NCBI RefSeq assembly: GCF_041435015.1
Contig: NZ_CP107989.1
Coordinates: 8,928,001-8,992,000 of the forward strand
DNA: 64,000 nt
From: Streptomyces canus
GTDB taxonomy: Bacteria > Actinomycetota > Actinomycetes > Streptomycetales > Streptomycetaceae
Direction: 5' to 3'
Shown: piece by piece, positions 1-64,000 of the stretch
How the letters are laid out: each line of letters begins with the position of its first letter
Numbering within the stretch: position 1 is the stretch's first letter
Made by a program: the position numbers and the translations under genes
Notes under the pieces: generated by a model
What the model was told of the DNA's origin: nothing
Databases searched by the model: none
What the model saw: the letters and a program-made list of their open reading frames with translations, nothing else

Positions 1-1449
1 TCACCGGGCCCAGTCGACGGTGAAGACGTTGGCGATGTCGCTCGGCAGGGAGGACGGGACGGTGATGTTGATCTTTCCGTCGCGGCGGGTCCAGCGCAGA
101 CTGCCGCTCGTGCCGAGCAGTCGAACCCGGGACGCGGCGCTGATGGGGATGTCGCCGGGCACCGAGAGAGTGCCGCTGGGCCTGCCCAGCACGATGATGT
201 TGAACTTGCCCGGGGAGACGGTGTAGCGGATGCCGAGCGGGCTGCCCTCCTCCTCCGCGCGCACCCAGGGCGTCGATCCGTAGATCGCGGGGCCGTTGAC
301 CTTCAGCCAGGCGCCGATGTCCTTCAGCCGCTTCTGCATGACCTCGGGGATCGTGCCGTCCGGCCTGGGGCCGATGTTGAGCAGCAGGTTGCCGTTCTTG
401 CTGACCACGTCGGCGAGCAGCTGGATCAGGAACTCGGAGGTCTTGTAGTCCTCGTCCGGCTCGTGCTTGTTGTAGCCCCAGGAGTAGCCGATGGTCATGC
501 AGCATTCCCACTTCTGGGGGTCCATCGTGGGGTTGGTGCGCTGCTCGTACGTCGCGAAGTCGAAGTGGGTGTCGAACCGGTCGTTGATCACGACACCCTT
601 GGGGTGCGTACGGTTCTTGGCCCGGTTGTAGTAGTGGGCCATGGGTTCTTCGCTGCGCCACGGCGGGTTGCCGGTGGGCCGGAACCACTGTCCGTCGGCC
701 CAGAGCAGCTCCGGGTCGTAGCGGTCGATGATCTCGTACAGCTGCTTGAGCTCGTAGTCGCCGACGTAGTCCTGGACCGGCTTGTAGCCGGTCATCGGGA
801 TTTCCTGGTCGGTGTAGAAGTTGCGCATCGGCCGGCCGATCGCCGGGTTGAAGAACTCGCCGAGCGAGTAGTACAGGCCCGGCCGCACGGTGCCGCGCTT
901 GCGGGCCGCGGTCATCAACTCACCGACGAGGTCACGCTTCGGGCCGTACGCCAGGGAGTGACGGTCCGTCACCTTGCTGGGGTAGAGGGCGAATCCGTCG
1001 TGGTGCTTGCTGGTCAGCGCGAAGTACTCGGCGCCCGCCTGCTCGAACAGTCGCACCCAGGAGTCGGGGTCGTACTTCTCGGCCTTGAACTGGGGGATGA
1101 GGTCGTCGTAGGTGACGTTCTCGCCGTAGGTGTCGCGGTGGTACTTCCACTCGGCGCTGTCCTTGGTGCTCTGGTACCACAGGTACCACTCGGAGGCGCT
1201 TCTCGGTGTCGCGCCGCCGATCACCGAGTAGATGCCCCAGTGCACGAAGATGCCGAACTTGGCGTCCTTGTACCAGCGCGGCACCGGGTGGGTGTCGAGG
1301 GATGGCTTGGTGGGCTGGTAGTCGGGGATGCCCGAGGCGGCGACCGTCGCACCCTGGGTGAGGGCCTGGGCGGTGCCGGGCGGGGCCAGCAGCACCGCAC
1401 CGCCGAGGGCGGCAGCGGTGGTCATGAAGTGTCTGCGGTTGACTGCCAT
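1..1449 (-). CDS. Secreted alpha-L-fucosidase, GH29 family
   Basis: A 482-residue protein likely to hydrolyse alpha-L-fucosyl residues from glycans outside the cell. The N-terminus has a twin-arginine signal (RRHFM at residues 5-9, hydrophobic stretch, AQA cut near residue 29), so export by the Tat route is expected. The GH29 barrel shows KFGIFVHWG near 64-72, KHHDGF at 148-153 and the nucleophile motif LLWADGQW with D252. The C-terminal part (about 395-482) fits the usual GH29 beta domain. It is the last gene of a tightly packed run, starting 11 bases after the stop of the SGNH hydrolase gene. The stop codon is the first three bases of the window, so the gene is complete. The family call is firm; linkage specificity (alpha-1,2/3/4/6) cannot be read from sequence. 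Confidence 0.93.
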   Translation of the reverse strand: MAVNRRHFMTTAAALGGAVLLAPPGTAQALTQGATVAASGIPDYQPTKPSLDTHPVPRWYKDAKFGIFVHWGIYSVIGGATPRSASEWYLWYQSTKDSAEWKYHRDTYGENVTYDDLIPQFKAEKYDPDSWVRLFEQAGAEYFALTSKHHDGFALYPSKVTDRHSLAYGPKRDLVGELMTAARKRGTVRPGLYYSLGEFFNPAIGRPMRNFYTDQEIPMTGYKPVQDYVGDYELKQLYEIIDRYDPELLWADGQWFRPTGNPPWRSEEPMAHYYNRAKNRTHPKGVVINDRFDTHFDFATYEQRTNPTMDPQKWECCMTIGYSWGYNKHEPDEDYKTSEFLIQLLADVVSKNGNLLLNIGPRPDGTIPEVMQKRLKDIGAWLKVNGPAIYGSTPWVRAEEEGSPLGIRYTVSPGKFNIIVLGRPSGTLSVPGDIPISAASRVRLLGTSGSLRWTRRDGKINITVPSSLPSDIANVFTVDWAR

Positions 1450-1460
1450 CTATGGGCCTC

Positions 1461-3608
1461 TTACTCGTGGGTGGAGAAGGAGTCGAAGAGTGCGGTCGTG
1501 ATCTGACCGGGGTAGTTGAGGTTGACCGCGCTCGCGACCAGACCCGCCTCGCCGGTGCCGCTCGCGGACGGCACGGTGGCGGTGGCCACCTGCTGCCAGT
1601 CGGTGCCGTCGGAACTGGCGTACGCGGTGTAGCTGGTGCCGTCGCGGACGAGCTTCAGCCAGGCGGGGTGGTACGAACTCCCGCCCCCGGCCCAGGTGTC
1701 GAGCTTCCCGTCACCGTCGCTGTCGGTCAGGAACTCCAGGCCGTACTGCGCGGACATGGTGAGCACCGCGTAACCGCCGGCCTCGGGCGCCGTGAGGTCG
1801 TTGGCCACGGCGATCCCCGCCTTGGCGGACGGGCCGCTGCCGGTCTGACCGATGACCCGGGCGGTCACCGTGCCGGACGGCGGCGCGGCGTCGGCGAGGT
1901 AGACCGCCGCCTTCTCGTCCTTCCAGCCGGACAGGTCCTGGCCGCCCGCCCAGATGGCGAACTGGTCGCCGTTCTGGGCGTATTGGGCCATCTCGGTCGT
2001 GGTGGCGGTCGTCAGATACGGCGCCCGCACCTCGGACGGAGCGGGGGTCACCGTGGCGTCCACGCTGTCGGAGTCGTGGCGTGTCCGGCCGTCCTGGACG
2101 AAGGAGGTGCGTACGCCGATCGCGTGGGTGCCCCAGATGGCGTCGGCCGCCGGCGTCACCGTCCAGGTGACCTCGGCGCTGTCGCCCGGGGCGAGGGAGC
2201 GGGTCCTCGTGCTGCCGACCGGTTCGGCGGACCAGCCGTCGGGGAGGCCGAGGCGAGTGCTGACCTGAGTGACCGCCCTGGGACCGGTGTTGGTGACGGT
2301 CGACGTGATCTCCGTGCCGTCGCCACCGGCTTGCAGGGTCGGCCGGTAGGGGGTGATCCGGACGCGGGCCGAGGGGCAGTCCCGGGCCACCCGCAGGCCG
2401 GCGAGGTCCACCGCGTCGGCGAAGGCCTTCATCCCGGTGTCGTTGGGGTGCAGATGGTCCCCGGAGTCGAACGCGGCACCGTAGCGGGTGGGATCGTCCG
2501 GATCCCGCACGGCCTTGTCGAAGTCGGCGTAACCGTCGAAGACACCGCCGTCACGGACGAACGTGTTGACCTTCTGCCGGTCGGCCTCCTTGGCCTCGGT
2601 CCACCAGTCGCCCCAGCCGCGATACGGCACGACCGTCGCGCCGATCACCCGCAGCCCGCGTTCGTGGGCGCGGCGCACGAACTCCTTCATGCCGTCGATC
2701 ACCTGGTCGCCGGTGGCGCCGCCCCAGCTGAGGTCGTTGACGCCCTCGAAGAGGACCACTGTCCTGGCGCCCGGCTGCGACAGCACATCGCGCTCCAGCC
2801 GGTCCAGCGCCGACGGGTTGCCGTCCACGCCTGCGGTGATCCGGTTGCCGCTGATGCCCTCGTTCAGCACCCCGGCGGTGGTCGAGCAGGCCGACAGCCG
2901 CCCCGCCAGATAGTCGGGCCAGCGCCGGTTGGCGTTCGACGTGGAGGCCGCGCCGTCGGTGATGGAGTCGCCGAGCGCCACCACGGCACCCGCCGCGTTG
3001 CCACCCTGTACGTCGACACCGGTCAGGAACGGGAAGGTGGAGTCGGTCTTGGTGAAGGCGTCCCCGCCGGCGTCCGAGGCGTGGTCGCCGCCGCCGTCGG
3101 GTGTCCAGTAAACGGTCTGGAGGCCCATCCAGTGCTGGCTGATGTGGGTGAGCCGACCGGGGAAGTACAGGCTGACGACCAGGTCGCTGCGGGCGGGCAC
3201 GGTGAGCCGGACCTGATCGCTGGCCGCCTGCTCGCCGGCCGCGATCGTCACTCCGCTCTTCCCGCCGAACCGTAGCTTCTGCGGCTTCGTGACGGCGGAA
3301 CCGCCATCGCGGAGTCCGACCGTCGCGTGTCCGATCGTCACCGCCTCGGTGGTGAAGTCGTTGGTCAGGCGGATGCGCACGCTCGACCCACCCGCGCTCA
3401 CCCGCACCGGTATCCGCACCGTCACCTCCGAGGTGCCCGGGTCGTACGCGGCGTGTTGGGCGGTCGCCCACGTCCCCGTCCAACCCGGCTGCGCGGTCTC
3501 GGCAGCGGCCGGCGCCACCGGAAGCAGGGCTGCCACCGTGGCCGCCAGCGCTGTGGCCAGGACTGCGAATCTTCGGTGCCCCCGCAGGTGTTCAAGCCGT
3601 CCGGACAC
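1461..3608 (-). CDS. Secreted SGNH/GDSL hydrolase with NEW3-like and C-terminal beta-sandwich module
   Basis: A 715-residue secreted esterase-like protein. A Sec signal peptide ends near residue 36 (APAAAE). The SGNH domain (about 40-410) has GDSITDG with S215, GN at 254-255, GVND at 289-292 and DHLHP with D384 and H387, so the catalytic set is complete. Residues 413-520 form a NEW3-like beta domain (LPDGW, TWTVTP). Residues about 528-715 form a beta-sandwich module with a DSDGDGK calcium-type loop that reappears in the GH31 protein encoded at 16246-19266. The start is GTG with AGGAGG just upstream. It likely removes O-acyl (for example acetyl) groups from the glycan attacked by the neighbouring hydrolases, but the substrate is unknown. 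It begins 9 bases after the preceding SGNH gene stops. Confidence 0.88.
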   Translation of the reverse strand: MSGRLEHLRGHRRFAVLATALAATVAALLPVAPAAAETAQPGWTGTWATAQHAAYDPGTSEVTVRIPVRVSAGGSSVRIRLTNDFTTEAVTIGHATVGLRDGGSAVTKPQKLRFGGKSGVTIAAGEQAASDQVRLTVPARSDLVVSLYFPGRLTHISQHWMGLQTVYWTPDGGGDHASDAGGDAFTKTDSTFPFLTGVDVQGGNAAGAVVALGDSITDGAASTSNANRRWPDYLAGRLSACSTTAGVLNEGISGNRITAGVDGNPSALDRLERDVLSQPGARTVVLFEGVNDLSWGGATGDQVIDGMKEFVRRAHERGLRVIGATVVPYRGWGDWWTEAKEADRQKVNTFVRDGGVFDGYADFDKAVRDPDDPTRYGAAFDSGDHLHPNDTGMKAFADAVDLAGLRVARDCPSARVRITPYRPTLQAGGDGTEITSTVTNTGPRAVTQVSTRLGLPDGWSAEPVGSTRTRSLAPGDSAEVTWTVTPAADAIWGTHAIGVRTSFVQDGRTRHDSDSVDATVTPAPSEVRAPYLTTATTTEMAQYAQNGDQFAIWAGGQDLSGWKDEKAAVYLADAAPPSGTVTARVIGQTGSGPSAKAGIAVANDLTAPEAGGYAVLTMSAQYGLEFLTDSDGDGKLDTWAGGGSSYHPAWLKLVRDGTSYTAYASSDGTDWQQVATATVPSASGTGEAGLVASAVNLNYPGQITTALFDSFSTHE

Positions 3609-3617
3609 GGTTCCTCC

Positions 3618-4838
3618 TCAGGTGCAGCCGCGGCCGAGGCCGAGCGACGTCAGGTCGATGGAGTCGGCGAATGCCTTCATCCCGGTGTCATTGGGATGCA
3701 GATGGTCACCGGAGTCGTATGCGGCGCCCAGCCGGCGCGGATCCGCCGGGTCCCGGACCGCCCGGTCGAAGTCGGCGTAGTCGTCGAAGACCTTGCCGGA
3801 GGCCCGGACGAACGCGTTGACCTGCTGCCGTCGCGTCTCCGTCTCCTCGGTCCAGCCACCCCAGGTGAAGTCCTTGTACGGGGTGATCGTGGCGCCGACG
3901 ACCCGCAGCCCGCGCTGGTGGGCCCGGTGGGCGATCGTCTTCATCCCGGCGATGATCTGCTCGGCACTCGCCCCGCCGAGATCGTTGATCCCCTCGAAGA
4001 GGATCAGAGTCCGCGCCCCCGGCTGGGAGAGCACGTCCCGGTCGAGCCGGTCGAGCGCCGAGGGGTTGGTCGCGGTCCCGGCGGTGATCCGGTTGCTGGT
4101 GATGCCCGCGTTGAGCACTCCGGCGCCGGGCAGGCAGGCGTTCAGCCGGGCCGACAGCAGATCGGGCCAGCGCTGGTTCGTGTCGGCCGTCGAATAGGAC
4201 CCGTCGGTGATCGAGTCGCCGAGCGCCACCACCGACCCGGTCCTCGGCGCGGTCACGTCGACACCGCTGAGGAACGGCCAGCTCGTGGTGGTCCAGGTGT
4301 AGGCGTCGCCGGAGGTGTCGGCGGCGTGGTCACCCGCACCGTAGTCCGTCCAGTACACGGTCTGCTGCGCCCACCAGTGATCGGTGATGTGCGTGACCCG
4401 GCCGGGCAGATGGAGACTGACGACCAGGTCGGACAGGGCCGGCACAGCGAGTCCGACCGGGTCGCTCACAGCCTGGCCGCCCGCCGGGATGGTGACCGCG
4501 CCCTTTCCACCGAACCGCAGGTCGTACGGGCGGGCCACGGCGGAACCGCCGTCGCGCAGACCCACCGTTGCGTGCCCGATCGTCACCGGGTCGGTGGCGT
4601 AGGCGTTGGTCAGCCGGATGCGTACGGCTGAGCCGCCGACGCTGGTGTGCACCGGCATCCGTACCGTCACCTCGGACATCCCCGAGACCTCGTAGTGCTC
4701 ACTGGCCGCCGTCGCCCAGGTTCCGGTCCAGCCGCGCCGAGCCTCCTGCTGACCGGCCTCGGCGGGTGCCACCGTCCCGGCCACGACGGCCGAGACCGCC
4801 ACGAGCAACGCCGCGAGTCTGCCGCGTATCCCACGCAT
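3618..4838 (-). CDS. Secreted SGNH/GDSL hydrolase, single domain
   Basis: A 406-residue paralogue of the catalytic part of the next gene, sharing the GWTGTWATA opening and the same block order. A signal peptide ends near residue 28 (PAEAG). Catalytic blocks are GDSITDG with S209, SN in the GITSN block, GIND, and DHLHP with D378 and H381. It lacks the NEW3 and C-terminal sandwich modules of its neighbour and ends soon after the hydrolase fold. Two side-by-side SGNH enzymes in one operon suggest two acylation positions, or one free and one substrate-anchored form. That is inference. Carbohydrate esterase activity is likely from context; lipase activity cannot be excluded. Confidence 0.87.
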   Translation of the reverse strand: MRGIRGRLAALLVAVSAVVAGTVAPAEAGQQEARRGWTGTWATAASEHYEVSGMSEVTVRMPVHTSVGGSAVRIRLTNAYATDPVTIGHATVGLRDGGSAVARPYDLRFGGKGAVTIPAGGQAVSDPVGLAVPALSDLVVSLHLPGRVTHITDHWWAQQTVYWTDYGAGDHAADTSGDAYTWTTTSWPFLSGVDVTAPRTGSVVALGDSITDGSYSTADTNQRWPDLLSARLNACLPGAGVLNAGITSNRITAGTATNPSALDRLDRDVLSQPGARTLILFEGINDLGGASAEQIIAGMKTIAHRAHQRGLRVVGATITPYKDFTWGGWTEETETRRQQVNAFVRASGKVFDDYADFDRAVRDPADPRRLGAAYDSGDHLHPNDTGMKAFADSIDLTSLGLGRGCT

Positions 4839-4849
4839 CTGACGCCCCT

Positions 4850-6859
4850 TTACTGTGCCGCGCCGGTGCGCGAGAGAGCCTGGTACGCCTTGGTGGCGCC
4901 CTTGGCCTTGAGGTTCACGAATGCCGGTGTCACTCCGAGCGGCGCCGCGTACCCCTTGAGCGTCACGGGGCCGCGGACGACCTTGCCGGTGGTGACGTCA
5001 CGCCACGTTCCGGTGGGCAGGAAGACGTCCCGGGTGGTGCCTTCGTCGAGCTTTGGTGCGGCCAGCACGGCGGGGCCGAGCATCCACTCGTCGGCGACCG
5101 TGTAACTCGCCTCGTCCTTCGGGAAGTCGAAGAACAGCGGCCGCATGATCGGATCGCCGGTCTTCAGGGTGCTCTGCACCTGGTCCCAGATGTAGGGGGC
5201 GAGCTTCTCGTGCGTCTTGATCGCCTGCCGGTAGAGGTCGACCGTCTCGCGGCCGTACCCGACCCACTCGCCGGTCGTCGCGTCCCGCACGCCGGTGGGC
5301 GAGGTCGAGGCGTACATCAGCGGCATCAGGGACGCCGCCTGCGCCCAGCGGGCCAGGACCTGCTTGGTCGGCGGCGGGTAGCCGAGCGAGCCGCCGATCA
5401 TGTCGGTCTCGACGAACGGGTAACCGATCGTGGAAACCGCCAGGTTGGCCGAGACCGCGGCGCGCAGCCCCGCGAACGTGGTCGGCTTGTCGGCCGTGCG
5501 GGTGGCGAAGCCCTTGGCCTGCGCGGCGTTCCACGCGACCCGCAACCCCGCCCCCTGCTGGTCGAACGCGTCGGCCAGCTCGGTGCCGTACTTCACGTAG
5601 TCGGCGCGGGTGGCCCCCGGGTAGGGGGCGCACCGGTCGTCGAAGAAGGCGGTGTCGAACTTGAACCCGGCGACCCCCAACTCGCTTGTCTGCGCCTTGA
5701 GATCGTCGGTGTACCACTGCCGGGCGGCCGGGTTCGCCAGGTCGATCAGCCCGGTCCGGTGGCCGTTCCACCAGGTGAACAGGCACGGCTTGGACGGGTC
5801 GGACGGGTCCTTCAGCAGATACCCGTTGTCGACGGCTTCGGAGAAGTTGGCGGCGGTCTCGGGCATGTACAGGCCCGTCCACATGCCGAGGTCGAAGCCG
5901 AGGCGGCCGAGTTGCCTGGACAGCGCGGGCAGATCGGGGAAGCGTTCGCCGAAGTCGGAGGCGATCACGCTCTCCTCGATCTGCACCGCGTGCCCGCCGA
6001 GCCCGGCGCCGGCCAGCGCACGGGCCCAGGCGAGAACGTTCGCCTGGGTCTGCTCGCCGTAGAGCTGCGCCCAGGAGTTCCAGAGCGGGGTGGCGTACTG
6101 CTCGTAGGGGGTGTCGGAGCGTTCGGGCTTGCCGACCAGCGCGATGTGGTCGCGGTACACCTCGGCGGGGGTGTCCTCGACGAACACCGTGGAGGCGGCG
6201 GGTCGGTCTCCGGTGACGGTGAACTCGCCGAGCCCGTTGCCGCCGGAGTTGATCCGCACGTCCATCGGGTCGTTCGTGTCCGCCCACAGTCCGGTGGCGC
6301 TGGAGGTGTACCAGAAGGGGGAGACCACCTGGTAGGACGCCGGGCTGAACCCGGTGTCCACCACCTGCCCGGAGTCCAGCGGCCACGGCTGGACCGTCTG
6401 GTCGCTGTTCTCGCCGTGCCCGTACCAGTGCCCGGCGCTGCTGAGGTCGTACGCCGTGCTGAGCGCGTCGGCCTGTGCGCCCGACAGGGACCAGTTCATG
6501 TCGTACCGGTCGGAGCGCAGGGTGATCCGCAGATCGACGTTGACGCCCGGCAGGTCGGTGGCGGCGGTGACGCGCAGGGTGTTGCCGTCACGGGTGCTGC
6601 CGGTGACCTCCCGGACGATGTGCCAGTCGGCGCCGATCCGGAACCGGAACGCCGCGGGCGCGGTGGCCAGCACGGTCCGGCCCGCCCGTACGGTGGTGAC
6701 GGTCAACCAGTCTGTGGCGACGCGCAGTTCGTAGGTGGGTGTCGTGACGGTGACCGGCCCACCGGAGTCGGCGGCGGCCGGTGCCGTGCCGAGCAGCGGG
6801 GTGGCCAGCACCAGCGCCGCCGAGCCGCCGCGGACGGTTCGCCTCACCGTAGGCAGCAT
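4850..6859 (-). CDS. Secreted GH31 family glycoside hydrolase, short form
   Basis: A 669-residue secreted alpha-glycosidase-like protein with a signal peptide ending near residue 30. The GH31 barrel is clear: GFKFDTAFFDD carries the nucleophile D402, D457 sits where the acid/base is expected, and YPFVETDMIGG (480-490) matches the conserved DIGG block. The paralogue at 16246-19266 has QLDDKW at the substrate-binding strand, whereas this protein has QIEES (293-297), so two acidic positions are Glu instead of Asp. The specificity is unknown; GH31 includes alpha-glucosidases, xylosidases, galactosidases and alpha-N-acetylgalactosaminidases. Its ATG overlaps the TGA of the upstream GH35 gene by one base. 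A 176-bp stretch (5067-5242) is identical to part of the other GH31 gene. Confidence 0.88.
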   Translation of the reverse strand: MLPTVRRTVRGGSAALVLATPLLGTAPAAADSGGPVTVTTPTYELRVATDWLTVTTVRAGRTVLATAPAAFRFRIGADWHIVREVTGSTRDGNTLRVTAATDLPGVNVDLRITLRSDRYDMNWSLSGAQADALSTAYDLSSAGHWYGHGENSDQTVQPWPLDSGQVVDTGFSPASYQVVSPFWYTSSATGLWADTNDPMDVRINSGGNGLGEFTVTGDRPAASTVFVEDTPAEVYRDHIALVGKPERSDTPYEQYATPLWNSWAQLYGEQTQANVLAWARALAGAGLGGHAVQIEESVIASDFGERFPDLPALSRQLGRLGFDLGMWTGLYMPETAANFSEAVDNGYLLKDPSDPSKPCLFTWWNGHRTGLIDLANPAARQWYTDDLKAQTSELGVAGFKFDTAFFDDRCAPYPGATRADYVKYGTELADAFDQQGAGLRVAWNAAQAKGFATRTADKPTTFAGLRAAVSANLAVSTIGYPFVETDMIGGSLGYPPPTKQVLARWAQAASLMPLMYASTSPTGVRDATTGEWVGYGRETVDLYRQAIKTHEKLAPYIWDQVQSTLKTGDPIMRPLFFDFPKDEASYTVADEWMLGPAVLAAPKLDEGTTRDVFLPTGTWRDVTTGKVVRGPVTLKGYAAPLGVTPAFVNLKAKGATKAYQALSRTGAAQ

Positions 6860-9800
6860 CAGGCACCGCCGCCGCAGGTCAGCTTGGCGTCAGCCCAGTC
6901 GGCGTGGTCGAGGGCATTGCCGTCCCCGGCGTCCGAGACGACGAGTTCGAGCCGCCGCGCTCCTTCCACGCCGACGTCGATGTGCTTCGTCGCGCTGCCC
7001 CGGTCGACGGTGCCGCTCTCGTAGACGGGCGTTCCGTCGGCGAGGACGGTGTAGGTGACGGTGGCCGGGCCGTCGGACCGGCCGTAGGTCTCCTGGTCGA
7101 GGCCGAGCGCGGCGTGGAAGGTGCTGCAGGTGCCGCCGAGCCACACCTGCACGCTGCTGGCGGCGTGCGTGCCGAGGCCCTTCTCGTAGACGGTGTCGTG
7201 GAGGGTGAGCGGCAGGCCGTCGCCCTCGGCGTTCTCACCGACGGACTGGTCGCGTTCGACCGGGCCCCAACCGTTGCTGCTGGAGACGAACGGCAGATCG
7301 CTGACGTAGTGTCCGCCCGCCGTGAGCGGCGGTGGCTGCGCCGCCACCACCTGTTCCCCGGTCACCGAACCGGGCTTGCCGGCCCAGGTGAAGTCGGCGG
7401 TGGCGCGGAGCATCGCGAAGGTGCCGGTGTTCTGGTCGGCGGGCACGGTGACGGTCCACTGCGCTTGAGCCGAGCCACCCGGTTCGAGGGTGCCGAGCTT
7501 CACCGGATCAGCCGGGGCCGCGGTCCAGCCGTCGGGCAGCTTCGGGCTCAGGGTGAGGCCGCTGAGCGTCTTGCCGTTTGCGGGTACGGAGGCCGTAGCC
7601 GTGACCTGGTAGGAGTTATCCGGCTCGACGGTGTAGGGGGCGTCGACGGTCACCCGCGCCGGGGTGGCCGGGTCGGCGTACGTGGTGGCGTCGTAGGCCG
7701 GAGCGGCCACATCGGCGACCCGCAGCGAGGACGTGACATTGCCGAGCGTGGTCAGGCCGACCTTGCCCAGGCCGCCACTCTTGGCGTCCTCGCTCCACGA
7801 GGCGACGGCGATGGTGTTCTTGCCGTCGGCGCGCAGGATGCCGTTGGGAATGGGGAAGGTGTGCTGGGGGCCGGTGTCGTTGACGTAGTTCCCCATCAGC
7901 CAGCCGTTGACGTAGATGAGGGCGCGGTAGTCGCGGTCGGGGCTGTCGGTGATCGTGACGCCGACGGAGACGTCCTGGCCCTTGGGCAGCCTGGGGTTGA
8001 AGGTGGTGCGGTACCAGGCGATACCGGGAGTGGTGTCACTGGTCGGCAGAGAGGCCGCCTTCCAGGACCCGTCAGGGAATCCGGGCAGGGTCCAGCCCGA
8101 ACGCTCCCCGTACAGGCCGCCGTTGTTCATGTGCCCGCGCACGGTGTCGACGGGCTTCTCGCCGCCTCGTGCACCCTGGATGCGCCAGGTGATCTGGGCG
8201 TCGGAACCGGCGAGATACGCCGTGGTCAGGCCGCGCGGTTGCTTGTGGTCGTCGCTGTTCCAGGTGAAGTCCTCGTTGTGGCCCATGGTGCCGACCAGGA
8301 CGGAGATCACGTTCTCCTTGCCCTTGTGCAGCAGACCGTCGGCGATGGGGAAGGTCTTGCGGCCGGTCTGACTCGTCCCGGCGAACTTCCCGTTGATCCA
8401 CACCGAGTACGCGCCCACCGCGGCCGAACCGGTGTCCGGGTTGGTGGCGTAGGCGGTCAGGGAGAGGGACTTCTCGGTGCCGGTGGCCTTGAAGCGGCCC
8501 CGGTACCAGACGTAGCCGTAGTGGTAGCCGTACTCGTCCTGATAGAGCACCGGCAGAGTCCCGGGCTTGGTCGGGTTGTCGGTCGTCAGCTTGTCGGCGT
8601 ACGTCCAGGACGAGTCGTCGAAGCCGGGGGCGGCCTCGGGGGTTTCCGCGGACGTCTTCCAGCCGGTCAGCTCGGGGAGCTTGACGTCCTTCGGGCCGGG
8701 CACGGTGCCCAACAGGCTGCCGGAGGAGGTCGGTTTCACGCTCAGGGGTGCGCCGTTCCAGGTGACGTTCCGTACGCCGGACGGGGCGAAGATCTCCAGC
8801 GGGCCCGCCTTCTTCGCGTCGCCGGTGAGGGCGAGGGTCGTTCCCAGGCCGGTGACGGTCGCCGTGCGGACCAGTTCGGTGCCGCGTTCCAGGACCGGAC
8901 CGGCTGCCGTGTCCTGCCGCCAGAAGCCGGCGGCCTCGGCGTCGGTGCCGATGAGCAGCAGCAGGTCGGGGCGGCCGGCGCTCTGGACGAGGACCCGGGT
9001 GAGTCCGGAGTGGGTGTAGTCCAGCTTCAGGTCGCCGCGCTCGGCGTCCCAGGTCGCGTCCGCCTTGCCGTCCAGCACGGTGACCTTGGGCTTGGCGGAG
9101 TAGCGGAGCATCGTCTGCCCGGGGTCGCCCTCACCGCCGTACAGCACGGCTTGGGTACGGCCACCGGTCTTCGCGCTGGTCAGCAGCTCGCTGGTGGAGT
9201 AGACGAGCCGCTGGCCGCCGCCGAGGTCGTGGCCGGCGACGAGGATTTTGCCGGTCTTGCCGTTGAGCCGTGCGGTGACCGGATAGGTGCCGTCCGGGGT
9301 CTTCCAGTCGAAGGTGGTGGTGGCGTCGGCGTCGGCCATCGGGTCGCCGTGCCGGAGGTAGAGGAACTGGGTCTTGGTGTCCGGGTTGGCACGCGCCTCG
9401 ATGTGCACGGCGTCGTTGGACGAGGCGGGGGCGTCGGCCGGATCGGTGGCCGTGAGCGGGGCCGTGGTGGTGTAGAAGAGGCCCTGCCGCTTCATCTCGT
9501 CGTAGTCGGCGCCGGTCTGGCGCGGCTCGCTGATCGGTGCGCCGTAGTCGTACGACGTGTAGACCTGGCGCGGGTCGGCGAGCCAGCCCCAGTTGGTGCC
9601 GCCGTAGGTCATGTACAGGTTCTCGATCGTCGCGCCCTGCATGACCTCGTGCTTGTTGACGATCTTCTGGTAGGCGGGGCCCATCTTCTCCGGGCACTTC
9701 TCGTAGCCGGTGTCGCCCCAGGTCTGGAACCAGCCGGTGCCCGCCTCGAAGATCGACAGCGGTGCGTCGTCCTGTTGCCGCTTGAGGGTGGGCAGCCACC

Positions 9801-10584
9801 ACTCGCCCTTGCAGAAGGAGTTGTACTGGTCCAGCTCGCCGACGAAGTCCAGGCCCTCGCCGCCCGCGTACTGCGGCATCGGCTCGTTGCCGACGAGGGG
9901 CACGGTGATGCCGTCGGCACGTACCTGCTGGGAGAGATCGGCGATGTAGTCGCGGCCTTCGGGGTCGTACAGCTCGTTCTCGACCTGGTAGAGCAGCACC
10001 GGGCCGGTGCCGTTCGTGACCTGGTGGCGGGCGAGGATCTTGTCGATCTGCTTGAGCCACGCGCGGGCGGCGTCGAGGTATGCGGGGTCGGTGGAGCGGG
10101 CCTGTCCCTTCTGTGTCATCAGCCAGCCGGGGAACCCTCCGCCGTCCGTCTCGGCGTTGATGTACGGGCCGGGCCGGGCGATGACATAGAGCCCGGCCTC
10201 CTCGGCCATGTCGAGGAGCTTGTCGACGTCACGGATCCCGGTGAAGTCGTAGCGGCCCTTCGCGGGGGAGTGGTAGCCCCAGTCGAAGTAGATCGAGACG
10301 GCGTTCATGCCGCTCGCCTTGATCTTCTGGAGCACGTCGCGCCACAGGTCGGGGCTGGGGAGCCGCCAGTAGTGGAACTCCCCCGACCAGACGAAGAGTC
10401 GCTTGCCGTCGACCTTGACGGAGTACTTGTCGTAACTGACGGTGTGGGGCGTGGGCTTGGCGGCCGCGGCGTCGGCCGGGACCGTGGCGTGTGCGGGCAC
10501 CGCGGCGGCGAGGACCGCGAGCAGTACGGACACGAGCGCCGCGGACAGCAGGGCTCTCGGTCGTCCGACTCGGGCGAGGTTCAC
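6859..10584 (-). CDS. Secreted GH35 beta-galactosidase with C-terminal NPCBM domain (copy 1)
   Basis: A 1241-residue secreted enzyme expected to remove terminal beta-galactose. A signal peptide ends near residue 33. The GH35 barrel begins around 45 and has WSGEFHYWR, RPGPYINAE, the acid/base in QVENE (E204) and the likely nucleophile in SIFEAG (E280). The middle holds jelly-roll domains of the beta-galactosidase type. A NEW3-like domain follows (about 1015-1090), then an NPCBM domain (about 1105-1241, GWGPVERD to HADWADAKL) that binds galactose-type sugars in known cases. The start is GTG and overlaps the stop of the upstream GH35 gene by four bases (GTGA). After VENE the sequence reads LYDPEG rather than the usual YG, so subsite details may differ from copy 2. 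Confidence 0.92.
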   Translation of the reverse strand: MNLARVGRPRALLSAALVSVLLAVLAAAVPAHATVPADAAAAKPTPHTVSYDKYSVKVDGKRLFVWSGEFHYWRLPSPDLWRDVLQKIKASGMNAVSIYFDWGYHSPAKGRYDFTGIRDVDKLLDMAEEAGLYVIARPGPYINAETDGGGFPGWLMTQKGQARSTDPAYLDAARAWLKQIDKILARHQVTNGTGPVLLYQVENELYDPEGRDYIADLSQQVRADGITVPLVGNEPMPQYAGGEGLDFVGELDQYNSFCKGEWWLPTLKRQQDDAPLSIFEAGTGWFQTWGDTGYEKCPEKMGPAYQKIVNKHEVMQGATIENLYMTYGGTNWGWLADPRQVYTSYDYGAPISEPRQTGADYDEMKRQGLFYTTTAPLTATDPADAPASSNDAVHIEARANPDTKTQFLYLRHGDPMADADATTTFDWKTPDGTYPVTARLNGKTGKILVAGHDLGGGQRLVYSTSELLTSAKTGGRTQAVLYGGEGDPGQTMLRYSAKPKVTVLDGKADATWDAERGDLKLDYTHSGLTRVLVQSAGRPDLLLLIGTDAEAAGFWRQDTAAGPVLERGTELVRTATVTGLGTTLALTGDAKKAGPLEIFAPSGVRNVTWNGAPLSVKPTSSGSLLGTVPGPKDVKLPELTGWKTSAETPEAAPGFDDSSWTYADKLTTDNPTKPGTLPVLYQDEYGYHYGYVWYRGRFKATGTEKSLSLTAYATNPDTGSAAVGAYSVWINGKFAGTSQTGRKTFPIADGLLHKGKENVISVLVGTMGHNEDFTWNSDDHKQPRGLTTAYLAGSDAQITWRIQGARGGEKPVDTVRGHMNNGGLYGERSGWTLPGFPDGSWKAASLPTSDTTPGIAWYRTTFNPRLPKGQDVSVGVTITDSPDRDYRALIYVNGWLMGNYVNDTGPQHTFPIPNGILRADGKNTIAVASWSEDAKSGGLGKVGLTTLGNVTSSLRVADVAAPAYDATTYADPATPARVTVDAPYTVEPDNSYQVTATASVPANGKTLSGLTLSPKLPDGWTAAPADPVKLGTLEPGGSAQAQWTVTVPADQNTGTFAMLRATADFTWAGKPGSVTGEQVVAAQPPPLTAGGHYVSDLPFVSSSNGWGPVERDQSVGENAEGDGLPLTLHDTVYEKGLGTHAASSVQVWLGGTCSTFHAALGLDQETYGRSDGPATVTYTVLADGTPVYESGTVDRGSATKHIDVGVEGARRLELVVSDAGDGNALDHADWADAKLTCGGGA

Positions 10585-13500
10585 GAGGCGCCTCCCGCGC
10601 AGGTCAGCCTGGCGTCGGCCCAGTCGGCATGGTCGGAGGAGATGTCGCCGTCCCCGTCGACCGACAGGTCCAGCCAGCGGGCGCCGGTCACCTCCACGTC
10701 GATGTCGGTGCCGCCGTCGGAGCCCCGCACCACCGGCGTGGTGGTGAGCGAGCGGCCGTCGGCGACCACATGGAAGGTGACGCTGCCGCCGTCGCCGACC
10801 TCGTCGTCCACCCCGGCGGTCGCGGTGAAGCGGGTGCAGCCGCCGCCGAGATAGACCCGGACCTGGCTGTTCGCGTGCACGCCGAGGCCCTTGGCGTACG
10901 TGGTGCCGCCGATGCTCAGGGGACGACCGTCACCCGCCGCGTCCTCCCCGTTGGAGGAGTCCTTCTCCACCGGCCCCCAGCCGTTGACCGCCTTGACCAG
11001 GGTCAGGTCGCTCACATAGGCGTCGGCGGACAGTCCCGGCGGCGGCACCTGTACGGCGCGTACCCCGGTGACGGTGCCCGGACGGCCGGGCTGGGTGAGC
11101 TTGGCGGTCGCGGTCAGGACGGCGTAGTGAACCGGATCGCCGGGCGGGGTGACGGTGTAGTCCGCGGTCACCGTGTCGCCGGGCCGGACCCGGCCGAAAC
11201 GGGTGGTGTCGTCGGTGGTCGCGGTCCAGCCGTCCGGAACCTTCAGCGTCAGGCCGACGTTCGAGGCAGTCGGCGCGTCCTTCGGCACACTGAGGGTGAC
11301 GGGGACCTCGGTCGCGGTGCCGGTGGCCAGGAACGGCTCGGCGTCGACCGTGACCCGGGCGCCCGCGGTCGGTATGGCGTACGTCTTGGCGTCGTACGAG
11401 GGCGCCGGCACCGTACCGACCTTGATCCCGCCCGCCGAGGCGCCGAGGTCGACGAGCTTCGCCGAACCCGGGCCCGCGCCGGCCTTGGTGGACCACACCG
11501 CCAGGGCGATGGTGTTGTCGCCCTGCTCACGCAGGAGCCCCTTGGGGATGACGAACCGTGTCTGGGGTCCGGTGTCCGGCAGGTAGCGGCCGATCAGCCA
11601 GCCGTTGACGAAGATCTCGGCGCGATAGCCGGTGCTGCCGCCCGTGGCCTCAGCCAGGTCCAGCGCGAGCGCGTTGTCCTGGCCCTGCGGCAGGTCGAGC
11701 CGGGCGGAGGTGCGGTACCAGCGCACGCCGGGCCCGGTCTTGGCTGCCTGCCCGGAGAGGGTGGTGCTCTTCCAGGTGCTGTCGGTGAAGCCCGGCAGCG
11801 ACCAGCCGGCCCGCTCCCCGTACAGCCCGCCGTTGTTGTACGGGCCCCGTGCGGTGTCCACCGGGTCCTCGCCGCCCCGGTCGCCCTGGATCTTCCAGGT
11901 GAGGGTGGAGGCCCCGCCGATCACCTCGGCACTGAGCACACCGCGCGGTTCCTTGGAGTAGTCGTGGCCCCATTCCTCGTTGTGGCCGGCGTTCTCCACG
12001 AGGACGGAGAGGACGTTGTCGCCACCGGCCTTCAGTGTGCCCGCCGGGATGTCGAAGGTGTGCGCGCCGTCGCCGGAGCTGCCGAGGTAGCGGCCGTTGA
12101 GCCAGGCCGCGTACTGGCCCGTGTTGCCGGTCTTGGCGGCGAGTGCGAGCGCGGTCGCGGCACCGGTGGTCTTGAACCGGCCGCGGTACCAGACGTTGCC
12201 GTGGTGGAAGCCGTACTCGTCCATGGCGAGGACCGGCAGCGATCCGGCCAGCGCCGCATTGTTGGCGGTGAGGTGGTCGGCGGTGGTCCAGGCGGAGTCG
12301 TCGAAGCCGGGCGCGGACTCCGGCGCCTCCTCCTTGTACTTCCACGTGGTCAGCCTGGGCAGCTCGACCGGGCGCGGCGCCTGGGTGACGGCGACCTCGC
12401 GGCCGTTCCAGGTCACCTTCCCGGCGTCCGCGATGACCTCGATCTTCGCGGCCTTGGTGGAGTCGCCGGTCAACTTCAGGGTGCCGTCCGCCTGTTCGGC
12501 CGTACGGACCAGGGACGGCCCCCGTACGAGGACCGGGCCCGCGGCGGTGTCCTGCCGCCACCAGTGGGCGGTCTCGGCGGTGTCGGCGATCAGCAGTTCC
12601 ATGCCGTTCACCAGCACGCGGGCCAGGCCCTTGTGCGTGTAGTTCAGGCGCAGGTCACCGCGTGCGGCGTCCCAGGCGGTGGTGACATCGCCGTCGAGGA
12701 CGGTCACCTTGGGCCGCTCGGCGTACCGCAGCACGGTCTCGCCGGCCTCACCCGCACGTCCGTAGAGCAGCGCCACCTCCCGATCGCCGATCTCGGCGTG
12801 CGTCATGATCTCCGAGGTGGAGTAGACGAGCCGCTGCTTCGCACCCAAGTCGTAGCCGGCGACGAGGAGTTTGGCGTCCCGGCCGTCGACCGTGATCGCT
12901 CCCTGCTGGGGTACGCGTGGGTAGTCGCCGTCCGCACCCTTCAACGCGAGGGTCGTCTCGTCCCTGTCCTTCACACGGGTGTCGGCGTGCCGCACGGTGA
13001 AGAACTGGGTGCCGTCGTCGGGGTTGACGCGCCGGTCGATGCGCAGGGCGTCGTCGGTCGGAGTCGGGGCCTCGGCCTTGTCGGTGCGCGCCAGCGAGGT
13101 GACGGAGTTGACCATGTACCCGAGACGCTTGAACTCCTGGTACTTGTCCGTCAGTTGGCGGGACTCGTTGATCGGGGCCCCGTAGTCGTACGACGTGTAG
13201 ACCGCGTTGGGGTCGGCGAGCCAGCCCCAGTTGGTGCCGCCGTACGTCATGTAGAAGGACTGGCCGCTCACCCCGGCGGCGATGTTCATCTTGCTGAACA
13301 CCCGGGTGAAGTCGGTGCCCGTGAGCTTCGCGCAGTCCTGGTAGCCGGTACCGCCCCAGGGGTCGAAGGCGCCGCCCTGTGCCTCCGGGATGATCAGCGG
13401 GGACTCGGGCTTCCACTCGTTGACGTATGAATAGTCGGGCAGGTTCTTCCAGGTGTCGGGGTCCTTGCAGTCGAAGCCCTGCGGGTAGGCGTCGAAGCCG

Positions 13501-14228
13501 TAGATGTCCGGGGCGCCCTTGCCGCTCACCCAGTTCTGGTTCGCGCCGCCGTCGTTGACGAATGTGGGCACATCGATGCCGTCCTCCTTCGCCCAGTCGA
13601 TGAGGGTCTGCATGTAGTCGGCGTCGTGACGACCGCCCTGGTACTCGTTCTCGACCTGGTACAGGATCACCGACCCTGTGCCACGGGTGAGTTGGTGGCG
13701 CGCGATGATCGGGTTGATCCGGCTCATCCACTCCTGGGCCGCCTTCAGGTACTCCGGCTCGGAGGTGCGGTTCACGCCGGCCTGGGTCGACCGCCAGGCG
13801 GGCATGCCGCCGCCGGAGACCTCCGCGTTGATGTACGGGCCCGGCCGGGCGATCACATACAGACCCGCGCGCTCGGCCTCGTCGAGCAGCCGCTCCACGT
13901 CACGGATGCCGGTGAAGTCGTACGAGCCCGGCTTGGAGGAGTGGTAACCCCAGTCGAAATAGAGCGAGACCGCGTTGAATCCGCCCGCCTTGATCTTCTG
14001 CAGGACGTCGCGCCACGCGTCGGGGCTGGGCAGCCGGAAGTAGTGGAGCTCGGCGCCCCAGATGTACAGGGGCTTTCCGTCGACCAGTACGGAGTGCTGG
14101 TCGTAGGATACGGTGTGCCGCGCCGGGGTCTGTTGCTCCGCCTGGGCCGGTGTCACCACACCCGCGCCGGACAGGGACATGGCAGTCAGCGCTCCGGCGA
14201 GCAGCAGAGATCTCCACCTGCCTTTCAT
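10581..14228 (-). CDS. Secreted GH35 beta-galactosidase with C-terminal NPCBM domain (copy 2)
   Basis: A 1215-residue paralogue of the next gene with the same domain order: signal peptide (cut near residue 30, AQA), GH35 barrel, jelly rolls, NEW3-like domain and NPCBM at the end. The acid/base is E195 in QVENEY and the likely nucleophile is E282 in IIPEAQGG. The reading frame stays open far upstream, but the ATG at 14228 is chosen because it opens a clear signal peptide and overlaps the TGA of the GH123-like gene (ATGA). Paired, translationally coupled GH35 genes suggest two galactosyl linkages or two chain positions. Beta-galactosidase function is a strong family call; natural substrates are inferred from context only. 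Confidence 0.92.
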   Translation of the reverse strand: MKGRWRSLLLAGALTAMSLSGAGVVTPAQAEQQTPARHTVSYDQHSVLVDGKPLYIWGAELHYFRLPSPDAWRDVLQKIKAGGFNAVSLYFDWGYHSSKPGSYDFTGIRDVERLLDEAERAGLYVIARPGPYINAEVSGGGMPAWRSTQAGVNRTSEPEYLKAAQEWMSRINPIIARHQLTRGTGSVILYQVENEYQGGRHDADYMQTLIDWAKEDGIDVPTFVNDGGANQNWVSGKGAPDIYGFDAYPQGFDCKDPDTWKNLPDYSYVNEWKPESPLIIPEAQGGAFDPWGGTGYQDCAKLTGTDFTRVFSKMNIAAGVSGQSFYMTYGGTNWGWLADPNAVYTSYDYGAPINESRQLTDKYQEFKRLGYMVNSVTSLARTDKAEAPTPTDDALRIDRRVNPDDGTQFFTVRHADTRVKDRDETTLALKGADGDYPRVPQQGAITVDGRDAKLLVAGYDLGAKQRLVYSTSEIMTHAEIGDREVALLYGRAGEAGETVLRYAERPKVTVLDGDVTTAWDAARGDLRLNYTHKGLARVLVNGMELLIADTAETAHWWRQDTAAGPVLVRGPSLVRTAEQADGTLKLTGDSTKAAKIEVIADAGKVTWNGREVAVTQAPRPVELPRLTTWKYKEEAPESAPGFDDSAWTTADHLTANNAALAGSLPVLAMDEYGFHHGNVWYRGRFKTTGAATALALAAKTGNTGQYAAWLNGRYLGSSGDGAHTFDIPAGTLKAGGDNVLSVLVENAGHNEEWGHDYSKEPRGVLSAEVIGGASTLTWKIQGDRGGEDPVDTARGPYNNGGLYGERAGWSLPGFTDSTWKSTTLSGQAAKTGPGVRWYRTSARLDLPQGQDNALALDLAEATGGSTGYRAEIFVNGWLIGRYLPDTGPQTRFVIPKGLLREQGDNTIALAVWSTKAGAGPGSAKLVDLGASAGGIKVGTVPAPSYDAKTYAIPTAGARVTVDAEPFLATGTATEVPVTLSVPKDAPTASNVGLTLKVPDGWTATTDDTTRFGRVRPGDTVTADYTVTPPGDPVHYAVLTATAKLTQPGRPGTVTGVRAVQVPPPGLSADAYVSDLTLVKAVNGWGPVEKDSSNGEDAAGDGRPLSIGGTTYAKGLGVHANSQVRVYLGGGCTRFTATAGVDDEVGDGGSVTFHVVADGRSLTTTPVVRGSDGGTDIDVEVTGARWLDLSVDGDGDISSDHADWADARLTCAGGAS

Positions 14229-16093
14229 GACGTCAGCCCCTTCACGACTGCCGCCCGCGCGGTCTCGATGTCGCCCACGTCCTTCGTCCGGCCGTCGAGG
14301 TTCCTCGTCGCCGTGGTGAGGGCCTCGGTCAGGGCGTCGCTGTCGGTGCCGCCGTCCTTCTTGCGCAGCTGGGCGATGAGTTCGTAGTCCTCGATGCCCT
14401 CCTTCAGCTGCTCCCAGCGGATGCTGGACATCGGGCCGTCCTTGCCCGGGTAGACCAGGTACTCGTCGCCCTGCGTGAAGATGTGCACCGGCTGCTTGAA
14501 GGGATCGCTGGTCCAGCTGTTGTACGACCAGCGCAGGAAGCCGTCCAGATCCCGCTGGGCGGAGATCCAGGGCAGCATCCGCGACTCGACGGCGGGGGAG
14601 TAGGACAGCGTGTTCGGGTGCGCCGGCGAGCCGTACACGTAGAAGGTCGTGATCTTGCCGGCCTTGCGCCGCTCCGCCACCTTCTCCTTCGTCATCGCGT
14701 CGATGCCGCCCCAGTCGACGGACAGGTTGGACGCGACGCCTTCGGTGTTGATCGAACCGGCCACGGAGATACGGTCGTCGAAGGCCGGCGCGACCTCGTG
14801 GACGAAGTTCTTGACGACCGTCATGGTGTCGATGGGCCGCTCGTCGAAGGACAGCCAGGTGTGGTCCAGCCAGCCCTTCGCCTTCACGTGCTTCTCGAAG
14901 GCGGGGAGGAAGGCTCCCCACGCCTGCCGCCAGCGGTCGCCGCCCAGATCGACGTTCTCGTAGACGGTCTTGCCGGTGCTGGTGTCGGTGTAGGTGAGGT
15001 GCTCCTGGTCCTGGAAGGCGAGCATGGAGAAGGCGCCGATGTCGGGCCCGAGACCGGCGCGTCTGGCGGTCTCGACGTACTTGTCCCAGCGGCTGAAGTC
15101 GAAGGAGAACGTCTTTCCGTTCCAGGTCCAGCCGACCATGCTGGTGTACGGCGTGGCGGTCTGCGACTCCCGGGTGCCGAGCGACCACTGGTGGTGCCAG
15201 GGGTTGTCGACGATGGTGGTGTTGATGACCTTCTGGCCGCGCGAGGCCAGGTCGCGGTCGTACCTGGCGATCAGCTTCCAGTGCTCGTCGGACCAGAGCT
15301 TGACGCCGTGGTTCTTGGCCATCGTCTCCGGCTGCGCCCAGACGTCGAGGAAGAAGCTGTAGTCCTTCGGGTCGGGCACGCTGGCGTCCGCGACCTCGAT
15401 GGTCAGCGGGTACGTGCTCTGAGTACGGCCGTCGGCGTTGACCTTCACCGTCCCGGTGTAGGTGCCGGGCTTGGCCCCCTTGGGGATGTGGAAGGTGAAC
15501 CAGAGCGGCTGCGCCGCGTACGCGGGTACGTCCACCGAGGACCCCTCCTGCAGGGGGTCGCCGACCACATCGGGGTTACGGTCGCCGGACACCTCCTTGC
15601 CGGAGCTGACCTGGTCGATGGTGGCGGACCAGTCGACCTCGCTCTTGGAGCGCTGCACGGGCACGTACTTGACGAACCGGACCTGAGTGCCGGCACCGGA
15701 CAGCTTCGCGCCGCCGGGCCCGGTGAGGTCGCCGACCACGGCCTTGACGTCGTCGAGGTCGTGGCCGGAGGCGATCGCCAGCTGCGCCGATACCTGCTCG
15801 TTGCGCACGGCGGAGAGCTTCAGCTCCTTGGTGTCCTTGCCCTGGATGGGGGTCATGGGGTAGCGCGGGACCCGCTCCTCCGCGGAGCCGGCGAAGGAGC
15901 CGGTGGGGACCCAGGTGATGGTGTCCCTGGTGCCCATGGCGTCGGCGACCTTGACGGTCAGCCAGGTGGTGGTGGCCTTGGAATTGAGGTCGGTGCCGGT
16001 GGTCGCCGTACCGGTGACGGCGATCGCGGTGGTGCTCGCGGCCACGACGACGCCGGCGACGAAGCCGGCGGCGAGTGAGGACGTACGTGCCAT
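14225..16093 (-). CDS. Exported GH123-like (DUF4091) glycoside hydrolase
   Basis: A 622-residue protein of the DUF4091/GH123 catalytic family. Characterised GH123 enzymes are beta-N-acetylgalactosaminidases that use the substrate acetamido group and an Asp-Glu pair. Here the matching pair is D417-E418 in WLSFDERP. Other family blocks are GFLRWSYNSW (518-527), YLVYPG and the IRWEQLKEGIEDYEL stretch near 558-572. An N-terminal hydrophobic segment (about 8-32) should act as a signal or anchor. Residues 85-235 resemble the beta-sandwich that precedes the barrel in this family. It heads the seven-gene hydrolase operon. Many DUF4091 proteins are uncharacterised, so GalNAc specificity is a reasoned guess supported by the nearby AgaS-like and aldolase genes. 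Confidence 0.82.
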   Translation of the reverse strand: MARTSSLAAGFVAGVVVAASTTAIAVTGTATTGTDLNSKATTTWLTVKVADAMGTRDTITWVPTGSFAGSAEERVPRYPMTPIQGKDTKELKLSAVRNEQVSAQLAIASGHDLDDVKAVVGDLTGPGGAKLSGAGTQVRFVKYVPVQRSKSEVDWSATIDQVSSGKEVSGDRNPDVVGDPLQEGSSVDVPAYAAQPLWFTFHIPKGAKPGTYTGTVKVNADGRTQSTYPLTIEVADASVPDPKDYSFFLDVWAQPETMAKNHGVKLWSDEHWKLIARYDRDLASRGQKVINTTIVDNPWHHQWSLGTRESQTATPYTSMVGWTWNGKTFSFDFSRWDKYVETARRAGLGPDIGAFSMLAFQDQEHLTYTDTSTGKTVYENVDLGGDRWRQAWGAFLPAFEKHVKAKGWLDHTWLSFDERPIDTMTVVKNFVHEVAPAFDDRISVAGSINTEGVASNLSVDWGGIDAMTKEKVAERRKAGKITTFYVYGSPAHPNTLSYSPAVESRMLPWISAQRDLDGFLRWSYNSWTSDPFKQPVHIFTQGDEYLVYPGKDGPMSSIRWEQLKEGIEDYELIAQLRKKDGGTDSDALTEALTTATRNLDGRTKDVGDIETARAAVVKGLTS

Positions 16094-16183
16094 GGGGCTG
16101 GGGTCCCTCTCTCACGGAGGTGCAGGGAGTGGTCCTCGGCGGGTCCTGGGGGGCGGGAGGACTGCCGGGAAGCGGGGATGGCC

Positions 16184-16220
16184 CCCGGCAGGCCCTCAGG
16201 GGAAGGAGGGGCCTGCCGGG
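16184..16220 (-). terminator. Strong hairpin between the two hydrolase transcription units
   Basis: A perfect 12-bp inverted repeat: CCCGGCAGGCCC at 16184-16195 and GGGCCTGCCGGG at 16209-16220, with a 13-base loop. It lies 26 bases after the stop of the long GH31 gene and about 90 bases before the GH123-like start, so it can end or attenuate transcripts entering the seven-gene operon. There is no T-tract, which is usual for Streptomyces terminators. Confidence 0.65.
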
Positions 16221-16245
16221 CAACCGGGAAGGTGATACCCGTGGG

Positions 16246-19200
16246 TCAGGAGGTGACGGTGAATCCGCTGAAGACGGCTTCGATGTCCTGGCCGGGGTAG
16301 TTGACGTTGGCCGCGCTGGCGACCATTCCGGCGTCTTCGGTGCCGGAAGCCGATGGCACCTGGGCGGTGCCGACCTGCGACCAGGTCTGCCCGTCCTTGC
16401 CGGCGTACGCCGTGTAGGTGGTGCCGTCCCGGGTCAGCTTGAGATACGCCGGGTGGTAGGTGGCGCCGCCGCCCGCCCAGGTGTCGAGCTTCCCGTCGCC
16501 GTCGCTGTCGGTCATGAACTCCAGGCCGTAGCTCTGGGTCATGACCAGCACCGCGTAACCGCCCTTCTCGGGCGCGGTCAGGTCGTTGGCGAGGGCGACG
16601 CCCGCCTTGCCGACCGGTGAGGCGCTGCTCTGCGACACCAACTGGGCCTGCACGGTGGCCTTTTCGCCGGCCGCGTCGTCGCGGTAGATGACACCCTTCT
16701 CGTCCTTCCAGCCGGACAGGTCCTGGCCGCCCGCCCAGATGGCGAACTGGTCACCGGCCTGGGCGTATTGGGGGTCCTCGGAGGTGGTGTCGGTCGTCAG
16801 GTACGGCGCCTGCACGCTGCTCGGGGCGGCCTTCACCTTTGCCTGCACGGTGTCGGACACCTTCGTCGCGCCCTTGGACCCGGTGTAGCTGGCGGTGCCG
16901 GTGAGGTCGTGGCTGCCCCAACGGGCGTCCTCGGCCGGGGTCACCGTCCAGGTGGTGGTGAGGGTGGCGCCGTTCTTGAGGGAGCTCGCGGTGGTCGGAC
17001 CGGCCGACTTGGCGCTCCAGCCGTCCGGCAGGTTCAGGGCCGCCTTGACGGTCTTGATGGTCCCGGTGCTCCAGTTGGTCACGTCGGTGGTCACCTGGAA
17101 CGGCTTGCCGGCGTCGGTGGCCGGGGCGTCCGGGGTGATCAGAACGGAGGCGGCCGGCGCGTCGTCGCGCTTGAGCGCCCTGATGGCCTTGTCGGCGCCC
17201 CTCGCCTTGAGGTTGACGAAGGCCGGGGTGACGCCGAGCGGCGCCGCGTACCCCTTGAGGGTCTGGGGACCGCGGATCACCGTGCCCTGGTTGACGTCGT
17301 ACCAGGTGCCCGGCGGCAGATGGACGGAGCGGGTCGCGCCGGTGCTCAGCTTCGGCGCGGCCAGTACGGCGGGGCCGAGCATCCACTCGTCGGCGACCGT
17401 GTAACTCGCCTCGTCCTTCGGGAAGTCGAAGAACAGCGGCCGCATGATCGGATCGCCGGTCTTCAGGGTGCTCTGCACCTGGTCCCAGATGTAGGGGGCG
17501 AGCTTCTCGTGCGTCTTGATCGCCTGCCGGTAGAGGTCGACGGTCTCCTGGTCGTAGTCGACCTTCTGCCCGGTGGTGGTGTCGTTGGTGTCCACCGGCG
17601 AGGTCGATGCGTACATCAGCGGCATCAGTGAGGCGGACTGCGCCCACCGCACCAGGACGTCCTTCGTCGGCGCGGGCTGGCCGCCGGAGCCGCCGATCAT
17701 GTCGGACTCGACGAACGGGTAGCCGATCGTGGAGATGGCCAGGTTCTGGGAGGCGGAGGCGCGCAGCGAGTCCCAGCCGGTGCCCTTGTCGACCTGGCGG
17801 GTGACGAAGCCGGCCTCGTGGGCCGTCTTGTTCCAGTGCACCCGGATGCCGGCGCCCTGGAGGTCGAACTCGTCGGCGAGCTGCGTACCGAGCTTCTGGT
17901 AGTCCGTTACCTGGGAGCCCTCGCGCGGCGCGCACCTCTCGTCGAAGAAGCGCGTGTCGAACTTCAGCCCGTCGATGTCGTACGTGTCCATGAGGGACTT
18001 GAGGTTGCCCTCGTACCAGGCCTTGGCCTCGGGGTTGGCCAGGTCGATGATCCCCGCCTCGCCGTTCCACCAGGTCACGTCACACGGCTTGGTCTTGTCC
18101 TTGGCGTCCATGAGCAGATAGCCGTGGTCGACCGCGTACTGGTAGTTGGCGGAGTCCAGGTTGATCCACAGGGTGACCCAGACCCCGAAGTCGAACCCCA
18201 TGTCGTGGATCTTCTTGGAGAGGCCCTTGGGGTCGGGAAAGGTCTTGGGATCCCACGTCAGGTTGCCGTAGTTCGACTCCCACTTGTCGTCGAGTTGGAT
18301 GGTGTGCCCGTCCAGCCCGTTGTCGTGGAGGTCGGTGGCGTAGTCGAGCAGTTTCTCCTGGTCGACCTTGGTGTAGAACTGCGCCCAGGAATTCCACAGC
18401 GGCTTGGCGTACTGCTCGTAGGGGGCGTCGGACTTGGTGGGCTTGCCGACGATGCCGATGTAGTCGCGGTAGACCTCCAGCGGGGTCGACTCGACGAACA
18501 CGGTGGCCTTGTAGGTGTCGGGCGACTCGACGACGAAGCTGCCGAGGCCGTCCTTGCCCTTGTTGAGCGCCACGTCCATGACATTTCCGGTGTCGACGCG
18601 CAGACCGGTCGACCTGGAGGTGTACCAGAACGGGTCGATCACGTGGTACGACGCCGGGCCGAAGGTCGGGTGGTCGACCTCGCCGGCGTCCAGCGGCCAG
18701 GGCTGGTCGGTGCCGGGACCGCCCTGCGGGGTCTCCGCCTCGCCGTGGCCGTACCAGTGGCCGGCCGACGACAGGTCGTAGGAGAGGCCCAGTTGCTTCG
18801 GTGCGCCGCCTCGGACGTCCCAGTCGAGCTGGTAGCGGTCGGCGCCGGGGGTGATCCGGGCCTCCACCGTGGCGCCGTCGAGCGTGCTGTCGGCGGTGAC
18901 GGTCAGGACGCCGTTCTTCCACGTCCAGTCGGTGACGCCGGTCGCGTGCTGCCATGTGCCGTCGGCCGTGGTGAAGCGCAGGGCGCCGGTGTCGCCGGAT
19001 GCGGTGGCGAGCACGGTCTTCCCGGCGCGGCGCGTGGTCAGGGCGAGTTCGTCGGTGGCCACGTCGAGGGTGTAGCCCGGGGTGTTGGCCGAGGCCGGCA
19101 CGGAGACCGTGACGGCGTTCGCGGTGCGGGTCACCTTCGGACCGGCGGTGGAGGTGGCGGCGGCCGTGGCCGCGGCGGTGGAGCCGGTAAGGGGTGCCAC

Positions 19201-19266
19201 CAGCATGGCGGCGGTCAGTGCGGCAGCGAGCAACAGGCCGCCGGGACTGCTCAATCGGGCGTGCAC
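16246..19266 (-). CDS. Secreted GH31 family glycoside hydrolase, long form with NEW3-like and C-terminal module
   Basis: A 1006-residue secreted GH31 enzyme. A signal peptide covers about residues 1-35. The catalytic part (about 45-695) has QLDDKW with D326/D327, the nucleophile D437 in GLKFDTRFFDE, the expected acid/base D493 and YPFVESDMIGG at 516-526. It is followed by a NEW3-like domain (about 705-810) and a C-terminal beta-sandwich module (about 819-1006, with SDGDGK and WAGGG) also found in the SGNH hydrolase at 1461-3608. The start is GTG with AGGAGG six bases upstream. Its promoter region lies in the 356-base space before it. It is related to the short GH31 at 4850-6859, including a 176-bp identical tract. 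The exact alpha-glycoside is unknown. Confidence 0.9.
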   Translation of the reverse strand: MHARLSSPGGLLLAAALTAAMLVAPLTGSTAAATAAATSTAGPKVTRTANAVTVSVPASANTPGYTLDVATDELALTTRRAGKTVLATASGDTGALRFTTADGTWQHATGVTDWTWKNGVLTVTADSTLDGATVEARITPGADRYQLDWDVRGGAPKQLGLSYDLSSAGHWYGHGEAETPQGGPGTDQPWPLDAGEVDHPTFGPASYHVIDPFWYTSRSTGLRVDTGNVMDVALNKGKDGLGSFVVESPDTYKATVFVESTPLEVYRDYIGIVGKPTKSDAPYEQYAKPLWNSWAQFYTKVDQEKLLDYATDLHDNGLDGHTIQLDDKWESNYGNLTWDPKTFPDPKGLSKKIHDMGFDFGVWVTLWINLDSANYQYAVDHGYLLMDAKDKTKPCDVTWWNGEAGIIDLANPEAKAWYEGNLKSLMDTYDIDGLKFDTRFFDERCAPREGSQVTDYQKLGTQLADEFDLQGAGIRVHWNKTAHEAGFVTRQVDKGTGWDSLRASASQNLAISTIGYPFVESDMIGGSGGQPAPTKDVLVRWAQSASLMPLMYASTSPVDTNDTTTGQKVDYDQETVDLYRQAIKTHEKLAPYIWDQVQSTLKTGDPIMRPLFFDFPKDEASYTVADEWMLGPAVLAAPKLSTGATRSVHLPPGTWYDVNQGTVIRGPQTLKGYAAPLGVTPAFVNLKARGADKAIRALKRDDAPAASVLITPDAPATDAGKPFQVTTDVTNWSTGTIKTVKAALNLPDGWSAKSAGPTTASSLKNGATLTTTWTVTPAEDARWGSHDLTGTASYTGSKGATKVSDTVQAKVKAAPSSVQAPYLTTDTTSEDPQYAQAGDQFAIWAGGQDLSGWKDEKGVIYRDDAAGEKATVQAQLVSQSSASPVGKAGVALANDLTAPEKGGYAVLVMTQSYGLEFMTDSDGDGKLDTWAGGGATYHPAYLKLTRDGTTYTAYAGKDGQTWSQVGTAQVPSASGTEDAGMVASAANVNYPGQDIEAVFSGFTVTS

Positions 19267-19622
19267 TCGTGTCCTCCTGTCGGACAGGACGGTGGCTCAG
19301 GAGCGGCGGTGCGTGGTGCCGATGGCGTGCGGAGCGCACGGTCACGACGAAGCGCGGTGCCCGCCGGGGCTGCGGTCTGCTTGATTCTGCGTGCAGATGC
19401 AAGATTCGAAGCGATTTCGCACATGCTCTTGCGGGAACCGCCACCTGTCAACATGCGGGGCACACGGCGTCCCGAGTGCCCCGAGGGCTGTCGTGGAGCG
19501 GCTGTTGTCCCTGGTGGCGGTCGGTCACGGGGCCCGCCGACCGGCCTCGGCGGGCCCGGAAACCGTTCGTAACGGGCACGTAAATTCTGCGGCCCCCGAG
19601 ATCCTTCCGGGGGGACGCCCGG
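19267..19622. other. 356-base regulatory space upstream of the long GH31 gene
   Basis: No convincing gene is seen here. The minus-strand leader of the GH31 gene contains an AGGAGG ribosome site (just upstream of 19266), a GAATCAAGCA-like element read on the minus strand (19378-19387) that resembles motifs before the importer and the aldolase, and a GCAAGA/TCTTGC inverted repeat (19399-19404 and 19427-19432) enclosing TTCGAAGCGATTTCG. The SIS gene stops at its right end on the same strand, so read-through from that gene is possible. Confidence 0.5.
19378..19387 (-). promoter_or_regulatory. Candidate DeoR operator, GH31 side
   Basis: On the minus strand this reads GAATCAAGCA, matching 8 of 10 bases of CAATCGAGCA found before the importer gene. 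It lies about 110 bases upstream of the GH31 start. The match is weak by itself; position and the two stronger copies nearby make it worth listing. Confidence 0.3.
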
Positions 19623-20522
19623 TCAGGCCAGGATCACGGAACGGGTCAGATGGCGCGGATTGTCCGGGTCCAGCCCGCGTGCCGAGGCGAGGGCGGAGGC
19701 CAGCCGGTGCACCACGACCAGATCTGCCAGCGGGTCCCGGCCGAGTGCCACCAACTGCCCGCCGGTGTCCGCGATCTCGTCGGCGAGACCGGACGGCAGG
19801 GCCGCCGGGTCCCCGAACCACCAGGCGACGCGGCCGGGTGCGGTGACGCTGATCGGACCGTGCCGGTACTCCATCACCGGGTAGGCCTCGGTCCAGGCGC
19901 CCGCCGCCTCGCGCAACTTCAGCGCCGCCTCCTGGGCGATCCCGTAGGCCCAGCCCTGCCCCAGGAAGGTGAACTGCTCGGCCTCCAACACCCCGGCCGG
20001 CAGCGGTTCGTCCAGCGCAGCGCGCCCCTGCTGCGGCAGATGCTCCAGGTCCTCGCCCAAGTGGGCCCGCAGGAGCACCAGTTCGGTGCTGGCGAACCGG
20101 GTCTGGACGACCGAGGTCTCGTCGGCGAAGTCGAGCACGACGACGGCGTCCGCCGGCCCCGTCACCGGTGACTGCGGCACCGCGGTCACCGCGGTCGTGG
20201 GAGTGTGCCCGCGCAGTCGGCCGAGCAGCTCCAGTACTTCGGTCGTGGTGCCGGACCGGGTCAGCGCGACCACCCGGTCGTAGGCCCGCCCGTCCGGCAT
20301 CTCGGAGGCGGGGAAGGCATCGGTCTCACCGTGGCCGCCCGACTCCCGCAGTGCCGCGTACGCCTGGGCGATGAACCAGGACGTCCCGCAGCCGACGACG
20401 GCGACCCGCTCGCCGGGCCGGGGCAGCGAGGCGGAGACGGGACCGTCGGGCCGCCGGGCCAGTGCCACGGCCTGCCTCCAGCAGTCGGGCTGCGTGGCGA
20501 TCTCGATGTCGGTCTGACTCAT
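19623..20522 (-). CDS. SIS-domain sugar isomerase/deaminase, AgaS-like
   Basis: A 299-residue cytoplasmic protein with SIS folds. Visible family blocks are GCGTSWF (about residue 50), the phosphosugar-binding LTRSGTTTEVLELL, and in the second half QGWAYGIAQEAALKLREAAGAW followed by YRHGP. AgaS-type enzymes convert galactosamine-6-phosphate to tagatose-6-phosphate with loss of ammonia; GlmS-like and FrlB-like roles are also possible. The start at 20522 (MSQTDIEI) is chosen because a GGGGAG ribosome site precedes it and upstream codons are not protein-like. It is divergent from the sugar importer and lies on the same strand as the hydrolases. With the aldolase at 24859 it supports a GalNAc/galactosamine route. 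Confidence 0.75.
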   Translation of the reverse strand: MSQTDIEIATQPDCWRQAVALARRPDGPVSASLPRPGERVAVVGCGTSWFIAQAYAALRESGGHGETDAFPASEMPDGRAYDRVVALTRSGTTTEVLELLGRLRGHTPTTAVTAVPQSPVTGPADAVVVLDFADETSVVQTRFASTELVLLRAHLGEDLEHLPQQGRAALDEPLPAGVLEAEQFTFLGQGWAYGIAQEAALKLREAAGAWTEAYPVMEYRHGPISVTAPGRVAWWFGDPAALPSGLADEIADTGGQLVALGRDPLADLVVVHRLASALASARGLDPDNPRHLTRSVILA

Positions 20523-20616
20523 CGGGGACTCCCCTCTCGGGCGCACGGCGTGACCGATACGTGATGCGACGGCCCTTGACACTGTGCGCGTTTCATTGAG
20601 CATCATGTCGTTCGAT

Positions 20617-20675
20617 GATTGATAGCACCAGCAATCGAGCATAAACAAGCAAGCGGGCGCGCAATCAGGCGAGCA
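20617..20675. promoter_or_regulatory. Candidate DeoR operator region between SIS and importer genes
   Basis: The 194-base divergent space holds GATTG (20617-20621) and CAATC (20632-20636), an inverted repeat with 10 bases between. The right arm extends to CAATCGAGCA (20632-20641). A partial direct copy, GCAATC-AGGC-GAGCA, lies at 20661-20675. The CAATCGAGCA-TAAAC block resembles CAAACGAGCA-AAAC before the aldolase gene. DeoR regulators commonly use repeated sites of this type. Confidence 0.45.
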
Positions 20676-20716
20676 CGCGCTTGACCAAGCACGCCATGCG
20701 TGCGGAGAGGTACTCC

Positions 20717-21976
20717 GTGAAACGGCACCTCGCGGGCCTCGCCGGGGGTACGGCCCTGGCACTGGCCCTCACCGGCTGCGGCAAGGGCAGCTCCTCGGAC
20801 AGCGGCGGATCCGACGGCAAGACGATCAGGTTCGTCGCGGCGAAGTACGACGACGACACCCAGGCCTACTGGACTGCGCTGATCAAGGACTTCGAAAAGG
20901 CGAACCCCGGCTACCGGGTGAACCTCGAAGTCGTCGACTGGGAGCAGATGGACTCCAAGGTCAAGACGTACGTCCAGACCAAGCAGGAACCGGACGTCCT
21001 CAACTACAACAAGTTCTCCGACTTCGCCCGGGACGGCCTGGTCTACAAGGCGCAGGACGTCGTCTCCCCCAAGGTGCTGGCCGACTTCCTCCCGCTGTTC
21101 CGGCAGAAGGCGCAGTACAAGGGGGCCCAGTACGGGCTGCCCTTCATCTCCAGCGCGCGCCTGTTCTTCTACAACAAGGACATCTTCGCCAAGGCGGGCA
21201 TAGCCCGGCCGCCGTCCACCTGGGCCGAGGTCGAGGCCGACGCCAAGAAGATCAAGCAGGCCGGTTACATCGGCCTCGGGCTGCCCCTGGGCCCCGAGGA
21301 GGCGCAGGCCGAGTTCCAGATCTGGGCGATGAACAACGGCGGTGGCTGGACCGACGCCTCGGGCAAGTGGGCGATCGACCAGCAGGCCAACGTCGACACG
21401 CTCAGCTACCTGCGGAAACTGACGAAGGAAAAGGTCACCCAGCCCAACCCGGAGGCCACCAACCGCAAGGACGTCTTCAACCAGTTCGCCCAGGGCAAGA
21501 TCGGCATGCTCAACGGGGCGGTCTTCATGCGGAAGGGCTTCATCGACCCGGTCGACGCGAAACTGAACTACGGCGTCGCGGCGCTGCCCAGCAAGGACGG
21601 CAGCACCCACAAGACGCTCGGCGTGCAGGACTACCTCGTCGCGTTCAAGAAGAGCGACGGGTCGAACAAGGCGGGGGTGAAGAAGTTCCTCGACTTCTTC
21701 TACCAGAAGGAGAACGCCGCCAAGTTCGTCTCCACCGAGGGGTTCCTGTCGGTCACCGAGTCGGCTGGTGCGGTGCTCAGCTCCGACAGCAAGAACGCCG
21801 CCTACTACAAGCCGTTCGTCGACGCCCTCTCCAGCGCCGAGTTCGCCCCCGCCGACGACCCGGCGTGGGCCGCGGTCGACGGTGCGGTGAAACAGCGCAT
21901 CGGCACGGGGGTGGCGGGCGGCGACCCGGCCAAGGTCCTGGGCGAGATCCAGAAGACCGCGCAGAAGGGCGACTGA
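20717..21976 (+). CDS. Sugar ABC transporter substrate-binding lipoprotein
   Basis: A 419-residue family 1 extracellular solute-binding protein. The GTG at 20717 is chosen over upstream in-frame starts because GGAGAGG lies seven bases before it and it opens a proper lipoprotein signal: VKRH, a hydrophobic run and LTGC with the lipid-carrying C21. The mature protein has the usual periplasmic-type binding fold, with a DWEQMDSKVKTYVQTKQEPDVL segment and GLPFISSARLFFYNKDIF. It would deliver mono- or oligosaccharide to the two permeases that follow five bases downstream. Given the flanking hydrolases, SIS enzyme and aldolase, the ligand is probably a galactose- or GalNAc-type sugar. That is inference. 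Confidence 0.9.
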   Translation: MKRHLAGLAGGTALALALTGCGKGSSSDSGGSDGKTIRFVAAKYDDDTQAYWTALIKDFEKANPGYRVNLEVVDWEQMDSKVKTYVQTKQEPDVLNYNKFSDFARDGLVYKAQDVVSPKVLADFLPLFRQKAQYKGAQYGLPFISSARLFFYNKDIFAKAGIARPPSTWAEVEADAKKIKQAGYIGLGLPLGPEEAQAEFQIWAMNNGGGWTDASGKWAIDQQANVDTLSYLRKLTKEKVTQPNPEATNRKDVFNQFAQGKIGMLNGAVFMRKGFIDPVDAKLNYGVAALPSKDGSTHKTLGVQDYLVAFKKSDGSNKAGVKKFLDFFYQKENAAKFVSTEGFLSVTESAGAVLSSDSKNAAYYKPFVDALSSAEFAPADDPAWAAVDGAVKQRIGTGVAGGDPAKVLGEIQKTAQKGD

Positions 21977-21981
21977 CTTCG

Positions 21982-22947
21982 GTGGCCGTACACGATGTCA
22001 CCGCAAGCGCCACCGGGGCCGAACACCCGGCCCCGGTGGCGCCGGCGCCGTCCCCGCCGCGCCGCCGTCGCAGGACATGGCGCGCGCTCGAACCCCTGTT
22101 GTGGCTCGGGCCCGCGACCCTCCTCATCCTGACCATGGTCGTCTGGCCCATCATCGAGATGATCCGGACGTCCCTGACGAAGGTGAGCTCCACCGGACTG
22201 TCCGAGGGGTTCGCCGGCCTTGGCAACTACACCGATCTGTTCGCCGAGGGCGACCTGCCCGGAGTGCTGCTGCGCACCGTCGTGTGGGTCGTCGGGGTCG
22301 TCACCGTCACGATCCTGGTCTCCCTCGGCCTGGCCCAACTGCTGAACGCGAGCTTCCCGGGGCGTCGGCTGGTGCGGTGGGCGATGATCGTGCCCTGGGC
22401 CTCGTCCGTGCTGATGACGGCGCTCATCTGGCGCTGGATGCTCAACAACTTCTACGGCGTGGTCAACCGGCTGCTCATGGACATCGGGGTGCTCGACGCC
22501 CCCGTCAACTGGCTGGCCCATCCGGGGCAGGCCCTCGTGGCGATGATGGGCGTGGCGGTGTTCGTCTCACTGCCGTTCACCTCGTTCGTCCTGCTGGCCG
22601 GTGTGCAGAGCATCCCCGGCGAGGTCTACGAGGCGGCGCGGGTGGACGGCGCAGGCCCGGTCCGCGCCTACCTGAGCATCACCCTGCCGCTGCTGCGGCC
22701 CTCGCTGGTGGTCGCAGCGATCATCAACGTCATCAACGTGTTCAACTCGTTCCCCATCATCTGGGCCATGACGCGCGGAGGCCCCGGCTTCAGCACCGAC
22801 ACGACCACCACCTACCTGTACAAACTCGCCTTCGACAACCAGTCGGTGGGGGAGTCGGCCGCCATGGCCGTCGTCAACTTCGGGCTGGTCCTCGCCGTGG
22901 TGCTGGTCTATCTGCGCGTCGTCCGCCGACAGGAGGACTCCGCGTGA
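21982..22947 (+). CDS. Sugar ABC transporter permease, MalF type
   Basis: A 321-residue inner-membrane permease with about six membrane spans. The GTG at 21982 follows the lipoprotein stop by five bases. The N-terminus is cytoplasmic and rich in Pro and Arg. The first span is near LLWLGPATLLILTMVVW. The EAA loop that docks the ATPase is visible as EAARVDGAGPVRAYLSI followed by TLPLLRPS. It overlaps the next permease gene by four bases (GTGA), so the pair should be made together. No ATPase gene follows; in Streptomyces a shared MsiK-type ATPase commonly serves such importers. Confidence 0.9.
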   Translation: MAVHDVTASATGAEHPAPVAPAPSPPRRRRRTWRALEPLLWLGPATLLILTMVVWPIIEMIRTSLTKVSSTGLSEGFAGLGNYTDLFAEGDLPGVLLRTVVWVVGVVTVTILVSLGLAQLLNASFPGRRLVRWAMIVPWASSVLMTALIWRWMLNNFYGVVNRLLMDIGVLDAPVNWLAHPGQALVAMMGVAVFVSLPFTSFVLLAGVQSIPGEVYEAARVDGAGPVRAYLSITLPLLRPSLVVAAIINVINVFNSFPIIWAMTRGGPGFSTDTTTTYLYKLAFDNQSVGESAAMAVVNFGLVLAVVLVYLRVVRRQEDSA

Positions 22948-23831
22948 GCAGAACCGCCGTCAGTCCCCGCACCTCCGCGCCGCGCAGGAGGCGGCCACGA
23001 CCGATGAAACTGCGCACCGTCCTGCTCACCGCGGCCGGCTGGCTGGTGGCGCTCGCGTTTCTCGCGCCCTACGCGGAGATGCTGCTGACGGCGCTCAAAC
23101 CGACGCCCGAACTGATGAAGTCCCCGCCGTCCTATCTGCCTTCGCACTGGCAGTGGTCGAACTTCACGCAGATCTGGTCGCTCACCGACCCGCGCGTCGG
23201 GGACGCGCTGCTGTTCTCGCTGTACGTCGCCGGGGCGTCGACGCTGCTCGCCCTGGCCGTCGGGCTGCCCGCCGCGTACTACACCGCCCGGCACCGTTTC
23301 CGCGGGCGCGGCGCCTTCCTGATCCTCGTACTCGTCACCCAGATGTTCGCGCCGACCGCGCTCCTGGTCGGTATCTACCGGGAGATGGTCAGCCTCGACC
23401 TGACCGACACCGCCGAGGGCCTCATCCTCGTGAACGCGGCGTTCAACCTGCCGTTCTGCGTGTGGATCCTCAACGCGTACTTCGCGAGCATCCCCAAGGA
23501 ACTGGAGGAGGCGGCCTGGCTCGACGGCACCGGGCGGTTCGGCGCCCTCACCCGTGTGATCCTGCCGCTCGCGATGCCCGGTGTGGTGACCGCGCTCGTC
23601 TACACCTTCATCGGCGCGTGGAACGAGTACGTCGTGGCGCTCACGATCACCTCGTCCGGCAACCGGATGACGCTGACCAGGGCGATCCCCGGCTTTGTCA
23701 CCTCGTACCACGAGCAGTGGCAGTACCTGTTCGCCACCTCGATCGTCGCGATCGTGCCCGTGGTCGTGCTGTTCGTCTTCGTGGAGCGCTACCTCGTCGC
23801 CGGCCTGACGGCGGGCGGCGTGCGCGGATGA
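22944..23831 (+). CDS. Sugar ABC transporter permease, MalG type
   Basis: A 295-residue partner permease with about six membrane spans and the EAA loop EEAAWLDGTGRFGALTRVI. The GTG start at 22944 has AGGAGG at 22931-22936 and overlaps the stop of the first permease. The domain LSLYVAGASTLLALAVGLPAAYYTA is the usual second-span region of MalG-type proteins. It is the last gene of the importer operon and converges on the DeoR gene. No nucleotide-binding subunit is encoded nearby on either strand. Confidence 0.9.
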   Translation: MSRTAVSPRTSAPRRRRPRPMKLRTVLLTAAGWLVALAFLAPYAEMLLTALKPTPELMKSPPSYLPSHWQWSNFTQIWSLTDPRVGDALLFSLYVAGASTLLALAVGLPAAYYTARHRFRGRGAFLILVLVTQMFAPTALLVGIYREMVSLDLTDTAEGLILVNAAFNLPFCVWILNAYFASIPKELEEAAWLDGTGRFGALTRVILPLAMPGVVTALVYTFIGAWNEYVVALTITSSGNRMTLTRAIPGFVTSYHEQWQYLFATSIVAIVPVVVLFVFVERYLVAGLTAGGVRG

Positions 23832-23893
23832 CCCCGGGGTCCGCGTCGGAGCCGGGGCCGTCGCGGGGGCCGGTACGGGAGCGGCGCCCGGTG

Positions 23894-24682
23894 TCAGGCG
23901 CGGATGACCTCCACACCGGCCGCCTCGAACGACTCGGTCAGTTCGTCCGAGGCGGCCTTGTCGGTCACCAGGACGTCGATGTCCGCCACCGGGCAGATGC
24001 GGGCGAAGGCCCGCCGGTCCAGCTTGGAGGAGTCGGCGACCGCGACGACCTGCTGCGCGCGGCGGGCCAGTGCTCGGTTGATGCTGGCCTCGCCCTCGTG
24101 GTGGGCGGTCGCCCCGTGGGCCACGTCGATGGCGTCCACCCCGATGAAGACCTGGTCCAGTGCGATCTCCGCGAGCAGTTCGGTGGCCAGCGGTCCGATG
24201 AGCTCATAGGACGCAGGCCGGGCCACCCCGCCGGTCACCACGAGCTTGACGTGACGCCGTACGACCAACTCGTTGGCGATGTTCAGGGCATTGGTCACCA
24301 CGGTGACCGCTGTCTCCGCGCCGCCGGAACTCAGGTCGGCGCGGGTGGCCAGAGCTCGCGCCACCTCGGTGGTCGTGGTGCCGCCGTTCAGCCCCACGAC
24401 CGCGCCGGCCTTCACCAGCCCGGCGGCCGCGTCCGCGATCCGCTCCTTCTCCGGAGCCTTGCGTGCGGCCTTGTAGCGCAGGGGCAGGTCATAGGCGATC
24501 GCGTTGATCACGGCTCCGCCGTGCGTGCGGGTGACCATCTGCTGGCGGGCCAGCTCGTCCAGGTCGCGCCTGATGGTCGCGGCGGAGACGCCCAACTCCT
24601 CGGCGGCCGACTCGACTTCGATCCGCCCGTCGCGCGTCAGCATCTCCAGCAGCGCGCTCCACCGGGCCTGCGGTGCCGCCAT
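23894..24682 (-). CDS. DeoR/GlpR family transcriptional regulator
   Basis: A 262-residue repressor-type protein. Residues about 6-58 form the DeoR helix-turn-helix (RWSALLEMLTRDGRIEVESAAEELGVSAATIRRDLDEL), followed by the HGGA motif. The C-terminal sensor domain (about 75-250) has GLNGGTTTTEVARAL and FIGVDAIDVAHGATAHHEGE, the fold that binds phosphorylated sugars. It is divergent from the ketose-bisphosphate aldolase gene and convergent with the importer. The likely role is AgaR-like: repression of the importer, aldolase, SIS and perhaps hydrolase genes until a sugar phosphate appears. Candidate sites are listed separately. Confidence 0.9.
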   Translation of the reverse strand: MAAPQARWSALLEMLTRDGRIEVESAAEELGVSAATIRRDLDELARQQMVTRTHGGAVINAIAYDLPLRYKAARKAPEKERIADAAAGLVKAGAVVGLNGGTTTTEVARALATRADLSSGGAETAVTVVTNALNIANELVVRRHVKLVVTGGVARPASYELIGPLATELLAEIALDQVFIGVDAIDVAHGATAHHEGEASINRALARRAQQVVAVADSSKLDRRAFARICPVADIDVLVTDKAASDELTESFEAAGVEVIRA

Positions 24683-24745
24683 GTCTCACAACTCCCTGTC
24701 GGTGGTGTGCGCCGCGAAGTGCGCACCTCAATGAAACCACAGCGC

Positions 24746-24782
24746 ATGATTGGGTGCTTTATGGACGCCAAACGAGCAAAAC
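24746..24782. promoter_or_regulatory. Candidate DeoR operator between repressor and aldolase genes
   Basis: The 176-base divergent space contains ATGATTG (24746-24752) and CAAACGAGCA (24769-24778) followed by AAAC. Both elements also occur, in the same order, before the importer gene (ATGATTG at 20615-20621 and CAATCGAGCA at 20632-20641). Such shared motifs suggest one regulator for both promoters. The spacing between elements differs by six bases. Confidence 0.45.
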
Positions 24783-24858
24783 CCTGCACTTCCCGCAAAC
24801 TTCTGCCTCTGCCTCTGCCGCTGTCACGGCCCTCGCACGCCGCGACAGGAGGCCGTCC

Positions 24859-25713
24859 GTGCCGCTGACTCCCACCGCCGACCTGGTGAGCTCCGCGTAC
24901 CGCGACGGAGAGGCCGTCGGCGCGTTCAACGTCATCACCCTGGAGCACGCCGAGGCCGTGGTCACCGGGGCGGAAGCCGCGGGCCGCCCGGTCATCTGCC
25001 AGATCAGCGAGAACGCCGTGCGGTTCCACGGCAGCCGGCTCGCCCCGATAGCCCGCGCCACCGCAGCGCTCGCCGAGGCGGCCGCCGTGCCCGTGGCGCT
25101 GCACCTCGACCACGTCACCGACGAAGCGCTGCTGCGCCGCGCCGCGGACTGCGGCTTCGGATCCGTCATGTTCGACGCGTCCGCGTTGCCGCACGCCCAG
25201 AACGTCGCCGCCACGCGCGCGGCGGCCCAGTGGGCGCACGCACAGGGTCTGTGGCTGGAGGCGGAACTCGGCGAGATCGGCGGCAAGGACGGAGTGCACG
25301 CACCCTCCGCACGCACGGACCCCGACCAGGCGCGCGACTTCGTGTCCGCCACCGGGGTGGACGCACTGGCCGTCGCGGTCGGCAGCTCCCACGCGATGAC
25401 CACGCGCACCGCCCGGCTGGACCACGGTCTCATCGCCCGCCTCGCCAAGGCGGTCCCCGTGCCGCTGGTCCTGCACGGCTCGACGGGCGTGCCCGACGAG
25501 GAGCTCCGGCAGGCGGTGGCGGCCGGCATGGTCAAGGTCAACATCGGTACGGCACTGAACGCCGCCTTCACCGGCGCGGTCCGCGACACACTCACCGCCG
25601 CGCCCGCGGCCGTCGACCCCCGGCCCGCCCTCACCGCTGCGCGCCGGGCGATGGCCGATGCCGTGACCTCGGCGCTGCGGACCCTGTCGGGCGGTGGGTA
25701 CCGGAAGGGGTGA
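24859..25713 (+). CDS. Class II ketose-bisphosphate aldolase, tagatose/fructose-bisphosphate type
   Basis: A 284-residue zinc-dependent aldolase of the GatY/KbaY/Fba family. Zinc-site and catalytic blocks are LHLDHV (about residue 80), EAELGEIGG (about 134-142), HGSTGVPDEEL (about 208-218) and VKVNIGTAL. The GTG at 24859 is chosen because AGGAGG (24847-24852) lies six bases before it; the longer in-frame reading would add an unlikely leader. It would split tagatose-1,6-bisphosphate (or fructose-1,6-bisphosphate) to triose phosphates, the last step of an Aga/Gat-like pathway. The required hexose-phosphate kinase and GalNAc-6-phosphate deacetylase are not in this window. Confidence 0.85.
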   Translation: MPLTPTADLVSSAYRDGEAVGAFNVITLEHAEAVVTGAEAAGRPVICQISENAVRFHGSRLAPIARATAALAEAAAVPVALHLDHVTDEALLRRAADCGFGSVMFDASALPHAQNVAATRAAAQWAHAQGLWLEAELGEIGGKDGVHAPSARTDPDQARDFVSATGVDALAVAVGSSHAMTTRTARLDHGLIARLAKAVPVPLVLHGSTGVPDEELRQAVAAGMVKVNIGTALNAAFTGAVRDTLTAAPAAVDPRPALTAARRAMADAVTSALRTLSGGGYRKG

Positions 25714-25742
25714 CGGGTTCCGATGTCGGGGTGCGAGACGAT

Positions 25743-25757
25743 CGCCGACGTTCGGCG
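25743..25757. terminator. Short hairpin between convergent genes
   Basis: CGCCGA at 25743-25748 and TCGGCG at 25752-25757 with a three-base loop. It sits between the aldolase stop (+) and the beta-propeller gene (-), so it can serve both transcripts. The stem is only six pairs. Confidence 0.4.
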
Positions 25758-25767
25758 CTCCAGACGT

Positions 25768-25821
25768 TCAGGCCTCCTGACCGACGATCAGTACCCGTAC
25801 CTCGTCGAAGGGCTGGGTCAC
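25768..25821 (-). CDS. 17-codon minigene coupled to the beta-propeller gene
   Basis: A GTG overlaps the stop of the preceding gene (GTGA) and opens a frame of 17 residues, VTQPFDEVRVLIVGQEA, before TGA. The overlap looks like normal translational coupling, yet the peptide is too short to be a known protein. It may be the remnant of a downstream gene truncated by a deletion, a real micropeptide, or chance. Confidence 0.2.
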   Translation of the reverse strand: MTQPFDEVRVLIVGQEA

Positions 25822-26903
25822 GCCACCACCGCCGCCCGTACACACAGCACGTCCGGCAGATGCGAGGCCAACTGCCGCCAGCTGTCGCCGTCGTCGGCCG
25901 AGGCGTACACCTCGCCGTTGCGGTTGCCGAAGTAGACGCCGGCCGGGTCCGCGTCGTCCGTGCACATCGCGTCCCGCAGCACCGTGCCGTAGTGGTCCTC
26001 CTGCGGCAGACCCGCTGCGAGCGGCTCCCAGCTCTTGCCCGCGTCCGCCGTGCGGAAGACCCGGCACCGGTGACCGGCCGGGACGCGGTCCGCGTCGGCG
26101 GTGATCGGGAAGACGTACGCCGTCTCACCGCGGTGGGGATGGGCGGCCACCGCGAAGCCGAAGGTGGACGGCAGCCCTTCGCCGATGTCCGTCCAGTGCG
26201 CCCCCGCGTCGTCGCTTCTGTACACACCCCAGTGATTCTGGAGGTACAGCCGGTCCGGATCGGCCGCGTCCCGGGCCACCTTGTGCACACACTGGCCGAA
26301 CTCCGGGTTCGGGTCGGGCAGGAAGACCGCGGAGACACCGGAGTTGGACGGCTCCCAGCTCGCGCCGCCGTCCTTGGTGCGGAACACCCCGGCGGTGGAG
26401 ACGGCCACGGTCACCGCGCGCGGATCCCGCTTGTCGGTCAGGACGGTGTGCAGGCCCTCACCGCCACCGCCCGGCACCCACTTCGAACGCGTCGGATGCT
26501 CCCACAGGGGACGGACGAGCTCGAAGCTCTCCCCGCGGTCCTCGGAGCGGTACAGCGCGGCCGGCTCCGTGCCCGCGTACACCACGTCCGGCTCGGCCGC
26601 CGCCGGGTGCAGCTGCCAGACCCGCTCCAGGGAGGCCTCGGTGTCCTTCGGGAACTTCACCGCGGGCTGGGCCGGCTCCGTCCAGGTGCGGCCCAGGTCG
26701 TCGGAGTGGAACACGGAGGGGCCCCAGTGCGCGCTGTCACCGCCGGCCAGCAGCCGGGGACGCTCGCCCCGGGTGTCGATGGCGACCGAGTACACGGCCT
26801 GCGCGTTGAAATACGGGCTCTCGTCGAACTCCCAGGTGCCGCCGCGCCCACGCCCGATGAACAGACCTTTGCGCGTCCCCACGGCAAGCAGCTTCTCAGT
26901 CAT
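25818..26903 (-). CDS. Cytoplasmic Asp-box (BNR/WD40-like) beta-propeller protein
   Basis: A 361-residue protein with repeated Asp-box motifs of the S-x-D-x-G-x-x-W kind: SDDLGRTW, SEDRGESF, TKDGGASW, SDDAGAHW, TADAGKSW and SADDGDSW, spaced through the whole length, as in a six- or seven-bladed propeller. The start MTEKLLAVGT at 26903 has GGAGG upstream. There is no signal peptide. Such proteins are often labelled exo-alpha-sialidase, but the sialidase arginine triad and Tyr/Glu pair cannot be recognised, so a structural or binding role is more likely. It converges on the aldolase gene and is probably not part of the sugar locus. Confidence 0.75.
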   Translation of the reverse strand: MTEKLLAVGTRKGLFIGRGRGGTWEFDESPYFNAQAVYSVAIDTRGERPRLLAGGDSAHWGPSVFHSDDLGRTWTEPAQPAVKFPKDTEASLERVWQLHPAAAEPDVVYAGTEPAALYRSEDRGESFELVRPLWEHPTRSKWVPGGGGEGLHTVLTDKRDPRAVTVAVSTAGVFRTKDGGASWEPSNSGVSAVFLPDPNPEFGQCVHKVARDAADPDRLYLQNHWGVYRSDDAGAHWTDIGEGLPSTFGFAVAAHPHRGETAYVFPITADADRVPAGHRCRVFRTADAGKSWEPLAAGLPQEDHYGTVLRDAMCTDDADPAGVYFGNRNGEVYASADDGDSWRQLASHLPDVLCVRAAVVA

Positions 26904-27189
26904 ACCGATCACCTCCGTGACGTCTTTGTCCCAGACACCGGCCAGTCTGCACCCCGCCACTGACAGTCACCTCTGGAAAGGCCTTCATCGCAGGTCAGGG
27001 CGGGGATGGTAACCGTTTGCGGCGATTGACGGGCGGCTTTCGGCAAGATGCCCGCAGCGGCGGGCGGCCCGGTGGGACCGTCGTGACGGAGAACTCGCCG
27101 TGAGCCGTGAGCATCGAGGACGGCTCCCCCGTATGGGAGGTCGGTCCGGCATGTTCGTGCGCCCGTCGCTCATGAGGAGGATGCCTTCG

Positions 27190-27777
27190 ATGGCGTTCCG
27201 TGGTCCCAAGGTCTGGCTGTGGCGCTGGCGGCGCAATCCACTCAGACGCCGCGCCGACACCGTCGAGGCGTGGGTCGTACTCGGTGCCTGGCTGCTCACC
27301 CTGCTGGCCGGGGTGTTAGCCGGTCTGGGGGTGAGCCGGTCCGTCGAGCACCAGCTGGCGCTGGAGCGCGTCGAGTGGCGGCCCGTCGTGGCCCGTCTCG
27401 TCGACCAGGCACCCGGCACGGCCGACCCGGGCACGTCGAGCGGTGAACGGGTATGGGGCAAGGTGACCTGGACCGGTGGCGACGGCTCGGCCCACGAGGG
27501 CCAGGTCCGCGTCGATCCCGGCAGCACCCAGGGCACACCGGTCACCGTCTGGACCGACGCCCGGGGCCGTCTGATGACCCAGCCCGCCACCGAGGGGCAG
27601 GCCCGGATCCGCGCCGCGATGATCGGCATCCTGGTCGGCTTCAGCACCGCGGCCGTCCCCTTCGTGGGCGGTCGGGTCCTCCGCGGCCGTATGGAGCGCC
27701 GCCGCCTCGACCAGTGGGACACGGACTGGGCGTTCTTCGGACCGTTGTGGGGCGGGAGGCGGGCCGACGGGAGGTAG
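27190..27777 (+). CDS. Rv1733c-like membrane protein
   Basis: A 195-residue membrane protein of the Rv1733c-like type common in actinomycetes. The ATG at 27190 is chosen because AGGAGG (27175-27180) lies nine bases before it. Layout: a basic N-terminus (WRWRRNPLRRR), a first span near WVVLGAWLLTLLAGVLAGLGV, an extracytoplasmic beta-rich part with VTWTGGDGS and TVWTDARG, a second span near IGILVGFSTAAVPFVGG, and a basic tail. Function is unknown in Streptomyces; the mycobacterial namesake is a dormancy antigen. It stands alone, with a 286-base gene-free space before it in which I see no clear promoter. Confidence 0.75.
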   Translation: MAFRGPKVWLWRWRRNPLRRRADTVEAWVVLGAWLLTLLAGVLAGLGVSRSVEHQLALERVEWRPVVARLVDQAPGTADPGTSSGERVWGKVTWTGGDGSAHEGQVRVDPGSTQGTPVTVWTDARGRLMTQPATEGQARIRAAMIGILVGFSTAAVPFVGGRVLRGRMERRRLDQWDTDWAFFGPLWGGRRADGR

Positions 27778-27813
27778 AACCGGCGGGTCGCGTGGTGCAG
27801 CCAGGGCTGCCCG

Positions 27814-27851
27814 GGGTGCGGGCCGCGCGAGACACCTCGCGGACCGCACCC
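27814..27851. terminator. Bidirectional terminator hairpin
   Basis: GGGTGCGG (27814-27821) plus CCGCG (27823-27827) pair with CGCGG (27838-27842) plus CCGCACCC (27844-27851), with one internal mismatch and a ten-base loop. It separates the convergent Rv1733c-like and HEAT-repeat genes. Confidence 0.75.
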
Positions 27852-27889
27852 GGGACCTCTTTGCACCCCCTGCCGGTGGTCGGGGTCCC

Positions 27890-29911
27890 CTAAGCGCCCC
27901 CCAGAACCTCCCCACAAGCCCGCACCAACCGCTCGTCGTCCAGCACGTCATGGCTGCCGTACCCACCGGACGGTGACGCCAGGTGCCGGCGCCTGGCCGC
28001 CAGTTCCGTACGAAGGAGATCGTGGAGGGGGTCTCCTGCAGGGCCCAGGACGGCCAGGCAGGCGGTGATGGTCCGGCGCGTGGACGGCTTCTGCCTCCAG
28101 GCCGTCCGCAGGACCGGCGCGGCGAGCTCGCCGTCCCCCGAGATCCGCCAGACCGCACACGCGGCGGACACCCGCTCCCACGGATCCTCCGCCCGAACCA
28201 GCCGTCGCAACCCCGGCAGCGCCGGACCGGCCTCCGGCCCAAGCCGCGCCAACGCGTCGGCGGCCGCCCGTCGTCGTGGCCTTCCGTCCGTCAACTCGCC
28301 GATCAACACGGGCAGTACGGCCGACGGGTCCCTCTCGACGGACCACAACGCCTCCGCCGCGACCGCCGCGCACTGCGTCCCCAGCAGCTCACGCAGCACC
28401 GGTATGACCTCGGAGGCCGCGGCGTCCCCGAACGTGCCGAGAGCACGAACGGCCGACTCCACCACGGCGTCCCGCGGTCGCAGCCCCATGGGCAGCCCCC
28501 GCACCAGTCGCAGCACCTCCGGCACCGCCTCCGTGTCGCCCAGCGCCGTGAGCGCCGACACCAGCGGTAGGGCCCGTTCGAACGTCCCGGGGGAGTCCCA
28601 CACGACCTCGCCCAGCCGACGACGCAGTGCGGGCGCGAGCGGGGCGGCCCCTGTGCCCAGGTGTCCGATCACCTGGCCCAGATCGTCCGGTACGACCGGA
28701 GCGGCCAGCACCTCCGCCAGCACCGGCGTCGCCCGGGAATCCCCGCTCCTGGCAAGGGCCTTGAGCGGACCGCCCAGGGTCGGCGCCCCACGCTCCCGGC
28801 GCCGTACCCACAGGTCGGGCCGGGAGGCCACCAGGGCGGCGAGGTCGTCGGCGGCGGGTGCGGCCAGACCGAAGAGGTCCTCCAGGACGGACACCGCGGC
28901 ATCGCGCAACCGGTCCTCCTCGGCGCCCAGTTGAGCACCGACGAGAGCGACCGGCTCGGCCCAGTCGGCACGCCACTCGCGCAACAGCCCCGCCGACATC
29001 CATACGGCGTTGCACCGGTCGACGGCGTCCGGACTGGTCAACTGCCCCTTGAGGAGGGCGGTTCGCTCGTCGAGCCGGTCACCGAGTCCGCGGTGCAGGG
29101 TCCGCAGCAGCTGTGAGCCCTGCTCGTCCGAGGGCCGCAGCCGCCGCAGCCGCGTCACGAGGGTGCCGGAGTGGGGGCAGTCGACGCCGTTCCGTCTGCC
29201 GGCCCGCCGTGCGGACCGCTCCCTGAGCAGCCCGACGGCGACCGTCACCAGGTCGGACGGAAGCCGGTCCGGAGCGCAGTCGGCGAGCTGACCGAGGGCG
29301 GCGAGCCGCAGGCCGGGGTCGTGCGGCGCGCTGCTCTGCGCCGTCAGCAACTCCAGCGCCCCGGCAGCGTGCCCGGGATGCAGCCGCACGAAGAGACCCA
29401 GGCTCTCGGTGAGGGCGTGCAGGACCCGGTCGTCCCGCTCCAGCACGCAGCGCTCGCGCAACAGGCCCAGCACGCGGGCCGGTTCGTCCAGGAACCGCAC
29501 GACGGCCTCCGGGGCGGCCCGGCGGACGGAGGGGTCGGCGTCCCCCGTCAGCCGGACGAACACCTCTGCTCCGGCGCACACGCCGATCCGGGCCCGCGCG
29601 CCGAGCCCGCTCTCGACGCCGTCCTCCCGTGCTGTGTCCTCCGCCCCGATGCCGACGAGGAGTTCGACGAGGCCGGCCCGGTCCGCGATCTCCCCGCTCG
29701 CCGCGAGCGCGAGCAGAAACGGAACGCAGGCCAGTGTCGAGTCGTACACGTCTCCCTGGTGGTGCAAGGCCCCGTACATCCCGTCCAGGGCCGTCTCCCG
29801 CTCGGCCGGGTCCGCGGAGGCGAGCCCCCGCAGCAGCCCGGGCACGTCCTCCGCACTGCCGTACGCATGCCGCAGCGAGGCCCAGTCGACCTCGTCGATC
29901 CCCGTGAACAC
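27890..29911 (-). CDS. HEAT-repeat protein
   Basis: A 673-residue cytoplasmic protein made largely of alpha-helical HEAT/PBS-type repeats. Repeats are visible as DADPSVRRAAPEAVVRFL near the start, EDRLRDAAVSVLEDLFGL in the middle, and RPRRRAAADALARLGPEAG and EDPWERVSAACAVWRISGDG near the end. The GTG at 29911 is chosen because GGAGG lies five bases upstream; a longer in-frame reading starts without a ribosome site. HEAT proteins are scaffolds for protein-protein contact, and no enzymatic domain is seen. It is a single-gene unit between a terminator and the acyl-CoA dehydrogenase gene. Partner and function are unknown. Confidence 0.75.
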   Translation of the reverse strand: MFTGIDEVDWASLRHAYGSAEDVPGLLRGLASADPAERETALDGMYGALHHQGDVYDSTLACVPFLLALAASGEIADRAGLVELLVGIGAEDTAREDGVESGLGARARIGVCAGAEVFVRLTGDADPSVRRAAPEAVVRFLDEPARVLGLLRERCVLERDDRVLHALTESLGLFVRLHPGHAAGALELLTAQSSAPHDPGLRLAALGQLADCAPDRLPSDLVTVAVGLLRERSARRAGRRNGVDCPHSGTLVTRLRRLRPSDEQGSQLLRTLHRGLGDRLDERTALLKGQLTSPDAVDRCNAVWMSAGLLREWRADWAEPVALVGAQLGAEEDRLRDAAVSVLEDLFGLAAPAADDLAALVASRPDLWVRRRERGAPTLGGPLKALARSGDSRATPVLAEVLAAPVVPDDLGQVIGHLGTGAAPLAPALRRRLGEVVWDSPGTFERALPLVSALTALGDTEAVPEVLRLVRGLPMGLRPRDAVVESAVRALGTFGDAAASEVIPVLRELLGTQCAAVAAEALWSVERDPSAVLPVLIGELTDGRPRRRAAADALARLGPEAGPALPGLRRLVRAEDPWERVSAACAVWRISGDGELAAPVLRTAWRQKPSTRRTITACLAVLGPAGDPLHDLLRTELAARRRHLASPSGGYGSHDVLDDERLVRACGEVLGGA

Positions 29912-30019
29912 GCTGTCCTCCCCAGGCGAAGTACCAACTGATCGGAGTCTGCACCACGGGACTGACAACCAAGCGGAATCGACGGGTGACTGTGAGCGAT
30001 CCGGACAGTGGGGGAGGGA

Positions 30020-31675
30020 TCAGTTCCGGCCAGGCAGTGCTCGGTCGAGGATCGCGCCCGCGTCCGCCGCGTCGGGCAGGGTGCCGAAGGCGTGCCCCCA
30101 GTCGCCACCGAGCCGTGTGGCGCAGAAGGCGTCGGCGACCGCGGACGGGGCGTGCCGGACGAGGAGGGAGGCCTGGAGGGTGAGGGCCATGTGCTCGACC
30201 AGCCGGCGGGCGCCCGCCTCGGACGTCGTGGCCAACAGGTCCTTGAGCCGGGTGACGGCCGCGTCCAGACGGGCGTCCGCCCCCTGGGCCAGGGCGAGTT
30301 CGCCGAACAGCGCCTGAGCGGTGTCCGGCGCACGGCGCAACGCCCGCAGGACGTCGAGGGCGTTGACGTTCCCGGACCCCTCCCAGATCGACAGCAGCGG
30401 TGCCTCCCGGTAGTGCCGGGGCATGCCCGAGTCCTCCACGTAGCCGTTGCCACCGAGGCATTCCAGGGCCTCCGCGGTGAAGGCCGGTCCCCGCTTGGTG
30501 ACCCAGTACTTGCCGACGGCGGTGGCGATACGGCGGAACGCCTGCTCGCCGGCGTCCCCGCGCACCGCCCGGTCGGCGGCGCCCGCCAGCCGTAGCGTGA
30601 GGGCGGTGGCGGCCTCGGACTCCAGCGCCAGATCGGCCAGGACATTGCGCATCAGCGGCTGGTCCACCAGCCGGGCGCCGAACGCGCTGCGATGCCGGGC
30701 ATGGTGTCCCGCCTCGACGAGCGTCCTGCGCATCAGCGTCGCCGACATCATCACGCAGTCCAGCCGCGTGCAGTTGACCATCTCGATGATCGTCTTGACG
30801 CCCTGTCCCTCGGGACCGACCAGCCAGGCGACGGTCCCGTCGAACTCGGGCTCGGAGGAGGCGTTCGACCGGTTGCCGAGCTTGTCCTTGAGGCGCTGGA
30901 TGCGGAAGGTGTTGCGGGTGCCGTCCGGCAGGACGCGCGGGACGAGGAAGCACGACAGCCCGCCGGGCGCCTGCGCCAGCACCAGGAACACGTCGCACAT
31001 CGGTGCCGACGTGAACCACTTGTGCCCGCGCAGCGTGTACACGCCCGACTCCGCGGTGGGCGTCGCCGCCGTGGTGTTCGTGCGGACGTCGGATCCGCCC
31101 TGCTTCTCGGTCATCCCCATGCCGGCGAGCAGACCGCGCTTCTCGGCCGGCACCCTGAGCTCCGGCTCGTACGCGCGGCCGGTCAGCAGGGGTTCGTAGA
31201 CCTTCGCCAGTTCCGGCTCCTTGCGCAGCGCCGGGATCGCCGCGTACGTCATCGACGTGGGGCAGCCGTGGCCCGCCTCCGTGTGCCCCCACACCAACCC
31301 GCCTGCCGTACGCGCGACATGGGCGCCGGGCCGGTCTTCGGACCACGGGGTTCCAGCCAGCCCCTCGGCGACCGCGGCCCGCATCAGGTGGTGCCAGCTC
31401 GGGTGGAAGTCGACCTCGTCGACGCGGTTGCCGTACCGGTCGTGCGTGCGCAGTACCGGCTCGTGCCGGTTGGCCTGATCCGCCCACTCCTGGGATTCGG
31501 CGCTCCCGGCCCGCAGACCGAGCCGCCGGATGCCCTCCTCGGCCCAGCCGGCGCCCTCGCGGCGCAGCCCTTCCAGCAGGACGGGATCATCGGAGGCGTC
31601 ATACGGAGTCAGTGGCGGCGGCTGGTTGGTGACGGCGTGGGTGGCGGCCTGTTCCTGCGCGGGTATGGAGACCAT
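30020..31675 (-). CDS. Acyl-CoA dehydrogenase, AidB-like subfamily
   Basis: A 551-residue flavoprotein of the long AidB/isovaleryl-CoA dehydrogenase branch (classic acyl-CoA dehydrogenases are about 380-400). Blocks seen are GMGMTEKQGGSDVRTNTT (near 180-200), HKWFTSAPMCD, and near the C-terminus ALECLGGNGYVED, PRHYREAPLLSIWEGSGNV and a helical tail. AidB-type proteins bind DNA and FAD in the alkylation response of E. coli; in Streptomyces most are uncharacterised and may act on acyl-CoA. The ATG at 31675 opens the conserved protein. It is divergent from a PaaX regulator gene, with 72 bases and a 9-bp inverted repeat between them. Confidence 0.85.
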   Translation of the reverse strand: MVSIPAQEQAATHAVTNQPPPLTPYDASDDPVLLEGLRREGAGWAEEGIRRLGLRAGSAESQEWADQANRHEPVLRTHDRYGNRVDEVDFHPSWHHLMRAAVAEGLAGTPWSEDRPGAHVARTAGGLVWGHTEAGHGCPTSMTYAAIPALRKEPELAKVYEPLLTGRAYEPELRVPAEKRGLLAGMGMTEKQGGSDVRTNTTAATPTAESGVYTLRGHKWFTSAPMCDVFLVLAQAPGGLSCFLVPRVLPDGTRNTFRIQRLKDKLGNRSNASSEPEFDGTVAWLVGPEGQGVKTIIEMVNCTRLDCVMMSATLMRRTLVEAGHHARHRSAFGARLVDQPLMRNVLADLALESEAATALTLRLAGAADRAVRGDAGEQAFRRIATAVGKYWVTKRGPAFTAEALECLGGNGYVEDSGMPRHYREAPLLSIWEGSGNVNALDVLRALRRAPDTAQALFGELALAQGADARLDAAVTRLKDLLATTSEAGARRLVEHMALTLQASLLVRHAPSAVADAFCATRLGGDWGHAFGTLPDAADAGAILDRALPGRN

Positions 31676-31683
31676 GGCACCTA

Positions 31684-31721
31684 TGTTGCACTCCTGCTGC
31701 GGTCGTAGCAATAGTGCAACA
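31684..31721. promoter_or_regulatory. Candidate PaaX operator in divergent promoter
   Basis: A perfect 9-bp inverted repeat, TGTTGCACT (31684-31692) and AGTGCAACA (31713-31721), with 20 bases between, in the 72-base space between the acyl-CoA dehydrogenase and PaaX-type genes. Its position allows control of both genes. The binding protein is inferred from adjacency. Confidence 0.6.
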
Positions 31722-31747
31722 ATGAGGAAGTCGTACAGTACGTGACC

Positions 31748-32506
31748 ATGCGGAGCAACGTGTCGGAGCAGCCTGACGAGGTCGACCTGCGGCCGTTGTC
31801 CGCGCGGTCGGTCGTCCTGAGTCTGCTGCTGGGGGCGCATCCGCCGGAGATGCCCGTGAAGGACCTGCTCCGCGCGGTGGAGCCGTTCGGGGTCGGCGGC
31901 TCCACGCTGCGTGCCGCACTCAGCCGGATGGTGAGCGCCGGTGACCTGCGACGCGCCGATACCGTCTACGGCCTCAGCGACCGGCTGCTCGCCCGGCAGC
32001 GCCGCCAGGACGACTCCGTGCACCCTCGCACGCGCGCGTGGAGCGGCGACTGGGAGATGGTCGTGATCACGGCGACGGGCCGTGGACCGGCCGAACGCGC
32101 CGAGCTGCGCGCGCGGCTGACCGCCCTCCGGCTCGCCGAACTCCGTGAGGGCGTCTGGCTTCGCCCCGCCAACCTGCTCCGAGCGCTTCCGGACGACCTC
32201 GACGCGGTCGCCCAGCGCTACACGGCCCGCCCCGGTCGCCCAGGGCCGGAACTGGCCGCCGAGCTGTGGTCCCTCGGCGGCTGGGCGGCCCGGTCCCGGG
32301 CGCTGCTCACCCATGTCGCGCGCGCGGATCGGCCCGCGGACCGGCTCACCGGCTTCGCGGCCGTCGTACGGCATCTGCTGACCGACCCGGTGCTGCCGCC
32401 CGAGCTCCTGCCGCCCGACTGGCCGGGCGCGGAACTGCGCTCCGCATACGCCGCCTATCAAGGGGAGCTGGCGGACACCGTGCCCCAGAGCCGGCTCCGC
32501 ACATGA
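31748..32506 (+). CDS. PaaX family transcriptional regulator
   Basis: A 252-residue GntR-like regulator of the PaaX family. The N-terminal winged helix covers about residues 15-75 (SARSVVLSLLLGAH, then GGSTLRAALSRMVSAGDLRR). The middle has the PaaX-type WSGDWEMVVITATGRGPAERAELRARL and REGVWLRPANL blocks, and the C-terminal dimer domain follows. Starts at 31742 (GTG) and 31748 (ATG) are both possible. PaaX proteins sense aryl-CoA thioesters; here the regulator probably controls the divergent acyl-CoA dehydrogenase and itself. It ends in a strong terminator shared with the pectate lyase gene. Confidence 0.85.
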   Translation: MRSNVSEQPDEVDLRPLSARSVVLSLLLGAHPPEMPVKDLLRAVEPFGVGGSTLRAALSRMVSAGDLRRADTVYGLSDRLLARQRRQDDSVHPRTRAWSGDWEMVVITATGRGPAERAELRARLTALRLAELREGVWLRPANLLRALPDDLDAVAQRYTARPGRPGPELAAELWSLGGWAARSRALLTHVARADRPADRLTGFAAVVRHLLTDPVLPPELLPPDWPGAELRSAYAAYQGELADTVPQSRLRT

Positions 32507-32509
32507 CAC

Positions 32510-32554
32510 GGCGGCCGTGCGAAGCGCCGTGCGGGGACGCTTCGTACGGCCGCC
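32510..32554. terminator. Bidirectional terminator hairpin
   Basis: A 17-bp stem with a single mismatch, left arm 32510-32526 and right arm 32538-32554, loop of 11 bases, between the convergent PaaX gene (stop 32506) and the PL3 gene (stop 32571). Confidence 0.85.
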
Positions 32555-32570
32555 TTCACCTGGCGAGCGG

Positions 32571-33374
32571 CTACTTGTAGGTGATGTCGGACGTCGCGTA
32601 CTTGCAGTAAGTACTGTCCGGTCCTGAGCCGTTCGTGGTCGGCTCCTTGCCCGAGTTGTTCCCGATGTACTTCTGGCACGGGACGATCTTCTTGCCGGAG
32701 TCGCCGACGATCGTGATCTTCTTCAGGGTCGCGCTGTCGCCGTAGTTGGTGTTGATGCCGACGAGCTTGTTGCCCGAGTAGGTCGCCTCGATGGTGTTGA
32801 GGTTGATCGTCCGCTTGTACTGCGTCGAGCAGTTGCCGCAGGACCGCACGAAGGTGCCGAAGTTCTGCACCGCGAAGTTGGAGACGTTGAGCGTCCCGGC
32901 GCCGTTGAACTGGAACACCTTGTCGCTGGCCGACCGCGCGCCACCGCCGGAGACGGTGTACACGTTCGACGACGAGGAGCCGCGGAACGTGGCCGCGTCC
33001 TCGCCGACGTCCTCCCACCACACGTTCTGCAGCGTGCAGCTGCCCGCGCAGTGGATGCCGTCGGCGGCGGGGGCCCCGATGATGACATTCTTCAGGACGG
33101 TCCCGGCGGCCAGGTTCAGGATCGGCCCCTGGTCCTCGTCCTGGCTGTCGCTGCCCAGGTCGCCCGTGCCGTACAGGCGCTTCATCCCGTAGTCCTTGGT
33201 GCCGGACAGCTGGATGGTCGACGAGACCCCCTGGCTGCCGTTCGCGGTCGGCCAGGTGGCGGCGCCGGCCGTCGGCGCGTTCAGTGTCATGATCATGCCA
33301 ACCGAGAGGCCGAGTGCGGCCATGGCTCCGGTCAGGGCGCGGGTACGCGCGCGTGGACGTGCCGAAGAAGTCAT
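32571..33374 (-). CDS. Secreted pectate lyase, PL3 family
   Basis: A 267-residue secreted enzyme that cleaves polygalacturonate by beta-elimination with calcium. A signal peptide ends near residue 38 (TAGAAT). The PL3 right-handed helix is clear from GTVLKNVIIGAPAADGIHC, CTLQNVWWEDVGEDAATF and SDKVFQFNGAG. Paired cysteines near SCGNCSTQ and two more towards the end suggest disulphides. It has no carbohydrate-binding module. It sits 47 bases downstream of the PL1 gene on the same strand, so the two lyases are probably co-expressed. Family call is firm. Confidence 0.93.
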   Translation of the reverse strand: MTSSARPRARTRALTGAMAALGLSVGMIMTLNAPTAGAATWPTANGSQGVSSTIQLSGTKDYGMKRLYGTGDLGSDSQDEDQGPILNLAAGTVLKNVIIGAPAADGIHCAGSCTLQNVWWEDVGEDAATFRGSSSSNVYTVSGGGARSASDKVFQFNGAGTLNVSNFAVQNFGTFVRSCGNCSTQYKRTINLNTIEATYSGNKLVGINTNYGDSATLKKITIVGDSGKKIVPCQKYIGNNSGKEPTTNGSGPDSTYCKYATSDITYK

Positions 33375-33421
33375 GTCCCGATTCCTTCTTCCGTGTCGGG
33401 GGGTGGACGGGTTGGGGGTGG

Positions 33422-34399
33422 TCAGATCTTTCCGGCGCCCGCGCCGCCCGTCACCGAGGCGACGACGGAGGAGGCGGGCTCGGCGGTGTAGCGGTACGGA
33501 GCGGTGGTGAAGGTGCCGACCCGGGAGACCTCGGTGGCGGCTCCACCGAGGTCGTTGCCGCGCAGGTTGGCGAAGCCGTCCACGTCACTGTTCCGGTTCG
33601 TGGTGACAGCGACTCCGGTGCTCCGGAAGACGTTGTTCTCCACGAGCATCTGGGCGCCCATGCGCGAGTGCACGGCGGTCTCGGCGCCGACGACGTAGTT
33701 GTCGTAGAAGTGCCCGGTGCCGAAGCGCAGACTGGGGATGCGCGAGTTGACGTTGCTGAACCAGTTGTGGTGGTACGTCACCTTCAGATGGCCGGTGTCC
33801 TGGCTCGCGTTGTTGTCGCTGTGGCCGACGAGCGATCCCTTGAAGTGGTCCTTGAAGGTGTTCCAGGACACCGTGACGTTGTCGGAGCCGTGGTTGATGT
33901 CCAGCAGCCCGTCGTAGTAGTCCTTGTCGTGATCACGGTCCGCCGAGAAGGAGTTGTGGTCGATCCACACCTTCGTCGAGGCCTGAACCTCAATGCCGTC
34001 GGCGGGCGCGAGGGGCTTGCTGATGTTCAGGTTGCGGACGACGACGTTCGTGACCTTCTTCAGCCGCAGCCCGCCGCCGGTGAATCCGGAGGACGAGCCG
34101 ACGCCCAGCACCGTGGTGTTGGAGCCGACGTCGACCGAACCGCTCAGTGAGATCAGGCCGTTGACCTTGACGACCTTCGCCGTGCTGCCGGTGACGGCCG
34201 TCTTGAAGGCGCTCAGCGTGGAGACGGTGACCGCGGAGGCGCTGCCGCCGCCGGTCGTTCCGGCGCCGAAACCGATGGGGGAGGTCTCGGCGGCCCCGGC
34301 CGGCTGCGGAACGGCCAGCGCGGCCGCCGTCGCGAGCGCGGCCGCACCGGCGGCCAGAGCGGATCTTTGCGCGTGTGTACGTGGGGGGCGAGTACGCAT
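33422..34399 (-). CDS. Secreted pectate lyase, PL1 family
   Basis: A 325-residue secreted pectate lyase. The start MRTRPPRTHAQ at 34399 is chosen over a longer reading because it has a GGAAGGGA ribosome site and opens the signal peptide (basic Arg-rich end, hydrophobic stretch, cut near GAAETS). Right-handed beta-helix motifs are KVWIDHNSF (calcium/substrate face), HGSDNVTVSWNTF, and SRIPSLRFG carrying the catalytic arginine. A 569-base leader/intergenic space upstream has two LacI-family type palindromes. PL1 attacks pectate in long chains, and the PL3 enzyme downstream complements it. Confidence 0.92.
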   Translation of the reverse strand: MRTRPPRTHAQRSALAAGAAALATAAALAVPQPAGAAETSPIGFGAGTTGGGSASAVTVSTLSAFKTAVTGSTAKVVKVNGLISLSGSVDVGSNTTVLGVGSSSGFTGGGLRLKKVTNVVVRNLNISKPLAPADGIEVQASTKVWIDHNSFSADRDHDKDYYDGLLDINHGSDNVTVSWNTFKDHFKGSLVGHSDNNASQDTGHLKVTYHHNWFSNVNSRIPSLRFGTGHFYDNYVVGAETAVHSRMGAQMLVENNVFRSTGVAVTTNRNSDVDGFANLRGNDLGGAATEVSRVGTFTTAPYRYTAEPASSVVASVTGGAGAGKI

Positions 34400-34554
34400 G
34401 CGGGTGCGTCCCTTCCGTGGTGCCTGCATGGTGCCTGGTCGGCCATGTACGTGAAGATTGTTCGCCATGTTGAACGACGTGTGCAGTGCAGAGCGGCAAT
34501 GTGCGGCCCTGTGGGGTGGGGCCCGATCACATCGCTGAACGGAACGTAGAGGGT

Positions 34555-34562
34555 AAGCGCTT
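34555..34562. promoter_or_regulatory. LacI-type palindrome
   Basis: AAGCGCTT within GTAAGCGCTTTC, an eight-base perfect palindrome with the central CG typical of LacI-family operators. It lies 156 bases upstream of the PL1 start. Confidence 0.4.
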
Positions 34563-34644
34563 TCTGGTCAACGCTTTGCGCAGAAGACATTCGGCCGTCC
34601 AGGTGGCGGAGGGTCGGCACGGGCGAGCGAATTCTTTCGACGTG

Positions 34645-34658
34645 TGGGAGCGCTTCCA
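34645..34658. promoter_or_regulatory. CebR-like box
   Basis: TGGGAGCGCTTCCA differs in one base from TGGGAGCGCTCCCA, the 14-bp palindrome bound by the cellobiose repressor CebR in Streptomyces. It lies 246 bases upstream of the PL1 start and 311 bases before the CE1-CBM2 start, so it may link these genes to cello-oligosaccharide sensing. Confidence 0.55.
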
Positions 34659-34700
34659 TGGCGGCCATGCGCATGCCACGATGCTCGCCGGACGCTTCCC

Positions 34701-34730
34701 TTCCGCGAGATTTCCGAGAACTTCCGAGAG
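34701..34730. repeat. Three helically phased TTCCG direct repeats
   Basis: TTCCGCGAGA (34701), TTCCGAGAA (34712) and TTCCGAGAG (34722) are spaced 11 and 10 bases apart, close to one DNA turn, the arrangement used by many response regulators and activators. The binding protein is unknown. Confidence 0.4.
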
Positions 34731-34968
34731 GGGCGAGTCGGTGGCGACTCCACTTGTGCGTACGTTCATCAGCGGCCTGGCGCTCACCTCGCCCGCGCTG
34801 GGGATAGTGGCGATCGACCCCTGCCGACTGCGCTGCCGCTACCGGGGCCTGGACCGTCCGTGAGCGCAAACTGTTCCCCACTGCCCAGGCGGCTGGCCCT
34901 GTTGACCTGACCCGGACGCACTTCTCCTGCTGATCGTTCCGATACCGCTGACCGAAAGGGGCAAGGAC

Positions 34969-36261
34969 GTGTCCACCACCCCCAGGAGACCGCTTGGTTC
35001 GGTGCTGCTGGCACTGCTGTCGTTACTCGCGGCGGCGCTCTTCGCCGCACCCGCGGCCTCGGCCCGCACCGAGGCGGTGCCCACCGCGACCCTCACCGAG
35101 GTCACCAACTTCGGCACGAACCCGAGCAACCTCCAGATGTACCTGTACGTACCGGACAACGTCACCGCGCACCCCGCGGTCGTCGTGGCCGTGCACTACT
35201 GCACCGGCTCCGGACCGGCCATGTACAACGGCACCGAGTGGGCCCAACTGGCCAACACCTACGGTTTCGTGGTGATCTACCCCTCGGTCACCCGGTCCAG
35301 CAAGTGCTTCGACGTGTCCTCGCCGCAGGCGCTGAAGCGGGGCGGCGGCAGCGACCCCGTCGGCATCAAGTCGATGATCGACTGGACGGTGAGCACCTAC
35401 TCCGCCGACACCGGCCGGATCTACGCCACCGGCATCTCCTCCGGCGCGATGATGACGAACGTCCTGCTCGGCGACTACCCGGACGTGTTCGCGGCGGGCG
35501 CGGCCTTCTCCGGCGTCCCCTTCGGTTGCTTCGCGACGACCGACGGCTCGGAGTGGAACAGCGCCTGCTCGGGCGGCACGATCACCCACACCCCGCAGGA
35601 ATGGGGCGACCTGGTCCGCGCCGCCTACCCCGGCTACACCGGCACCCGGCCGCGCATGCAGGTGTGGCACGGCACGGAGGACGACGTGCTGCGCTATCCC
35701 AACTTCGGGGAGGAGATCAAGCAGTGGACGAACGTCCTCGGCGTCAGTCAGACGCCTGCCGCCACCGACTCGCCGGTCTCCGGCTGGACCCGCACCCGCT
35801 ACGGTGCCACCGGTGACCGGGCGCCCGTCGAGGCGATCAGCCTCCAGGGCGTCGGCCACAACCTCTACACCACCGGCATGGCCGCCCGCGCCCTCGCCTT
35901 CTTCGGCCTCGACAGCTCGGGCCCGGCCCCCCAACCCCAGCCGGGCGCCTGCAAGGTGACGGCCACGACCAGTGCCTGGAGCACGGGCCTGACGGCGTCC
36001 GTGGCGATCACCAACACCGGTACCACCGCGATCAACAGCTGGCAGCTGGCCTTCACCCTGCCCACAGGCCAGACCATCACCAACGGCTGGGGCGCCACGT
36101 ACGCCCCGTCCTCCGGCGCGGTGACGGCGACGAACGCGACATACAACGGGACGATCGCGCCGAACGCGAGCGTCAGCATCGGGTACCAGGCGAACCACGG
36201 CGGGAACAGCGCGGCGCCGGGTGCCTTCACGCTCAATGGCAAGGCCTGTACAGCGAGTTGA
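34969..36261 (+). CDS. Secreted CE1/PHB-depolymerase-type esterase with C-terminal CBM2
   Basis: A 430-residue secreted polysaccharide esterase. A signal peptide ends near residue 32 (ASART). The alpha/beta hydrolase domain (about 40-315) has VVAVHYCTGSG, the nucleophile S157 in GISSG, an acid in HGTEDD (D238/D239) and H297 in GVGHN. Families with this domain include acetylxylan and feruloyl esterases and PHB depolymerases. A short PAPQPQP linker leads to a CBM2 module (about 328-430) with the two bounding cysteines and the Trp residues for cellulose or xylan binding. The CBM2 and the neighbouring pectate lyases favour a plant-cell-wall esterase over PHB depolymerase. The gene starts with GTG. 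Confidence 0.88.
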   Translation: MSTTPRRPLGSVLLALLSLLAAALFAAPAASARTEAVPTATLTEVTNFGTNPSNLQMYLYVPDNVTAHPAVVVAVHYCTGSGPAMYNGTEWAQLANTYGFVVIYPSVTRSSKCFDVSSPQALKRGGGSDPVGIKSMIDWTVSTYSADTGRIYATGISSGAMMTNVLLGDYPDVFAAGAAFSGVPFGCFATTDGSEWNSACSGGTITHTPQEWGDLVRAAYPGYTGTRPRMQVWHGTEDDVLRYPNFGEEIKQWTNVLGVSQTPAATDSPVSGWTRTRYGATGDRAPVEAISLQGVGHNLYTTGMAARALAFFGLDSSGPAPQPQPGACKVTATTSAWSTGLTASVAITNTGTTAINSWQLAFTLPTGQTITNGWGATYAPSSGAVTATNATYNGTIAPNASVSIGYQANHGGNSAAPGAFTLNGKACTAS

Positions 36262-36265
36262 TGGC

Positions 36266-36445
36266 TCACCGGCCGTCGGGGTCCTCCGGCGGGATGTTCC
36301 GGCGCAGTGCGCGGGCGTCCCGCCGGACGGCGTGCCAGGAGCGCAGCAAGCCCCGCACCTGGTCGAGCAGTCCGGTGAGGGTGTACAGCAACACGGACAC
36401 CACGCTTGCCGCGCCCAGGATGTCCAGGACGATCCGCGACTCCAT
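36266..36445 (-). CDS. Small membrane-associated protein, 59 residues
   Basis: A short gene with a good GGAGG ribosome site eight bases before ATG 36445. The product begins MESRIVLDILGAASVV and continues with a hydrophobic segment to about residue 26 (VLLYTLTGLL), then a basic amphipathic tail with WHAVRRDARALRRN and an acidic PEDPD end. It therefore looks like a single-span or peripheral membrane protein. It converges on the esterase gene with only four bases between stops. I do not recognise a family. The start context and codon bias make it more likely real than chance. Confidence 0.55.
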   Translation of the reverse strand: MESRIVLDILGAASVVSVLLYTLTGLLDQVRGLLRSWHAVRRDARALRRNIPPEDPDGR

Positions 36446-36595
36446 GCTCGGGGCCTCCTCCGAGAGGGAGGGCGATCGAACCGAGAGTGAGCCGCAGGCG
36501 GGATGGCAGGTGTCTCAGGCCGACCACCCGATACCGACGGTGATCAACTGAGGCCCTGCCGGCGTGCAGGCCGCGTGTGAAGTTGTCGCGATTGA

Positions 36596-36623
36596 CGCGC
36601 CGCCGATCCGCTCGGCGGACGCG
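36596..36623. terminator. Hairpin downstream of the OYE gene (distal)
   Basis: CGCG-CCGCCGA (36596-36606) pairs with TCGGCGG-a-CGCG (36612-36623), one bulged base and a five-base loop. It is the second hairpin after the OYE reductase stop, in a 287-base space without genes. Confidence 0.45.
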
Positions 36624-36674
36624 CCCGAAAGGGACGCCGGACCCATTCCCCGTCACAGTCGGCGAACCGACCGT

Positions 36675-36708
36675 GCGCAGGGGAGCTTACTTCCCGTGCC
36701 CCCTGCGC
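36675..36708 (-). terminator. Terminator hairpin of the OYE reductase gene
   Basis: GCGCAGGGG (36675-36683) and CCCCTGCGC (36700-36708) form a perfect 9-bp stem with a 16-base loop, about 25 bases after the OYE stop. Confidence 0.65.
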
Positions 36709-36732
36709 CGAAGGTCCTTTGCGGAAATGGCG

Positions 36733-37812
36733 TCAGACCGACCGGTGGTACTGCTCCGGAACATGCACCTCTCCGCCCAGCTCCCGCGCGGCATGCCGCG
36801 CCCAGGACGGGTTCCGCAGCAGTTCGCGGCCCAGCAGCACCGCGTCCGCCTCGCCGTTGGCGAGGATCTTCTCGGCCTGTCCGGTCTCCGTGATGAGGCC
36901 GACCGCGGCGACCGGGAGGGTGGTCTCCGCCTTGACGCGGGCGGCGAAGGGAACCTGGTAGCCGGGGCCGACCGGGATGCGGACGCCCGATGCGTTGCCA
37001 CCGGTGGAGACGTCCAGGAGGTCGATGCCGTGGGCCTGAAGGTCGTGGGCGAAGCGGACGGTGTCGTCCGGGGTCCAGCCGCCCTCCTCCAGCCAGTCGG
37101 TCGCCGAGACGCGGAAGAAGAGGGGCTTGTCCTCGGGCCAGACCTCGCGTACCGCGTCGACGACCTCCAGAGCGAAGCGGGTGCGGTTCTCGTAGGAGCC
37201 GCCGTACTCGTCGGTGCGGTGATTGCTGTGCGGGGAGAGGAAGTTGCCGATCAGATAGCCGTGGGCGCCGTGGATCTCGGCGACTTCGAAACCGGCGGCG
37301 AGGGCGCGACGGGCAGCGTCCGCGAACTGGCCCACCACTTGAGCGATGTGATCAGCCGTCAGCTCTGTCGGAACCGGGTGCTTCGTGTCGTACGCAAGCG
37401 CGCTGGGGCCCAGCGACTGCCATCCTCGCGCGTTCGGGGCGAGCGGTGCGCCGCCCTTCCACGGCTGGTCGGTGGAGGCCTTGCGGCCGGCATGCGCGAG
37501 CTGGATTCCCGGGACCGTGCCCTGGGAGACCAGGAAGCGGGTGATACGGCGGAACGACTCGACCTGGGTGTCGTTCCAGATGCCGAGGTCGTAGGGGGAG
37601 ATACGGCCCTCGGGGCTGACGCCGGTGGCCTCGACGATGATCAGGCCGGTGCCGCCGGCCGCGCGCGCCGCGTAGTGCGCGAAGTGCCAGTCCTTCGGGG
37701 CGCCGGCCTCGGGACCCTCAGGAACGGCCGAGTACTGGCACATCGGCGGCATCCACACCCGGTTCGGGATCGTCACGTCGCGGAGGGTGAAGGGCTCGAA
37801 GAGTGCGCTCAC
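36733..37812 (-). CDS. NADH:flavin oxidoreductase, Old Yellow Enzyme (YqjM-like)
   Basis: A 359-residue FMN enzyme of the OYE family, expected to reduce activated C=C bonds with NAD(P)H. Blocks visible are IPNRVWMPPMCQYSA at the start (the Cys of the YqjM-type CQYSA motif), the substrate-binding pair in HGAHGYLIGNFLSP, NHRTDEYGGSYENR, and GLITETGQAEKILANGEADAVLLGRELLRNP at the flavin phosphate site. GTG at 37812 is preferred since GGAG lies six bases before it; ATG at 37824 is four codons longer and has a poor site. It is divergent from an ArsR-type gene with a palindrome between them. Confidence 0.9.
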   Translation of the reverse strand: MSALFEPFTLRDVTIPNRVWMPPMCQYSAVPEGPEAGAPKDWHFAHYAARAAGGTGLIIVEATGVSPEGRISPYDLGIWNDTQVESFRRITRFLVSQGTVPGIQLAHAGRKASTDQPWKGGAPLAPNARGWQSLGPSALAYDTKHPVPTELTADHIAQVVGQFADAARRALAAGFEVAEIHGAHGYLIGNFLSPHSNHRTDEYGGSYENRTRFALEVVDAVREVWPEDKPLFFRVSATDWLEEGGWTPDDTVRFAHDLQAHGIDLLDVSTGGNASGVRIPVGPGYQVPFAARVKAETTLPVAAVGLITETGQAEKILANGEADAVLLGRELLRNPSWARHAARELGGEVHVPEQYHRSV

Positions 37813-37851
37813 GGCGGGCTCCATCCATCAAGGCCGGTGGTGGTCGACTCG

Positions 37852-37867
37852 TACGATAGGCATCGTA
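37852..37867. promoter_or_regulatory. Candidate ArsR-type operator
   Basis: TACGAT (37852-37857) and ATCGTA (37862-37867), a perfect 6-bp inverted repeat with four bases between, inside a 60-base stretch with further TACGA/TCGTA copies. It lies between the divergent OYE and ArsR genes and is AT-rich for this genome. Confidence 0.5.
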
Positions 37868-37972
37868 GTACGTCGAATGTCAAACTACGAAAGGTCTCGT
37901 ACAATGGCATTCCCGAGGACCGGTCCCACCGGGTCCGGAGAGCCCCGGGAAGCCTGGAGAAGTGGAGCCGCC

Positions 37973-38326
37973 GTGACCTCCCCCGCCGTCAGCAACCGTG
38001 CCCTCCCGCACCCCGAGCGCGGCGAGATCCGGCTGGAGGGCATCCTGCACGCCCTCTCCGACCCGATGCGTCTGCAGATCGTGCGAGAGCTCGCCGCGGT
38101 CAGCGACGAGCTCTCCTGTTCGCACTTCGATCTGCCCGTCACCAAGTCGACCACCACCCACCACTTCCGGGTGCTGCGCGAGAGCGGAGTGATCCGGCAG
38201 GTCTACCGGGGAACCGCCAAGATGAACGGCCTGCGCCGGGACGACCTAGACGACCTCTTCCCGGGACTTCTCGACGCCCTCCTCGGTGCCGCCGTCCGCC
38301 AGTCCGTCCGGCTCGGCACCGGCTGA
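37973..38326 (+). CDS. ArsR-type winged-helix transcriptional regulator
   Basis: A 117-residue winged-helix protein. EGILHALSDPMRLQIVRELA, SDELSCSHF, then TKSTTTHHFRVLRESGVIRQVYRGTAKMNGLRRDDLD matches ArsR-family regulators. The GTG at 37973 is chosen because GGAG lies five bases upstream; an ATG at 37903 would add a nonconserved leader. The single Cys near residue 46 is not a metal-binding CxC pair, so metal sensing is doubtful; redox or small-molecule sensing tied to the OYE enzyme is possible. Its 3' end overlaps the convergent permease gene by 81 bases. Confidence 0.85.
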   Translation: MTSPAVSNRALPHPERGEIRLEGILHALSDPMRLQIVRELAAVSDELSCSHFDLPVTKSTTTHHFRVLRESGVIRQVYRGTAKMNGLRRDDLDDLFPGLLDALLGAAVRQSVRLGTG

Positions 38327-39634
38327 ACCGGTCTTCGCGGGCAGGTGGTTGAAGAGCAGGTTCAGCACGATCGCCGTCAGGCAGCCCGCGCTGATGCCAC
38401 TGTTCATCACCGTCTGGAACCAGTCGGGGAACTTCTCGTAGATCGTCGGCACGCCGACCGGCAGTACGCCCATGGCCACCGAGACGGCCACCACGGTCAG
38501 GTTGTTGTTGCCCTTGAAGTCCACCTGGGTGAGGGTCCGCAGGCCGCTCGCCGCGACCGTTCCGAACATCACCAGGCCCGCCCCGCCCAGCACCGGAGCC
38601 GGTACGGCCGCGACCACGGCGCCCAGCTTGGGCAGCAGGCCCAGCAGGACCAGGATGCCGCCGGCCGTGGCGACGACCCAGCGGCTGCGCACCCGGGTCA
38701 TGCCGACGAGACCGACGTTCTGGGCGTACGCCGTGTACGGGAAGGTGTTGAAGACGCCGCCGAGCACGGTCGACAGGCCGTCGGCGCGCAGGCCGTCCGA
38801 CAGGGAGCGCGGCTCGATCCCGCGGTCCGTCATCTCGCCCACCGCGATCAGGTCACCGGTCGTCTCGGTCATCGTCACCAGTGCCACGACCAGCATCGAC
38901 ACGATCGCCGAGAACTCGAAGGTCGGCGCCCCGAAGTGGAACGGCGTGCTGATCCCGACCCAGTCCGCGTCACCGACCCCGTCGAAGTCCGTGAACCCGA
39001 AGGGGACGGCCGCCGCCAGGCCGACCCCGATGCCGATCAGCACCGCGATCCGGCTCAGGAACGCCGGCGCGAACCGCTGCACGCCCAGCACCACCACCAG
39101 GACGAACAGGGCGAGCGCGATGTTCTTCGGGGCGCCGAAGTCGGCCGATCCGACACCGCCCGCGACCCAGTTGCCGGCGACCGGCAGCAGCGAGATGCCG
39201 ATGATCAGGATCACCGTGCCCGTGACCAGCGGCGGGAAGAAGCGGAGCAACGTGCCGAACACGGGGGCGAGCAGCATGATCGCGAGGCCCGCCACGATCA
39301 CCGAGCCGTAGATCGCCGGGAGTCCGCCGCCCGTCGTGCCGATCAGGACCATCGGTGACACGGCGGCGAAGGTGCAGCCCTGCATGATCGGGAGCCGTAC
39401 GCCGAAGCGCCAGAAGCCGACGCACTGGATGAGCGTGGCGACACCGCACACCAGGAGGTCGGCGGTGATCAGATACGCCAGATCCGCGGGCGACAGTTTC
39501 ATCGCGCCGCCGACGATCAGGGGGACGGCCACGGCGCCCGCGTACATCGCGAGGACGTGCTGGAGGCCGAAGGCGGCGAGCTGCCGTACCGGGGGAACTT
39601 CGTCTACGGGGTGCACAGGGGTGGTTTGAGCCAT
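38246..39634 (-). CDS. NCS2/NAT nucleobase permease, xanthine/uracil type
   Basis: A 462-residue inner-membrane transporter with 12-14 spans. Family blocks are FGLQHVLAMYAGAVAVPLIVGGAM at the start, PIMQGCTFAAVSPM, MTETTGDLIAVGE and the NAT signature region near TAYAQNVGLVGMTRVRSR. It brings in xanthine, uric acid or uracil with protons or sodium; the exact base cannot be read. The ATG at 39634 opens the conserved part, though no strong ribosome site precedes it. The charged tail (EEGVEKSREEVV) is encoded opposite the end of the ArsR gene. An AT-rich stretch with TTGAACA and TTGTTGA lies just upstream. Confidence 0.88.
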   Translation of the reverse strand: MAQTTPVHPVDEVPPVRQLAAFGLQHVLAMYAGAVAVPLIVGGAMKLSPADLAYLITADLLVCGVATLIQCVGFWRFGVRLPIMQGCTFAAVSPMVLIGTTGGGLPAIYGSVIVAGLAIMLLAPVFGTLLRFFPPLVTGTVILIIGISLLPVAGNWVAGGVGSADFGAPKNIALALFVLVVVLGVQRFAPAFLSRIAVLIGIGVGLAAAVPFGFTDFDGVGDADWVGISTPFHFGAPTFEFSAIVSMLVVALVTMTETTGDLIAVGEMTDRGIEPRSLSDGLRADGLSTVLGGVFNTFPYTAYAQNVGLVGMTRVRSRWVVATAGGILVLLGLLPKLGAVVAAVPAPVLGGAGLVMFGTVAASGLRTLTQVDFKGNNNLTVVAVSVAMGVLPVGVPTIYEKFPDWFQTVMNSGISAGCLTAIVLNLLFNHLPAKTGSAGAEPDGLADGGTEEGVEKSREEVV

Positions 39635-39724
39635 GTCCGAGACCGTAAGCGTGTTGAACAGTTTGTTGATTTCGGGGGTGTTGCCGGTTCGTTGCCCGGT
39701 GCGGGCCACGGGGTGCTCGCGCCC

Positions 39725-41065
39725 CTAGGAGGCATTGCCGTGCACCGCGTTCATCAGGGACTGCCAGTCCGGGAGCTTCACCACGCCCCGGCCCAGGGAC
39801 GCACCGAGCTCCGCTTCCGCTCGCTCGATCGCACACCAGCCCGCCCACTCCACCGGTTCGGCGCCCTCCGCCCGCAGCGCGTCCAGTGGGTCCTCGGGCA
39901 GGTCGTTGTGTACGAGCGTGGGGGCGTCCTCGAGCAACGAGGTCACCGTCTCCTTGGCGTCCGGGCGGTTGGTGCCGATCACGCCGGTCGGGCCGCGCTT
40001 GATCCAGCCGGCCACGTACTCTCCCCGGACGGCGGAACAGCCGTGCACGACGCGCCCGTCGACGTTGGGTACCGTGCCGCTCTCCGCGTCGAACGGCAGT
40101 CCCTCCACCGGCATGCCCCGGTAGCCCACCGAGCGCAGCACCAACTGGGCCTCGATCTCCTCGAATTCACCGGTGCCGCGCACGCCGCCGCGCCCGTCGA
40201 GCACCGTCCTCTCGAAGCGGACCGCGCCCACGCGGCCGCCGTCGGCGAGGAGTTCGACGGGGCGGAGGAAGAAGCGCAACGAGATCCTGTGGGAGGTCGG
40301 TCGTGACTCCGCGGCCGCCCAGCCTCGCAGCACCTCCACGTTGCGGCGCTGCGGCGCCGACAGGGCAGAGGGGTCGAGGTACGCCGGGTCCAACGCCAAC
40401 TCCGCCGCGTTCACGGCCACTTCGGTGTCCGGCAGGGAACCCAACTCGCGCAGCTCCTTGGTGGTGAAGCGGGCCTGGGAGGGGCCCCGCCGACCTACCA
40501 TGTGGACCTCCGTCACCCGGCTGGCGGCCAGCGCGGTGAGCGCCGGATGCGGCATGTCGGTCGGGCTGAGCTCCGTCACCCCGCGGGCCAGCATCCGCGT
40601 CACGTCGACCGCGACGTTCCCCACCCCGATGACCACCGCCGACCGGGCACCGACCACGAAGCCGTCGGCCGCGGAGTCCGGATGCGCGCTGTACCAGGAC
40701 ACGAACTCCGTCGCCGACCAGCTGCCCGGAAGATCCTCGCCCGGGATCCCCAGATGCCGGTCGGTCGCGGCGCCCACGCAGTACACGACGGCGTGATACA
40801 GCTCGCGCAGCCGCGAGGTCGGCACCCCGCCCGGGCCGACATCGATACCGCCGAGAAACCGCACGCGCTCGTGCTCCAGGACCGTCCGCAGGTTGTTCTG
40901 GAGCGATTTGATCTTCTCGTGGTCCGGTGCCACGCCGTAGCGCACCAGGCCGTACGGGCACGGCAACCGGTCCAGGACGTCGACGAGCACGTCGGGATCC
41001 TGCTGGACGAGGCTCTGGGCGGTGTAGCACCCGCTGGGCCCGGAGCCGACGACGGCGACACGCAT
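39725..41065 (-). CDS. FAD-dependent ferredoxin--NADP reductase, FprA-like
   Basis: A 446-residue flavoprotein of the adrenodoxin-reductase/FprA class. FAD-binding GSGPSGCYTAQSL is at the N-terminus, followed by DRLPCPYGLVRYGVAPDHEKIK. The NADP-binding VIGVGNVAVDVTRML is near 145-160, then VGRRGPSQARFT. The C-terminal GWIKRGPTGVIGTNRPDAKETV is diagnostic. It transfers electrons between NADPH and ferredoxin, for example for cytochromes P450. It is 90 bases upstream of the permease gene on the same strand; joint transcription is possible but no functional link is clear. No ferredoxin or P450 gene is nearby. Confidence 0.92.
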   Translation of the reverse strand: MRVAVVGSGPSGCYTAQSLVQQDPDVLVDVLDRLPCPYGLVRYGVAPDHEKIKSLQNNLRTVLEHERVRFLGGIDVGPGGVPTSRLRELYHAVVYCVGAATDRHLGIPGEDLPGSWSATEFVSWYSAHPDSAADGFVVGARSAVVIGVGNVAVDVTRMLARGVTELSPTDMPHPALTALAASRVTEVHMVGRRGPSQARFTTKELRELGSLPDTEVAVNAAELALDPAYLDPSALSAPQRRNVEVLRGWAAAESRPTSHRISLRFFLRPVELLADGGRVGAVRFERTVLDGRGGVRGTGEFEEIEAQLVLRSVGYRGMPVEGLPFDAESGTVPNVDGRVVHGCSAVRGEYVAGWIKRGPTGVIGTNRPDAKETVTSLLEDAPTLVHNDLPEDPLDALRAEGAEPVEWAGWCAIERAEAELGASLGRGVVKLPDWQSLMNAVHGNAS

Positions 41066-41170
41066 GCTTCCAGGATCGCACCGCCACCGCTCCGCTGACA
41101 GGGTGCCGCGCGTGACACGCGTACGCGTGTCCGTTCGTATGGAATGTGATCATGCGGTTACGTTGCGTGC

Positions 41171-41680
41171 GTGCTGGAAGCATCCGTTCTTCATCTTTCT
41201 GAACGTCGTCCGACGGACGGCAGCGTGTCCGTGTGGCCCGCGTGGAAAGTGCGGGAGGACGGGGGCGTGATGGCGTGGTTCCACGTCCGGCTGGCCTTCG
41301 CCGACGGTGCCCGGGTGGACACGCTCGCGGTGGTGGCCGAAGGCGGCGTGTCCCTGGAGGACGTACGGGCACGGCCGGCGCTGTCGCTCGAGGACCTGGG
41401 CGCCCTCGCCGACTGGATCGAGGGCCCGCTCTTCGAGGCCTGTGGAGTGACGCCTCCCCGGGCCGCGGAGCAGCTGGTCGGCCGGGCCCGCCCCGCCTGG
41501 CCGCGCGGTAGGGAAGGGCGCTGGTTGATCGCCCAGGAGTACCGAGCCGCCCAGGACGACGGCGTCGACCCGGTCCTCGCGGTCATGTGCGCGACCGGGC
41601 ACAGCCGCCGCAAGTCGCTCCGGCTCATCGCCCGGGCGCGCGACGCGGGCTTCCTGACACCACGTCACGCAAGACGCTGA
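41171..41680 (+). CDS. DUF6214 family protein
   Basis: A 169-residue Streptomyces protein of unknown function. The conserved core VWPAWKVREDGGVMAWFHVRLAFADGARVD (about 20-50) and LSLEDLGALADWIEGPLFEACG are followed by the C-terminal WLIAQEYRAAQ, DPVLAVMCATGHSRRKSLRLIARARDAGFL block, which is helix-turn-helix-like. This makes a DNA-linked role possible but unproven. The GTG at 41171 is the likely start although no strong ribosome site is seen; a start a few codons later is possible. It converges on the DUF305 gene with 27 bases between stops. Confidence 0.75.
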   Translation: MLEASVLHLSERRPTDGSVSVWPAWKVREDGGVMAWFHVRLAFADGARVDTLAVVAEGGVSLEDVRARPALSLEDLGALADWIEGPLFEACGVTPPRAAEQLVGRARPAWPRGREGRWLIAQEYRAAQDDGVDPVLAVMCATGHSRRKSLRLIARARDAGFLTPRHARR

Positions 41681-41707
41681 ACCGGCGAGTTCACCGGAGC
41701 ATCCCGT

Positions 41708-42376
41708 TCAGAGCATGTCCCGCATCCGGTTGATCTCGCTCGTCTGCTGGGCGACCACGTCGTCGGCCATCTCCTCGATCCGGATGTTGTTGCCCTGCCC
41801 CTTCACGTCCGTCGCCATGGTGATCGCCCCCTCGTGGTGAGTGATCATCAGCGTGAGGAAGAGCTCGTCGAACGCCTTCCCCTTCGCCGCGCGCAGCTTC
41901 TTCAGCTGGGCCTCGGTCGCCATGCCGAGCATCGTGGCGTGCGTGTGGTCCTCGCTCTTCTCAGGCTCGTCGTACTCCTTCAGCCAGGCCCGCATCGCGG
42001 CGATCTCCGGCCCCTGGGCGGCCGATATCCGCTCGGCGAGCCCCTTGAGTCTCGCCGACTCGGCGCGTTCGGGGGCCAGTTCGGTCAGTTCCAGCGCCTG
42101 GGCGTGGTGCGCGATCATCATCCGCGCGTACGAGACGTCCGCCGAGTTGGGAGTGTCGTCGTCGGCCCGCTGCTCCTCGGCGTCCTGGGCGGACAGTGTG
42201 CGGTTCGCCTCGCCCGGCTTGCCCGGCGCGAGCACCGAAGGCCCGCTCCCCGACGCCGACTTGGGATCCGCCTCGGAGTCGCAGCCCCCGAGGGCCAGGG
42301 CTGCCACGGCGGCCAGGGCCGCCGTCAGCAGGGGCGCACGGCGGAAAAGCACAGTGGCCGCCCATGGTCCCTTCAT
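41708..42376 (-). CDS. DUF305 lipoprotein
   Basis: A 222-residue exported lipoprotein. The signal ends in a lipobox, ALGGC, near residue 32. Two DUF305 (ferritin-like helical) halves are visible: SYARMMIAHHAQALELTELA and FLTLMITHHEGAITMATDV, each with the M-x-x-H-H metal-type motif. The family is often found with copper or other metal handling and surface proteins. The start at 42376 is chosen as it opens the lipoprotein signal; an ATG at 42409 would add 11 residues. It is divergent from an LVIVD-repeat protein gene, a common pairing in actinomycetes, with 96 bases between starts. Confidence 0.85.
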   Translation of the reverse strand: MKGPWAATVLFRRAPLLTAALAAVAALALGGCDSEADPKSASGSGPSVLAPGKPGEANRTLSAQDAEEQRADDDTPNSADVSYARMMIAHHAQALELTELAPERAESARLKGLAERISAAQGPEIAAMRAWLKEYDEPEKSEDHTHATMLGMATEAQLKKLRAAKGKAFDELFLTLMITHHEGAITMATDVKGQGNNIRIEEMADDVVAQQTSEINRMRDML

Positions 42377-42472
42377 TACAGGTTCGTTGCCCTCTGTTGA
42401 TCTGTGCATGGTGAAGACGATACTGCGGTGACGCGTGAACCGTTCCACATGAACGGCACAGGGAGGAAAACA

Positions 42473-43975
42473 GTGATCCTGTTGAAAGAGTCCCGAACCC
42501 GGCGCAGACGCCTGGGAGTTGCCGCGGCCGCCGCGGGTCTCCTGGCCGCCCTGCTGACCGCAGGACCGGCCGTGGCGACCCCCGACCCCGGGGACGGTCC
42601 GGCCGCGGGCAAGGGGGTGTCCAAGAGCGCCGAGGCCGAGGTGAAGGCGGCGATCGCCGACGGCGAGATACCCGGCCAGGACGAGATCGTCCACTCCGAC
42701 AACATCGAACACCTCGTCAACATCCCCAAGGACGCACTGCCCGGCACCAATTCGGACCTGGCCTTCCAGGGCAGGTACGCCTTCTCCGGCAACTACGACG
42801 GCTTCCGCATTTTCGACATCAGCAACCCGAAGGCGCCCAAGACCGTCGCCCAGGTGCTGTGCCCCGGATCGCAGAACGACATCTCCGTCTCCGGGAACCT
42901 GCTGTTCCTGTCCACCGACTCCTCGCGCAGCGACAGCAGTTGCAGCAGCACCACCCAGCCCGCGACCGAGAAGTCGTCGTGGGAGGGCATGAAGGTCTTC
43001 GACATCACCGACAAGACCAACCCGAAGTACGTCGCCGCCGTGGAGACCGCCTGCGGCTCGCACACCCACACGCTGGTGCCCGAGCGCAGGAACGTCTACC
43101 TCTACGTCTCCTCGTACTCGCCGAGCGCGACCTACCCCGACTGCCAGCCGCCGCACGACGGCATCTCTGTCATCAAGGTGCCCCGCAACGCGCCCGAGAA
43201 GGCGGCGGTCGTGGACTTCCCGGTGCTCTTCCCCGGCGAGGGCCCCGACGGCGGCGGCAACCCCGGTTCGCCCACCAACCCGGGCGTCGCCAAGACCACC
43301 GGCTGCCACGACATCACCGTGCTGCCCTCGAAGGACCTGGCGGCGGGCGCCTGCATGGGTGACGGCATCCTGTTCTCCATCAAGGACCCGGAGCACCCGA
43401 AGGTCATCGACCGTGTGCAGGACAACGTGAACTTCGCGTTCTGGCACTCGGCCACCTTCAACCAGAACGCGAACAAGGTCGTCTTCACCGACGAGCTGGG
43501 CGGCGGCGGCGCGGCCACCTGCAACGCGGAGATCGGTCCGAACCGCGGTGCCGACGGCATCTACGACATCGTTGGCAAGGGCGACAAGCGCAAGCTCGTC
43601 TTCCGCAGCTACTTCAAGATCCCCCGCCACCAGGCGGACGTCGAGGTGTGCGTGGCCCACAACGGCTCGCTGATCCCGGTCAAGGGCAAGGACATCATGG
43701 TCCAGGCCTGGTACCAGGGCGGTGTCTCCGTCTGGGACTTCACGAACTCCTCGCGCCCGAAGGAGATCGGCTACTTCGAGCGCGGCCCCGTGACCACCGA
43801 GCGGCTGACGACCGCCGGCTCCTGGTCGGCGTACTACTACAACGGCTACATCTACTCCAACGACATCGCCAAGGGCTTCGATGTCCTGAAGCTCAGCGAC
43901 CGGCGCACGGATCCCGCCAAGAAGGTGCGGCTCGGCGAGCTCAACGTCCAGACGCAGCCGGACTACTTCGACTGA
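42473..43975 (+). CDS. Secreted LVIVD-repeat protein
   Basis: A 500-residue exported protein with LVIVD-type propeller repeats. The GTG at 42473 has GGGAGG six bases upstream. The signal peptide is RRRRLGVAAAAAGLLAALLTAGPAVA. Repeats have the form GFRIFDISNPKAPK, GMKVFDITDKTNPK, GISVIKVPRNAP, GILFSIKDPEHPK, GVSVWDFTNSSRPK and GFDVLKLSDRRTD. Several His and Cys residues (CGSHTHTL, TGCHDI, FWHSATF) might bind metal. Function is unknown; the divergent DUF305 gene suggests a joint surface complex. It overlaps the convergent TetR gene by 13 bases. Confidence 0.85.
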   Translation: MILLKESRTRRRRLGVAAAAAGLLAALLTAGPAVATPDPGDGPAAGKGVSKSAEAEVKAAIADGEIPGQDEIVHSDNIEHLVNIPKDALPGTNSDLAFQGRYAFSGNYDGFRIFDISNPKAPKTVAQVLCPGSQNDISVSGNLLFLSTDSSRSDSSCSSTTQPATEKSSWEGMKVFDITDKTNPKYVAAVETACGSHTHTLVPERRNVYLYVSSYSPSATYPDCQPPHDGISVIKVPRNAPEKAAVVDFPVLFPGEGPDGGGNPGSPTNPGVAKTTGCHDITVLPSKDLAAGACMGDGILFSIKDPEHPKVIDRVQDNVNFAFWHSATFNQNANKVVFTDELGGGGAATCNAEIGPNRGADGIYDIVGKGDKRKLVFRSYFKIPRHQADVEVCVAHNGSLIPVKGKDIMVQAWYQGGVSVWDFTNSSRPKEIGYFERGPVTTERLTTAGSWSAYYYNGYIYSNDIAKGFDVLKLSDRRTDPAKKVRLGELNVQTQPDYFD

Positions 43976-44637
43976 TCCCCGGGCTCCTGGCCCGTCTCGA
44001 AGAATCGCGACAGATCCCCGTCGTACGTCCCGTCGGGTGCCTCGGTGCCCGGCGGGACGCCCTGCTCCCAGTCGAGCCGGTAGCGCGTGAACAGCTCGGC
44101 GCGCAGCGTCGCCATCGACATCGGGACGTTCGGTACGACCATCGCGTAGACCGCGCCCATGAGTTGCGAGCGCAGCATCGGGTAGTCGGTCTCGACCGTC
44201 TGTGAACCGTGCCGTTCCATCGTGTCCCGCAGCAGCTCGGCGAGGCGCTGTTGCTCCGGGCACTGCACGAAACCCTCGGTGTCCAGCAGGCCCGCCATGT
44301 GCTGGCGCATCAGAACGGTCCGGTCCCGGGCCAGGCCCAGGACCGCGTCTATGGCCCGGGCCATCCGCTCCCGGCCGTCCTCGGTGCGCGGATCGCGCTC
44401 CAGCGCCTCCTCCAGCGTGCGGTGCATGAGCCGGTGCACGGCGGACTGCACGAGCCGCCGCTTGCCGGGGAAGTAGTACGACACCAGACCGCGAGCCGAA
44501 CCGGCCCGGTCCGCGATGTCGCCGAGGGTCGTGGCCTCGTAACCGCGCTCGGAGACCAGTTCGACAGCGGCCTGCAGGAGCCGCTCCCGGGAACGACGGC
44601 GCAACTCTTCGTTGACCGAGGCGCTGCGCGGGGACAT
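43963..44637 (-). CDS. TetR family transcriptional regulator
   Basis: A 224-residue repressor. The N-terminal TetR helix-turn-helix is RERLLQAAVELVSERGYEATTLGDIADRAGSARGLVSYYFPGKRRLVQSAV (about 17-68). The C-terminal ligand domain is all-helical and not assignable. The ATG at 44637 is chosen because AGGAG lies seven bases upstream. The gene stands apart from an obvious target: the LVIVD gene converges on it and the next gene upstream is on the same strand 240 bases away. A TATAGT box and small inverted repeat just upstream suggest self-control. Confidence 0.88.
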   Translation of the reverse strand: MSPRSASVNEELRRRSRERLLQAAVELVSERGYEATTLGDIADRAGSARGLVSYYFPGKRRLVQSAVHRLMHRTLEEALERDPRTEDGRERMARAIDAVLGLARDRTVLMRQHMAGLLDTEGFVQCPEQQRLAELLRDTMERHGSQTVETDYPMLRSQLMGAVYAMVVPNVPMSMATLRAELFTRYRLDWEQGVPPGTEAPDGTYDGDLSRFFETGQEPGDQSK

Positions 44638-44657
44638 GCTGTAACTCCTGCGTTGAC

Positions 44658-44676
44658 TGGCTCTCAGCCAACTATA
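44658..44676 (-). promoter_or_regulatory. Candidate promoter -10 and operator of the TetR gene
   Basis: On the minus strand TATAGT (44671-44676) is a good -10 box. Directly after it TGGC (44658-44661) and GCCA (44667-44670) form a short inverted repeat with five bases between. Placement at the start of the transcript fits repression of its own promoter. No clear -35 is seen. Confidence 0.4.
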
Positions 44677-44877
44677 CTCAAATGCGTCCGGACCGGCCCG
44701 AGAAAGGCCTGGTCGGGGCAGCCGCCTGCTCTGGGCGACGCGGGGGATCGTCCAGGGTGGGCGGGTATACGACCCAATGGTGTCCTCAGGCGACCACCTC
44801 GGCGGGGTGACCAACCGGTTTTCGGACACCTTTCTGGAATCGATCCCGGGTGTCGACCCCGCGTGCCGACCGGGGTC

Positions 44878-45570
44878 TCAGCCCGCCAGATCGAGAACCG
44901 GCCGCAGCCCGTCGGGCCGCTGCGCCGTCGGCAGATGATCCACGAAGTGCACCCCGCAGCCCAGGGCCGCCGCACCGCCGTCCGCCCGCCGGTCGTCGCC
45001 GACCATCAGGACGTTCCGGGGCTCGACACCGAGCGCCGCGCAGGCGGTCTTGAACAGCCGGGGGTCCGGCTTCTGGACGCCGTGTTCGTACGACAGCACA
45101 TACACGTCGACGTACGGATCGAGCCCGTGCGCGCGGAAGACGGGTCGCAGGTCCCAGCCGATGTTGCTGACCACACCCACCCCGATCCCGCGCTCCCGCA
45201 GCCCCCGCAGGACCTCGGCGGCGTCGGGATACGGCTGCCAGGCGACGGGGGACATGTGCCGGTCGTACAACGCGTCGTGCAGGGCGGGATCCGGCAGCGG
45301 GACCAGTCGCGAGAGCCCGGTGTACGCGGCACGGTGCAGCTCGGCACTCTCGTCCCGAATTCCCCACACGGCGGCGACCTCGTCCGGCAGCGGCCCCCGG
45401 GGCGCCATCCCGCCGGGCAACGCCCCCACCCTCTCCAGCTCCAGCGCGGCCCGCGTCAACTCCGCCTCGGCGAGGGCAAGTCCCGCCTCGGCGAGAACAG
45501 CCCTCAACCAGGACTCGGTGGACTCGATCCGGAAGAGGGTTCCCGAGAAGTCGAACAACACGGCAGACAT
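44878..45570 (-). CDS. HAD superfamily hydrolase-like protein
   Basis: A 230-residue HAD protein. Motif I is VLFDFSGTLF with D7 as nucleophile, but the second position is Ser (DxS) instead of the Asp found in phosphatases. Motif II is GVVSNIG, the lysine is in VQKPDP and motif IV is MVGDDRRAD. An alpha-helical cap lies between about 15 and 90. Without the second Asp it may not be a normal phosphatase; related HAD enzymes with changes here act on carbon-halogen or carbon-phosphorus bonds. It lies nine bases downstream of the zinc-ribbon protein gene on the same strand and is probably co-transcribed with it and the PAP2 gene. Confidence 0.8.
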   Translation of the reverse strand: MSAVLFDFSGTLFRIESTESWLRAVLAEAGLALAEAELTRAALELERVGALPGGMAPRGPLPDEVAAVWGIRDESAELHRAAYTGLSRLVPLPDPALHDALYDRHMSPVAWQPYPDAAEVLRGLRERGIGVGVVSNIGWDLRPVFRAHGLDPYVDVYVLSYEHGVQKPDPRLFKTACAALGVEPRNVLMVGDDRRADGGAAALGCGVHFVDHLPTAQRPDGLRPVLDLAG

Positions 45571-45579
45571 GCGATGATC

Positions 45580-46098
45580 CTACGAGCCTGCGTTCCACTC
45601 GACGGGGAGCTCGCCCCCGCAGAACACGCAGACGAAATCCGCCTCGCGCACGATCGACCGCTCCCCGCACTCCTCGCAGCGCCGGAACACCACCTCATGC
45701 GTGAACCGGCCAGGATGCTTGATACGGGCCTGGTCGAGCGCGCGCCCGACCGCCTCCCAGGAACCGAGGTCCGGGCAGTAGCCGGTGGAGTGGTTGGTGA
45801 CCTCGTGGACCGCCCAGCGGCCGGCGGCCCGGGTGAATCCCATCTCGCCGGCGGCCGTCACATCCGCGCCGCCCGCGCAGGCCACGTGCTCACTCCTGCG
45901 GGGCGCGAGCCGCAGGAGGCCGTCGAGGGCGACGACGAAGGTGAAGGGCTCCGAGGTCTCGGCCGGCCCGCGCCCGGACAGCCAGGCGTCGAGGTCGGCG
46001 GCGGAACGGATGATCCTGCCCTCGCTGTCCGGCCGTACCGTCGAGCGCAACTCGGGTGGGCCCACATAGCCGTAGCCCCGGACCGGGCTGTCGTTCAC
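45580..46098 (-). CDS. Hypothetical protein with C-terminal zinc ribbon
   Basis: A 172-residue cytoplasmic protein of unknown function. The C-terminus has CEEC (141-144) and CVFC (157-160), a two-knuckle zinc ribbon. The N-terminal half contains GYVGPPELR and FTFVVALDGLLRLAPRRSEHVACAGG, conserved in look but not assigned to a family I know. The GTG start at 46098 overlaps the stop of the PAP2 phosphatase gene (GTGA), so the two are translationally coupled. The order PAP2, zinc-ribbon protein, HAD protein suggests a small operon. Confidence 0.7.
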   Translation of the reverse strand: MNDSPVRGYGYVGPPELRSTVRPDSEGRIIRSAADLDAWLSGRGPAETSEPFTFVVALDGLLRLAPRRSEHVACAGGADVTAAGEMGFTRAAGRWAVHEVTNHSTGYCPDLGSWEAVGRALDQARIKHPGRFTHEVVFRRCEECGERSIVREADFVCVFCGGELPVEWNAGS

Positions 46099-46766
46099 GG
46101 CCGGTACCGCTGGTGGACCATCACCGCCAGTGTCACCAGCATCGTGCCCAGGAGCCAGCCGCCGAGCACGTCGGAGGGCCAGTGGACGCCGAGCCAGATA
46201 CGGGTCAGACCGACGCCGACCACGGAGATCACGGCGACGGTCAGAGCCGTGAACCACAGGGCGCGGCCGGCGCCGTAGTGGTGGAGGAGCCACAGGAGGA
46301 GACCGCAGACGACCGTGGCCGTCAGGGCGTGGCCCGACGGGTAGGCCGCGAAGTGCGCGGTGTCGACGGGGTCGGGCCAGACGGGGCGCGGGCGGCCGAC
46401 CGCGGCCTTCAGGATCTGCTGGAGCAGTGTGCCCAGCGCACAGGTGGCCGCCAGCCATACGGCGGTCCACCGGGCGTTGCGCCGCCACACCAGCCAGATC
46501 ACGGCGATCGCAGCCAGGATGCGCATCGCCCAGGGGTCCCAGACCCAGTCCGTGAGGATGCGGAAGGCGTGGGTGACACCCGGCTCGTCGACCGCCCAGC
46601 GGTGGGTCGTGTCGGCGATGTCGCGGTCCACGGTGAGCAACGGATGCCACTCGACCACGACCAGGACGAGCAGCAGCACCGAGCACAGGGCGAGGACACC
46701 GGTCGCGCGGGCGGCGGTCCGGTGCTCCGGGGGGCGGGGCGGGGAGTCGACGGACGGCGTGTGCAT
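46095..46766 (-). CDS. PAP2 superfamily membrane phosphatase
   Basis: A 223-residue membrane protein with about five or six spans and the three phosphatase signatures: KAAVGRPRP, YPSGHALT and TRIWLGVHWPSD. It probably acts on a lipid phosphate, such as undecaprenyl pyrophosphate or phosphatidate, with the active site outside the membrane. No signal other than the first span is needed. It is first in a three-gene minus-strand run. A partial tandem repeat (TTCGAG-x-CGTATG, 46849 and 46863) lies about 90 bases upstream in the 144-base gap. Confidence 0.9.
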   Translation of the reverse strand: MHTPSVDSPPRPPEHRTAARATGVLALCSVLLLVLVVVEWHPLLTVDRDIADTTHRWAVDEPGVTHAFRILTDWVWDPWAMRILAAIAVIWLVWRRNARWTAVWLAATCALGTLLQQILKAAVGRPRPVWPDPVDTAHFAAYPSGHALTATVVCGLLLWLLHHYGAGRALWFTALTVAVISVVGVGLTRIWLGVHWPSDVLGGWLLGTMLVTLAVMVHQRYRP

Positions 46767-46910
46767 ACTGCGATCCTCGCCGACCGGTGCGGCTTGAGGC
46801 CAATTCCGGGGCGGGGCGGAGGCCGAACACGTACCGGTTCTCGTCGAGTTCGAGTCGTATGTTTCGAGCCGTATGGGGCGTACGCCGCCCCCTCCTCCCG
46901 TCCGGCCGCC

Positions 46911-47441
46911 TCAGAGCGTCAGGAGCATGGTCACCATCGCGATACCCATCGACAGCCGACACGCGCGCGCGAGTTCGGGACGGTCGCCCCAGCCGACGGG
47001 TCCGCCACCGGCGGTCGCCGGTATCAGGCGGACGCCGGACAGCAGGACATAGCCCGCGAAGTAGAGGAGCAGTACGCCCGTCACCACGGGGACTCCCGCG
47101 CCGCCGTGGTGCCCGGGGGAGGCCGCCATCACCGCCGCCATGTAGACCATGGCCCCGGCTCCCACCAGGTGGTGCAGATGATGGGTGCTCGTGCGTGCCG
47201 CCCACAGCGCGCGCAGCGCGGCCCCGCCGAACACGGCCGCGCAGAGCGGCCATGCCCACGACGGTGGTGTGAACACGGCGGCGGGTACGGCCATCGCGGC
47301 CATCCCGAAGCCCATCAGCGCCTCACCGCCCGCGGCCCGGCGCTGTTCCTCGACGCTGCTGCGCATCCGCAGCAGGCAGTACGCCCCGGTCGCCGCACAG
47401 AGCGCCACCAGCAGCCAGCCGGGCGAAGCCGGTCCGTGCAC
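46911..47441 (-). CDS. DUF5134 membrane protein
   Basis: A 176-residue protein with five or six membrane spans and a His-rich segment STHHLHHLVGAGAMVYMAAVMAA, typical of DUF5134. The GTG at 47441 is preferred: GGGGAGG lies five bases before it, while the GTG two codons earlier overlaps that ribosome site. Related proteins occur beside copper or heme-related genes, but none is adjacent here. Function is unknown. The 153-base divergent space before the FUSC gene contains a TTTAC/GTAAA palindrome. Confidence 0.78.
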   Translation of the reverse strand: MHGPASPGWLLVALCAATGAYCLLRMRSSVEEQRRAAGGEALMGFGMAAMAVPAAVFTPPSWAWPLCAAVFGGAALRALWAARTSTHHLHHLVGAGAMVYMAAVMAASPGHHGGAGVPVVTGVLLLYFAGYVLLSGVRLIPATAGGGPVGWGDRPELARACRLSMGIAMVTMLLTL

Positions 47442-47566
47442 GCCCACCTCCCCGCTCGACGTCGGTCAAGAAATGCCCGGGCCATGCGGCGCGCAATCGA
47501 GCGCAAGGGTGTACGCGGGGAGCGTGCGACGGAGCACAGCAGGTCAGAGGGGTCACGTAGCCATGG

Positions 47567-47578
47567 TTTACGAGTAAA
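47567..47578. promoter_or_regulatory. Candidate MarR operator upstream of FUSC-MarR operon
   Basis: TTTAC-GA-GTAAA (47567-47578) is a perfect 12-bp palindrome 22 bases before the FUSC start, AT-rich in a GC-rich genome. Location fits control by the MarR protein encoded by the second gene of the operon. Confidence 0.5.
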
Positions 47579-47600
47579 ACACCTGTTAAGGTATTGACTC

Positions 47601-49223
47601 ATGAGCAGTGCGACCCCCTTTGCCCGCACCCCGCGCGTCCGCCGTCTCCCCCTGGCCGGTGTGCTGCGCCTCGGCAGGCCCTCCGACATCTGGTTCAAGC
47701 CCGCCCTGAGTGTGGTCGTCGCGGTCGCCCCGCCGAACCTGACCTTTCTGGCCCTCGGCCGACTCGACCTGGCCATGTACACCATGGCCGGGTCCCTGTG
47801 CGCGCTGTACGCCCACCACCGGCCCTACGCCGCCCGGGCCCGCGCCCTGGCCGGGGTGGTGCTGGGCATGGTCGCCGGCCTCGGTGTCGGTCTGGTCGCC
47901 GCTTCGCTCACCGGCAGCGCGGTGGTGCTGGTCACCGTCGGCGCACTGGTGGCCGCCGTACAGAAAGCGCTCTGTGACGCGACCCGGATCGGCCCGCCGG
48001 GCCATGTGGTCCTCACCTTCATCAGCTCCGCCTCCCTGTTCGCCCCGCAGACGCTCGCCCAGGTGCCCGGCCACCTCGCCCTGGCCCTCGCGGCGGGCAC
48101 CTGGGCCTGGTTGGTCGGCATGGCACCCGGTCTGTTCCGGCCGCACGGCCCGGAGCGACGGGCCACCGCCCACGCCCTGAACGCGGCTGCCGCGTACGCG
48201 GAGAACCGGCGCCCGCATACGAGCGGAACCGCCCATGCCGCCGTACAGGCGGCGTGGCAGACCCTCTTCTCGGCCGGCGCCCGCTCCGAGACCCGGCAGG
48301 CCCTCGAACGCCTCGTCGTCCGCGCCGAGGTCGCCCTCGCCGCTCCCGCCGACGCGGACCCGCACCGCCTGCGCGCCTGGGCCCGCGAACTGCGCGGCAC
48401 GGGGCCGGTCCCGCGGGCGGCGTACGACGGCGAACTCCTCGGCGTGGAGGCCGCACTCGCCGCCCCGGCCCGCCGGTGGTGGCGGGCCCTCGGACCGCTC
48501 GCCCCGATCGCGATGCGCACCGCCCTGGGCTGCGCCCTCGCCGGTTACGCCTCCCTCGCGCTCGGCATCGGCCGCCCCTATTGGGCGCTGGTCACCGCCG
48601 CCTCGCTCTACCAGGCCAACGTCACCCTCACCTGGAGCCGGGGCGTCCAGCGCGTTGTCGGCAATCTCGTCGGGGTGCTGGTGTTCGCCGCCGTGGTTCC
48701 GCTCGCCCACCTCGGGCCCGCCGCCCTCGTCCTGTGCTGCCTCGCCTTCAACTTCGGCGCCGAGGCACTCATCGGCCGCAACTACTGGCTCGGCAGCATC
48801 TGTGTGACCCCGATGGCGCTGCTCATCACGGAGTTCGCCGGGTACCAGGAGCCGGGCCGGCTGATCACCGAGCGGGTCGTGGACACCTTCGTCGGGGCGC
48901 TGGTCGGGTTCGCCGCCGCCATGGCCGTCACCAACCGGCGCGCGGGAGATCGCGTCGAGCAGGCGCTGGCCACCGTGGAACGCGCCCGCGCCCGCGCCGC
49001 CCGCCTTGTCGCGGAGCCGCACCTCGCTCCCGGCAGCCTGGACGCCGCCCGCCGCGCCCTCGCCGCCGCCCTGGTCGACCTGCGGGCCGGCGTCGAGGCC
49101 GCGTCCGGCGAATGGTGGCAGCGCGCCCTGCCCCAGGAGAGGGTCGTACGCGCCGAACAGGCCGGACACCGTACGCTCGCCGCGACGATCCTGCACCACA
49201 GAGCGGAGGGCGCACGCCCATGA
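47601..49223 (+). CDS. FUSC family membrane transporter
   Basis: A 540-residue membrane protein with two groups of membrane spans separated by a helical cytoplasmic part (about 185-300), the layout of FUSC/aromatic acid exporter-like proteins. The second group is clear from ALGCALAGYASLALGIGRPYWALVTAASLYQANVTLTWSRGVQRVVGNLVG. The C-terminal helical part (about 450-540) is cytoplasmic. It probably exports organic acids or drugs. The ATG at 47601 has a weak AAGG site. Its stop overlaps the start of a MarR regulator gene (ATGA), which likely senses the exported compound. Confidence 0.85.
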   Translation: MSSATPFARTPRVRRLPLAGVLRLGRPSDIWFKPALSVVVAVAPPNLTFLALGRLDLAMYTMAGSLCALYAHHRPYAARARALAGVVLGMVAGLGVGLVAASLTGSAVVLVTVGALVAAVQKALCDATRIGPPGHVVLTFISSASLFAPQTLAQVPGHLALALAAGTWAWLVGMAPGLFRPHGPERRATAHALNAAAAYAENRRPHTSGTAHAAVQAAWQTLFSAGARSETRQALERLVVRAEVALAAPADADPHRLRAWARELRGTGPVPRAAYDGELLGVEAALAAPARRWWRALGPLAPIAMRTALGCALAGYASLALGIGRPYWALVTAASLYQANVTLTWSRGVQRVVGNLVGVLVFAAVVPLAHLGPAALVLCCLAFNFGAEALIGRNYWLGSICVTPMALLITEFAGYQEPGRLITERVVDTFVGALVGFAAAMAVTNRRAGDRVEQALATVERARARAARLVAEPHLAPGSLDAARRALAAALVDLRAGVEAASGEWWQRALPQERVVRAEQAGHRTLAATILHHRAEGARP

Positions 49224-49759
49224 CGGCACCGAACGGACGACCGGAGGAACCGGCGAGGCACGACACCGTCGCCGCCGTCGTCCGGCAGTGGCAGACCGTC
49301 CACCCCGGCCTCGACACCGGCCCCATGGAGATCATCGGCCGCGTCAACCGCTGCGCGGCCCTCCTCCAGCAGGCCGAGGACGCTCCCCTGCGCAGGGCCG
49401 GACTCAGCCGTCCGGAGTTCGACCTGCTCGGCGCCCTGCGCCGCACCGGCCACGAGCTGACCCCCGGTGACCTGGCCCGTGAGACCTTCTCCTCCGGCGC
49501 CGCCGTCACCAAGCGGCTCAAGCAGCTGACCGAGCGGGGCCTGGTGGAGCGCCGGGGCGACACCCGTGACCGCCGCGTCGCCCACGTCCGGCTCACCGAG
49601 GCCGGCCGCGACCTGGTCGACGGGATCCTGCCCGAGCAACTGGCGTACGAGACGGCCGTGCTGTCCGTCCTGACCCCCGAGGCGCGGGACGAACTCGCCG
49701 GCCGGCTGGGGGAGCTGCTCGGCCGACTGGAGGGCAGCCTGGGAGTGCTGCGCGCCTGA
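49220..49759 (+). CDS. MarR family transcriptional regulator
   Basis: A 179-residue winged-helix regulator. The recognition domain is GLSRPEFDLLGALRRTGHELTPGDLARETFSSGAAVTKRLKQLTERGLVERRGDTRDRRVAHVRLTEAGRDLVDG (about 60-137), with the DxRDRR wing. Its ATG overlaps the stop of the FUSC gene. The simple model is self-repressed export: the protein binds the palindrome before the FUSC gene and releases on ligand binding. Ligand unknown. Confidence 0.9.
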   Translation: MTAPNGRPEEPARHDTVAAVVRQWQTVHPGLDTGPMEIIGRVNRCAALLQQAEDAPLRRAGLSRPEFDLLGALRRTGHELTPGDLARETFSSGAAVTKRLKQLTERGLVERRGDTRDRRVAHVRLTEAGRDLVDGILPEQLAYETAVLSVLTPEARDELAGRLGELLGRLEGSLGVLRA

Positions 49760-49803
49760 CGGCTCCGACCTGCGGTTTCGGAAGTTTCGAAGCCCGCTGC
49801 CTG

Positions 49804-49833
49804 TTGACGCGGTCCCTCCGCGCTTTCTACGTT
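49804..49833 (+). promoter_or_regulatory. Candidate sigma-70-type promoter of the GH39-like gene
   Basis: TTGACG (49804-49809) and TACGTT (49828-49833) with an 18-base spacer, ending 60 bases before the GTG start. Just upstream, TTTCGGAAGTTTCGAA (49776-49791) is a partial palindrome of the kind bound by LacI-family sugar repressors. Confidence 0.5.
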
Positions 49834-49893
49834 CGTCCAGGTCGGTGCGGATCATCGACCGTCGTACGGAATGCCGAACGAAGGATGGATGCC

Positions 49894-52488
49894 GTGGCAG
49901 CCGAAGGCCCCGCCCCCGAGAAGCTCACCATCGATCTCGGGACCGAGACCGGACCCTTCCACGGGGGAGCCAGCGGCACGCTCTACGGGCTCTACGGCGA
50001 CGGCGTGCCCAGCCGCGTCGTGGTCGAGGGCATGTACCCGCGCACGGTGACGACCAAGGCCCAGGACGGCACCCAGCATCCCGGCGGCGACGCCCTGGAG
50101 ATCCTGCCGGCCTTCGTCGCGGCGGGCGGCAAGGACGTCTACGTCTACCTTCCCGACTTCCACCGGGGGTTTCCGTACGAGTGGCCGGGCGCCACGGGCG
50201 AGGAGCGGCTCGCCGGACATCTGGACGTGATCCGCCGTCAGGTCGAACACGTCCTGACCCTCGGGGAGTTGAAGGACCACGTCGTGTACGTGCCGTTCAA
50301 CGAACCCGAGGGCAACATGTTCGGCGAAGGGGAGTGGAGCTACGACCAGGTCTCCTGGCGGACCGAGCCGGACCACTACTTCGCCGCCTGGGAGGCCGCG
50401 TACCGCCTCATCAAGGAGCTCGACCCGGACGCTCGCGTGGCCGGACCCAACACCTGCATTCTGTACCCCGAGGTCAGGGAGTTCCTGGAGTTCGCGACGT
50501 CGCACGACGTGCTGCCCGACATCGTCACCTGGCACGAGCTGTCCTCGCCCGCCGAGGTCCGCACCAACATCGCCAAGTACCGTGAGCTTGAACGGGAGTT
50601 GGGAATCGGCCCGCTGCCCGTGAACATCAACGAGTACGCGCACAACTACCACGTCTCCGTGCCCGGACAGATGATCCAGTGGATCGCCGCCATCGAGGAG
50701 TCGAAGGTCGACGCCGACATCGCCTACTGGAACATCGCCGGGAACCTCAACGACTCGGCGGTCGAGGCGAACAAGGCCAACGGCCAGTGGTGGCTCTACA
50801 ACGCCTACGGGCAGCTGACCGGAAACACCGTCCGGGTGCTCGCCCCGCACCCCAACGAGCAGTACACCCTGCAGGGCGTCGCCACCCTCGACCGGGACAA
50901 GCGGCAGGCGCGGGCGCTGTTCGGGGGAGCGGACGGCGCGGCGGACGTCGTCTTCGAGGGCGTGGACGCGGAGGTGTTCGGTGCCGTGGTCCACGCCCGT
51001 GTCGTGGAGATTCCCTGGACGGGTCAAGTGGGCGCGGCAGAACAGCCGTTGCGGCTGCGGGACGAGGAACTGCCGGTCGCGAACGGCACAGTGACGCTCG
51101 GTCTGACCGAGCTCGACGCGATGTCCGCCTACCACGTGATCCTGTCGCCGGGCGGCAACGGGACCGCGGCCCTGCCGCCCGCGGTCCGCTGGAGGCGGAC
51201 GTACGAGGCCGAGGACGCCACCTACACGGGAGGCGGTTACTCGAAGAACGGACCCGAGGGGTCCCCCTCCGCCGTCGATCGGTTCGCGACCTCCGGTGGC
51301 TACCACGTGGGCGGTCTGCGCACCGGATCAGACGGCGTGCTCGCCTTCGACGTCGAGGTGCCGCAGGACGGGACGTACGACCTCGCGGTGTTCGCGGGCT
51401 CGCACAATCTCGCCGACCTGGTGCGTGAGCAGGGCCCCACCAACGTCTTCCTGCGCGTCGACGGCGAGAATCCTCGCGAACTGCGGCTACCACTCGGCTA
51501 CAAGCCGGCGGTGTGGGGGCACACCGACACCCGGGTGGAGCTGACCGAGGGCCGGCACCGGATCACCCTCGCCGCCCAGGACCCCGACCTCGGCGTCACC
51601 AAGGGGGACGCGGTCGTCGACAAGCTGGACCTCCTGCTGCGGAGCGAGGACGAAACCGCCCTGTACGACGCCGAGTTCGCGGACCTCGGTGGCGGGGCCC
51701 GGGTCAGTCACGCCCACCGCGGCGCCTCGGGGCCCGGAGTCGCCGTGCTCCCGCGTGGCGGCACCGTCACCTTCTGGACGTACGCGGCCGAGGACGGCGA
51801 GGCCTCCGTGACGGTCGACCTGCTCGGGCCCGGAGAGGGCGTGTGGAGCGTCAACGGCGAGGAGATCGGACGCGTCGAGCGTGGCGCCGTACCGCTCTTC
51901 CTGGCCGGGGGCGTCAACAAGGTGACGGTCACCGGGACATCGGACCGGCTGATCGTCGACCGGCTGCGGATCGCTCCTTCTCGCGGCCTCCTGCCCAGCA
52001 CCGCGTACGCCGCCGAGGAAGGCGTCCTGACCGGCACGGCGAGGGTGACCGGACACCCGTACGCCGTCGGTGGCAAGGCGGTTGACGGCATCGGCGCCGG
52101 GCCCGCGAACGCGCTCACCCTGACGGTCACGGCGGATCGCGCCGGACGCCACGCGCTGACGATCCGCTACTCCAACGGCGAGCAGCCCCCCTCCACCCAC
52201 TACAACCCGGACCCGGTCTGCCGCCACGCCGACATCTGCGTCAACGGCGCCCCCGCGCACCGCGTCCTGTTCCCCACCACCTTCCACTTCAACAACTTCT
52301 GGAACCTCTCCGTACCCGTCACCCTGCGCCCGGGACTCAACACGATCACGTTCACCGCCGACGAACTCCCCGACTTCGCCGGCGACACCAGGAACGCATT
52401 CGGCCAACGCTCCGCCCACGCCCCCGTCATCGACCAGGTCACGGTGACACCGCTCGCCCCCGCGGAGGCTGACGTGCGTTCCCTCTAG
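49894..52488 (+). CDS. GH-A clan glycoside hydrolase (GH39-like) with two CBM-like modules, no signal peptide
   Basis: An 864-residue protein. A TIM-barrel glycosidase part (about 10-310) has the expected acid/base E137 in PFNEPEG and the likely nucleophile E247 in VNINEYAH, as in GH39 and related families. A beta domain follows (about 315-430). CBM6/CBM35-like sandwich domains occupy about 435-585 (YEAEDATYTGG...) and about 600-860 (AEEGVLTGTARVTGHPYAVGG...). The GTG at 49894 is chosen as AAGGA lies eight bases before it; ATG at 49885 is possible. No start in the frame gives a signal peptide, which is odd for an enzyme with sugar-binding modules. Substrate unknown. Confidence 0.7.
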   Translation: MAAEGPAPEKLTIDLGTETGPFHGGASGTLYGLYGDGVPSRVVVEGMYPRTVTTKAQDGTQHPGGDALEILPAFVAAGGKDVYVYLPDFHRGFPYEWPGATGEERLAGHLDVIRRQVEHVLTLGELKDHVVYVPFNEPEGNMFGEGEWSYDQVSWRTEPDHYFAAWEAAYRLIKELDPDARVAGPNTCILYPEVREFLEFATSHDVLPDIVTWHELSSPAEVRTNIAKYRELERELGIGPLPVNINEYAHNYHVSVPGQMIQWIAAIEESKVDADIAYWNIAGNLNDSAVEANKANGQWWLYNAYGQLTGNTVRVLAPHPNEQYTLQGVATLDRDKRQARALFGGADGAADVVFEGVDAEVFGAVVHARVVEIPWTGQVGAAEQPLRLRDEELPVANGTVTLGLTELDAMSAYHVILSPGGNGTAALPPAVRWRRTYEAEDATYTGGGYSKNGPEGSPSAVDRFATSGGYHVGGLRTGSDGVLAFDVEVPQDGTYDLAVFAGSHNLADLVREQGPTNVFLRVDGENPRELRLPLGYKPAVWGHTDTRVELTEGRHRITLAAQDPDLGVTKGDAVVDKLDLLLRSEDETALYDAEFADLGGGARVSHAHRGASGPGVAVLPRGGTVTFWTYAAEDGEASVTVDLLGPGEGVWSVNGEEIGRVERGAVPLFLAGGVNKVTVTGTSDRLIVDRLRIAPSRGLLPSTAYAAEEGVLTGTARVTGHPYAVGGKAVDGIGAGPANALTLTVTADRAGRHALTIRYSNGEQPPSTHYNPDPVCRHADICVNGAPAHRVLFPTTFHFNNFWNLSVPVTLRPGLNTITFTADELPDFAGDTRNAFGQRSAHAPVIDQVTVTPLAPAEADVRSL

Positions 52489-52504
52489 AGCATGGGGAAC
52501 CGGG

Positions 52505-53827
52505 TCACGCCCGCCCGGCCGTCGCCGCCAGTTTGCGCAACTGGCGCCAGTTCAGGCGGGGTTGCGCCTCCGGTACACCCGGTCGAGTCCTCGGGACGTG
52601 GACGCGAAGCGCCCCGGGAACGATGCGGCAGTGGACCGGGGTGGGCAGGATCAGGGCCTCGCCGTCGACGCCGACCTCGATCTCCGACTGGTCGGCGTCG
52701 ATGACCACCTCCCGCGCGGACAGGACCGCGAGACCCTCCGGATCGGGGTCCAGCAGCAGCGCCGCGGCCTCGGCCGCACTGTCCACCTTGACGCCGAGGA
52801 TGCCGAGCAGCCCCGAGTCGAGCCGCTCGCGGCGGCCGAGGCCCACCGGATCGTCGGTGCGGTAGGCGTTGTTGCTCACCAGCACGGCTTGCGGGCCGTC
52901 GAGTGTCGTGGCGTCGATCCGCGCGGTCAGACGGGGACCGTGCCGGCGGGTGAGCAGGTCGGGCAGGAGCTCCAGAGTGGTGCCGATCTTGTCGTCGCGG
53001 TAGGCGGGACTCTGGACGACCGCCGCGTACGCGCCGAAGGAGGCGTTGTTGACGAAGGGATGATCCGCGGCGAAGCCGAGATCCACCCGGAGTTCGACGC
53101 CGTCGGTGAGCGCGTCGAGACAGGCCGCGGGGTCGGCGCGGTCGAGGCCCAGGTCCATCGCGAAGTGGTTGCGCGTACCGGCGCAGACGACGAGGAACGG
53201 CAGGTCGTGTTCCGCGGCGACGGCGGCGACCAGGGCCTGGGTGCCGTCACCGCCCGCGACGCCCAGCAGGTCCGCGCCCTCCGCCACGGCCGCCCGCGCG
53301 AGCGCGGTCACGTCCTGGTGCTCCTCCGGGTCGAGCAGGACGACCCGCGCGCCCAGCCGTTCGGCCTTCTCCCGCAGACCGAACCGCGCCACCTTCCCGC
53401 CTCCGGAGCGGGGGTTCATGATCAGGAAGGGCCGCCGCACCGACCGCACCCGGTGCTCCTTCATACGCTTGGGCCGGGTGCCGGTGCTGCGCAGCGCGTA
53501 CCGCCCGCTCCACACGGCCACGGCCCACAGCACCGGCGACAGCACGAGCACCCATCCCAGGGTGACCACGAAGAGGACGACGACCACGGTGGGGGTGACG
53601 GCCGCGAGCACCGCCGCCAGCCAGCGTGCCGGGCCGCGCCGGGTCAGCGTCCACCACACCGCCGCCGCGGTGACGGCCCCGCCCGCGAGCCCGGCCGCCA
53701 GCAGCAGCACGCCGTCGAGGCCGCCGTACCCGAGGGGGAGCAGCATCGCGAGGGCGGCCGCCGCCAGGGCGGTCCTGGCCGCCCATCGCTGCCCGTGCCA
53801 GGCCGGGGCGTTCACGTCCACGCTCAT
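52505..53827 (-). CDS. Diacylglycerol kinase-type lipid kinase with N-terminal membrane spans
   Basis: A 440-residue protein. The N-terminal part (about 15-125) has four likely membrane spans. The kinase domain follows (about 145-430) with IMNPRSGGGK, the GVAGGDGTQ catalytic loop, CAGTRNHFAMDLGLDR, and FVNNASFGAYAAVVQSP. It probably phosphorylates diacylglycerol or a related lipid with ATP at the membrane. The ATG at 53827 has GGAGG six bases upstream. It converges on the GH39-like gene with 16 bases between stops. Confidence 0.87.
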   Translation of the reverse strand: MSVDVNAPAWHGQRWAARTALAAAALAMLLPLGYGGLDGVLLLAAGLAGGAVTAAAVWWTLTRRGPARWLAAVLAAVTPTVVVVLFVVTLGWVLVLSPVLWAVAVWSGRYALRSTGTRPKRMKEHRVRSVRRPFLIMNPRSGGGKVARFGLREKAERLGARVVLLDPEEHQDVTALARAAVAEGADLLGVAGGDGTQALVAAVAAEHDLPFLVVCAGTRNHFAMDLGLDRADPAACLDALTDGVELRVDLGFAADHPFVNNASFGAYAAVVQSPAYRDDKIGTTLELLPDLLTRRHGPRLTARIDATTLDGPQAVLVSNNAYRTDDPVGLGRRERLDSGLLGILGVKVDSAAEAAALLLDPDPEGLAVLSAREVVIDADQSEIEVGVDGEALILPTPVHCRIVPGALRVHVPRTRPGVPEAQPRLNWRQLRKLAATAGRA

Positions 53828-53935
53828 GTGCTCCTCCACTGCTCGACGCCCTCGGGGCCATGGCGGTCGGCGGAGCATATCCAAGTCGGCGAAACGGCCG
53901 ACGTCAGGTGTGATGTCGGCCGGAAGACGCCGTGT

Positions 53936-54328
53936 TCAGATTCCGGGCCGGTACCGGATCGGATGGTCCGCCGGCACCTCCACCAGCACGATCGGTGTGC
54001 CGTCCGGGTCTGCCACCCACATCTCGACCAGCCCCCACGGCTCCTTCACCGGGGGCCGTACGATCTCGACACCCTTGGCCCGCAGTTCCTCGTGCGCCGC
54101 GGTCACGTCCGCGACCTGGAGCCACAGCCGCACGTCCGCGGCCGGTGGAGCCTCGGACCGTCCCGACAGCTCCAGGAATCCACCGCCGAGGAAGTAGACG
54201 GTGCCCCGCTCCGGGCCCGTGCCGAACTCGCGGTACACGGCGAGGCCCAGCTGATCGCCGTAGAAGACTCGGGAACGCTCCGGATCCGTGGGCCGCAGCA
54301 GGACGCGGCCGCTCAGTACGTGCACCAT
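53936..54328 (-). CDS. VOC (glyoxalase/bleomycin-resistance fold) protein
   Basis: A 130-residue single VOC domain: VLSGRVLLRPTDPERSRVFYGDQLGLAVYREF at the start, GGGFLELSG and VRLWLQVADV in the middle, and the closing MWVADPDGTPIVLVEVP. Likely metal-binding residues include the Glu in the last strand. Members are glyoxalases, dioxygenases or drug-binding proteins; this one is not assignable further. It is divergent from a GNAT gene with 71 bases between starts. Confidence 0.82.
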   Translation of the reverse strand: MVHVLSGRVLLRPTDPERSRVFYGDQLGLAVYREFGTGPERGTVYFLGGGFLELSGRSEAPPAADVRLWLQVADVTAAHEELRAKGVEIVRPPVKEPWGLVEMWVADPDGTPIVLVEVPADHPIRYRPGI

Positions 54329-54399
54329 GCGGGGGAGCCTATCCGGGGCGCTACTCTCGACCGTGCCCCAGTCGTGCCCCTGAAGTGGAGACGCGCCCC

Positions 54400-54936
54400 A
54401 TGGAGACCACCGCCGGCCTCACCTTCCGTGACGCCACCGACGCCGATGTGGACACGCTCGTCGCGCTGGTCGAGTCGGCGTACCGCGGAGACGACAGCCG
54501 CGCCGGGTGGACCACCGAGGCGGACATCCTGGAGGGGCAGCGGACGGATCCGGAGGGTGTACTCGCCGTCATCAAGTCGCCCGACAGCCGGCTGCTCACG
54601 GTGGAGCAGGACGGCCAGGTCGTCGCCTGCTGCCAGATCGAACACCGGGGCACCCACGCGTACTTCGGGATGTTCGCGGTCAGCCCCACCCTCCAGGGCG
54701 GCGGCCTCGGCAAGGTGATCATCGCGGAGGCGGAGCGGATCGCCCGGGAGACCTGGGGCGTCACCGAGATGCACATGACCGTGATCTCGGTGCGCGACGA
54801 CCTCGTCGCCTGGTACGAGCGGCGCGGCTACCGCCGTACGGGAGAGATGACGCCCTTCCCGTACGGCGACGAGCGCTTCGGCGTTCCGCAGCGCGACGAC
54901 CTGCAGTTCGAGCTGCTGGTCAAGCCGCTGGTGTGA
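54400..54936 (+). CDS. GNAT family N-acetyltransferase
   Basis: A 178-residue acetyltransferase. The opening TFRDATDADVDTLVALVESAYRGDDSRAGWTTEADIL, the core YFGMFAVSPTLQGGGLGKVIIAEAERIA with the acetyl-CoA loop Q/GxGxG/K, and VRDDLVAWYERRGYRRTGEM are typical. The ATG at 54400 has GGAG nine bases upstream. Substrate not predictable; a small amine or amino acid is likely. Confidence 0.87.
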   Translation: METTAGLTFRDATDADVDTLVALVESAYRGDDSRAGWTTEADILEGQRTDPEGVLAVIKSPDSRLLTVEQDGQVVACCQIEHRGTHAYFGMFAVSPTLQGGGLGKVIIAEAERIARETWGVTEMHMTVISVRDDLVAWYERRGYRRTGEMTPFPYGDERFGVPQRDDLQFELLVKPLV

Positions 54937-54969
54937 CGTTCCTGCCCCGGTTCATGTGGTTCCCGTGGT

Positions 54970-55653
54970 TCACGCGGTGAAGCGGCCGGTGCGCTTGATC
55001 TCCGGGTAGTCGGTCGTCGCGCCGTCCAGTTCCAGGGCCCGGACCAGCCGCAGATGGTCCTGGGTGTTCACCACCCAGCCGATGATCTTCAGATCTGCCT
55101 TGCGGGCCGCCTCGACGACCTCCAGGGTCAGCCGGCGGATGTTCAGGCAGACCGTTCCCGCACCGGCCTCGACGGCACGCTCCACGATGTCGGGGCCGAA
55201 CCGGCTGCCGATGAGCGCGGTCCGTACGCCGGGCACCAGGCGGCCGATCTCGGCGATCGCCTCGTCGTGGAACGAGGACACCTCGACCCGGGAGACCAGG
55301 TTGCGCCGGAGCATGACCTCGGCCAGCGCCCGTGCCGCCGCGATGTCCTTGATCTCGGCCTGGAGCGGTGACTGCACGGCGTCCAGGACCTCCTCGAACA
55401 CCGGGACGCGTTCCCCGCGTCCCGCGTCCAGGGCGCGCAGTTCGCTGAGGGTCTTCTCGGCGATCGGGCCGGTTCCGTCGGTCGTGCGGTCCACGTCGGT
55501 GTCGTGCATGACGACGAGGGCGCCGTCCTTGCTCAGATGCAGATCGAGTTCGATGAGGTCGAGGCCGGCCTGCTGGGCGGCGACGAAGGAACGGAGGGTG
55601 TTCTCGGGTTCGGTACCCATGACTCCGCGATGACCGATGGTAAGGAAGTTCAA
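54970..55653 (-). CDS. Glycerophosphodiester phosphodiesterase
   Basis: A 227-residue GDPD domain protein with the signature GHRGVMGTEPENTLRSF at residues 7-23 (catalytic His and metal-binding Glu), ELDLHLSKDGALVVMHD (His, Glu and Asp of the active site) and EIKD. It splits glycerophosphodiesters to glycerol-3-phosphate and an alcohol; no signal peptide, so it is cytoplasmic. The start appears to be TTG at 55653, as the GHRG motif lies six residues in and no ATG/GTG precedes it. It converges on the GNAT gene. Confidence 0.88.
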   Translation of the reverse strand: MNFLTIGHRGVMGTEPENTLRSFVAAQQAGLDLIELDLHLSKDGALVVMHDTDVDRTTDGTGPIAEKTLSELRALDAGRGERVPVFEEVLDAVQSPLQAEIKDIAAARALAEVMLRRNLVSRVEVSSFHDEAIAEIGRLVPGVRTALIGSRFGPDIVERAVEAGAGTVCLNIRRLTLEVVEAARKADLKIIGWVVNTQDHLRLVRALELDGATTDYPEIKRTGRFTA

Positions 55654-55859
55654 GGTTCAACTCGCTTCCGTCGACGGCGGCTCGGTGCAAAGCCGCAGCC
55701 TAACGGCTACGCCGTGTGATGGACCCCTACGTACACGAGGGATCGAGGTGACGTGCGGGGGAGTGAAGTCGCTTACCCGGAATCCCCGTGTTCATGGCAC
55801 TCGACAGGAAAAAGTTCGGTGACCATCGGTGTGGGCAGGATAACTTCCCGAGTCCGCTC

Positions 55860-55898
55860 TTGCTGGACGGAAGCTCGTATGTATACGGTCTTCATACG
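55860..55898 (+). promoter_or_regulatory. Promoter region with palindrome before the DUF6421 operon
   Basis: TTGCTG (55860-55865) and TATACG (55882-55887), 16 bases apart, could be a promoter. The -10 part lies inside an inverted repeat CGTATG (55876-55881) and CATACG (55893-55898) with 11 bases between. The rest of the 271-base upstream gap has no gene that I can support. Confidence 0.4.
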
Positions 55899-55924
55899 CG
55901 AGTTTCTCCCGTGGAGGATGGGAC

Positions 55925-57322
55925 ATGACGGAAATTCTTGTGCAGGCGGCTTCGGGGGACCAGGTTCCTCCCGTGACCAGGGTGGTGGAGCACCCGGCAT
56001 GGCCCGTGCTCAAGGATGCCGTGGAGCGGATCCGGCCATGGCAGTCCAAGGACGGGTCGATCGACTTCGGGGCCGAGAGCGCACCCGCGCGCGGGGACGC
56101 CGAGGACGCCGTACGGCGTGTCGTCGACGCGGTGCAGGAGTTGTCGCCGTCGCTGCCGCACGACGCCGACTACCACGCCGCCCTGGTCAAGGACCTCCGG
56201 CGCTGGTCCGAGGGCGGCTTCGAGGTGCCCGACTTCCTCGACTCCCTGCTGGCCTTCCAGCCCGCCGCGAACCGCGCGGACGGTCTCCAGCACCTGGTCG
56301 TCTTCCCGATGTACACGCAGAACGGCAACCCGGACCGCAATCTCGAGGCGGTCGTGCTGCGCATGGTCTGGCCCGAGTGGCTGGCCGACCTGGAGCGCAC
56401 CCGCTACGACAACCCCCTGTTCTGCGGCATCAAGTTCGAGGACTTCACCGCCGGTTACGACACCAACTCGGCCGTCCTCTTCCCGGAGACGATCGCCGTG
56501 CGCGAGGCGCCGGAACGCTTCTCCTGGGGCGGTATCTTCTGCGACCGCGAGGCCGCCCGGTTCCGCCGGGTCACCGACGCGGCCGTCGACATCCTGGGCC
56601 TGGAGCTGCCCGAGGACATCGCCGCGATGGTCCACGACCAGAAGCGCTGCGAGGAGGCCTTCGTCCTGTGGGACATGGTCCACGACCGCACCCACAGCCA
56701 CGGCGACCTGCCCTTCGACCCGTTCATGATCAAGCAGCGCCAGCCGTTCTGGATGTACGGCCTCGAAGAGCTGCGCTGCGACCTCACCGCCTTCAAGGAG
56801 GCCGTGAAGCTGGAGAAGGACGGCGTTCCGCAGGCCCGTGACGTGCAGTACGCGGTCCTCTTCGACCGGATGTTCCGCTTCCCGGTCACCGGCGAGCGCG
56901 TGCGCAACTACGACGGGCTCGGCGGCCAGCTCCTCTTCGCGTACCTGCACAAGCACGACGTCGTCCGCTGGACCGACAACAAGCTGTTCATCGACTGGCA
57001 GCGCGCCCCCGAGGTCACCAACCAGCTGTGCGCCGACATCGAGCAGCTCTACCGTGACGGCATCGACCGCCCCAAGCTCGTCCACTGGTTCGCCGGCTAC
57101 GAGCTGGTCTCCACCTACCTCGCCCCGCACCCCGGCTCCAAGTGGGCCAAGGGTCCCGACGCCCTCGACCTGTCGCTGCCGCCCCGGAAACTCGTCGACG
57201 ACGTGCTTCCGGACGAGTTTCCGCTGAGCATGTTCTATGAGGCCCTCTCCAAGAAGCTTCGCCATGTGATCGCCTCGACCCGGGGCATCACGGCGCAGAA
57301 CGCCGAGCGGGTCGCCGCGTGA
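55925..57322 (+). CDS. DUF6421 family protein with HDxxH-E motif
   Basis: A 465-residue cytoplasmic protein of a Streptomyces-type uncharacterised family. The start has GGAGG seven bases upstream. The middle carries MVHDRTHSHG (H253, D254, H257, H259) and, 24 residues on, GLEELRCDLTAF (E281, E282). This resembles the HExxH plus EExRA/D zinc-site layout of M49-like (dipeptidyl peptidase III) proteins, with Asp in place of the catalytic Glu. Whether it binds zinc or cleaves peptides is not known. The SDR and threonine aldolase-type genes follow on the same strand, so it may be part of an amino-acid related operon. Confidence 0.75.
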   Translation: MTEILVQAASGDQVPPVTRVVEHPAWPVLKDAVERIRPWQSKDGSIDFGAESAPARGDAEDAVRRVVDAVQELSPSLPHDADYHAALVKDLRRWSEGGFEVPDFLDSLLAFQPAANRADGLQHLVVFPMYTQNGNPDRNLEAVVLRMVWPEWLADLERTRYDNPLFCGIKFEDFTAGYDTNSAVLFPETIAVREAPERFSWGGIFCDREAARFRRVTDAAVDILGLELPEDIAAMVHDQKRCEEAFVLWDMVHDRTHSHGDLPFDPFMIKQRQPFWMYGLEELRCDLTAFKEAVKLEKDGVPQARDVQYAVLFDRMFRFPVTGERVRNYDGLGGQLLFAYLHKHDVVRWTDNKLFIDWQRAPEVTNQLCADIEQLYRDGIDRPKLVHWFAGYELVSTYLAPHPGSKWAKGPDALDLSLPPRKLVDDVLPDEFPLSMFYEALSKKLRHVIASTRGITAQNAERVAA

Positions 57323-57384
57323 GCGATCGCGGCACCGGGAACACTGCACAGGCCGTCGAGGCGGCTGCTCAGGAGGCGAAGAAC

Positions 57385-58134
57385 ATGGCGGGGAACGGAG
57401 CTCTCAGCGGTGCGGTGATCGCGGTGGCGGGCGCGGGCGGGCCCGCGGGCCGGGCGGCACTGCTGCGGCTGGCCGAGGCGGGCGCGACCGTCGTCGGCGC
57501 GGACAACGACCCGGAGCGGCTCGCGGAGGCCGTGGACGCGGCACGCTACGCGTCGGGCGGCGCCAGCGTCACCGGCGAGCCGGTCGACCTGCTGGACCTG
57601 GGATCCACCCGCGACTGGGCCGCGCACATCGAGAAGGACTTCGGCCGCGTCGACGGCCTGGTCCACCTCGTCGGCGGGTGGCGCGGCAGCGAGACCTTCA
57701 TCAAGTCGAGCCTGGACGACTGGGACTTCCTGGAACTGCTGCTCATCCGCACCGTGCAGCACACCTCGCTCGCCTTCTACGAGGGCCTGCAGCGCAGCGA
57801 CCGCGGTCGTTACGTCCTGATCAGCGCCGCCGGCGCGACGAAGCCGTCCGCGGGCAACGCCCCGTACGCCGCCGCCAAGGCCGCGGCCGAGGCCTGGACG
57901 CTCGCTCTCGCGGACGCCTTCCGCAAGGCCGGGGGCGCCGACGGGCCGACGTCCGCGGCTACGATCCTGGTGGTGAAGGCACTGGTGCACGAGGCCATGC
58001 GCGCCGACCGGCCCAACGCGAAGTTCGCGGGCTTCACGCACGTCGCGGACCTGGCCGAGGCCATCGCCGGTGTCTGGGACAAGCCCGCCGCCGAAGTGAA
58101 CGGAAACCGTCTGTGGCTGACCGAGAAGCCGTGA
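57385..58134 (+). CDS. SDR family oxidoreductase
   Basis: A 249-residue Rossmann-fold protein. VIAVAGAGGPAGRAALLRLAEAGATVVGADN is the nucleotide loop (GAGGPAG, variant of TGxxxGxG), LVHLVGGW replaces the usual NNAG, and YVLISAAGATK with YAAAKAAAEAW gives the Ser and the YxxxK pair. The ATG at 57385 is favoured because AGGAGG (57371-57376) lies eight bases before it. A GTG at 57319 overlaps the DUF6421 stop and would add 22 residues. Substrate unknown. It overlaps the threonine aldolase gene by four bases. Confidence 0.85.
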   Translation: MAGNGALSGAVIAVAGAGGPAGRAALLRLAEAGATVVGADNDPERLAEAVDAARYASGGASVTGEPVDLLDLGSTRDWAAHIEKDFGRVDGLVHLVGGWRGSETFIKSSLDDWDFLELLLIRTVQHTSLAFYEGLQRSDRGRYVLISAAGATKPSAGNAPYAAAKAAAEAWTLALADAFRKAGGADGPTSAATILVVKALVHEAMRADRPNAKFAGFTHVADLAEAIAGVWDKPAAEVNGNRLWLTEKP

Positions 58135-59201
58135 ACCCCCCGAAGACCGACGCCCGTCGCCATCACGACCCGCAGGTCCGCGGCTTCGCCAGCGACAACT
58201 ACGCCGGGGCCCACCCGGAGGTGCTCGCCGCCCTGGCCCTGGCCAACGGCGGGCACCAGGTCGCGTACGGCGAGGACGACTACACCGAGAACCTCCAGGG
58301 CGTGGTCCGCAGCCACTTCGGCGCTACGGCCGAGGCGTTCCCGGTCTTCAACGGCACCGGCGCCAATGTCGTCGCGCTCCAGGCGGTCACCGACCGCTGG
58401 GGCGCGGTGATCTGCGCCGAGAGCGCGCACATCAACGTCGACGAGGGCGGTGCCCCCGAGCGCATGGGCGGCCTCAAGCTGCTCACCGTGGCCACCCCGG
58501 ACGGCAAGCTCACGCCCGACTTGATCGACAAGCAGGCCTGGGGCTGGGAGGACGAGCACCGCGCGATGCCGCAGGTCGTCTCGATCACCCAGTCCACGGA
58601 GCTCGGCACTCTCTACACGCCCGACGAGATCCGCGCGATCTGCGACCACGCCCACGCGCACGGCATGAAGGTCCACCTGGACGGCTCCCGCATAGCCAAC
58701 GCGGCCGCTTCCCTCGACGTCCCGATGCGGACGTTCACCAACGCGGTCGGCGTCGACATCCTCTCCCTGGGCGGGACGAAGAACGGCGCCCTGTTCGGCG
58801 AGGCGGTCGTGGTCATCAATCAGGACGCGGTCTCCCACATGAAGCACCTGCGCAAGCTGTCGATGCAGCTCGCCTCCAAGATGCGTTTCGTGTCGGTGCA
58901 GTTGGAGGCCCTGCTCGCCAAGGACCTGTGGCTGCGCAACGCCCGCCATGCCAACGAGATGGCCCAGCGCCTGGCGGAAGGCGTCCGCGCCGTCCACGGT
59001 GTCGAGATCCTCTACCCGGTCCAGGCCAACGGCGTCTTCGCCAAGCTCCCGCACGACGTGAGCGAGCGCCTCCAGAAGCGCTTCCGCTTCTACTTCTGGG
59101 ACGAGTCCGCCGGCGTCGTCCGCTGGATGTGCGCCTTCGACACGACCGCGGACGACGTGGACACGTTCGTGGCGGCGCTGAAGGAGGAGATGGCGCGCTA
59201 G
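58131..59201 (+). CDS. Low-specificity L-threonine aldolase family, PLP-dependent
   Basis: A 356-residue fold-type I PLP enzyme. Family marks are FASDNYAGAHPEVLAAL, YGEDDYTENL, FNGTGANVVAL, VHLDGSRIANAA with D184 and R187, and the PLP lysine K217 in LSLGGTKNGAL. It probably splits L-threonine or L-allo-threonine to glycine and acetaldehyde, or acts on another beta-hydroxy amino acid. The GTG at 58131 overlaps the SDR stop (GTGA). An SDR next to a threonine aldolase fits beta-hydroxy amino acid turnover, but this is inference. Confidence 0.9.
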   Translation: MNPPKTDARRHHDPQVRGFASDNYAGAHPEVLAALALANGGHQVAYGEDDYTENLQGVVRSHFGATAEAFPVFNGTGANVVALQAVTDRWGAVICAESAHINVDEGGAPERMGGLKLLTVATPDGKLTPDLIDKQAWGWEDEHRAMPQVVSITQSTELGTLYTPDEIRAICDHAHAHGMKVHLDGSRIANAAASLDVPMRTFTNAVGVDILSLGGTKNGALFGEAVVVINQDAVSHMKHLRKLSMQLASKMRFVSVQLEALLAKDLWLRNARHANEMAQRLAEGVRAVHGVEILYPVQANGVFAKLPHDVSERLQKRFRFYFWDESAGVVRWMCAFDTTADDVDTFVAALKEEMAR

Positions 59202-59242
59202 GCGCGTACCGAACCGGAGGCGGTCTGTGTTTGCATGCCGGG

Positions 59243-59755
59243 GTGGACAAGACACGGTGCCGGGTCCGGCCGAGGACGGATGACGACGTCGAGGCATGCG
59301 TGCGGGTGCTGGCGGAGGTGCACCGTCGCGACGGCTATCCGGTGAACTGGCCTGCCCGGCCCGGCGAGTGGCTGTCGCAGGATGCCGCACTCGGCAGCTG
59401 GGTGGCCGAACTGGACGGCCGTGTCGCGGGCCACGTCAGCCTCTCCCGCAGCGCCGAAGGCGACGTGGCTCCGGTCCTGTGGAGCGAGCGGAACGGTACG
59501 AACGGGGAACAGGCCGCGGTGGTCGGCCGGTTGTTCGTCGCCCCGCAGGCGAGAGGGCACGGGATCGGTGCCCTGCTGATGGGCAGAGTGGTGGCGGAGG
59601 CCCAGCACCACGGTCTGCATCCGGTGCTCGACGTCGTCGCGTCCGACACCGCCGCGGCGGCCCTGTACGAACGGCTGGGCTGGACGAGGCTGGCCACGGT
59701 GGAACAGCGCTGGAGCCCGTCCCAGGTGGTCGCCGTGCATTGCTACTCTGCATAA
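59243..59755 (+). CDS. GNAT family N-acetyltransferase
   Basis: A 170-residue protein with the GNAT core: CRVRPRTDDDVEACVRVLAEVH at the start, AAVVGRLFVAPQARGHGIGALLMGRVVAEA with the acetyl-CoA loop, and DVVASDTAAAALYERLGWTRLATV near the end. The GTG at 59243 has only a weak upstream site. It lies 41 bases after the threonine aldolase stop and may share its transcript. Substrate unknown. Confidence 0.83.
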   Translation: MDKTRCRVRPRTDDDVEACVRVLAEVHRRDGYPVNWPARPGEWLSQDAALGSWVAELDGRVAGHVSLSRSAEGDVAPVLWSERNGTNGEQAAVVGRLFVAPQARGHGIGALLMGRVVAEAQHHGLHPVLDVVASDTAAAALYERLGWTRLATVEQRWSPSQVVAVHCYSA

Positions 59756-59816
59756 ATATACCGTGCTCTGTAAATCAATTGACCTCAGGGTGATCGTCTT
59801 CCTATGCTCTGCGGGC

Positions 59817-60389
59817 ATGGAGCTGATCCAGAACACCCCTGACCTTTCCGCATACCTGGCCGCCGACGAGGTCATCGACCACGACCACCGGGTCGTCCGA
59901 GAGGCGGCCGCGCGTCTCGCCAAGGAGGCGGTCGACTCGTATGCCTATGCGCGACTGGCCTTCGAATTCGTCCGCGACGCCATCCCGCACTCCCAGGACT
60001 CCGGCGATCTCCGCGTCACCTGGCGGGCCTCCGACGTCCTGGAGCAGGGCACCGGCATCTGCTACGCCAAGGCCCACGCGCTGGCCGCCCTGCTGCGCGC
60101 CGAGGACATCCCGACCGCACTCTGCTACCAGAAGTTCGACGTGGTGCACGGCCTGGTCGCCGTGCGGTTCAACAGCGCCTGGCACCGCCAGGACCCCCGG
60201 GGCAACAAGCCCGGAGTGGACGCCCAGTTCTCCCTCGACGGCGAACGGTTGGCCTTCACGCCCGATCCAGGGTCCAAGGAGATGGACTACCCGGTCCTGT
60301 ACGCTGAACCACATCCGGCCGTCCTGAGCGTCCTCAAGGCCGCCCCCGACCGGCCGTACCTCTGGAAGACACTCCCCAGCGCACTCTGA
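59817..60389 (+). CDS. Transglutaminase-like cysteine protease-fold protein
   Basis: A 190-residue cytoplasmic protein with the transglutaminase core: C82 in GTGICYAKAHALAALLRA, H111 in VVHGLVAVRF and D135 in VDAQFSLDG make a plausible Cys-His-Asp triad. Such bacterial proteins are usually peptidases or amidases, not cross-linkers. The preceding bases are unusually AT-rich (ATAAATATACC, TGTAAATCAATTGACC at about 59752-59782), which may hold its promoter. It is followed after eight bases by the B3/B4-domain gene, likely the same operon. Confidence 0.82.
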   Translation: MELIQNTPDLSAYLAADEVIDHDHRVVREAAARLAKEAVDSYAYARLAFEFVRDAIPHSQDSGDLRVTWRASDVLEQGTGICYAKAHALAALLRAEDIPTALCYQKFDVVHGLVAVRFNSAWHRQDPRGNKPGVDAQFSLDGERLAFTPDPGSKEMDYPVLYAEPHPAVLSVLKAAPDRPYLWKTLPSAL

Positions 60390-60397
60390 GGCACCCG

Positions 60398-61087
60398 ATG
60401 ACCCTCACCCTGACCGTGTCCGACGAAGTGCGCGCCCTCGCGCCCGGCTTCAGGTACCTCGCCGTCGAGGCCCACGGACTCGTCAACGGGCCGAGCACCG
60501 ACGCCAGTTCGGCACTCCTCGAGGAGGCGGCCCGCCGTCTCGCCGTACGTCTGGACGGGCGCGCCCCGCATGAGGACCCGCACATGGCGGCCTGGCGGGA
60601 GGTCTACACGGCGTTCGGCTCGAAGCCGTCACGCACCCGCAACTCGGCGGAGGCGCTGGCGAAGAGGGCCCTGTCGGACGCGGGCCTGCCCCGCATCAAC
60701 CTCCTGGTCGACCTCTACAACGCGATCAGCGTCGCGCACCTCGTGCCCGTCGGCGGCGAGGATCTCGACCGCATCCGGGGTGGGATGCGGCTCGTACGGG
60801 CCGCCGGCGACGAGGACTTCGTGACGGTGACCGCAGGGGAGGAGTCCGTGGAGCATCCCGACGCCGGCGAGGTGATCTGGCGGGACGAGGAAGGGGTGAC
60901 CTGCCGCCGCTGGAACTGGCGCCAGGGCCCGCGCACGAGGCTCACGGAGAAGACGGTCTCGGGAGTCTTCCTGCTGGAGGGCATGGCCCCGATGCCGCTC
61001 GCCGACATGGAGAAGGCGGCCGCCGAACTGGCCGAACTGCTGGAGAAGTTCAGTCCGGGCGCGCAGATCACCACGGCGTCGCGGTAG
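60398..61087 (+). CDS. B3/B4 (PheT-like tRNA-binding) domain protein
   Basis: A 229-residue stand-alone B3/4 domain, the fold found in the beta subunit of phenylalanyl-tRNA synthetase. Recognisable are WREVYTAFGSKPSRTRNSAEALAKRALSDAGLPRINLLVDLYNAISVAHLVPVGGEDLDRI and EVIWRDEEGVTCRRWNWRQGPRTRLTEKT. Free-standing members may edit mischarged tRNAs or bind nucleic acid; the role here is not known. It follows the transglutaminase-like gene closely. Confidence 0.85.
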   Translation: MTLTLTVSDEVRALAPGFRYLAVEAHGLVNGPSTDASSALLEEAARRLAVRLDGRAPHEDPHMAAWREVYTAFGSKPSRTRNSAEALAKRALSDAGLPRINLLVDLYNAISVAHLVPVGGEDLDRIRGGMRLVRAAGDEDFVTVTAGEESVEHPDAGEVIWRDEEGVTCRRWNWRQGPRTRLTEKTVSGVFLLEGMAPMPLADMEKAAAELAELLEKFSPGAQITTASR

Positions 61088-61107
61088 CCCTCGCCCCGGA
61101 CAGCCCA

Positions 61108-61836
61108 CTACCGGGCGTCGGCCTCGCGCACCTGCTCGGGCGTGGGCGCCGTACCCCCGAGATGCGCCGGCATCCACCATGTGTCGTCCGGCCCCTTGGG
61201 GCGCACGGGGTAGGCCCGCTGGGCCGCTTCCAGCAACTCGTTGACCCGCTCCCGCAGTTGCCGCGTGATGGCCCCGGCGTACTTGTCCCGAGAAGCCTCG
61301 ATCGCCTCGCCCACCCTCATGGTGACCGGGATGTGGCTGCGCTTGAAGTTGCGGGGGTGCCCCTTGGTCCACAGTCGCTGCGTACCCCAGACGGCCATCG
61401 GGATCAGGGGGACACCCGCCTCCTGCGCCATCCGCGCCGCACCCGACTTGAAGCTCTTCAGTGTGAAGGACTGGGAGATGGTCGCCTCCGGGAAGACCCC
61501 GACGATCTCGCCCGACCGCAGCGACTCCAGAGCGTGGGCGTAGGCCGTCTCACCCTGCGTGCGGTCGACCGGGATGTGCTTCATCCCGCGCATCAGCGGA
61601 CCGGAGACCTTGTGGCGGAAAACGGACTCCTTCGCCATGAAACGCACGAGACGCTTCTGCGGGAGCGCGGCCAGGCCGTTGAAGACGAAGTCCAGGTAGC
61701 TGATGTGGTTGCTCACCAGCACGGCGCCGCCCGAGCGCGGGATGTTCTCCGAACCCCGGCAGTCGATCTTGAGGTCCCAGGCCTTGAACAGGGCCTGGGC
61801 GAATCCGACGACGGGACGGTAGACAAGCTCTGCCAT
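61108..61836 (-). CDS. 1-acyl-glycerol-3-phosphate acyltransferase, PlsC family
   Basis: A 242-residue acyltransferase. The catalytic NHISYLD (H44, D49, HX4D) and VFPEATIS (E117) are clear, followed by GVPLIPMAVWGTQRLW. It transfers an acyl chain from acyl-CoA or acyl carrier protein to a lysophospholipid or similar acceptor at the membrane. The start at 61836 (MAELVYRP) opens the conserved protein; a longer reading to 61929 lacks conservation marks. The upstream gap (183 bases) has no gene but holds a CCGTA/TACGG palindrome. Confidence 0.87.
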   Translation of the reverse strand: MAELVYRPVVGFAQALFKAWDLKIDCRGSENIPRSGGAVLVSNHISYLDFVFNGLAALPQKRLVRFMAKESVFRHKVSGPLMRGMKHIPVDRTQGETAYAHALESLRSGEIVGVFPEATISQSFTLKSFKSGAARMAQEAGVPLIPMAVWGTQRLWTKGHPRNFKRSHIPVTMRVGEAIEASRDKYAGAITRQLRERVNELLEAAQRAYPVRPKGPDDTWWMPAHLGGTAPTPEQVREADAR

Positions 61837-61893
61837 GGGCGGGGTGAGCCCTTCCTGCTCTGCCTGGGAAGCTCCCGGCATTAAGTTACGCAG

Positions 61894-61907
61894 CCGTAGG
61901 TTTACGG
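61894..61907. promoter_or_regulatory. Candidate operator upstream of acyltransferase gene
   Basis: CCGTA-GGTT-TACGG is a perfect 5-bp inverted repeat with four bases between, 58 bases before the acyltransferase start. A related half-site, GTTACG (61885-61890), lies four bases to its left. A lipid-linked regulator is a guess. Confidence 0.35.
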
Positions 61908-62019
61908 CATCTCGCAGATCGTGCCCCAAGAACGGACGGGGAGCCAGTCCTGGTGCCCGCCCGGCGCGAGATTCTCGTCACTTCCGCCCTGTGATCCACC
62001 TTGGGCTTTTAAGCCTCCT

Positions 62020-62436
62020 TTACTCCGCGCGTACCGTCACCCGCCGTACGAGCAGGTACATCTCGCATCCCAGGCAGTACCCGAACGTGGCGTTCAGGAA
62101 GGCGGCCGCGAGTGCCGCTCCGGTCGCTGCGAGCCCGAGCCACTCCGGTCCGACCCCGAAACCCACGAGTCCCAGCCCCGCGAAGGCGAGCCCCACCGCC
62201 TGCGCGAACCGCGGCGGTTCCGGCGCCTCGAACTCGGTCGGCGGCCCGATCCGTGGGCGTACGGCCTTGCGGAACAGCCAGCCGTACGGCGAGCGGCCCA
62301 CCCCGCCCGCCGCGCCCAGGGCGAACGCCAGCGTCTGCCAGGCCAGCAACCAGGCGCTGCCCGTGATCAGAACGGCCGCCAGCACGACGGTCGTCACGGC
62401 CGCGCCGAAGCGCGGCCCCCTTGCATCAATGTCCAT
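62020..62436 (-). CDS. DUF4395 membrane protein
   Basis: A 138-residue protein with four membrane spans and the family motif NATFGYCLGCEMYLLVRR near the C-terminus, where CLGC is a possible redox or metal site. It is divergent from a thioredoxin-like gene, 56 bases apart. The DUF4395/thioredoxin pairing is common in actinomycetes and suggests thiol transfer across the membrane. Function not established. Confidence 0.85.
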   Translation of the reverse strand: MDIDARGPRFGAAVTTVVLAAVLITGSAWLLAWQTLAFALGAAGGVGRSPYGWLFRKAVRPRIGPPTEFEAPEPPRFAQAVGLAFAGLGLVGFGVGPEWLGLAATGAALAAAFLNATFGYCLGCEMYLLVRRVTVRAE

Positions 62437-62492
62437 GAATCAAGCATTCCGCAACGGGGAGACTTGGAGGGGGCGGGAATCTTTGCAGTCTC

Positions 62493-62924
62493 GTGAATGC
62501 TGTGCAGGTGATGACCGGACTTGTGGTGTGCGTGGCGGTGCTCGCGGCGGCGAGCGCCTATGGGGTGCTGCAGCGGCGGCGGAGCGGGAGAGTACGGGTG
62601 CGCGGGCGCGACGACGGCAAGAGGCTCGGCGCGGCCGAGTTGGGCGAGGAACTCGGCGAACGCGCCACGCTCGTCCAGTTCTCCAGCGCCTTCTGCGCGC
62701 CCTGCCGGGCGACCCGGCGGGTGTTGGGCGAGGTCGCCGGCATGGTCCCGGGCGTCGCCCATGTCGAGATCGACGCGGAGAAGAACCTCGACCTGGTCCG
62801 CGAACTCGACATCCTCAAGACGCCGACCGTACTGGTCCTCGACGCCGACGGCCGGGTCGTGCGGCGGGCCACCGGCCAGCCACGCAAGGCGGACGTCATC
62901 GCGGCGGTCGGGGAGGCGGTTTGA
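62493..62924 (+). CDS. Membrane-anchored thioredoxin-like protein
   Basis: A 143-residue protein with an N-terminal span (VMTGLVVCVAVLAAASAYGVL), a basic linker, and a thioredoxin fold from about 45 with the active site CAPC in QFSSAFCAPCRATR and the cis-proline in LKTPTVLVLDADG. It likely exchanges disulphides, perhaps with the divergent DUF4395 protein. The GTG at 62493 is taken as start; ATG at 62511 is possible but shortens the span. Confidence 0.87.
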   Translation: MNAVQVMTGLVVCVAVLAAASAYGVLQRRRSGRVRVRGRDDGKRLGAAELGEELGERATLVQFSSAFCAPCRATRRVLGEVAGMVPGVAHVEIDAEKNLDLVRELDILKTPTVLVLDADGRVVRRATGQPRKADVIAAVGEAV

Positions 62925-62971
62925 CACGGGTTGCGCCCACGGTGAGGCATCTCCCAGATGCCGGAACGTAC

Positions 62972-63001
62972 TTGACTGTGCACCGCACCTATCGTCAACC
63001 T
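62972..63001 (+). promoter_or_regulatory. Candidate promoter of the leader peptide/flavin reductase unit
   Basis: TTGACT (62972-62977) with an 18-base spacer to CAACCT (62996-63001). Transcription would begin at or next to the ATG at 63008, which would make the leader peptide mRNA leaderless. The -10 match is poor. Confidence 0.35.
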
Positions 63002-63007
63002 GACCGT

Positions 63008-63088
63008 ATGCCTACGGAACTCCTTCTGTTCGGGCGGGTCCACGTCGACCTCGCCCGCACCGCGAGCGCGCGCTGTCCGGCTTGTTGA
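63008..63088 (+). CDS. Cysteine-ended leader peptide (putative cysteine attenuator)
   Basis: A 26-residue frame starting MPTELLLFGRVHVDL and ending ARTASARCPAC, with two TGT codons, the second just before the stop. It fits the actinobacterial putative leader peptide pattern (HVDL-x-R-x-A-S-A-x-C) found before sulphur-metabolism and flavin reductase genes. In mycobacteria, related cysteine-rich short frames attenuate downstream genes in response to cysteine. It ends 44 bases before the flavin reductase start. Regulation here is inferred from family pattern and position. Confidence 0.7.
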   Translation: MPTELLLFGRVHVDLARTASARCPAC

Positions 63089-63132
63089 GCAGCCACGGTC
63101 CAGCTCGACACTCCTCGCAGAAGGACATCCCC

Positions 63133-63642
63133 ATGACGGCCACGCCCGACCTCGGCGCCCCTCGACTCGCCTCCCCCGACCTCCTGCGGTCCGTCTTCCG
63201 GCGGCACGCGGCAGGCGTCGCCGTGATCACCGCGAGCGGTGACGCAGGCCCGGTCGGCTTCACCGCCACGTCCCTCGCCTCGGTCTCCGCCGAACCGCCG
63301 ATGCTCTCCTTCGGGATCGGCACGGGCGCCTCCAGCTGGCCCGCGATATCCCGGGCGGAGCACGTCGGCGTCCACGTACTCGGTGAGCACCAGGAAGAAC
63401 TGGCCGCCACCTTCGCCCGCAGCGGTGCCGACCGCTTCGGCGCGCCCACCGCCTGGCGCGAGGGGCCCGAGGGGGTGCCCGTCCTCGACGACGTCCTCGC
63501 CTGGCTGGTGTGCCGGGTCGTCGCGCGCGTGCCCGCCGGGGATCACCGCGTCGTGCTGGCCGAGGTGCGGCTCGGCGACCCCGCCGGCGCCGGCCGGCCG
63601 CTCCTCTACCACCAGGGCCGGTTCAACGGCCTGCGCGACTGA
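63133..63642 (+). CDS. Flavin reductase family protein
   Basis: A 169-residue FMN-binding split-barrel protein: LLRSVFRRHAAGVAVITASGDAGPVGFTATSLASVSAEPPMLSFGIG at the start, EHVGVHVLGEHQEELAATFARSGADRFG in the middle, and HRVVLAEVRLGD with LLYHQGRFNGL at the end. It supplies reduced flavin to a partner monooxygenase, or acts on sulphur compounds with such a partner; none is adjacent. The ATG at 63133 opens the conserved part. The cysteine leader peptide upstream suggests a sulphur-linked role. Confidence 0.88.
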   Translation: MTATPDLGAPRLASPDLLRSVFRRHAAGVAVITASGDAGPVGFTATSLASVSAEPPMLSFGIGTGASSWPAISRAEHVGVHVLGEHQEELAATFARSGADRFGAPTAWREGPEGVPVLDDVLAWLVCRVVARVPAGDHRVVLAEVRLGDPAGAGRPLLYHQGRFNGLRD

Positions 63643-63818
63643 TCGGCTCATCGGCCCTTCCGCTGTGGTGCGGGGCCGTCGAGTTCCGATTACGCTGCGT
63701 TGCGAAGGTCACAGTTCAAAGCGCTTGCTTAGCGGGCAGGAACTGTATGTACTGGTGAGTAATATTGCGGTCGGAGCGCAGCCCGCCCCGACCGGGATCG
63801 GCCGCTTGGGGCGCCTAT

Positions 63819-63837
63819 GCTGCCTGCAAGAGGCAGC
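63819..63837 (+). promoter_or_regulatory. Hairpin in the leader of the ETF gene
   Basis: GCTGCCT (63819-63825) and AGGCAGC (63831-63837) form a perfect 7-bp stem with a five-base loop, 31 bases before the ETF beta start. A four-residue frame (ATG 63844 to TAG 63858) touches the AGGAG ribosome site. Either could modulate translation. Confidence 0.35.
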
Positions 63838-63868
63838 CGAAAAATGACGATGCAGTAGGAGAGCCGGC

Positions 63869-64000
63869 GTGAGCTTGAGGATCGTTGTCACTGTGAAGTA
63901 CGTGCCCGACGCCACCGGCGACCGGCACTTCGCCGATGACCTGACCGTCGACCGGGACGACGTGGACGGTCTGCTCTCCGAGCTCGATGAGTACGCGGTC
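63869..64000 (+). CDS. Electron transfer flavoprotein beta subunit, 5' part
   Basis: The first 44 codons of a gene that runs off the right edge. The product begins VSLRIVVTVKYVPDATGDRHF and continues with DGLLSELDEYAV, matching the N-terminus of ETF beta (FixA-type), which carries electrons from acyl-CoA dehydrogenases to the respiratory chain. The GTG at 63869 has AGGAG seven bases upstream. The alpha subunit gene is expected just beyond the window. Confidence 0.85.
   Translation, partial: MSLRIVVTVKYVPDATGDRHFADDLTVDRDDVDGLLSELDEYAV

Follow-up and report, generated by a model that had tools for sequence, protein, structure and literature searches.

Which glycan do the enzymes encoded at the left end of the window (the whole stretch of 64,000 nucleotides of Streptomyces canus DNA analysed here) take apart, and what becomes of the sugars that they release? 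To our knowledge, few complex-glycan loci have been worked out in soil actinomycetes, and we found no published account of this one in the literature searched, whose coverage left out most subscription papers. We think it probable that it is a single mobile, DeoR-associated Streptomyces locus whose exo-acting enzymes break down a branched aminosugar glycan, likely a fucosylated animal or protist glycoconjugate.

The enzyme block lies entirely on the minus strand. It comprises a GH29 alpha-L-fucosidase (1..1449) with a twin-arginine-type signal (NRRHFM), the esterases SGNH1 (1461..3608) and SGNH2 (3618..4838), GH31a (4850..6859), the beta-galactosidases GH35a (6859..10584) and GH35b (10581..14228), both carrying NEW3 and NPCBM modules, a GH123 protein of the beta-N-acetylgalactosaminidase type (14225..16093), and GH31b, a predicted alpha-galactosidase (16246..19266); SGNH1 and GH31b also carry NEW3 and sub-threshold DUF1349-like modules. 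An earlier note had listed these eight as secreted enzymes, and all of them are found where it placed them, with best Pfam E-values that range from 4e-22 (GH31a) to 4.6e-108 (GH29), far beyond chance. Their secretion also appears likely, the N-terminal region of each of the eight containing a hydrophobic segment (best 12-residue Kyte-Doolittle mean, 1.78 to 2.88). The same note had described the locus as complete-looking, which it is not: the operon runs leftward past window base 1 into a 20 kb flank (L002, whose base 20000 adjoins that base). There it continues on the minus strand with two CBM-type reading frames, CBMx1 (from a GTG start in window 1..4 on to L002:19051; about 317 residues, NEW3 plus DUF1349-like, no visible signal peptide) and, outside the window, CBMx2 (L002:18149-19054; about 300 residues, NEW3-like plus an AziU3-like fold, no signal), and then with a GH89 alpha-N-acetylglucosaminidase (L002:15030-18128, also outside the window; 1032 residues), whose twin-arginine-type N-terminus appears signal-like, as do those of the eight window enzymes. 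A BadF-type kinase gene near GH89 (L002:13184-14152) was left out of the operon because the genes downstream of GH89 are common to just one of the ten relatives examined.

GH29 matches the T. maritima fucosidase 1hl8 (E 6e-85), and its nucleophile Asp is kept in 15 of 16 loci, the sixteenth not being readable. The two esterases are 64% identical, and SGNH2 is closest to acetyl xylan esterases (7tog, E 9e-60). The GH123 catalytic domain scores 303.8 bits against a Pfam cut-off of 23.1 (E 2.2e-90), and the protein matches the structure 5l7v (E 2.3e-72), with which its DE at 417-418 is aligned. This Asp-Glu pair (D417-E418), which we take to stand for substrate-assisted cleavage of beta-HexNAc, is kept in 40 of 40 loci; the genome holds a single GH123 match, and the enzyme could act on a terminal or an internal residue of the glycan. 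In GH89, all three domains of NAGLU are recognised and the two catalytic Glu are present, at what we take to be their positions; the gene reads as broken in two of 24 genomes.

For the GH31 pair, the reference is MYORG, whose pocket is formed, in the accessible part of its description, by the nine residues W321, D353, D354, W426, K461, D463, R504, R517 and D520 (PMC9491548). Placed by hand from alignments, all nine of these galactose-pocket residues are found in the GH31b of the window, which reads WDDWKDRRD, and likewise at 26 of 26 loci; its paralogue GH31a reads WEEWKDRRD in the window and in nine of ten loci, the tenth being unreadable, and departs from the set through a Glu-Glu at MYORG Asp353-Asp354. 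The best PDB match of GH31b is the GH31 alpha-galactosidase 8j53 (E 1.6e-52), with 182 bits for the GH31 alpha-galactosidases, 175 for MYORG and 97 for the best alpha-xylosidase. Both paralogues match alpha-galactosidases above xylosidases and retain the Lys that binds galactose (KFD), which speaks against xyloglucan. The GH31b pocket is thus shared with MYORG and bacterial GH31 alpha-galactosidases (7qqf, 8j50, 8j53), from which the protein differs by its signal peptide, NEW3 and DUF1349-like modules; it is predicted to be of the alpha-galactosidase and not the xylosidase type, and since all nine residues are kept, xyloglucan is unlikely as a substrate.

How constant is this gene set? GH123 occurs at 80% identity or more in 5 of 150 sampled Streptomyces genomes, the whole operon is also present on a 1.56 Mb linear plasmid, and a Rhodococcus-labelled contig carries GH123-GH89. 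The gene cluster is mobile, in a minority of soil Streptomyces, and most of its host names are those of streptomycetes generally known from soil or plants. The synteny that the earlier note had proposed to look for across Streptomyces is borne out for GH31b and GH123, adjoining in all 26 Streptomyces/Wenjunlia loci that have that flank (one match being partial), and mostly for GH35b (24 of 27), but it breaks down for the linked SIS gene, the presumed agaS, a copy of which at 70% identity or more accompanies only 10 of 27 loci, with SIS fragments at others. In all 24 Streptomyces/Wenjunlia genomes searched, no more than about 17 kb separates GH89 from GH123, and at two Wenjunlia loci GH31b, GH123 and GH89 are the sole members of the enzyme set. 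The importer is found at 15 of 27 loci (for SIS and importer, some flanks are cut), and DeoR at 21 of 27 (three flanks cut), seven of these being without importer. The conserved heart therefore seems, from gene content, to be GH31b-GH123-GH89, to which GH35a, GH31a, one esterase and the importer/SIS/aldolase block would be variable additions; as the locus can persist without this block, with SIS fragments left at some loci, the link of the block to the glycan is loose.

A relative of the GH123 protein (48% identity, with 91% of the query aligned) comes from Virgibacillus sp. YIM 98842, in a locus with GH101, GH31, GH123, a BNR protein, GH112, a ROK kinase and an ABC permease. A GH31 near GH123 and an ABC permease are thus common to both; the Virgibacillus GH31, however, has other modules (DUF5110, F5/8), and the stretch examined has no GH89, GH35 or GH29 match, unlike Streptomyces. 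We take GH101 and GH112 to be marks of mucin core-1 use. Among Bacteroidota, the contexts of GH123 relatives (seven proteins of four loci scanned) hold mainly more GH123 genes and do not point to a particular glycan. The B. thetaiotaomicron BT4240-50 locus, which targets mucin O-glycoproteins, resembles ours in having a galactosidase and an enzyme that releases GalNAc, and in being tied to GalNAc metabolism, but it is a SusD-type system with its own GalNAc kinase and a mucin peptidase, none of which was found in the Streptomyces locus (PMC11992087).

Outside the cell, the SGNH enzymes would take off acyl groups, GH29 would release fucose, GH35 beta-galactose, GH89 alpha-GlcNAc, GH123 beta-GalNAc (or beta-HexNAc) and GH31b alpha-galactose. 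The genes that could deal with these sugars follow the enzyme block, as the earlier reading had it: a SIS-domain phosphosugar isomerase/deaminase, GlmD/GlmS-like (19623..20522, minus strand, 299 residues), a sugar ABC importer on the plus strand (binding protein 20681..21976, permease A ~21982..22947, permease B 22944..23831), a DeoR-family repressor (23894..24682, minus) and a class II ketose-bisphosphate aldolase (24859..25713, plus). We set the starts of the SIS and aldolase genes shorter than the longest reading frames, a choice of ours guided by alignment, by the start codon and by an A/G-rich motif ahead of it. The names "AgaS-like" and "tagatose-type" have to be given up. The SIS protein reaches 29.6 bits on TIGR02815 (cut-off 529.2) and is by this test not an AgaS family member; its best curated model is GlmD (83.4 bits, cut-off 580), and homologues at 2e-100 or better are present in 18 of the 20 locus-negative Streptomyces genomes listed, out of 141 negatives. 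The aldolase stays below TIGR01858 (207 vs 443.55), GatY (211.7 vs 383) and KbaY (164.5 vs 542) and passes only the general ketose-bisphosphate aldolase model TIGR00167 (223.8 vs 215.6), its best solved relatives being fructose-bisphosphate aldolases (174 bits; AgaY 161). The GalNAc (aga) catabolism of E. coli and Shewanella can serve as a comparison: the likeness lies in a class II aldolase, a SIS protein and a DeoR protein nearest the AgaR model (NF040755, 206.8 bits, below the cut-off of 260, the best of 14 models listed), while the Streptomyces locus is without an AgaS member above cut-off, a kinase or a deacetylase, and has an ABC importer. SIS protein and aldolase are the only steps of the aga pathway present in the locus.

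Genes for the kinase, deacetylase and phosphofructokinase-type steps lie elsewhere in the genome, a second respect in which the locus is not complete. A ROK-NagA-PfkB cluster lies at C1:5.594-5.597 Mb, where NagA is above its cut-off, the ROK protein passes no kinase model, and the PfkB hexose kinase is above TIGR03168 and below lacC; in S. coelicolor, according to the available part of the report, NagA removes the acetyl group from GalNAc-6P (1.03e4 per M per s; PMC12680351). A released sugar would thus be imported by the ABC importer, phosphorylated and deacetylated by the genome-borne ROK kinase, NagA and PfkB, and brought to triose phosphates by the SIS protein and aldolase of the locus or by genome-borne paralogues, with the DeoR protein perhaps responding to a phosphosugar. 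The proposal that GalNAc is the sugar concerned keeps the support of the GH123 catalytic pair and of the Virgibacillus relative in a mucin-type locus, and loses that of AgaS and of the tagatose aldolase.

The GH31b promoter region (19267..19465, minus) has a conserved TTGACA, with TTGAC upstream of GH31b in 26 of 27 regions. A candidate DeoR operator, TCGAGCATAAACAAGCAAGC (20635..20654, plus), upstream of the importer, is suggestive only. A pattern search of the window returned one match, the source site of the pattern, a count no higher than chance: at up to two mismatches, 46 of 100 shuffled controls gave at least one match, so that the motif count is no evidence. A matrix built from nine distinct importer sites, several of them mis-registered, exceeds the shuffled 95% level in 16 of the 27 promoters of GH31b and in 6 of the 22 of DeoR/aldolase, among closely related loci, and the common motif is weak before GH31b in the window itself.

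Could the substrate be named more closely? One tentative possibility is an animal glycan of the mucin or globo type, with fucose, beta-Gal, beta-GalNAc, alpha-Gal and alpha-GlcNAc caps, which the bacteria would encounter by way of insects, faeces or animals of the soil. The enzyme set fits it, as does the Virgibacillus gene context, and Akkermansia GH89 enzymes cleave the GlcNAc-alpha-1,4-Gal of stomach mucin in the part of that study available (PMC11790493). The scanned operon genes, however, include no GH101, sialidase or sulfatase family, and MYORG cleaved none of the animal alpha-galactosides tested, including globo-type Gal-alpha-1,4-Gal, in the accessible text (PMC9491548).

About as tentative is the idea that the substrate is instead an exopolysaccharide of bacteria or fungi that contains alpha-Gal, GalNAc, GlcNAc, Fuc and O-acetyl groups. 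Soil is rich in polymers of this kind, many of them O-acetylated, and the two esterases agree with them, as does the fact that the scanned operon genes include no GH101, protease or sialidase family; on the other hand, the operon has no endo-acting glycanase or lyase family to open a polymer, and the gene context of the Virgibacillus relative is of the mucin type. Xyloglucan or another plant hemicellulose is improbable: GH29 (fucose), GH35 (galactose), GH31 (xylose) and an acetyl-xylan-esterase-like SGNH (acetyl) do resemble a hemicellulose set, several host names belong to plant-associated species and pectate lyases lie 7-9 kb away, but we do not retain it as first choice because the genes scanned include no endo-xyloglucanase or beta-glucosidase family, no alpha-xylosidase appears in the Pfam scans, the GH31b pocket is galactose-type (that of GH31a being altered), and GH123 and GH89 would have no role there. 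The fucosylated, acylated Gal/HexNAc glycan first proposed accounts better for the GH123 Asp-Glu pair, the GH31b pocket, GH89 in the operon and the Virgibacillus GH123 near GH101/GH112.

The two CBM-type reading frames are both present in 20 of 20 fetched regions and are located between two twin-arginine enzymes. The GTG start of CBMx1 overlaps the GH29 stop, and a twin Arg was read by eye in all 19 readable GH29 N-termini and in 20 of 20 of GH89. At the level of genes, this is the arrangement of a hitchhiker, a signal-less partner beside a twin-arginine protein. Foldseek gave domain-level matches only for the two models, the top rows for CBMx1 having low TM scores and 3mep coming 35th. It is conceivable, albeit speculative, that the locus makes a multi-subunit extracellular glycosidase, in which lectin-like CBMx1 and CBMx2, whose start codons overlap the stop of the gene before or follow it closely, would fold onto GH29/GH89 in the cytoplasm and be exported with them by Tat, as a detachable binding module for a glycan with an alpha-Gal, beta-GalNAc, alpha-GlcNAc core. 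A speculative source of it would be the alpha-GlcNAc-based glycans of social amoebae or other protists. Tat hitchhiker export in E. coli PaoABC, as far as the accessible text describes it (PMC4273604), likewise involves signal-less subunits encoded next to a twin-arginine partner; here, the putative partners are sugar-binding-type modules beside glycosidases. Programmed frameshifting from GH29 into CBMx1 was considered because the frame of CBMx1 relative to GH29 does not vary between the 19 fetched junctions that could be read and the genome itself (offsets 5, -7, 2 and 11, all 2 mod 3); no slippery heptamer was seen by eye in the two junction types viewed, and it is therefore left as unlikely.

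Taken for what it may mean, the conserved GH31-GH123-GH89 core leads one to expect alpha-Gal, beta-GalNAc and alpha-GlcNAc in the glycan, and its enzymes could serve as tools for trimming alpha-GlcNAc and GalNAc glycans. The signal-less CBM pair would be a compact case for the co-export of sugar-binding subunits. Finally, the Streptomyces locus gives MYORG-type enzymes a bacterial context, which may point to their natural acceptor.

The window (C1:8928001-8992000 of this 10.7 Mb genome) carries, on the minus strand, all eight secreted enzymes listed in the earlier note, and the SIS-domain gene, ABC importer, DeoR repressor and class II aldolase that it placed beside them were all found. A simple hydropathy scan gives a hydrophobic N-terminus to 8/8 of these enzymes, among which the two SGNH proteins are 64% identical, the two GH31 59% and the two GH35 49%. 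The operon passes the window edge: the GTG start of a gene termed here CBMx1 overlaps the GH29 stop codon (window base 1-3), and leftward, in the adjoining 20 kb (L002), CBMx1 overlaps the NEW3-like CBMx2, after which comes GH89. The alignment of this GH89 with CpGH89 of Clostridium perfringens spans residues 67-718, and both expected glutamates, which we take to be the catalytic residues, are retained. The operon likely ends there, because the genes after GH89 are common to only 1 of the 10 relatives examined. Directly past the aldolase lies a BNR/sortilin-type propeller gene (window 25818-26960) with no clear signal peptide; it matches F510_1955 glycosylhydrolase only weakly, at 70 bits vs a cut-off of 175. 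At window 32571-36261, two pectate lyases (PF03211, PF00544) are accompanied by a PHB-esterase-type protein that bears a cellulose-binding domain; they form a separate set for plant cell walls.

CBMx1 and CBMx2 (L002:18149-20000 and window 1-4) are conserved signal-less NEW3-type proteins encoded between two twin-arginine glycosidases. The domains of CBMx1, NEW3 and DUF1349-like, each score under the Pfam cut-off. Predicted structures are confident (pLDDT 86.6 for CBMx1 and 89.9 for CBMx2), and in structure searches of the models the C-terminal half of CBMx1 resembles a DUF1349-type fold (rank 35, the DUF1349 structure 3mep, target TM 0.69), whereas for the same half of CBMx2 the top-ranked match is AziU3 (target TM 0.74). 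Homologues are often annotated 'hypothetical protein' or 'beta-glucosidase' in database listings. We fetched 20 regions from 23 other Streptomyces/Wenjunlia genomes, leaving out the two Wenjunlia, whose loci carry neither gene, and G016; the pair precedes GH89 in 20/20 and stands behind GH29 in all 19 that include GH29, with twin arginines in 19/19 GH29 and 20/20 GH89 proteins. The window GH31a likewise matches a loose RR-x-hydrophobic pattern. Among 5.8 billion proteins, 85 CBMx1 and 125 CBMx2 matches were obtained, of which 64 and 108, mostly full-length, entered the hydropathy set, shorter or multidomain ones being excluded. Within the first 45 residues, a mean hydropathy of at least 1.8 is attained by 1/64 CBMx1 and 0/108 CBMx2 homologues, compared with 1.78-2.88 for the eight window enzymes. 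The cut is not sharp, since 9/64 and 1/108 attain 1.5 and the binding-protein control no more than 1.71, but the hydrophobic stretches displayed lie in a NEW3 strand, after residue 20, and a Tat-like pattern occurs in 1/108 CBMx2 homologues. The two proteins may hitchhike on Tat partners, as E. coli PaoABC is known to do (PMC4273604), the plain alternative being that they reside in the cytoplasm; in the paper library searched, no paper combined carbohydrate-binding module, twin-arginine and hitchhiker.

As for enzyme specificity, GH31b scores 182 bits with the GH31 alpha-galactosidase 8j53, 175 with human MYORG and 97 with the alpha-xylosidase MeXyl31. The galactose-binding residues of MYORG named in PMC9491548 were placed onto GH31b by hand on sequence alignments, and 9/9 equivalents are found in 26/26 loci. 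Alpha-GalNAc is an unlikely sugar for GH31b, because this pocket, according to that paper, cannot accommodate an N-acetyl group. GH31a (window 4850-6859) retains 7/9 of these residues, with Glu-Glu replacing Asp353-Asp354 in the window and in 9/10 loci, the tenth being unreadable; this change, at positions binding galactose O4/O6, likely reflects a changed sugar specificity. The Asp-Glu pair of GH123 is kept in 40/40 loci. The closest relatives of SGNH2 are acetyl xylan esterases (PMC9105624), which speaks for a plant glycan, but that reading leaves GH123 and GH89 unexplained, and the genes scanned include no endo-xyloglucanase or beta-glucosidase family.

The earlier note was right in its general direction, but not in its AgaS-tagatose argument. 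The SIS protein fails the curated AgaS test and leans towards GlmD/GlmS, and no AgaS-family match above cut-off was found in the genome. A PfkB hexose kinase at C1:5.594-5.597 Mb is above TIGR03168 and below the tagatose-6-phosphate kinase cut-off. Clustered with this kinase are a NagA above its curated cut-off and a ROK-family kinase for which no curated kinase model exceeds its cut-off. GalNAc use with the genome's own genes may be possible because of this cluster and because S. coelicolor NagA acts on GalNAc-6P, about tenfold more poorly than on GlcNAc-6P (PMC12680351). The SIS-aldolase pair of the locus probably duplicates a near-core function, since a second pair lies at C1:9.147 Mb, 62% identical to each counterpart, and, of the 20 Streptomyces genomes listed among 141 that lack the locus, 18 encode a SIS homologue with an E-value no worse than 2e-100. 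SIS fragments persist at some loci without an intact copy (L022 6240-6431; G018:C577:58694-59040; G013:C150:8555-8855; G005:C3:1546915-1547301).

Regarding regulation, GAGCATAAACAAGCA occurs in the importer promoter, the window count of matches of this type being no higher than expected by chance, and similar 10-bp-spaced repeats occur in several GH31b promoters, such as ATGAGCAGAAATGAGCATGA in five loci. With a rough matrix, 16/27 GH31b promoters and 6/22 DeoR/aldolase promoters lie above the 95% level of shuffles; the window GH31b promoter matches the motif poorly. A common regulator is supported by the persistence of DeoR at 7 importer-less loci, and there may be a shared regulon, for which the evidence is suggestive.

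Scanning one genome per GTDB species gave 40 GH123 loci: 27 from Streptomyces/Wenjunlia, 1 Rhodococcus-labelled, 2 from Bacillota and 10 from Bacteroidota. GH31b lies next to GH123 in 26/26 Streptomyces/Wenjunlia loci that include that flank (one match partial), and GH35b occurs in 24/27. Several flanks are cut, so the other counts among the 27 are lower bounds: at least 10 for GH35a, 9 for GH31a, 15 for the importer, 10 for the SIS copy, 21 for DeoR and 7 for the aldolase. The two Wenjunlia loci have only GH31b, GH123 and GH89 of the operon enzymes, one of them also having DeoR and SIS. GH89 lies on the same contig as GH123, within about 17 kb, in 24/24 Streptomyces/Wenjunlia genomes searched (own included; L024, L008, L014 and L025 of the 27 other loci excluded). 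It is split into two matches in one genome and has a stop inside in another (G016:C2:2110477-2113445 and G018:C577:71193-74141), so the operon is either decaying or mis-sequenced at these sites.

In Virgibacillus (L032), genes for GH101, GH31, GH112, a BNR protein and a ROK kinase lie near GH123, and the locus also has an ABC permease; given the established roles of GH101 and GH112, it is of the mucin core-1 type. Behind GH123 in Scopulibacillus (L033) stands a GH31 that carries different modules. The Rhodococcus-labelled contig L027 has GH123, then GH89 (41-42% identical), with GH29 nearby; its record (JOAA01000007.1, titled Rhodococcus rhodnii NRRL B-16535), with a GH123 64% identical to that of the window, belongs to a genome listed at 12.4 Mb, and title or assembly may deserve checking. 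The Bacteroidota loci that were read mainly hold additional GH123 genes; a second GH123-type match lies in the same stretch in 9/10 (L034-L043), and some of these relatives carry GEVED and secretion-tail domains.

Within Streptomyces, a GH123 match of any kind was found in 9/150 sampled genomes and a full-length match of at least 80% in 5/150, the own one among them. A search of 72,556 plasmid records located the GH123-GH31b stretch on four, each a Streptomyces plasmid of 1.0-2.35 Mb typed mobilizable (NZ_CP109439.1, NZ_CP108366.1, NZ_CP109357.1, NZ_CP109481.1); the first, a 1.56 Mb linear plasmid, keeps the order from GH89 to aldolase unbroken. The locus is an accessory, mobile trait. To the earlier note, GH89, missing from it, and the signal-less CBMx1/CBMx2 modules are the most informative additions. 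The locus is real, conserved and mobile, and its exo-glycosidases probably act on an aminosugar glycan.
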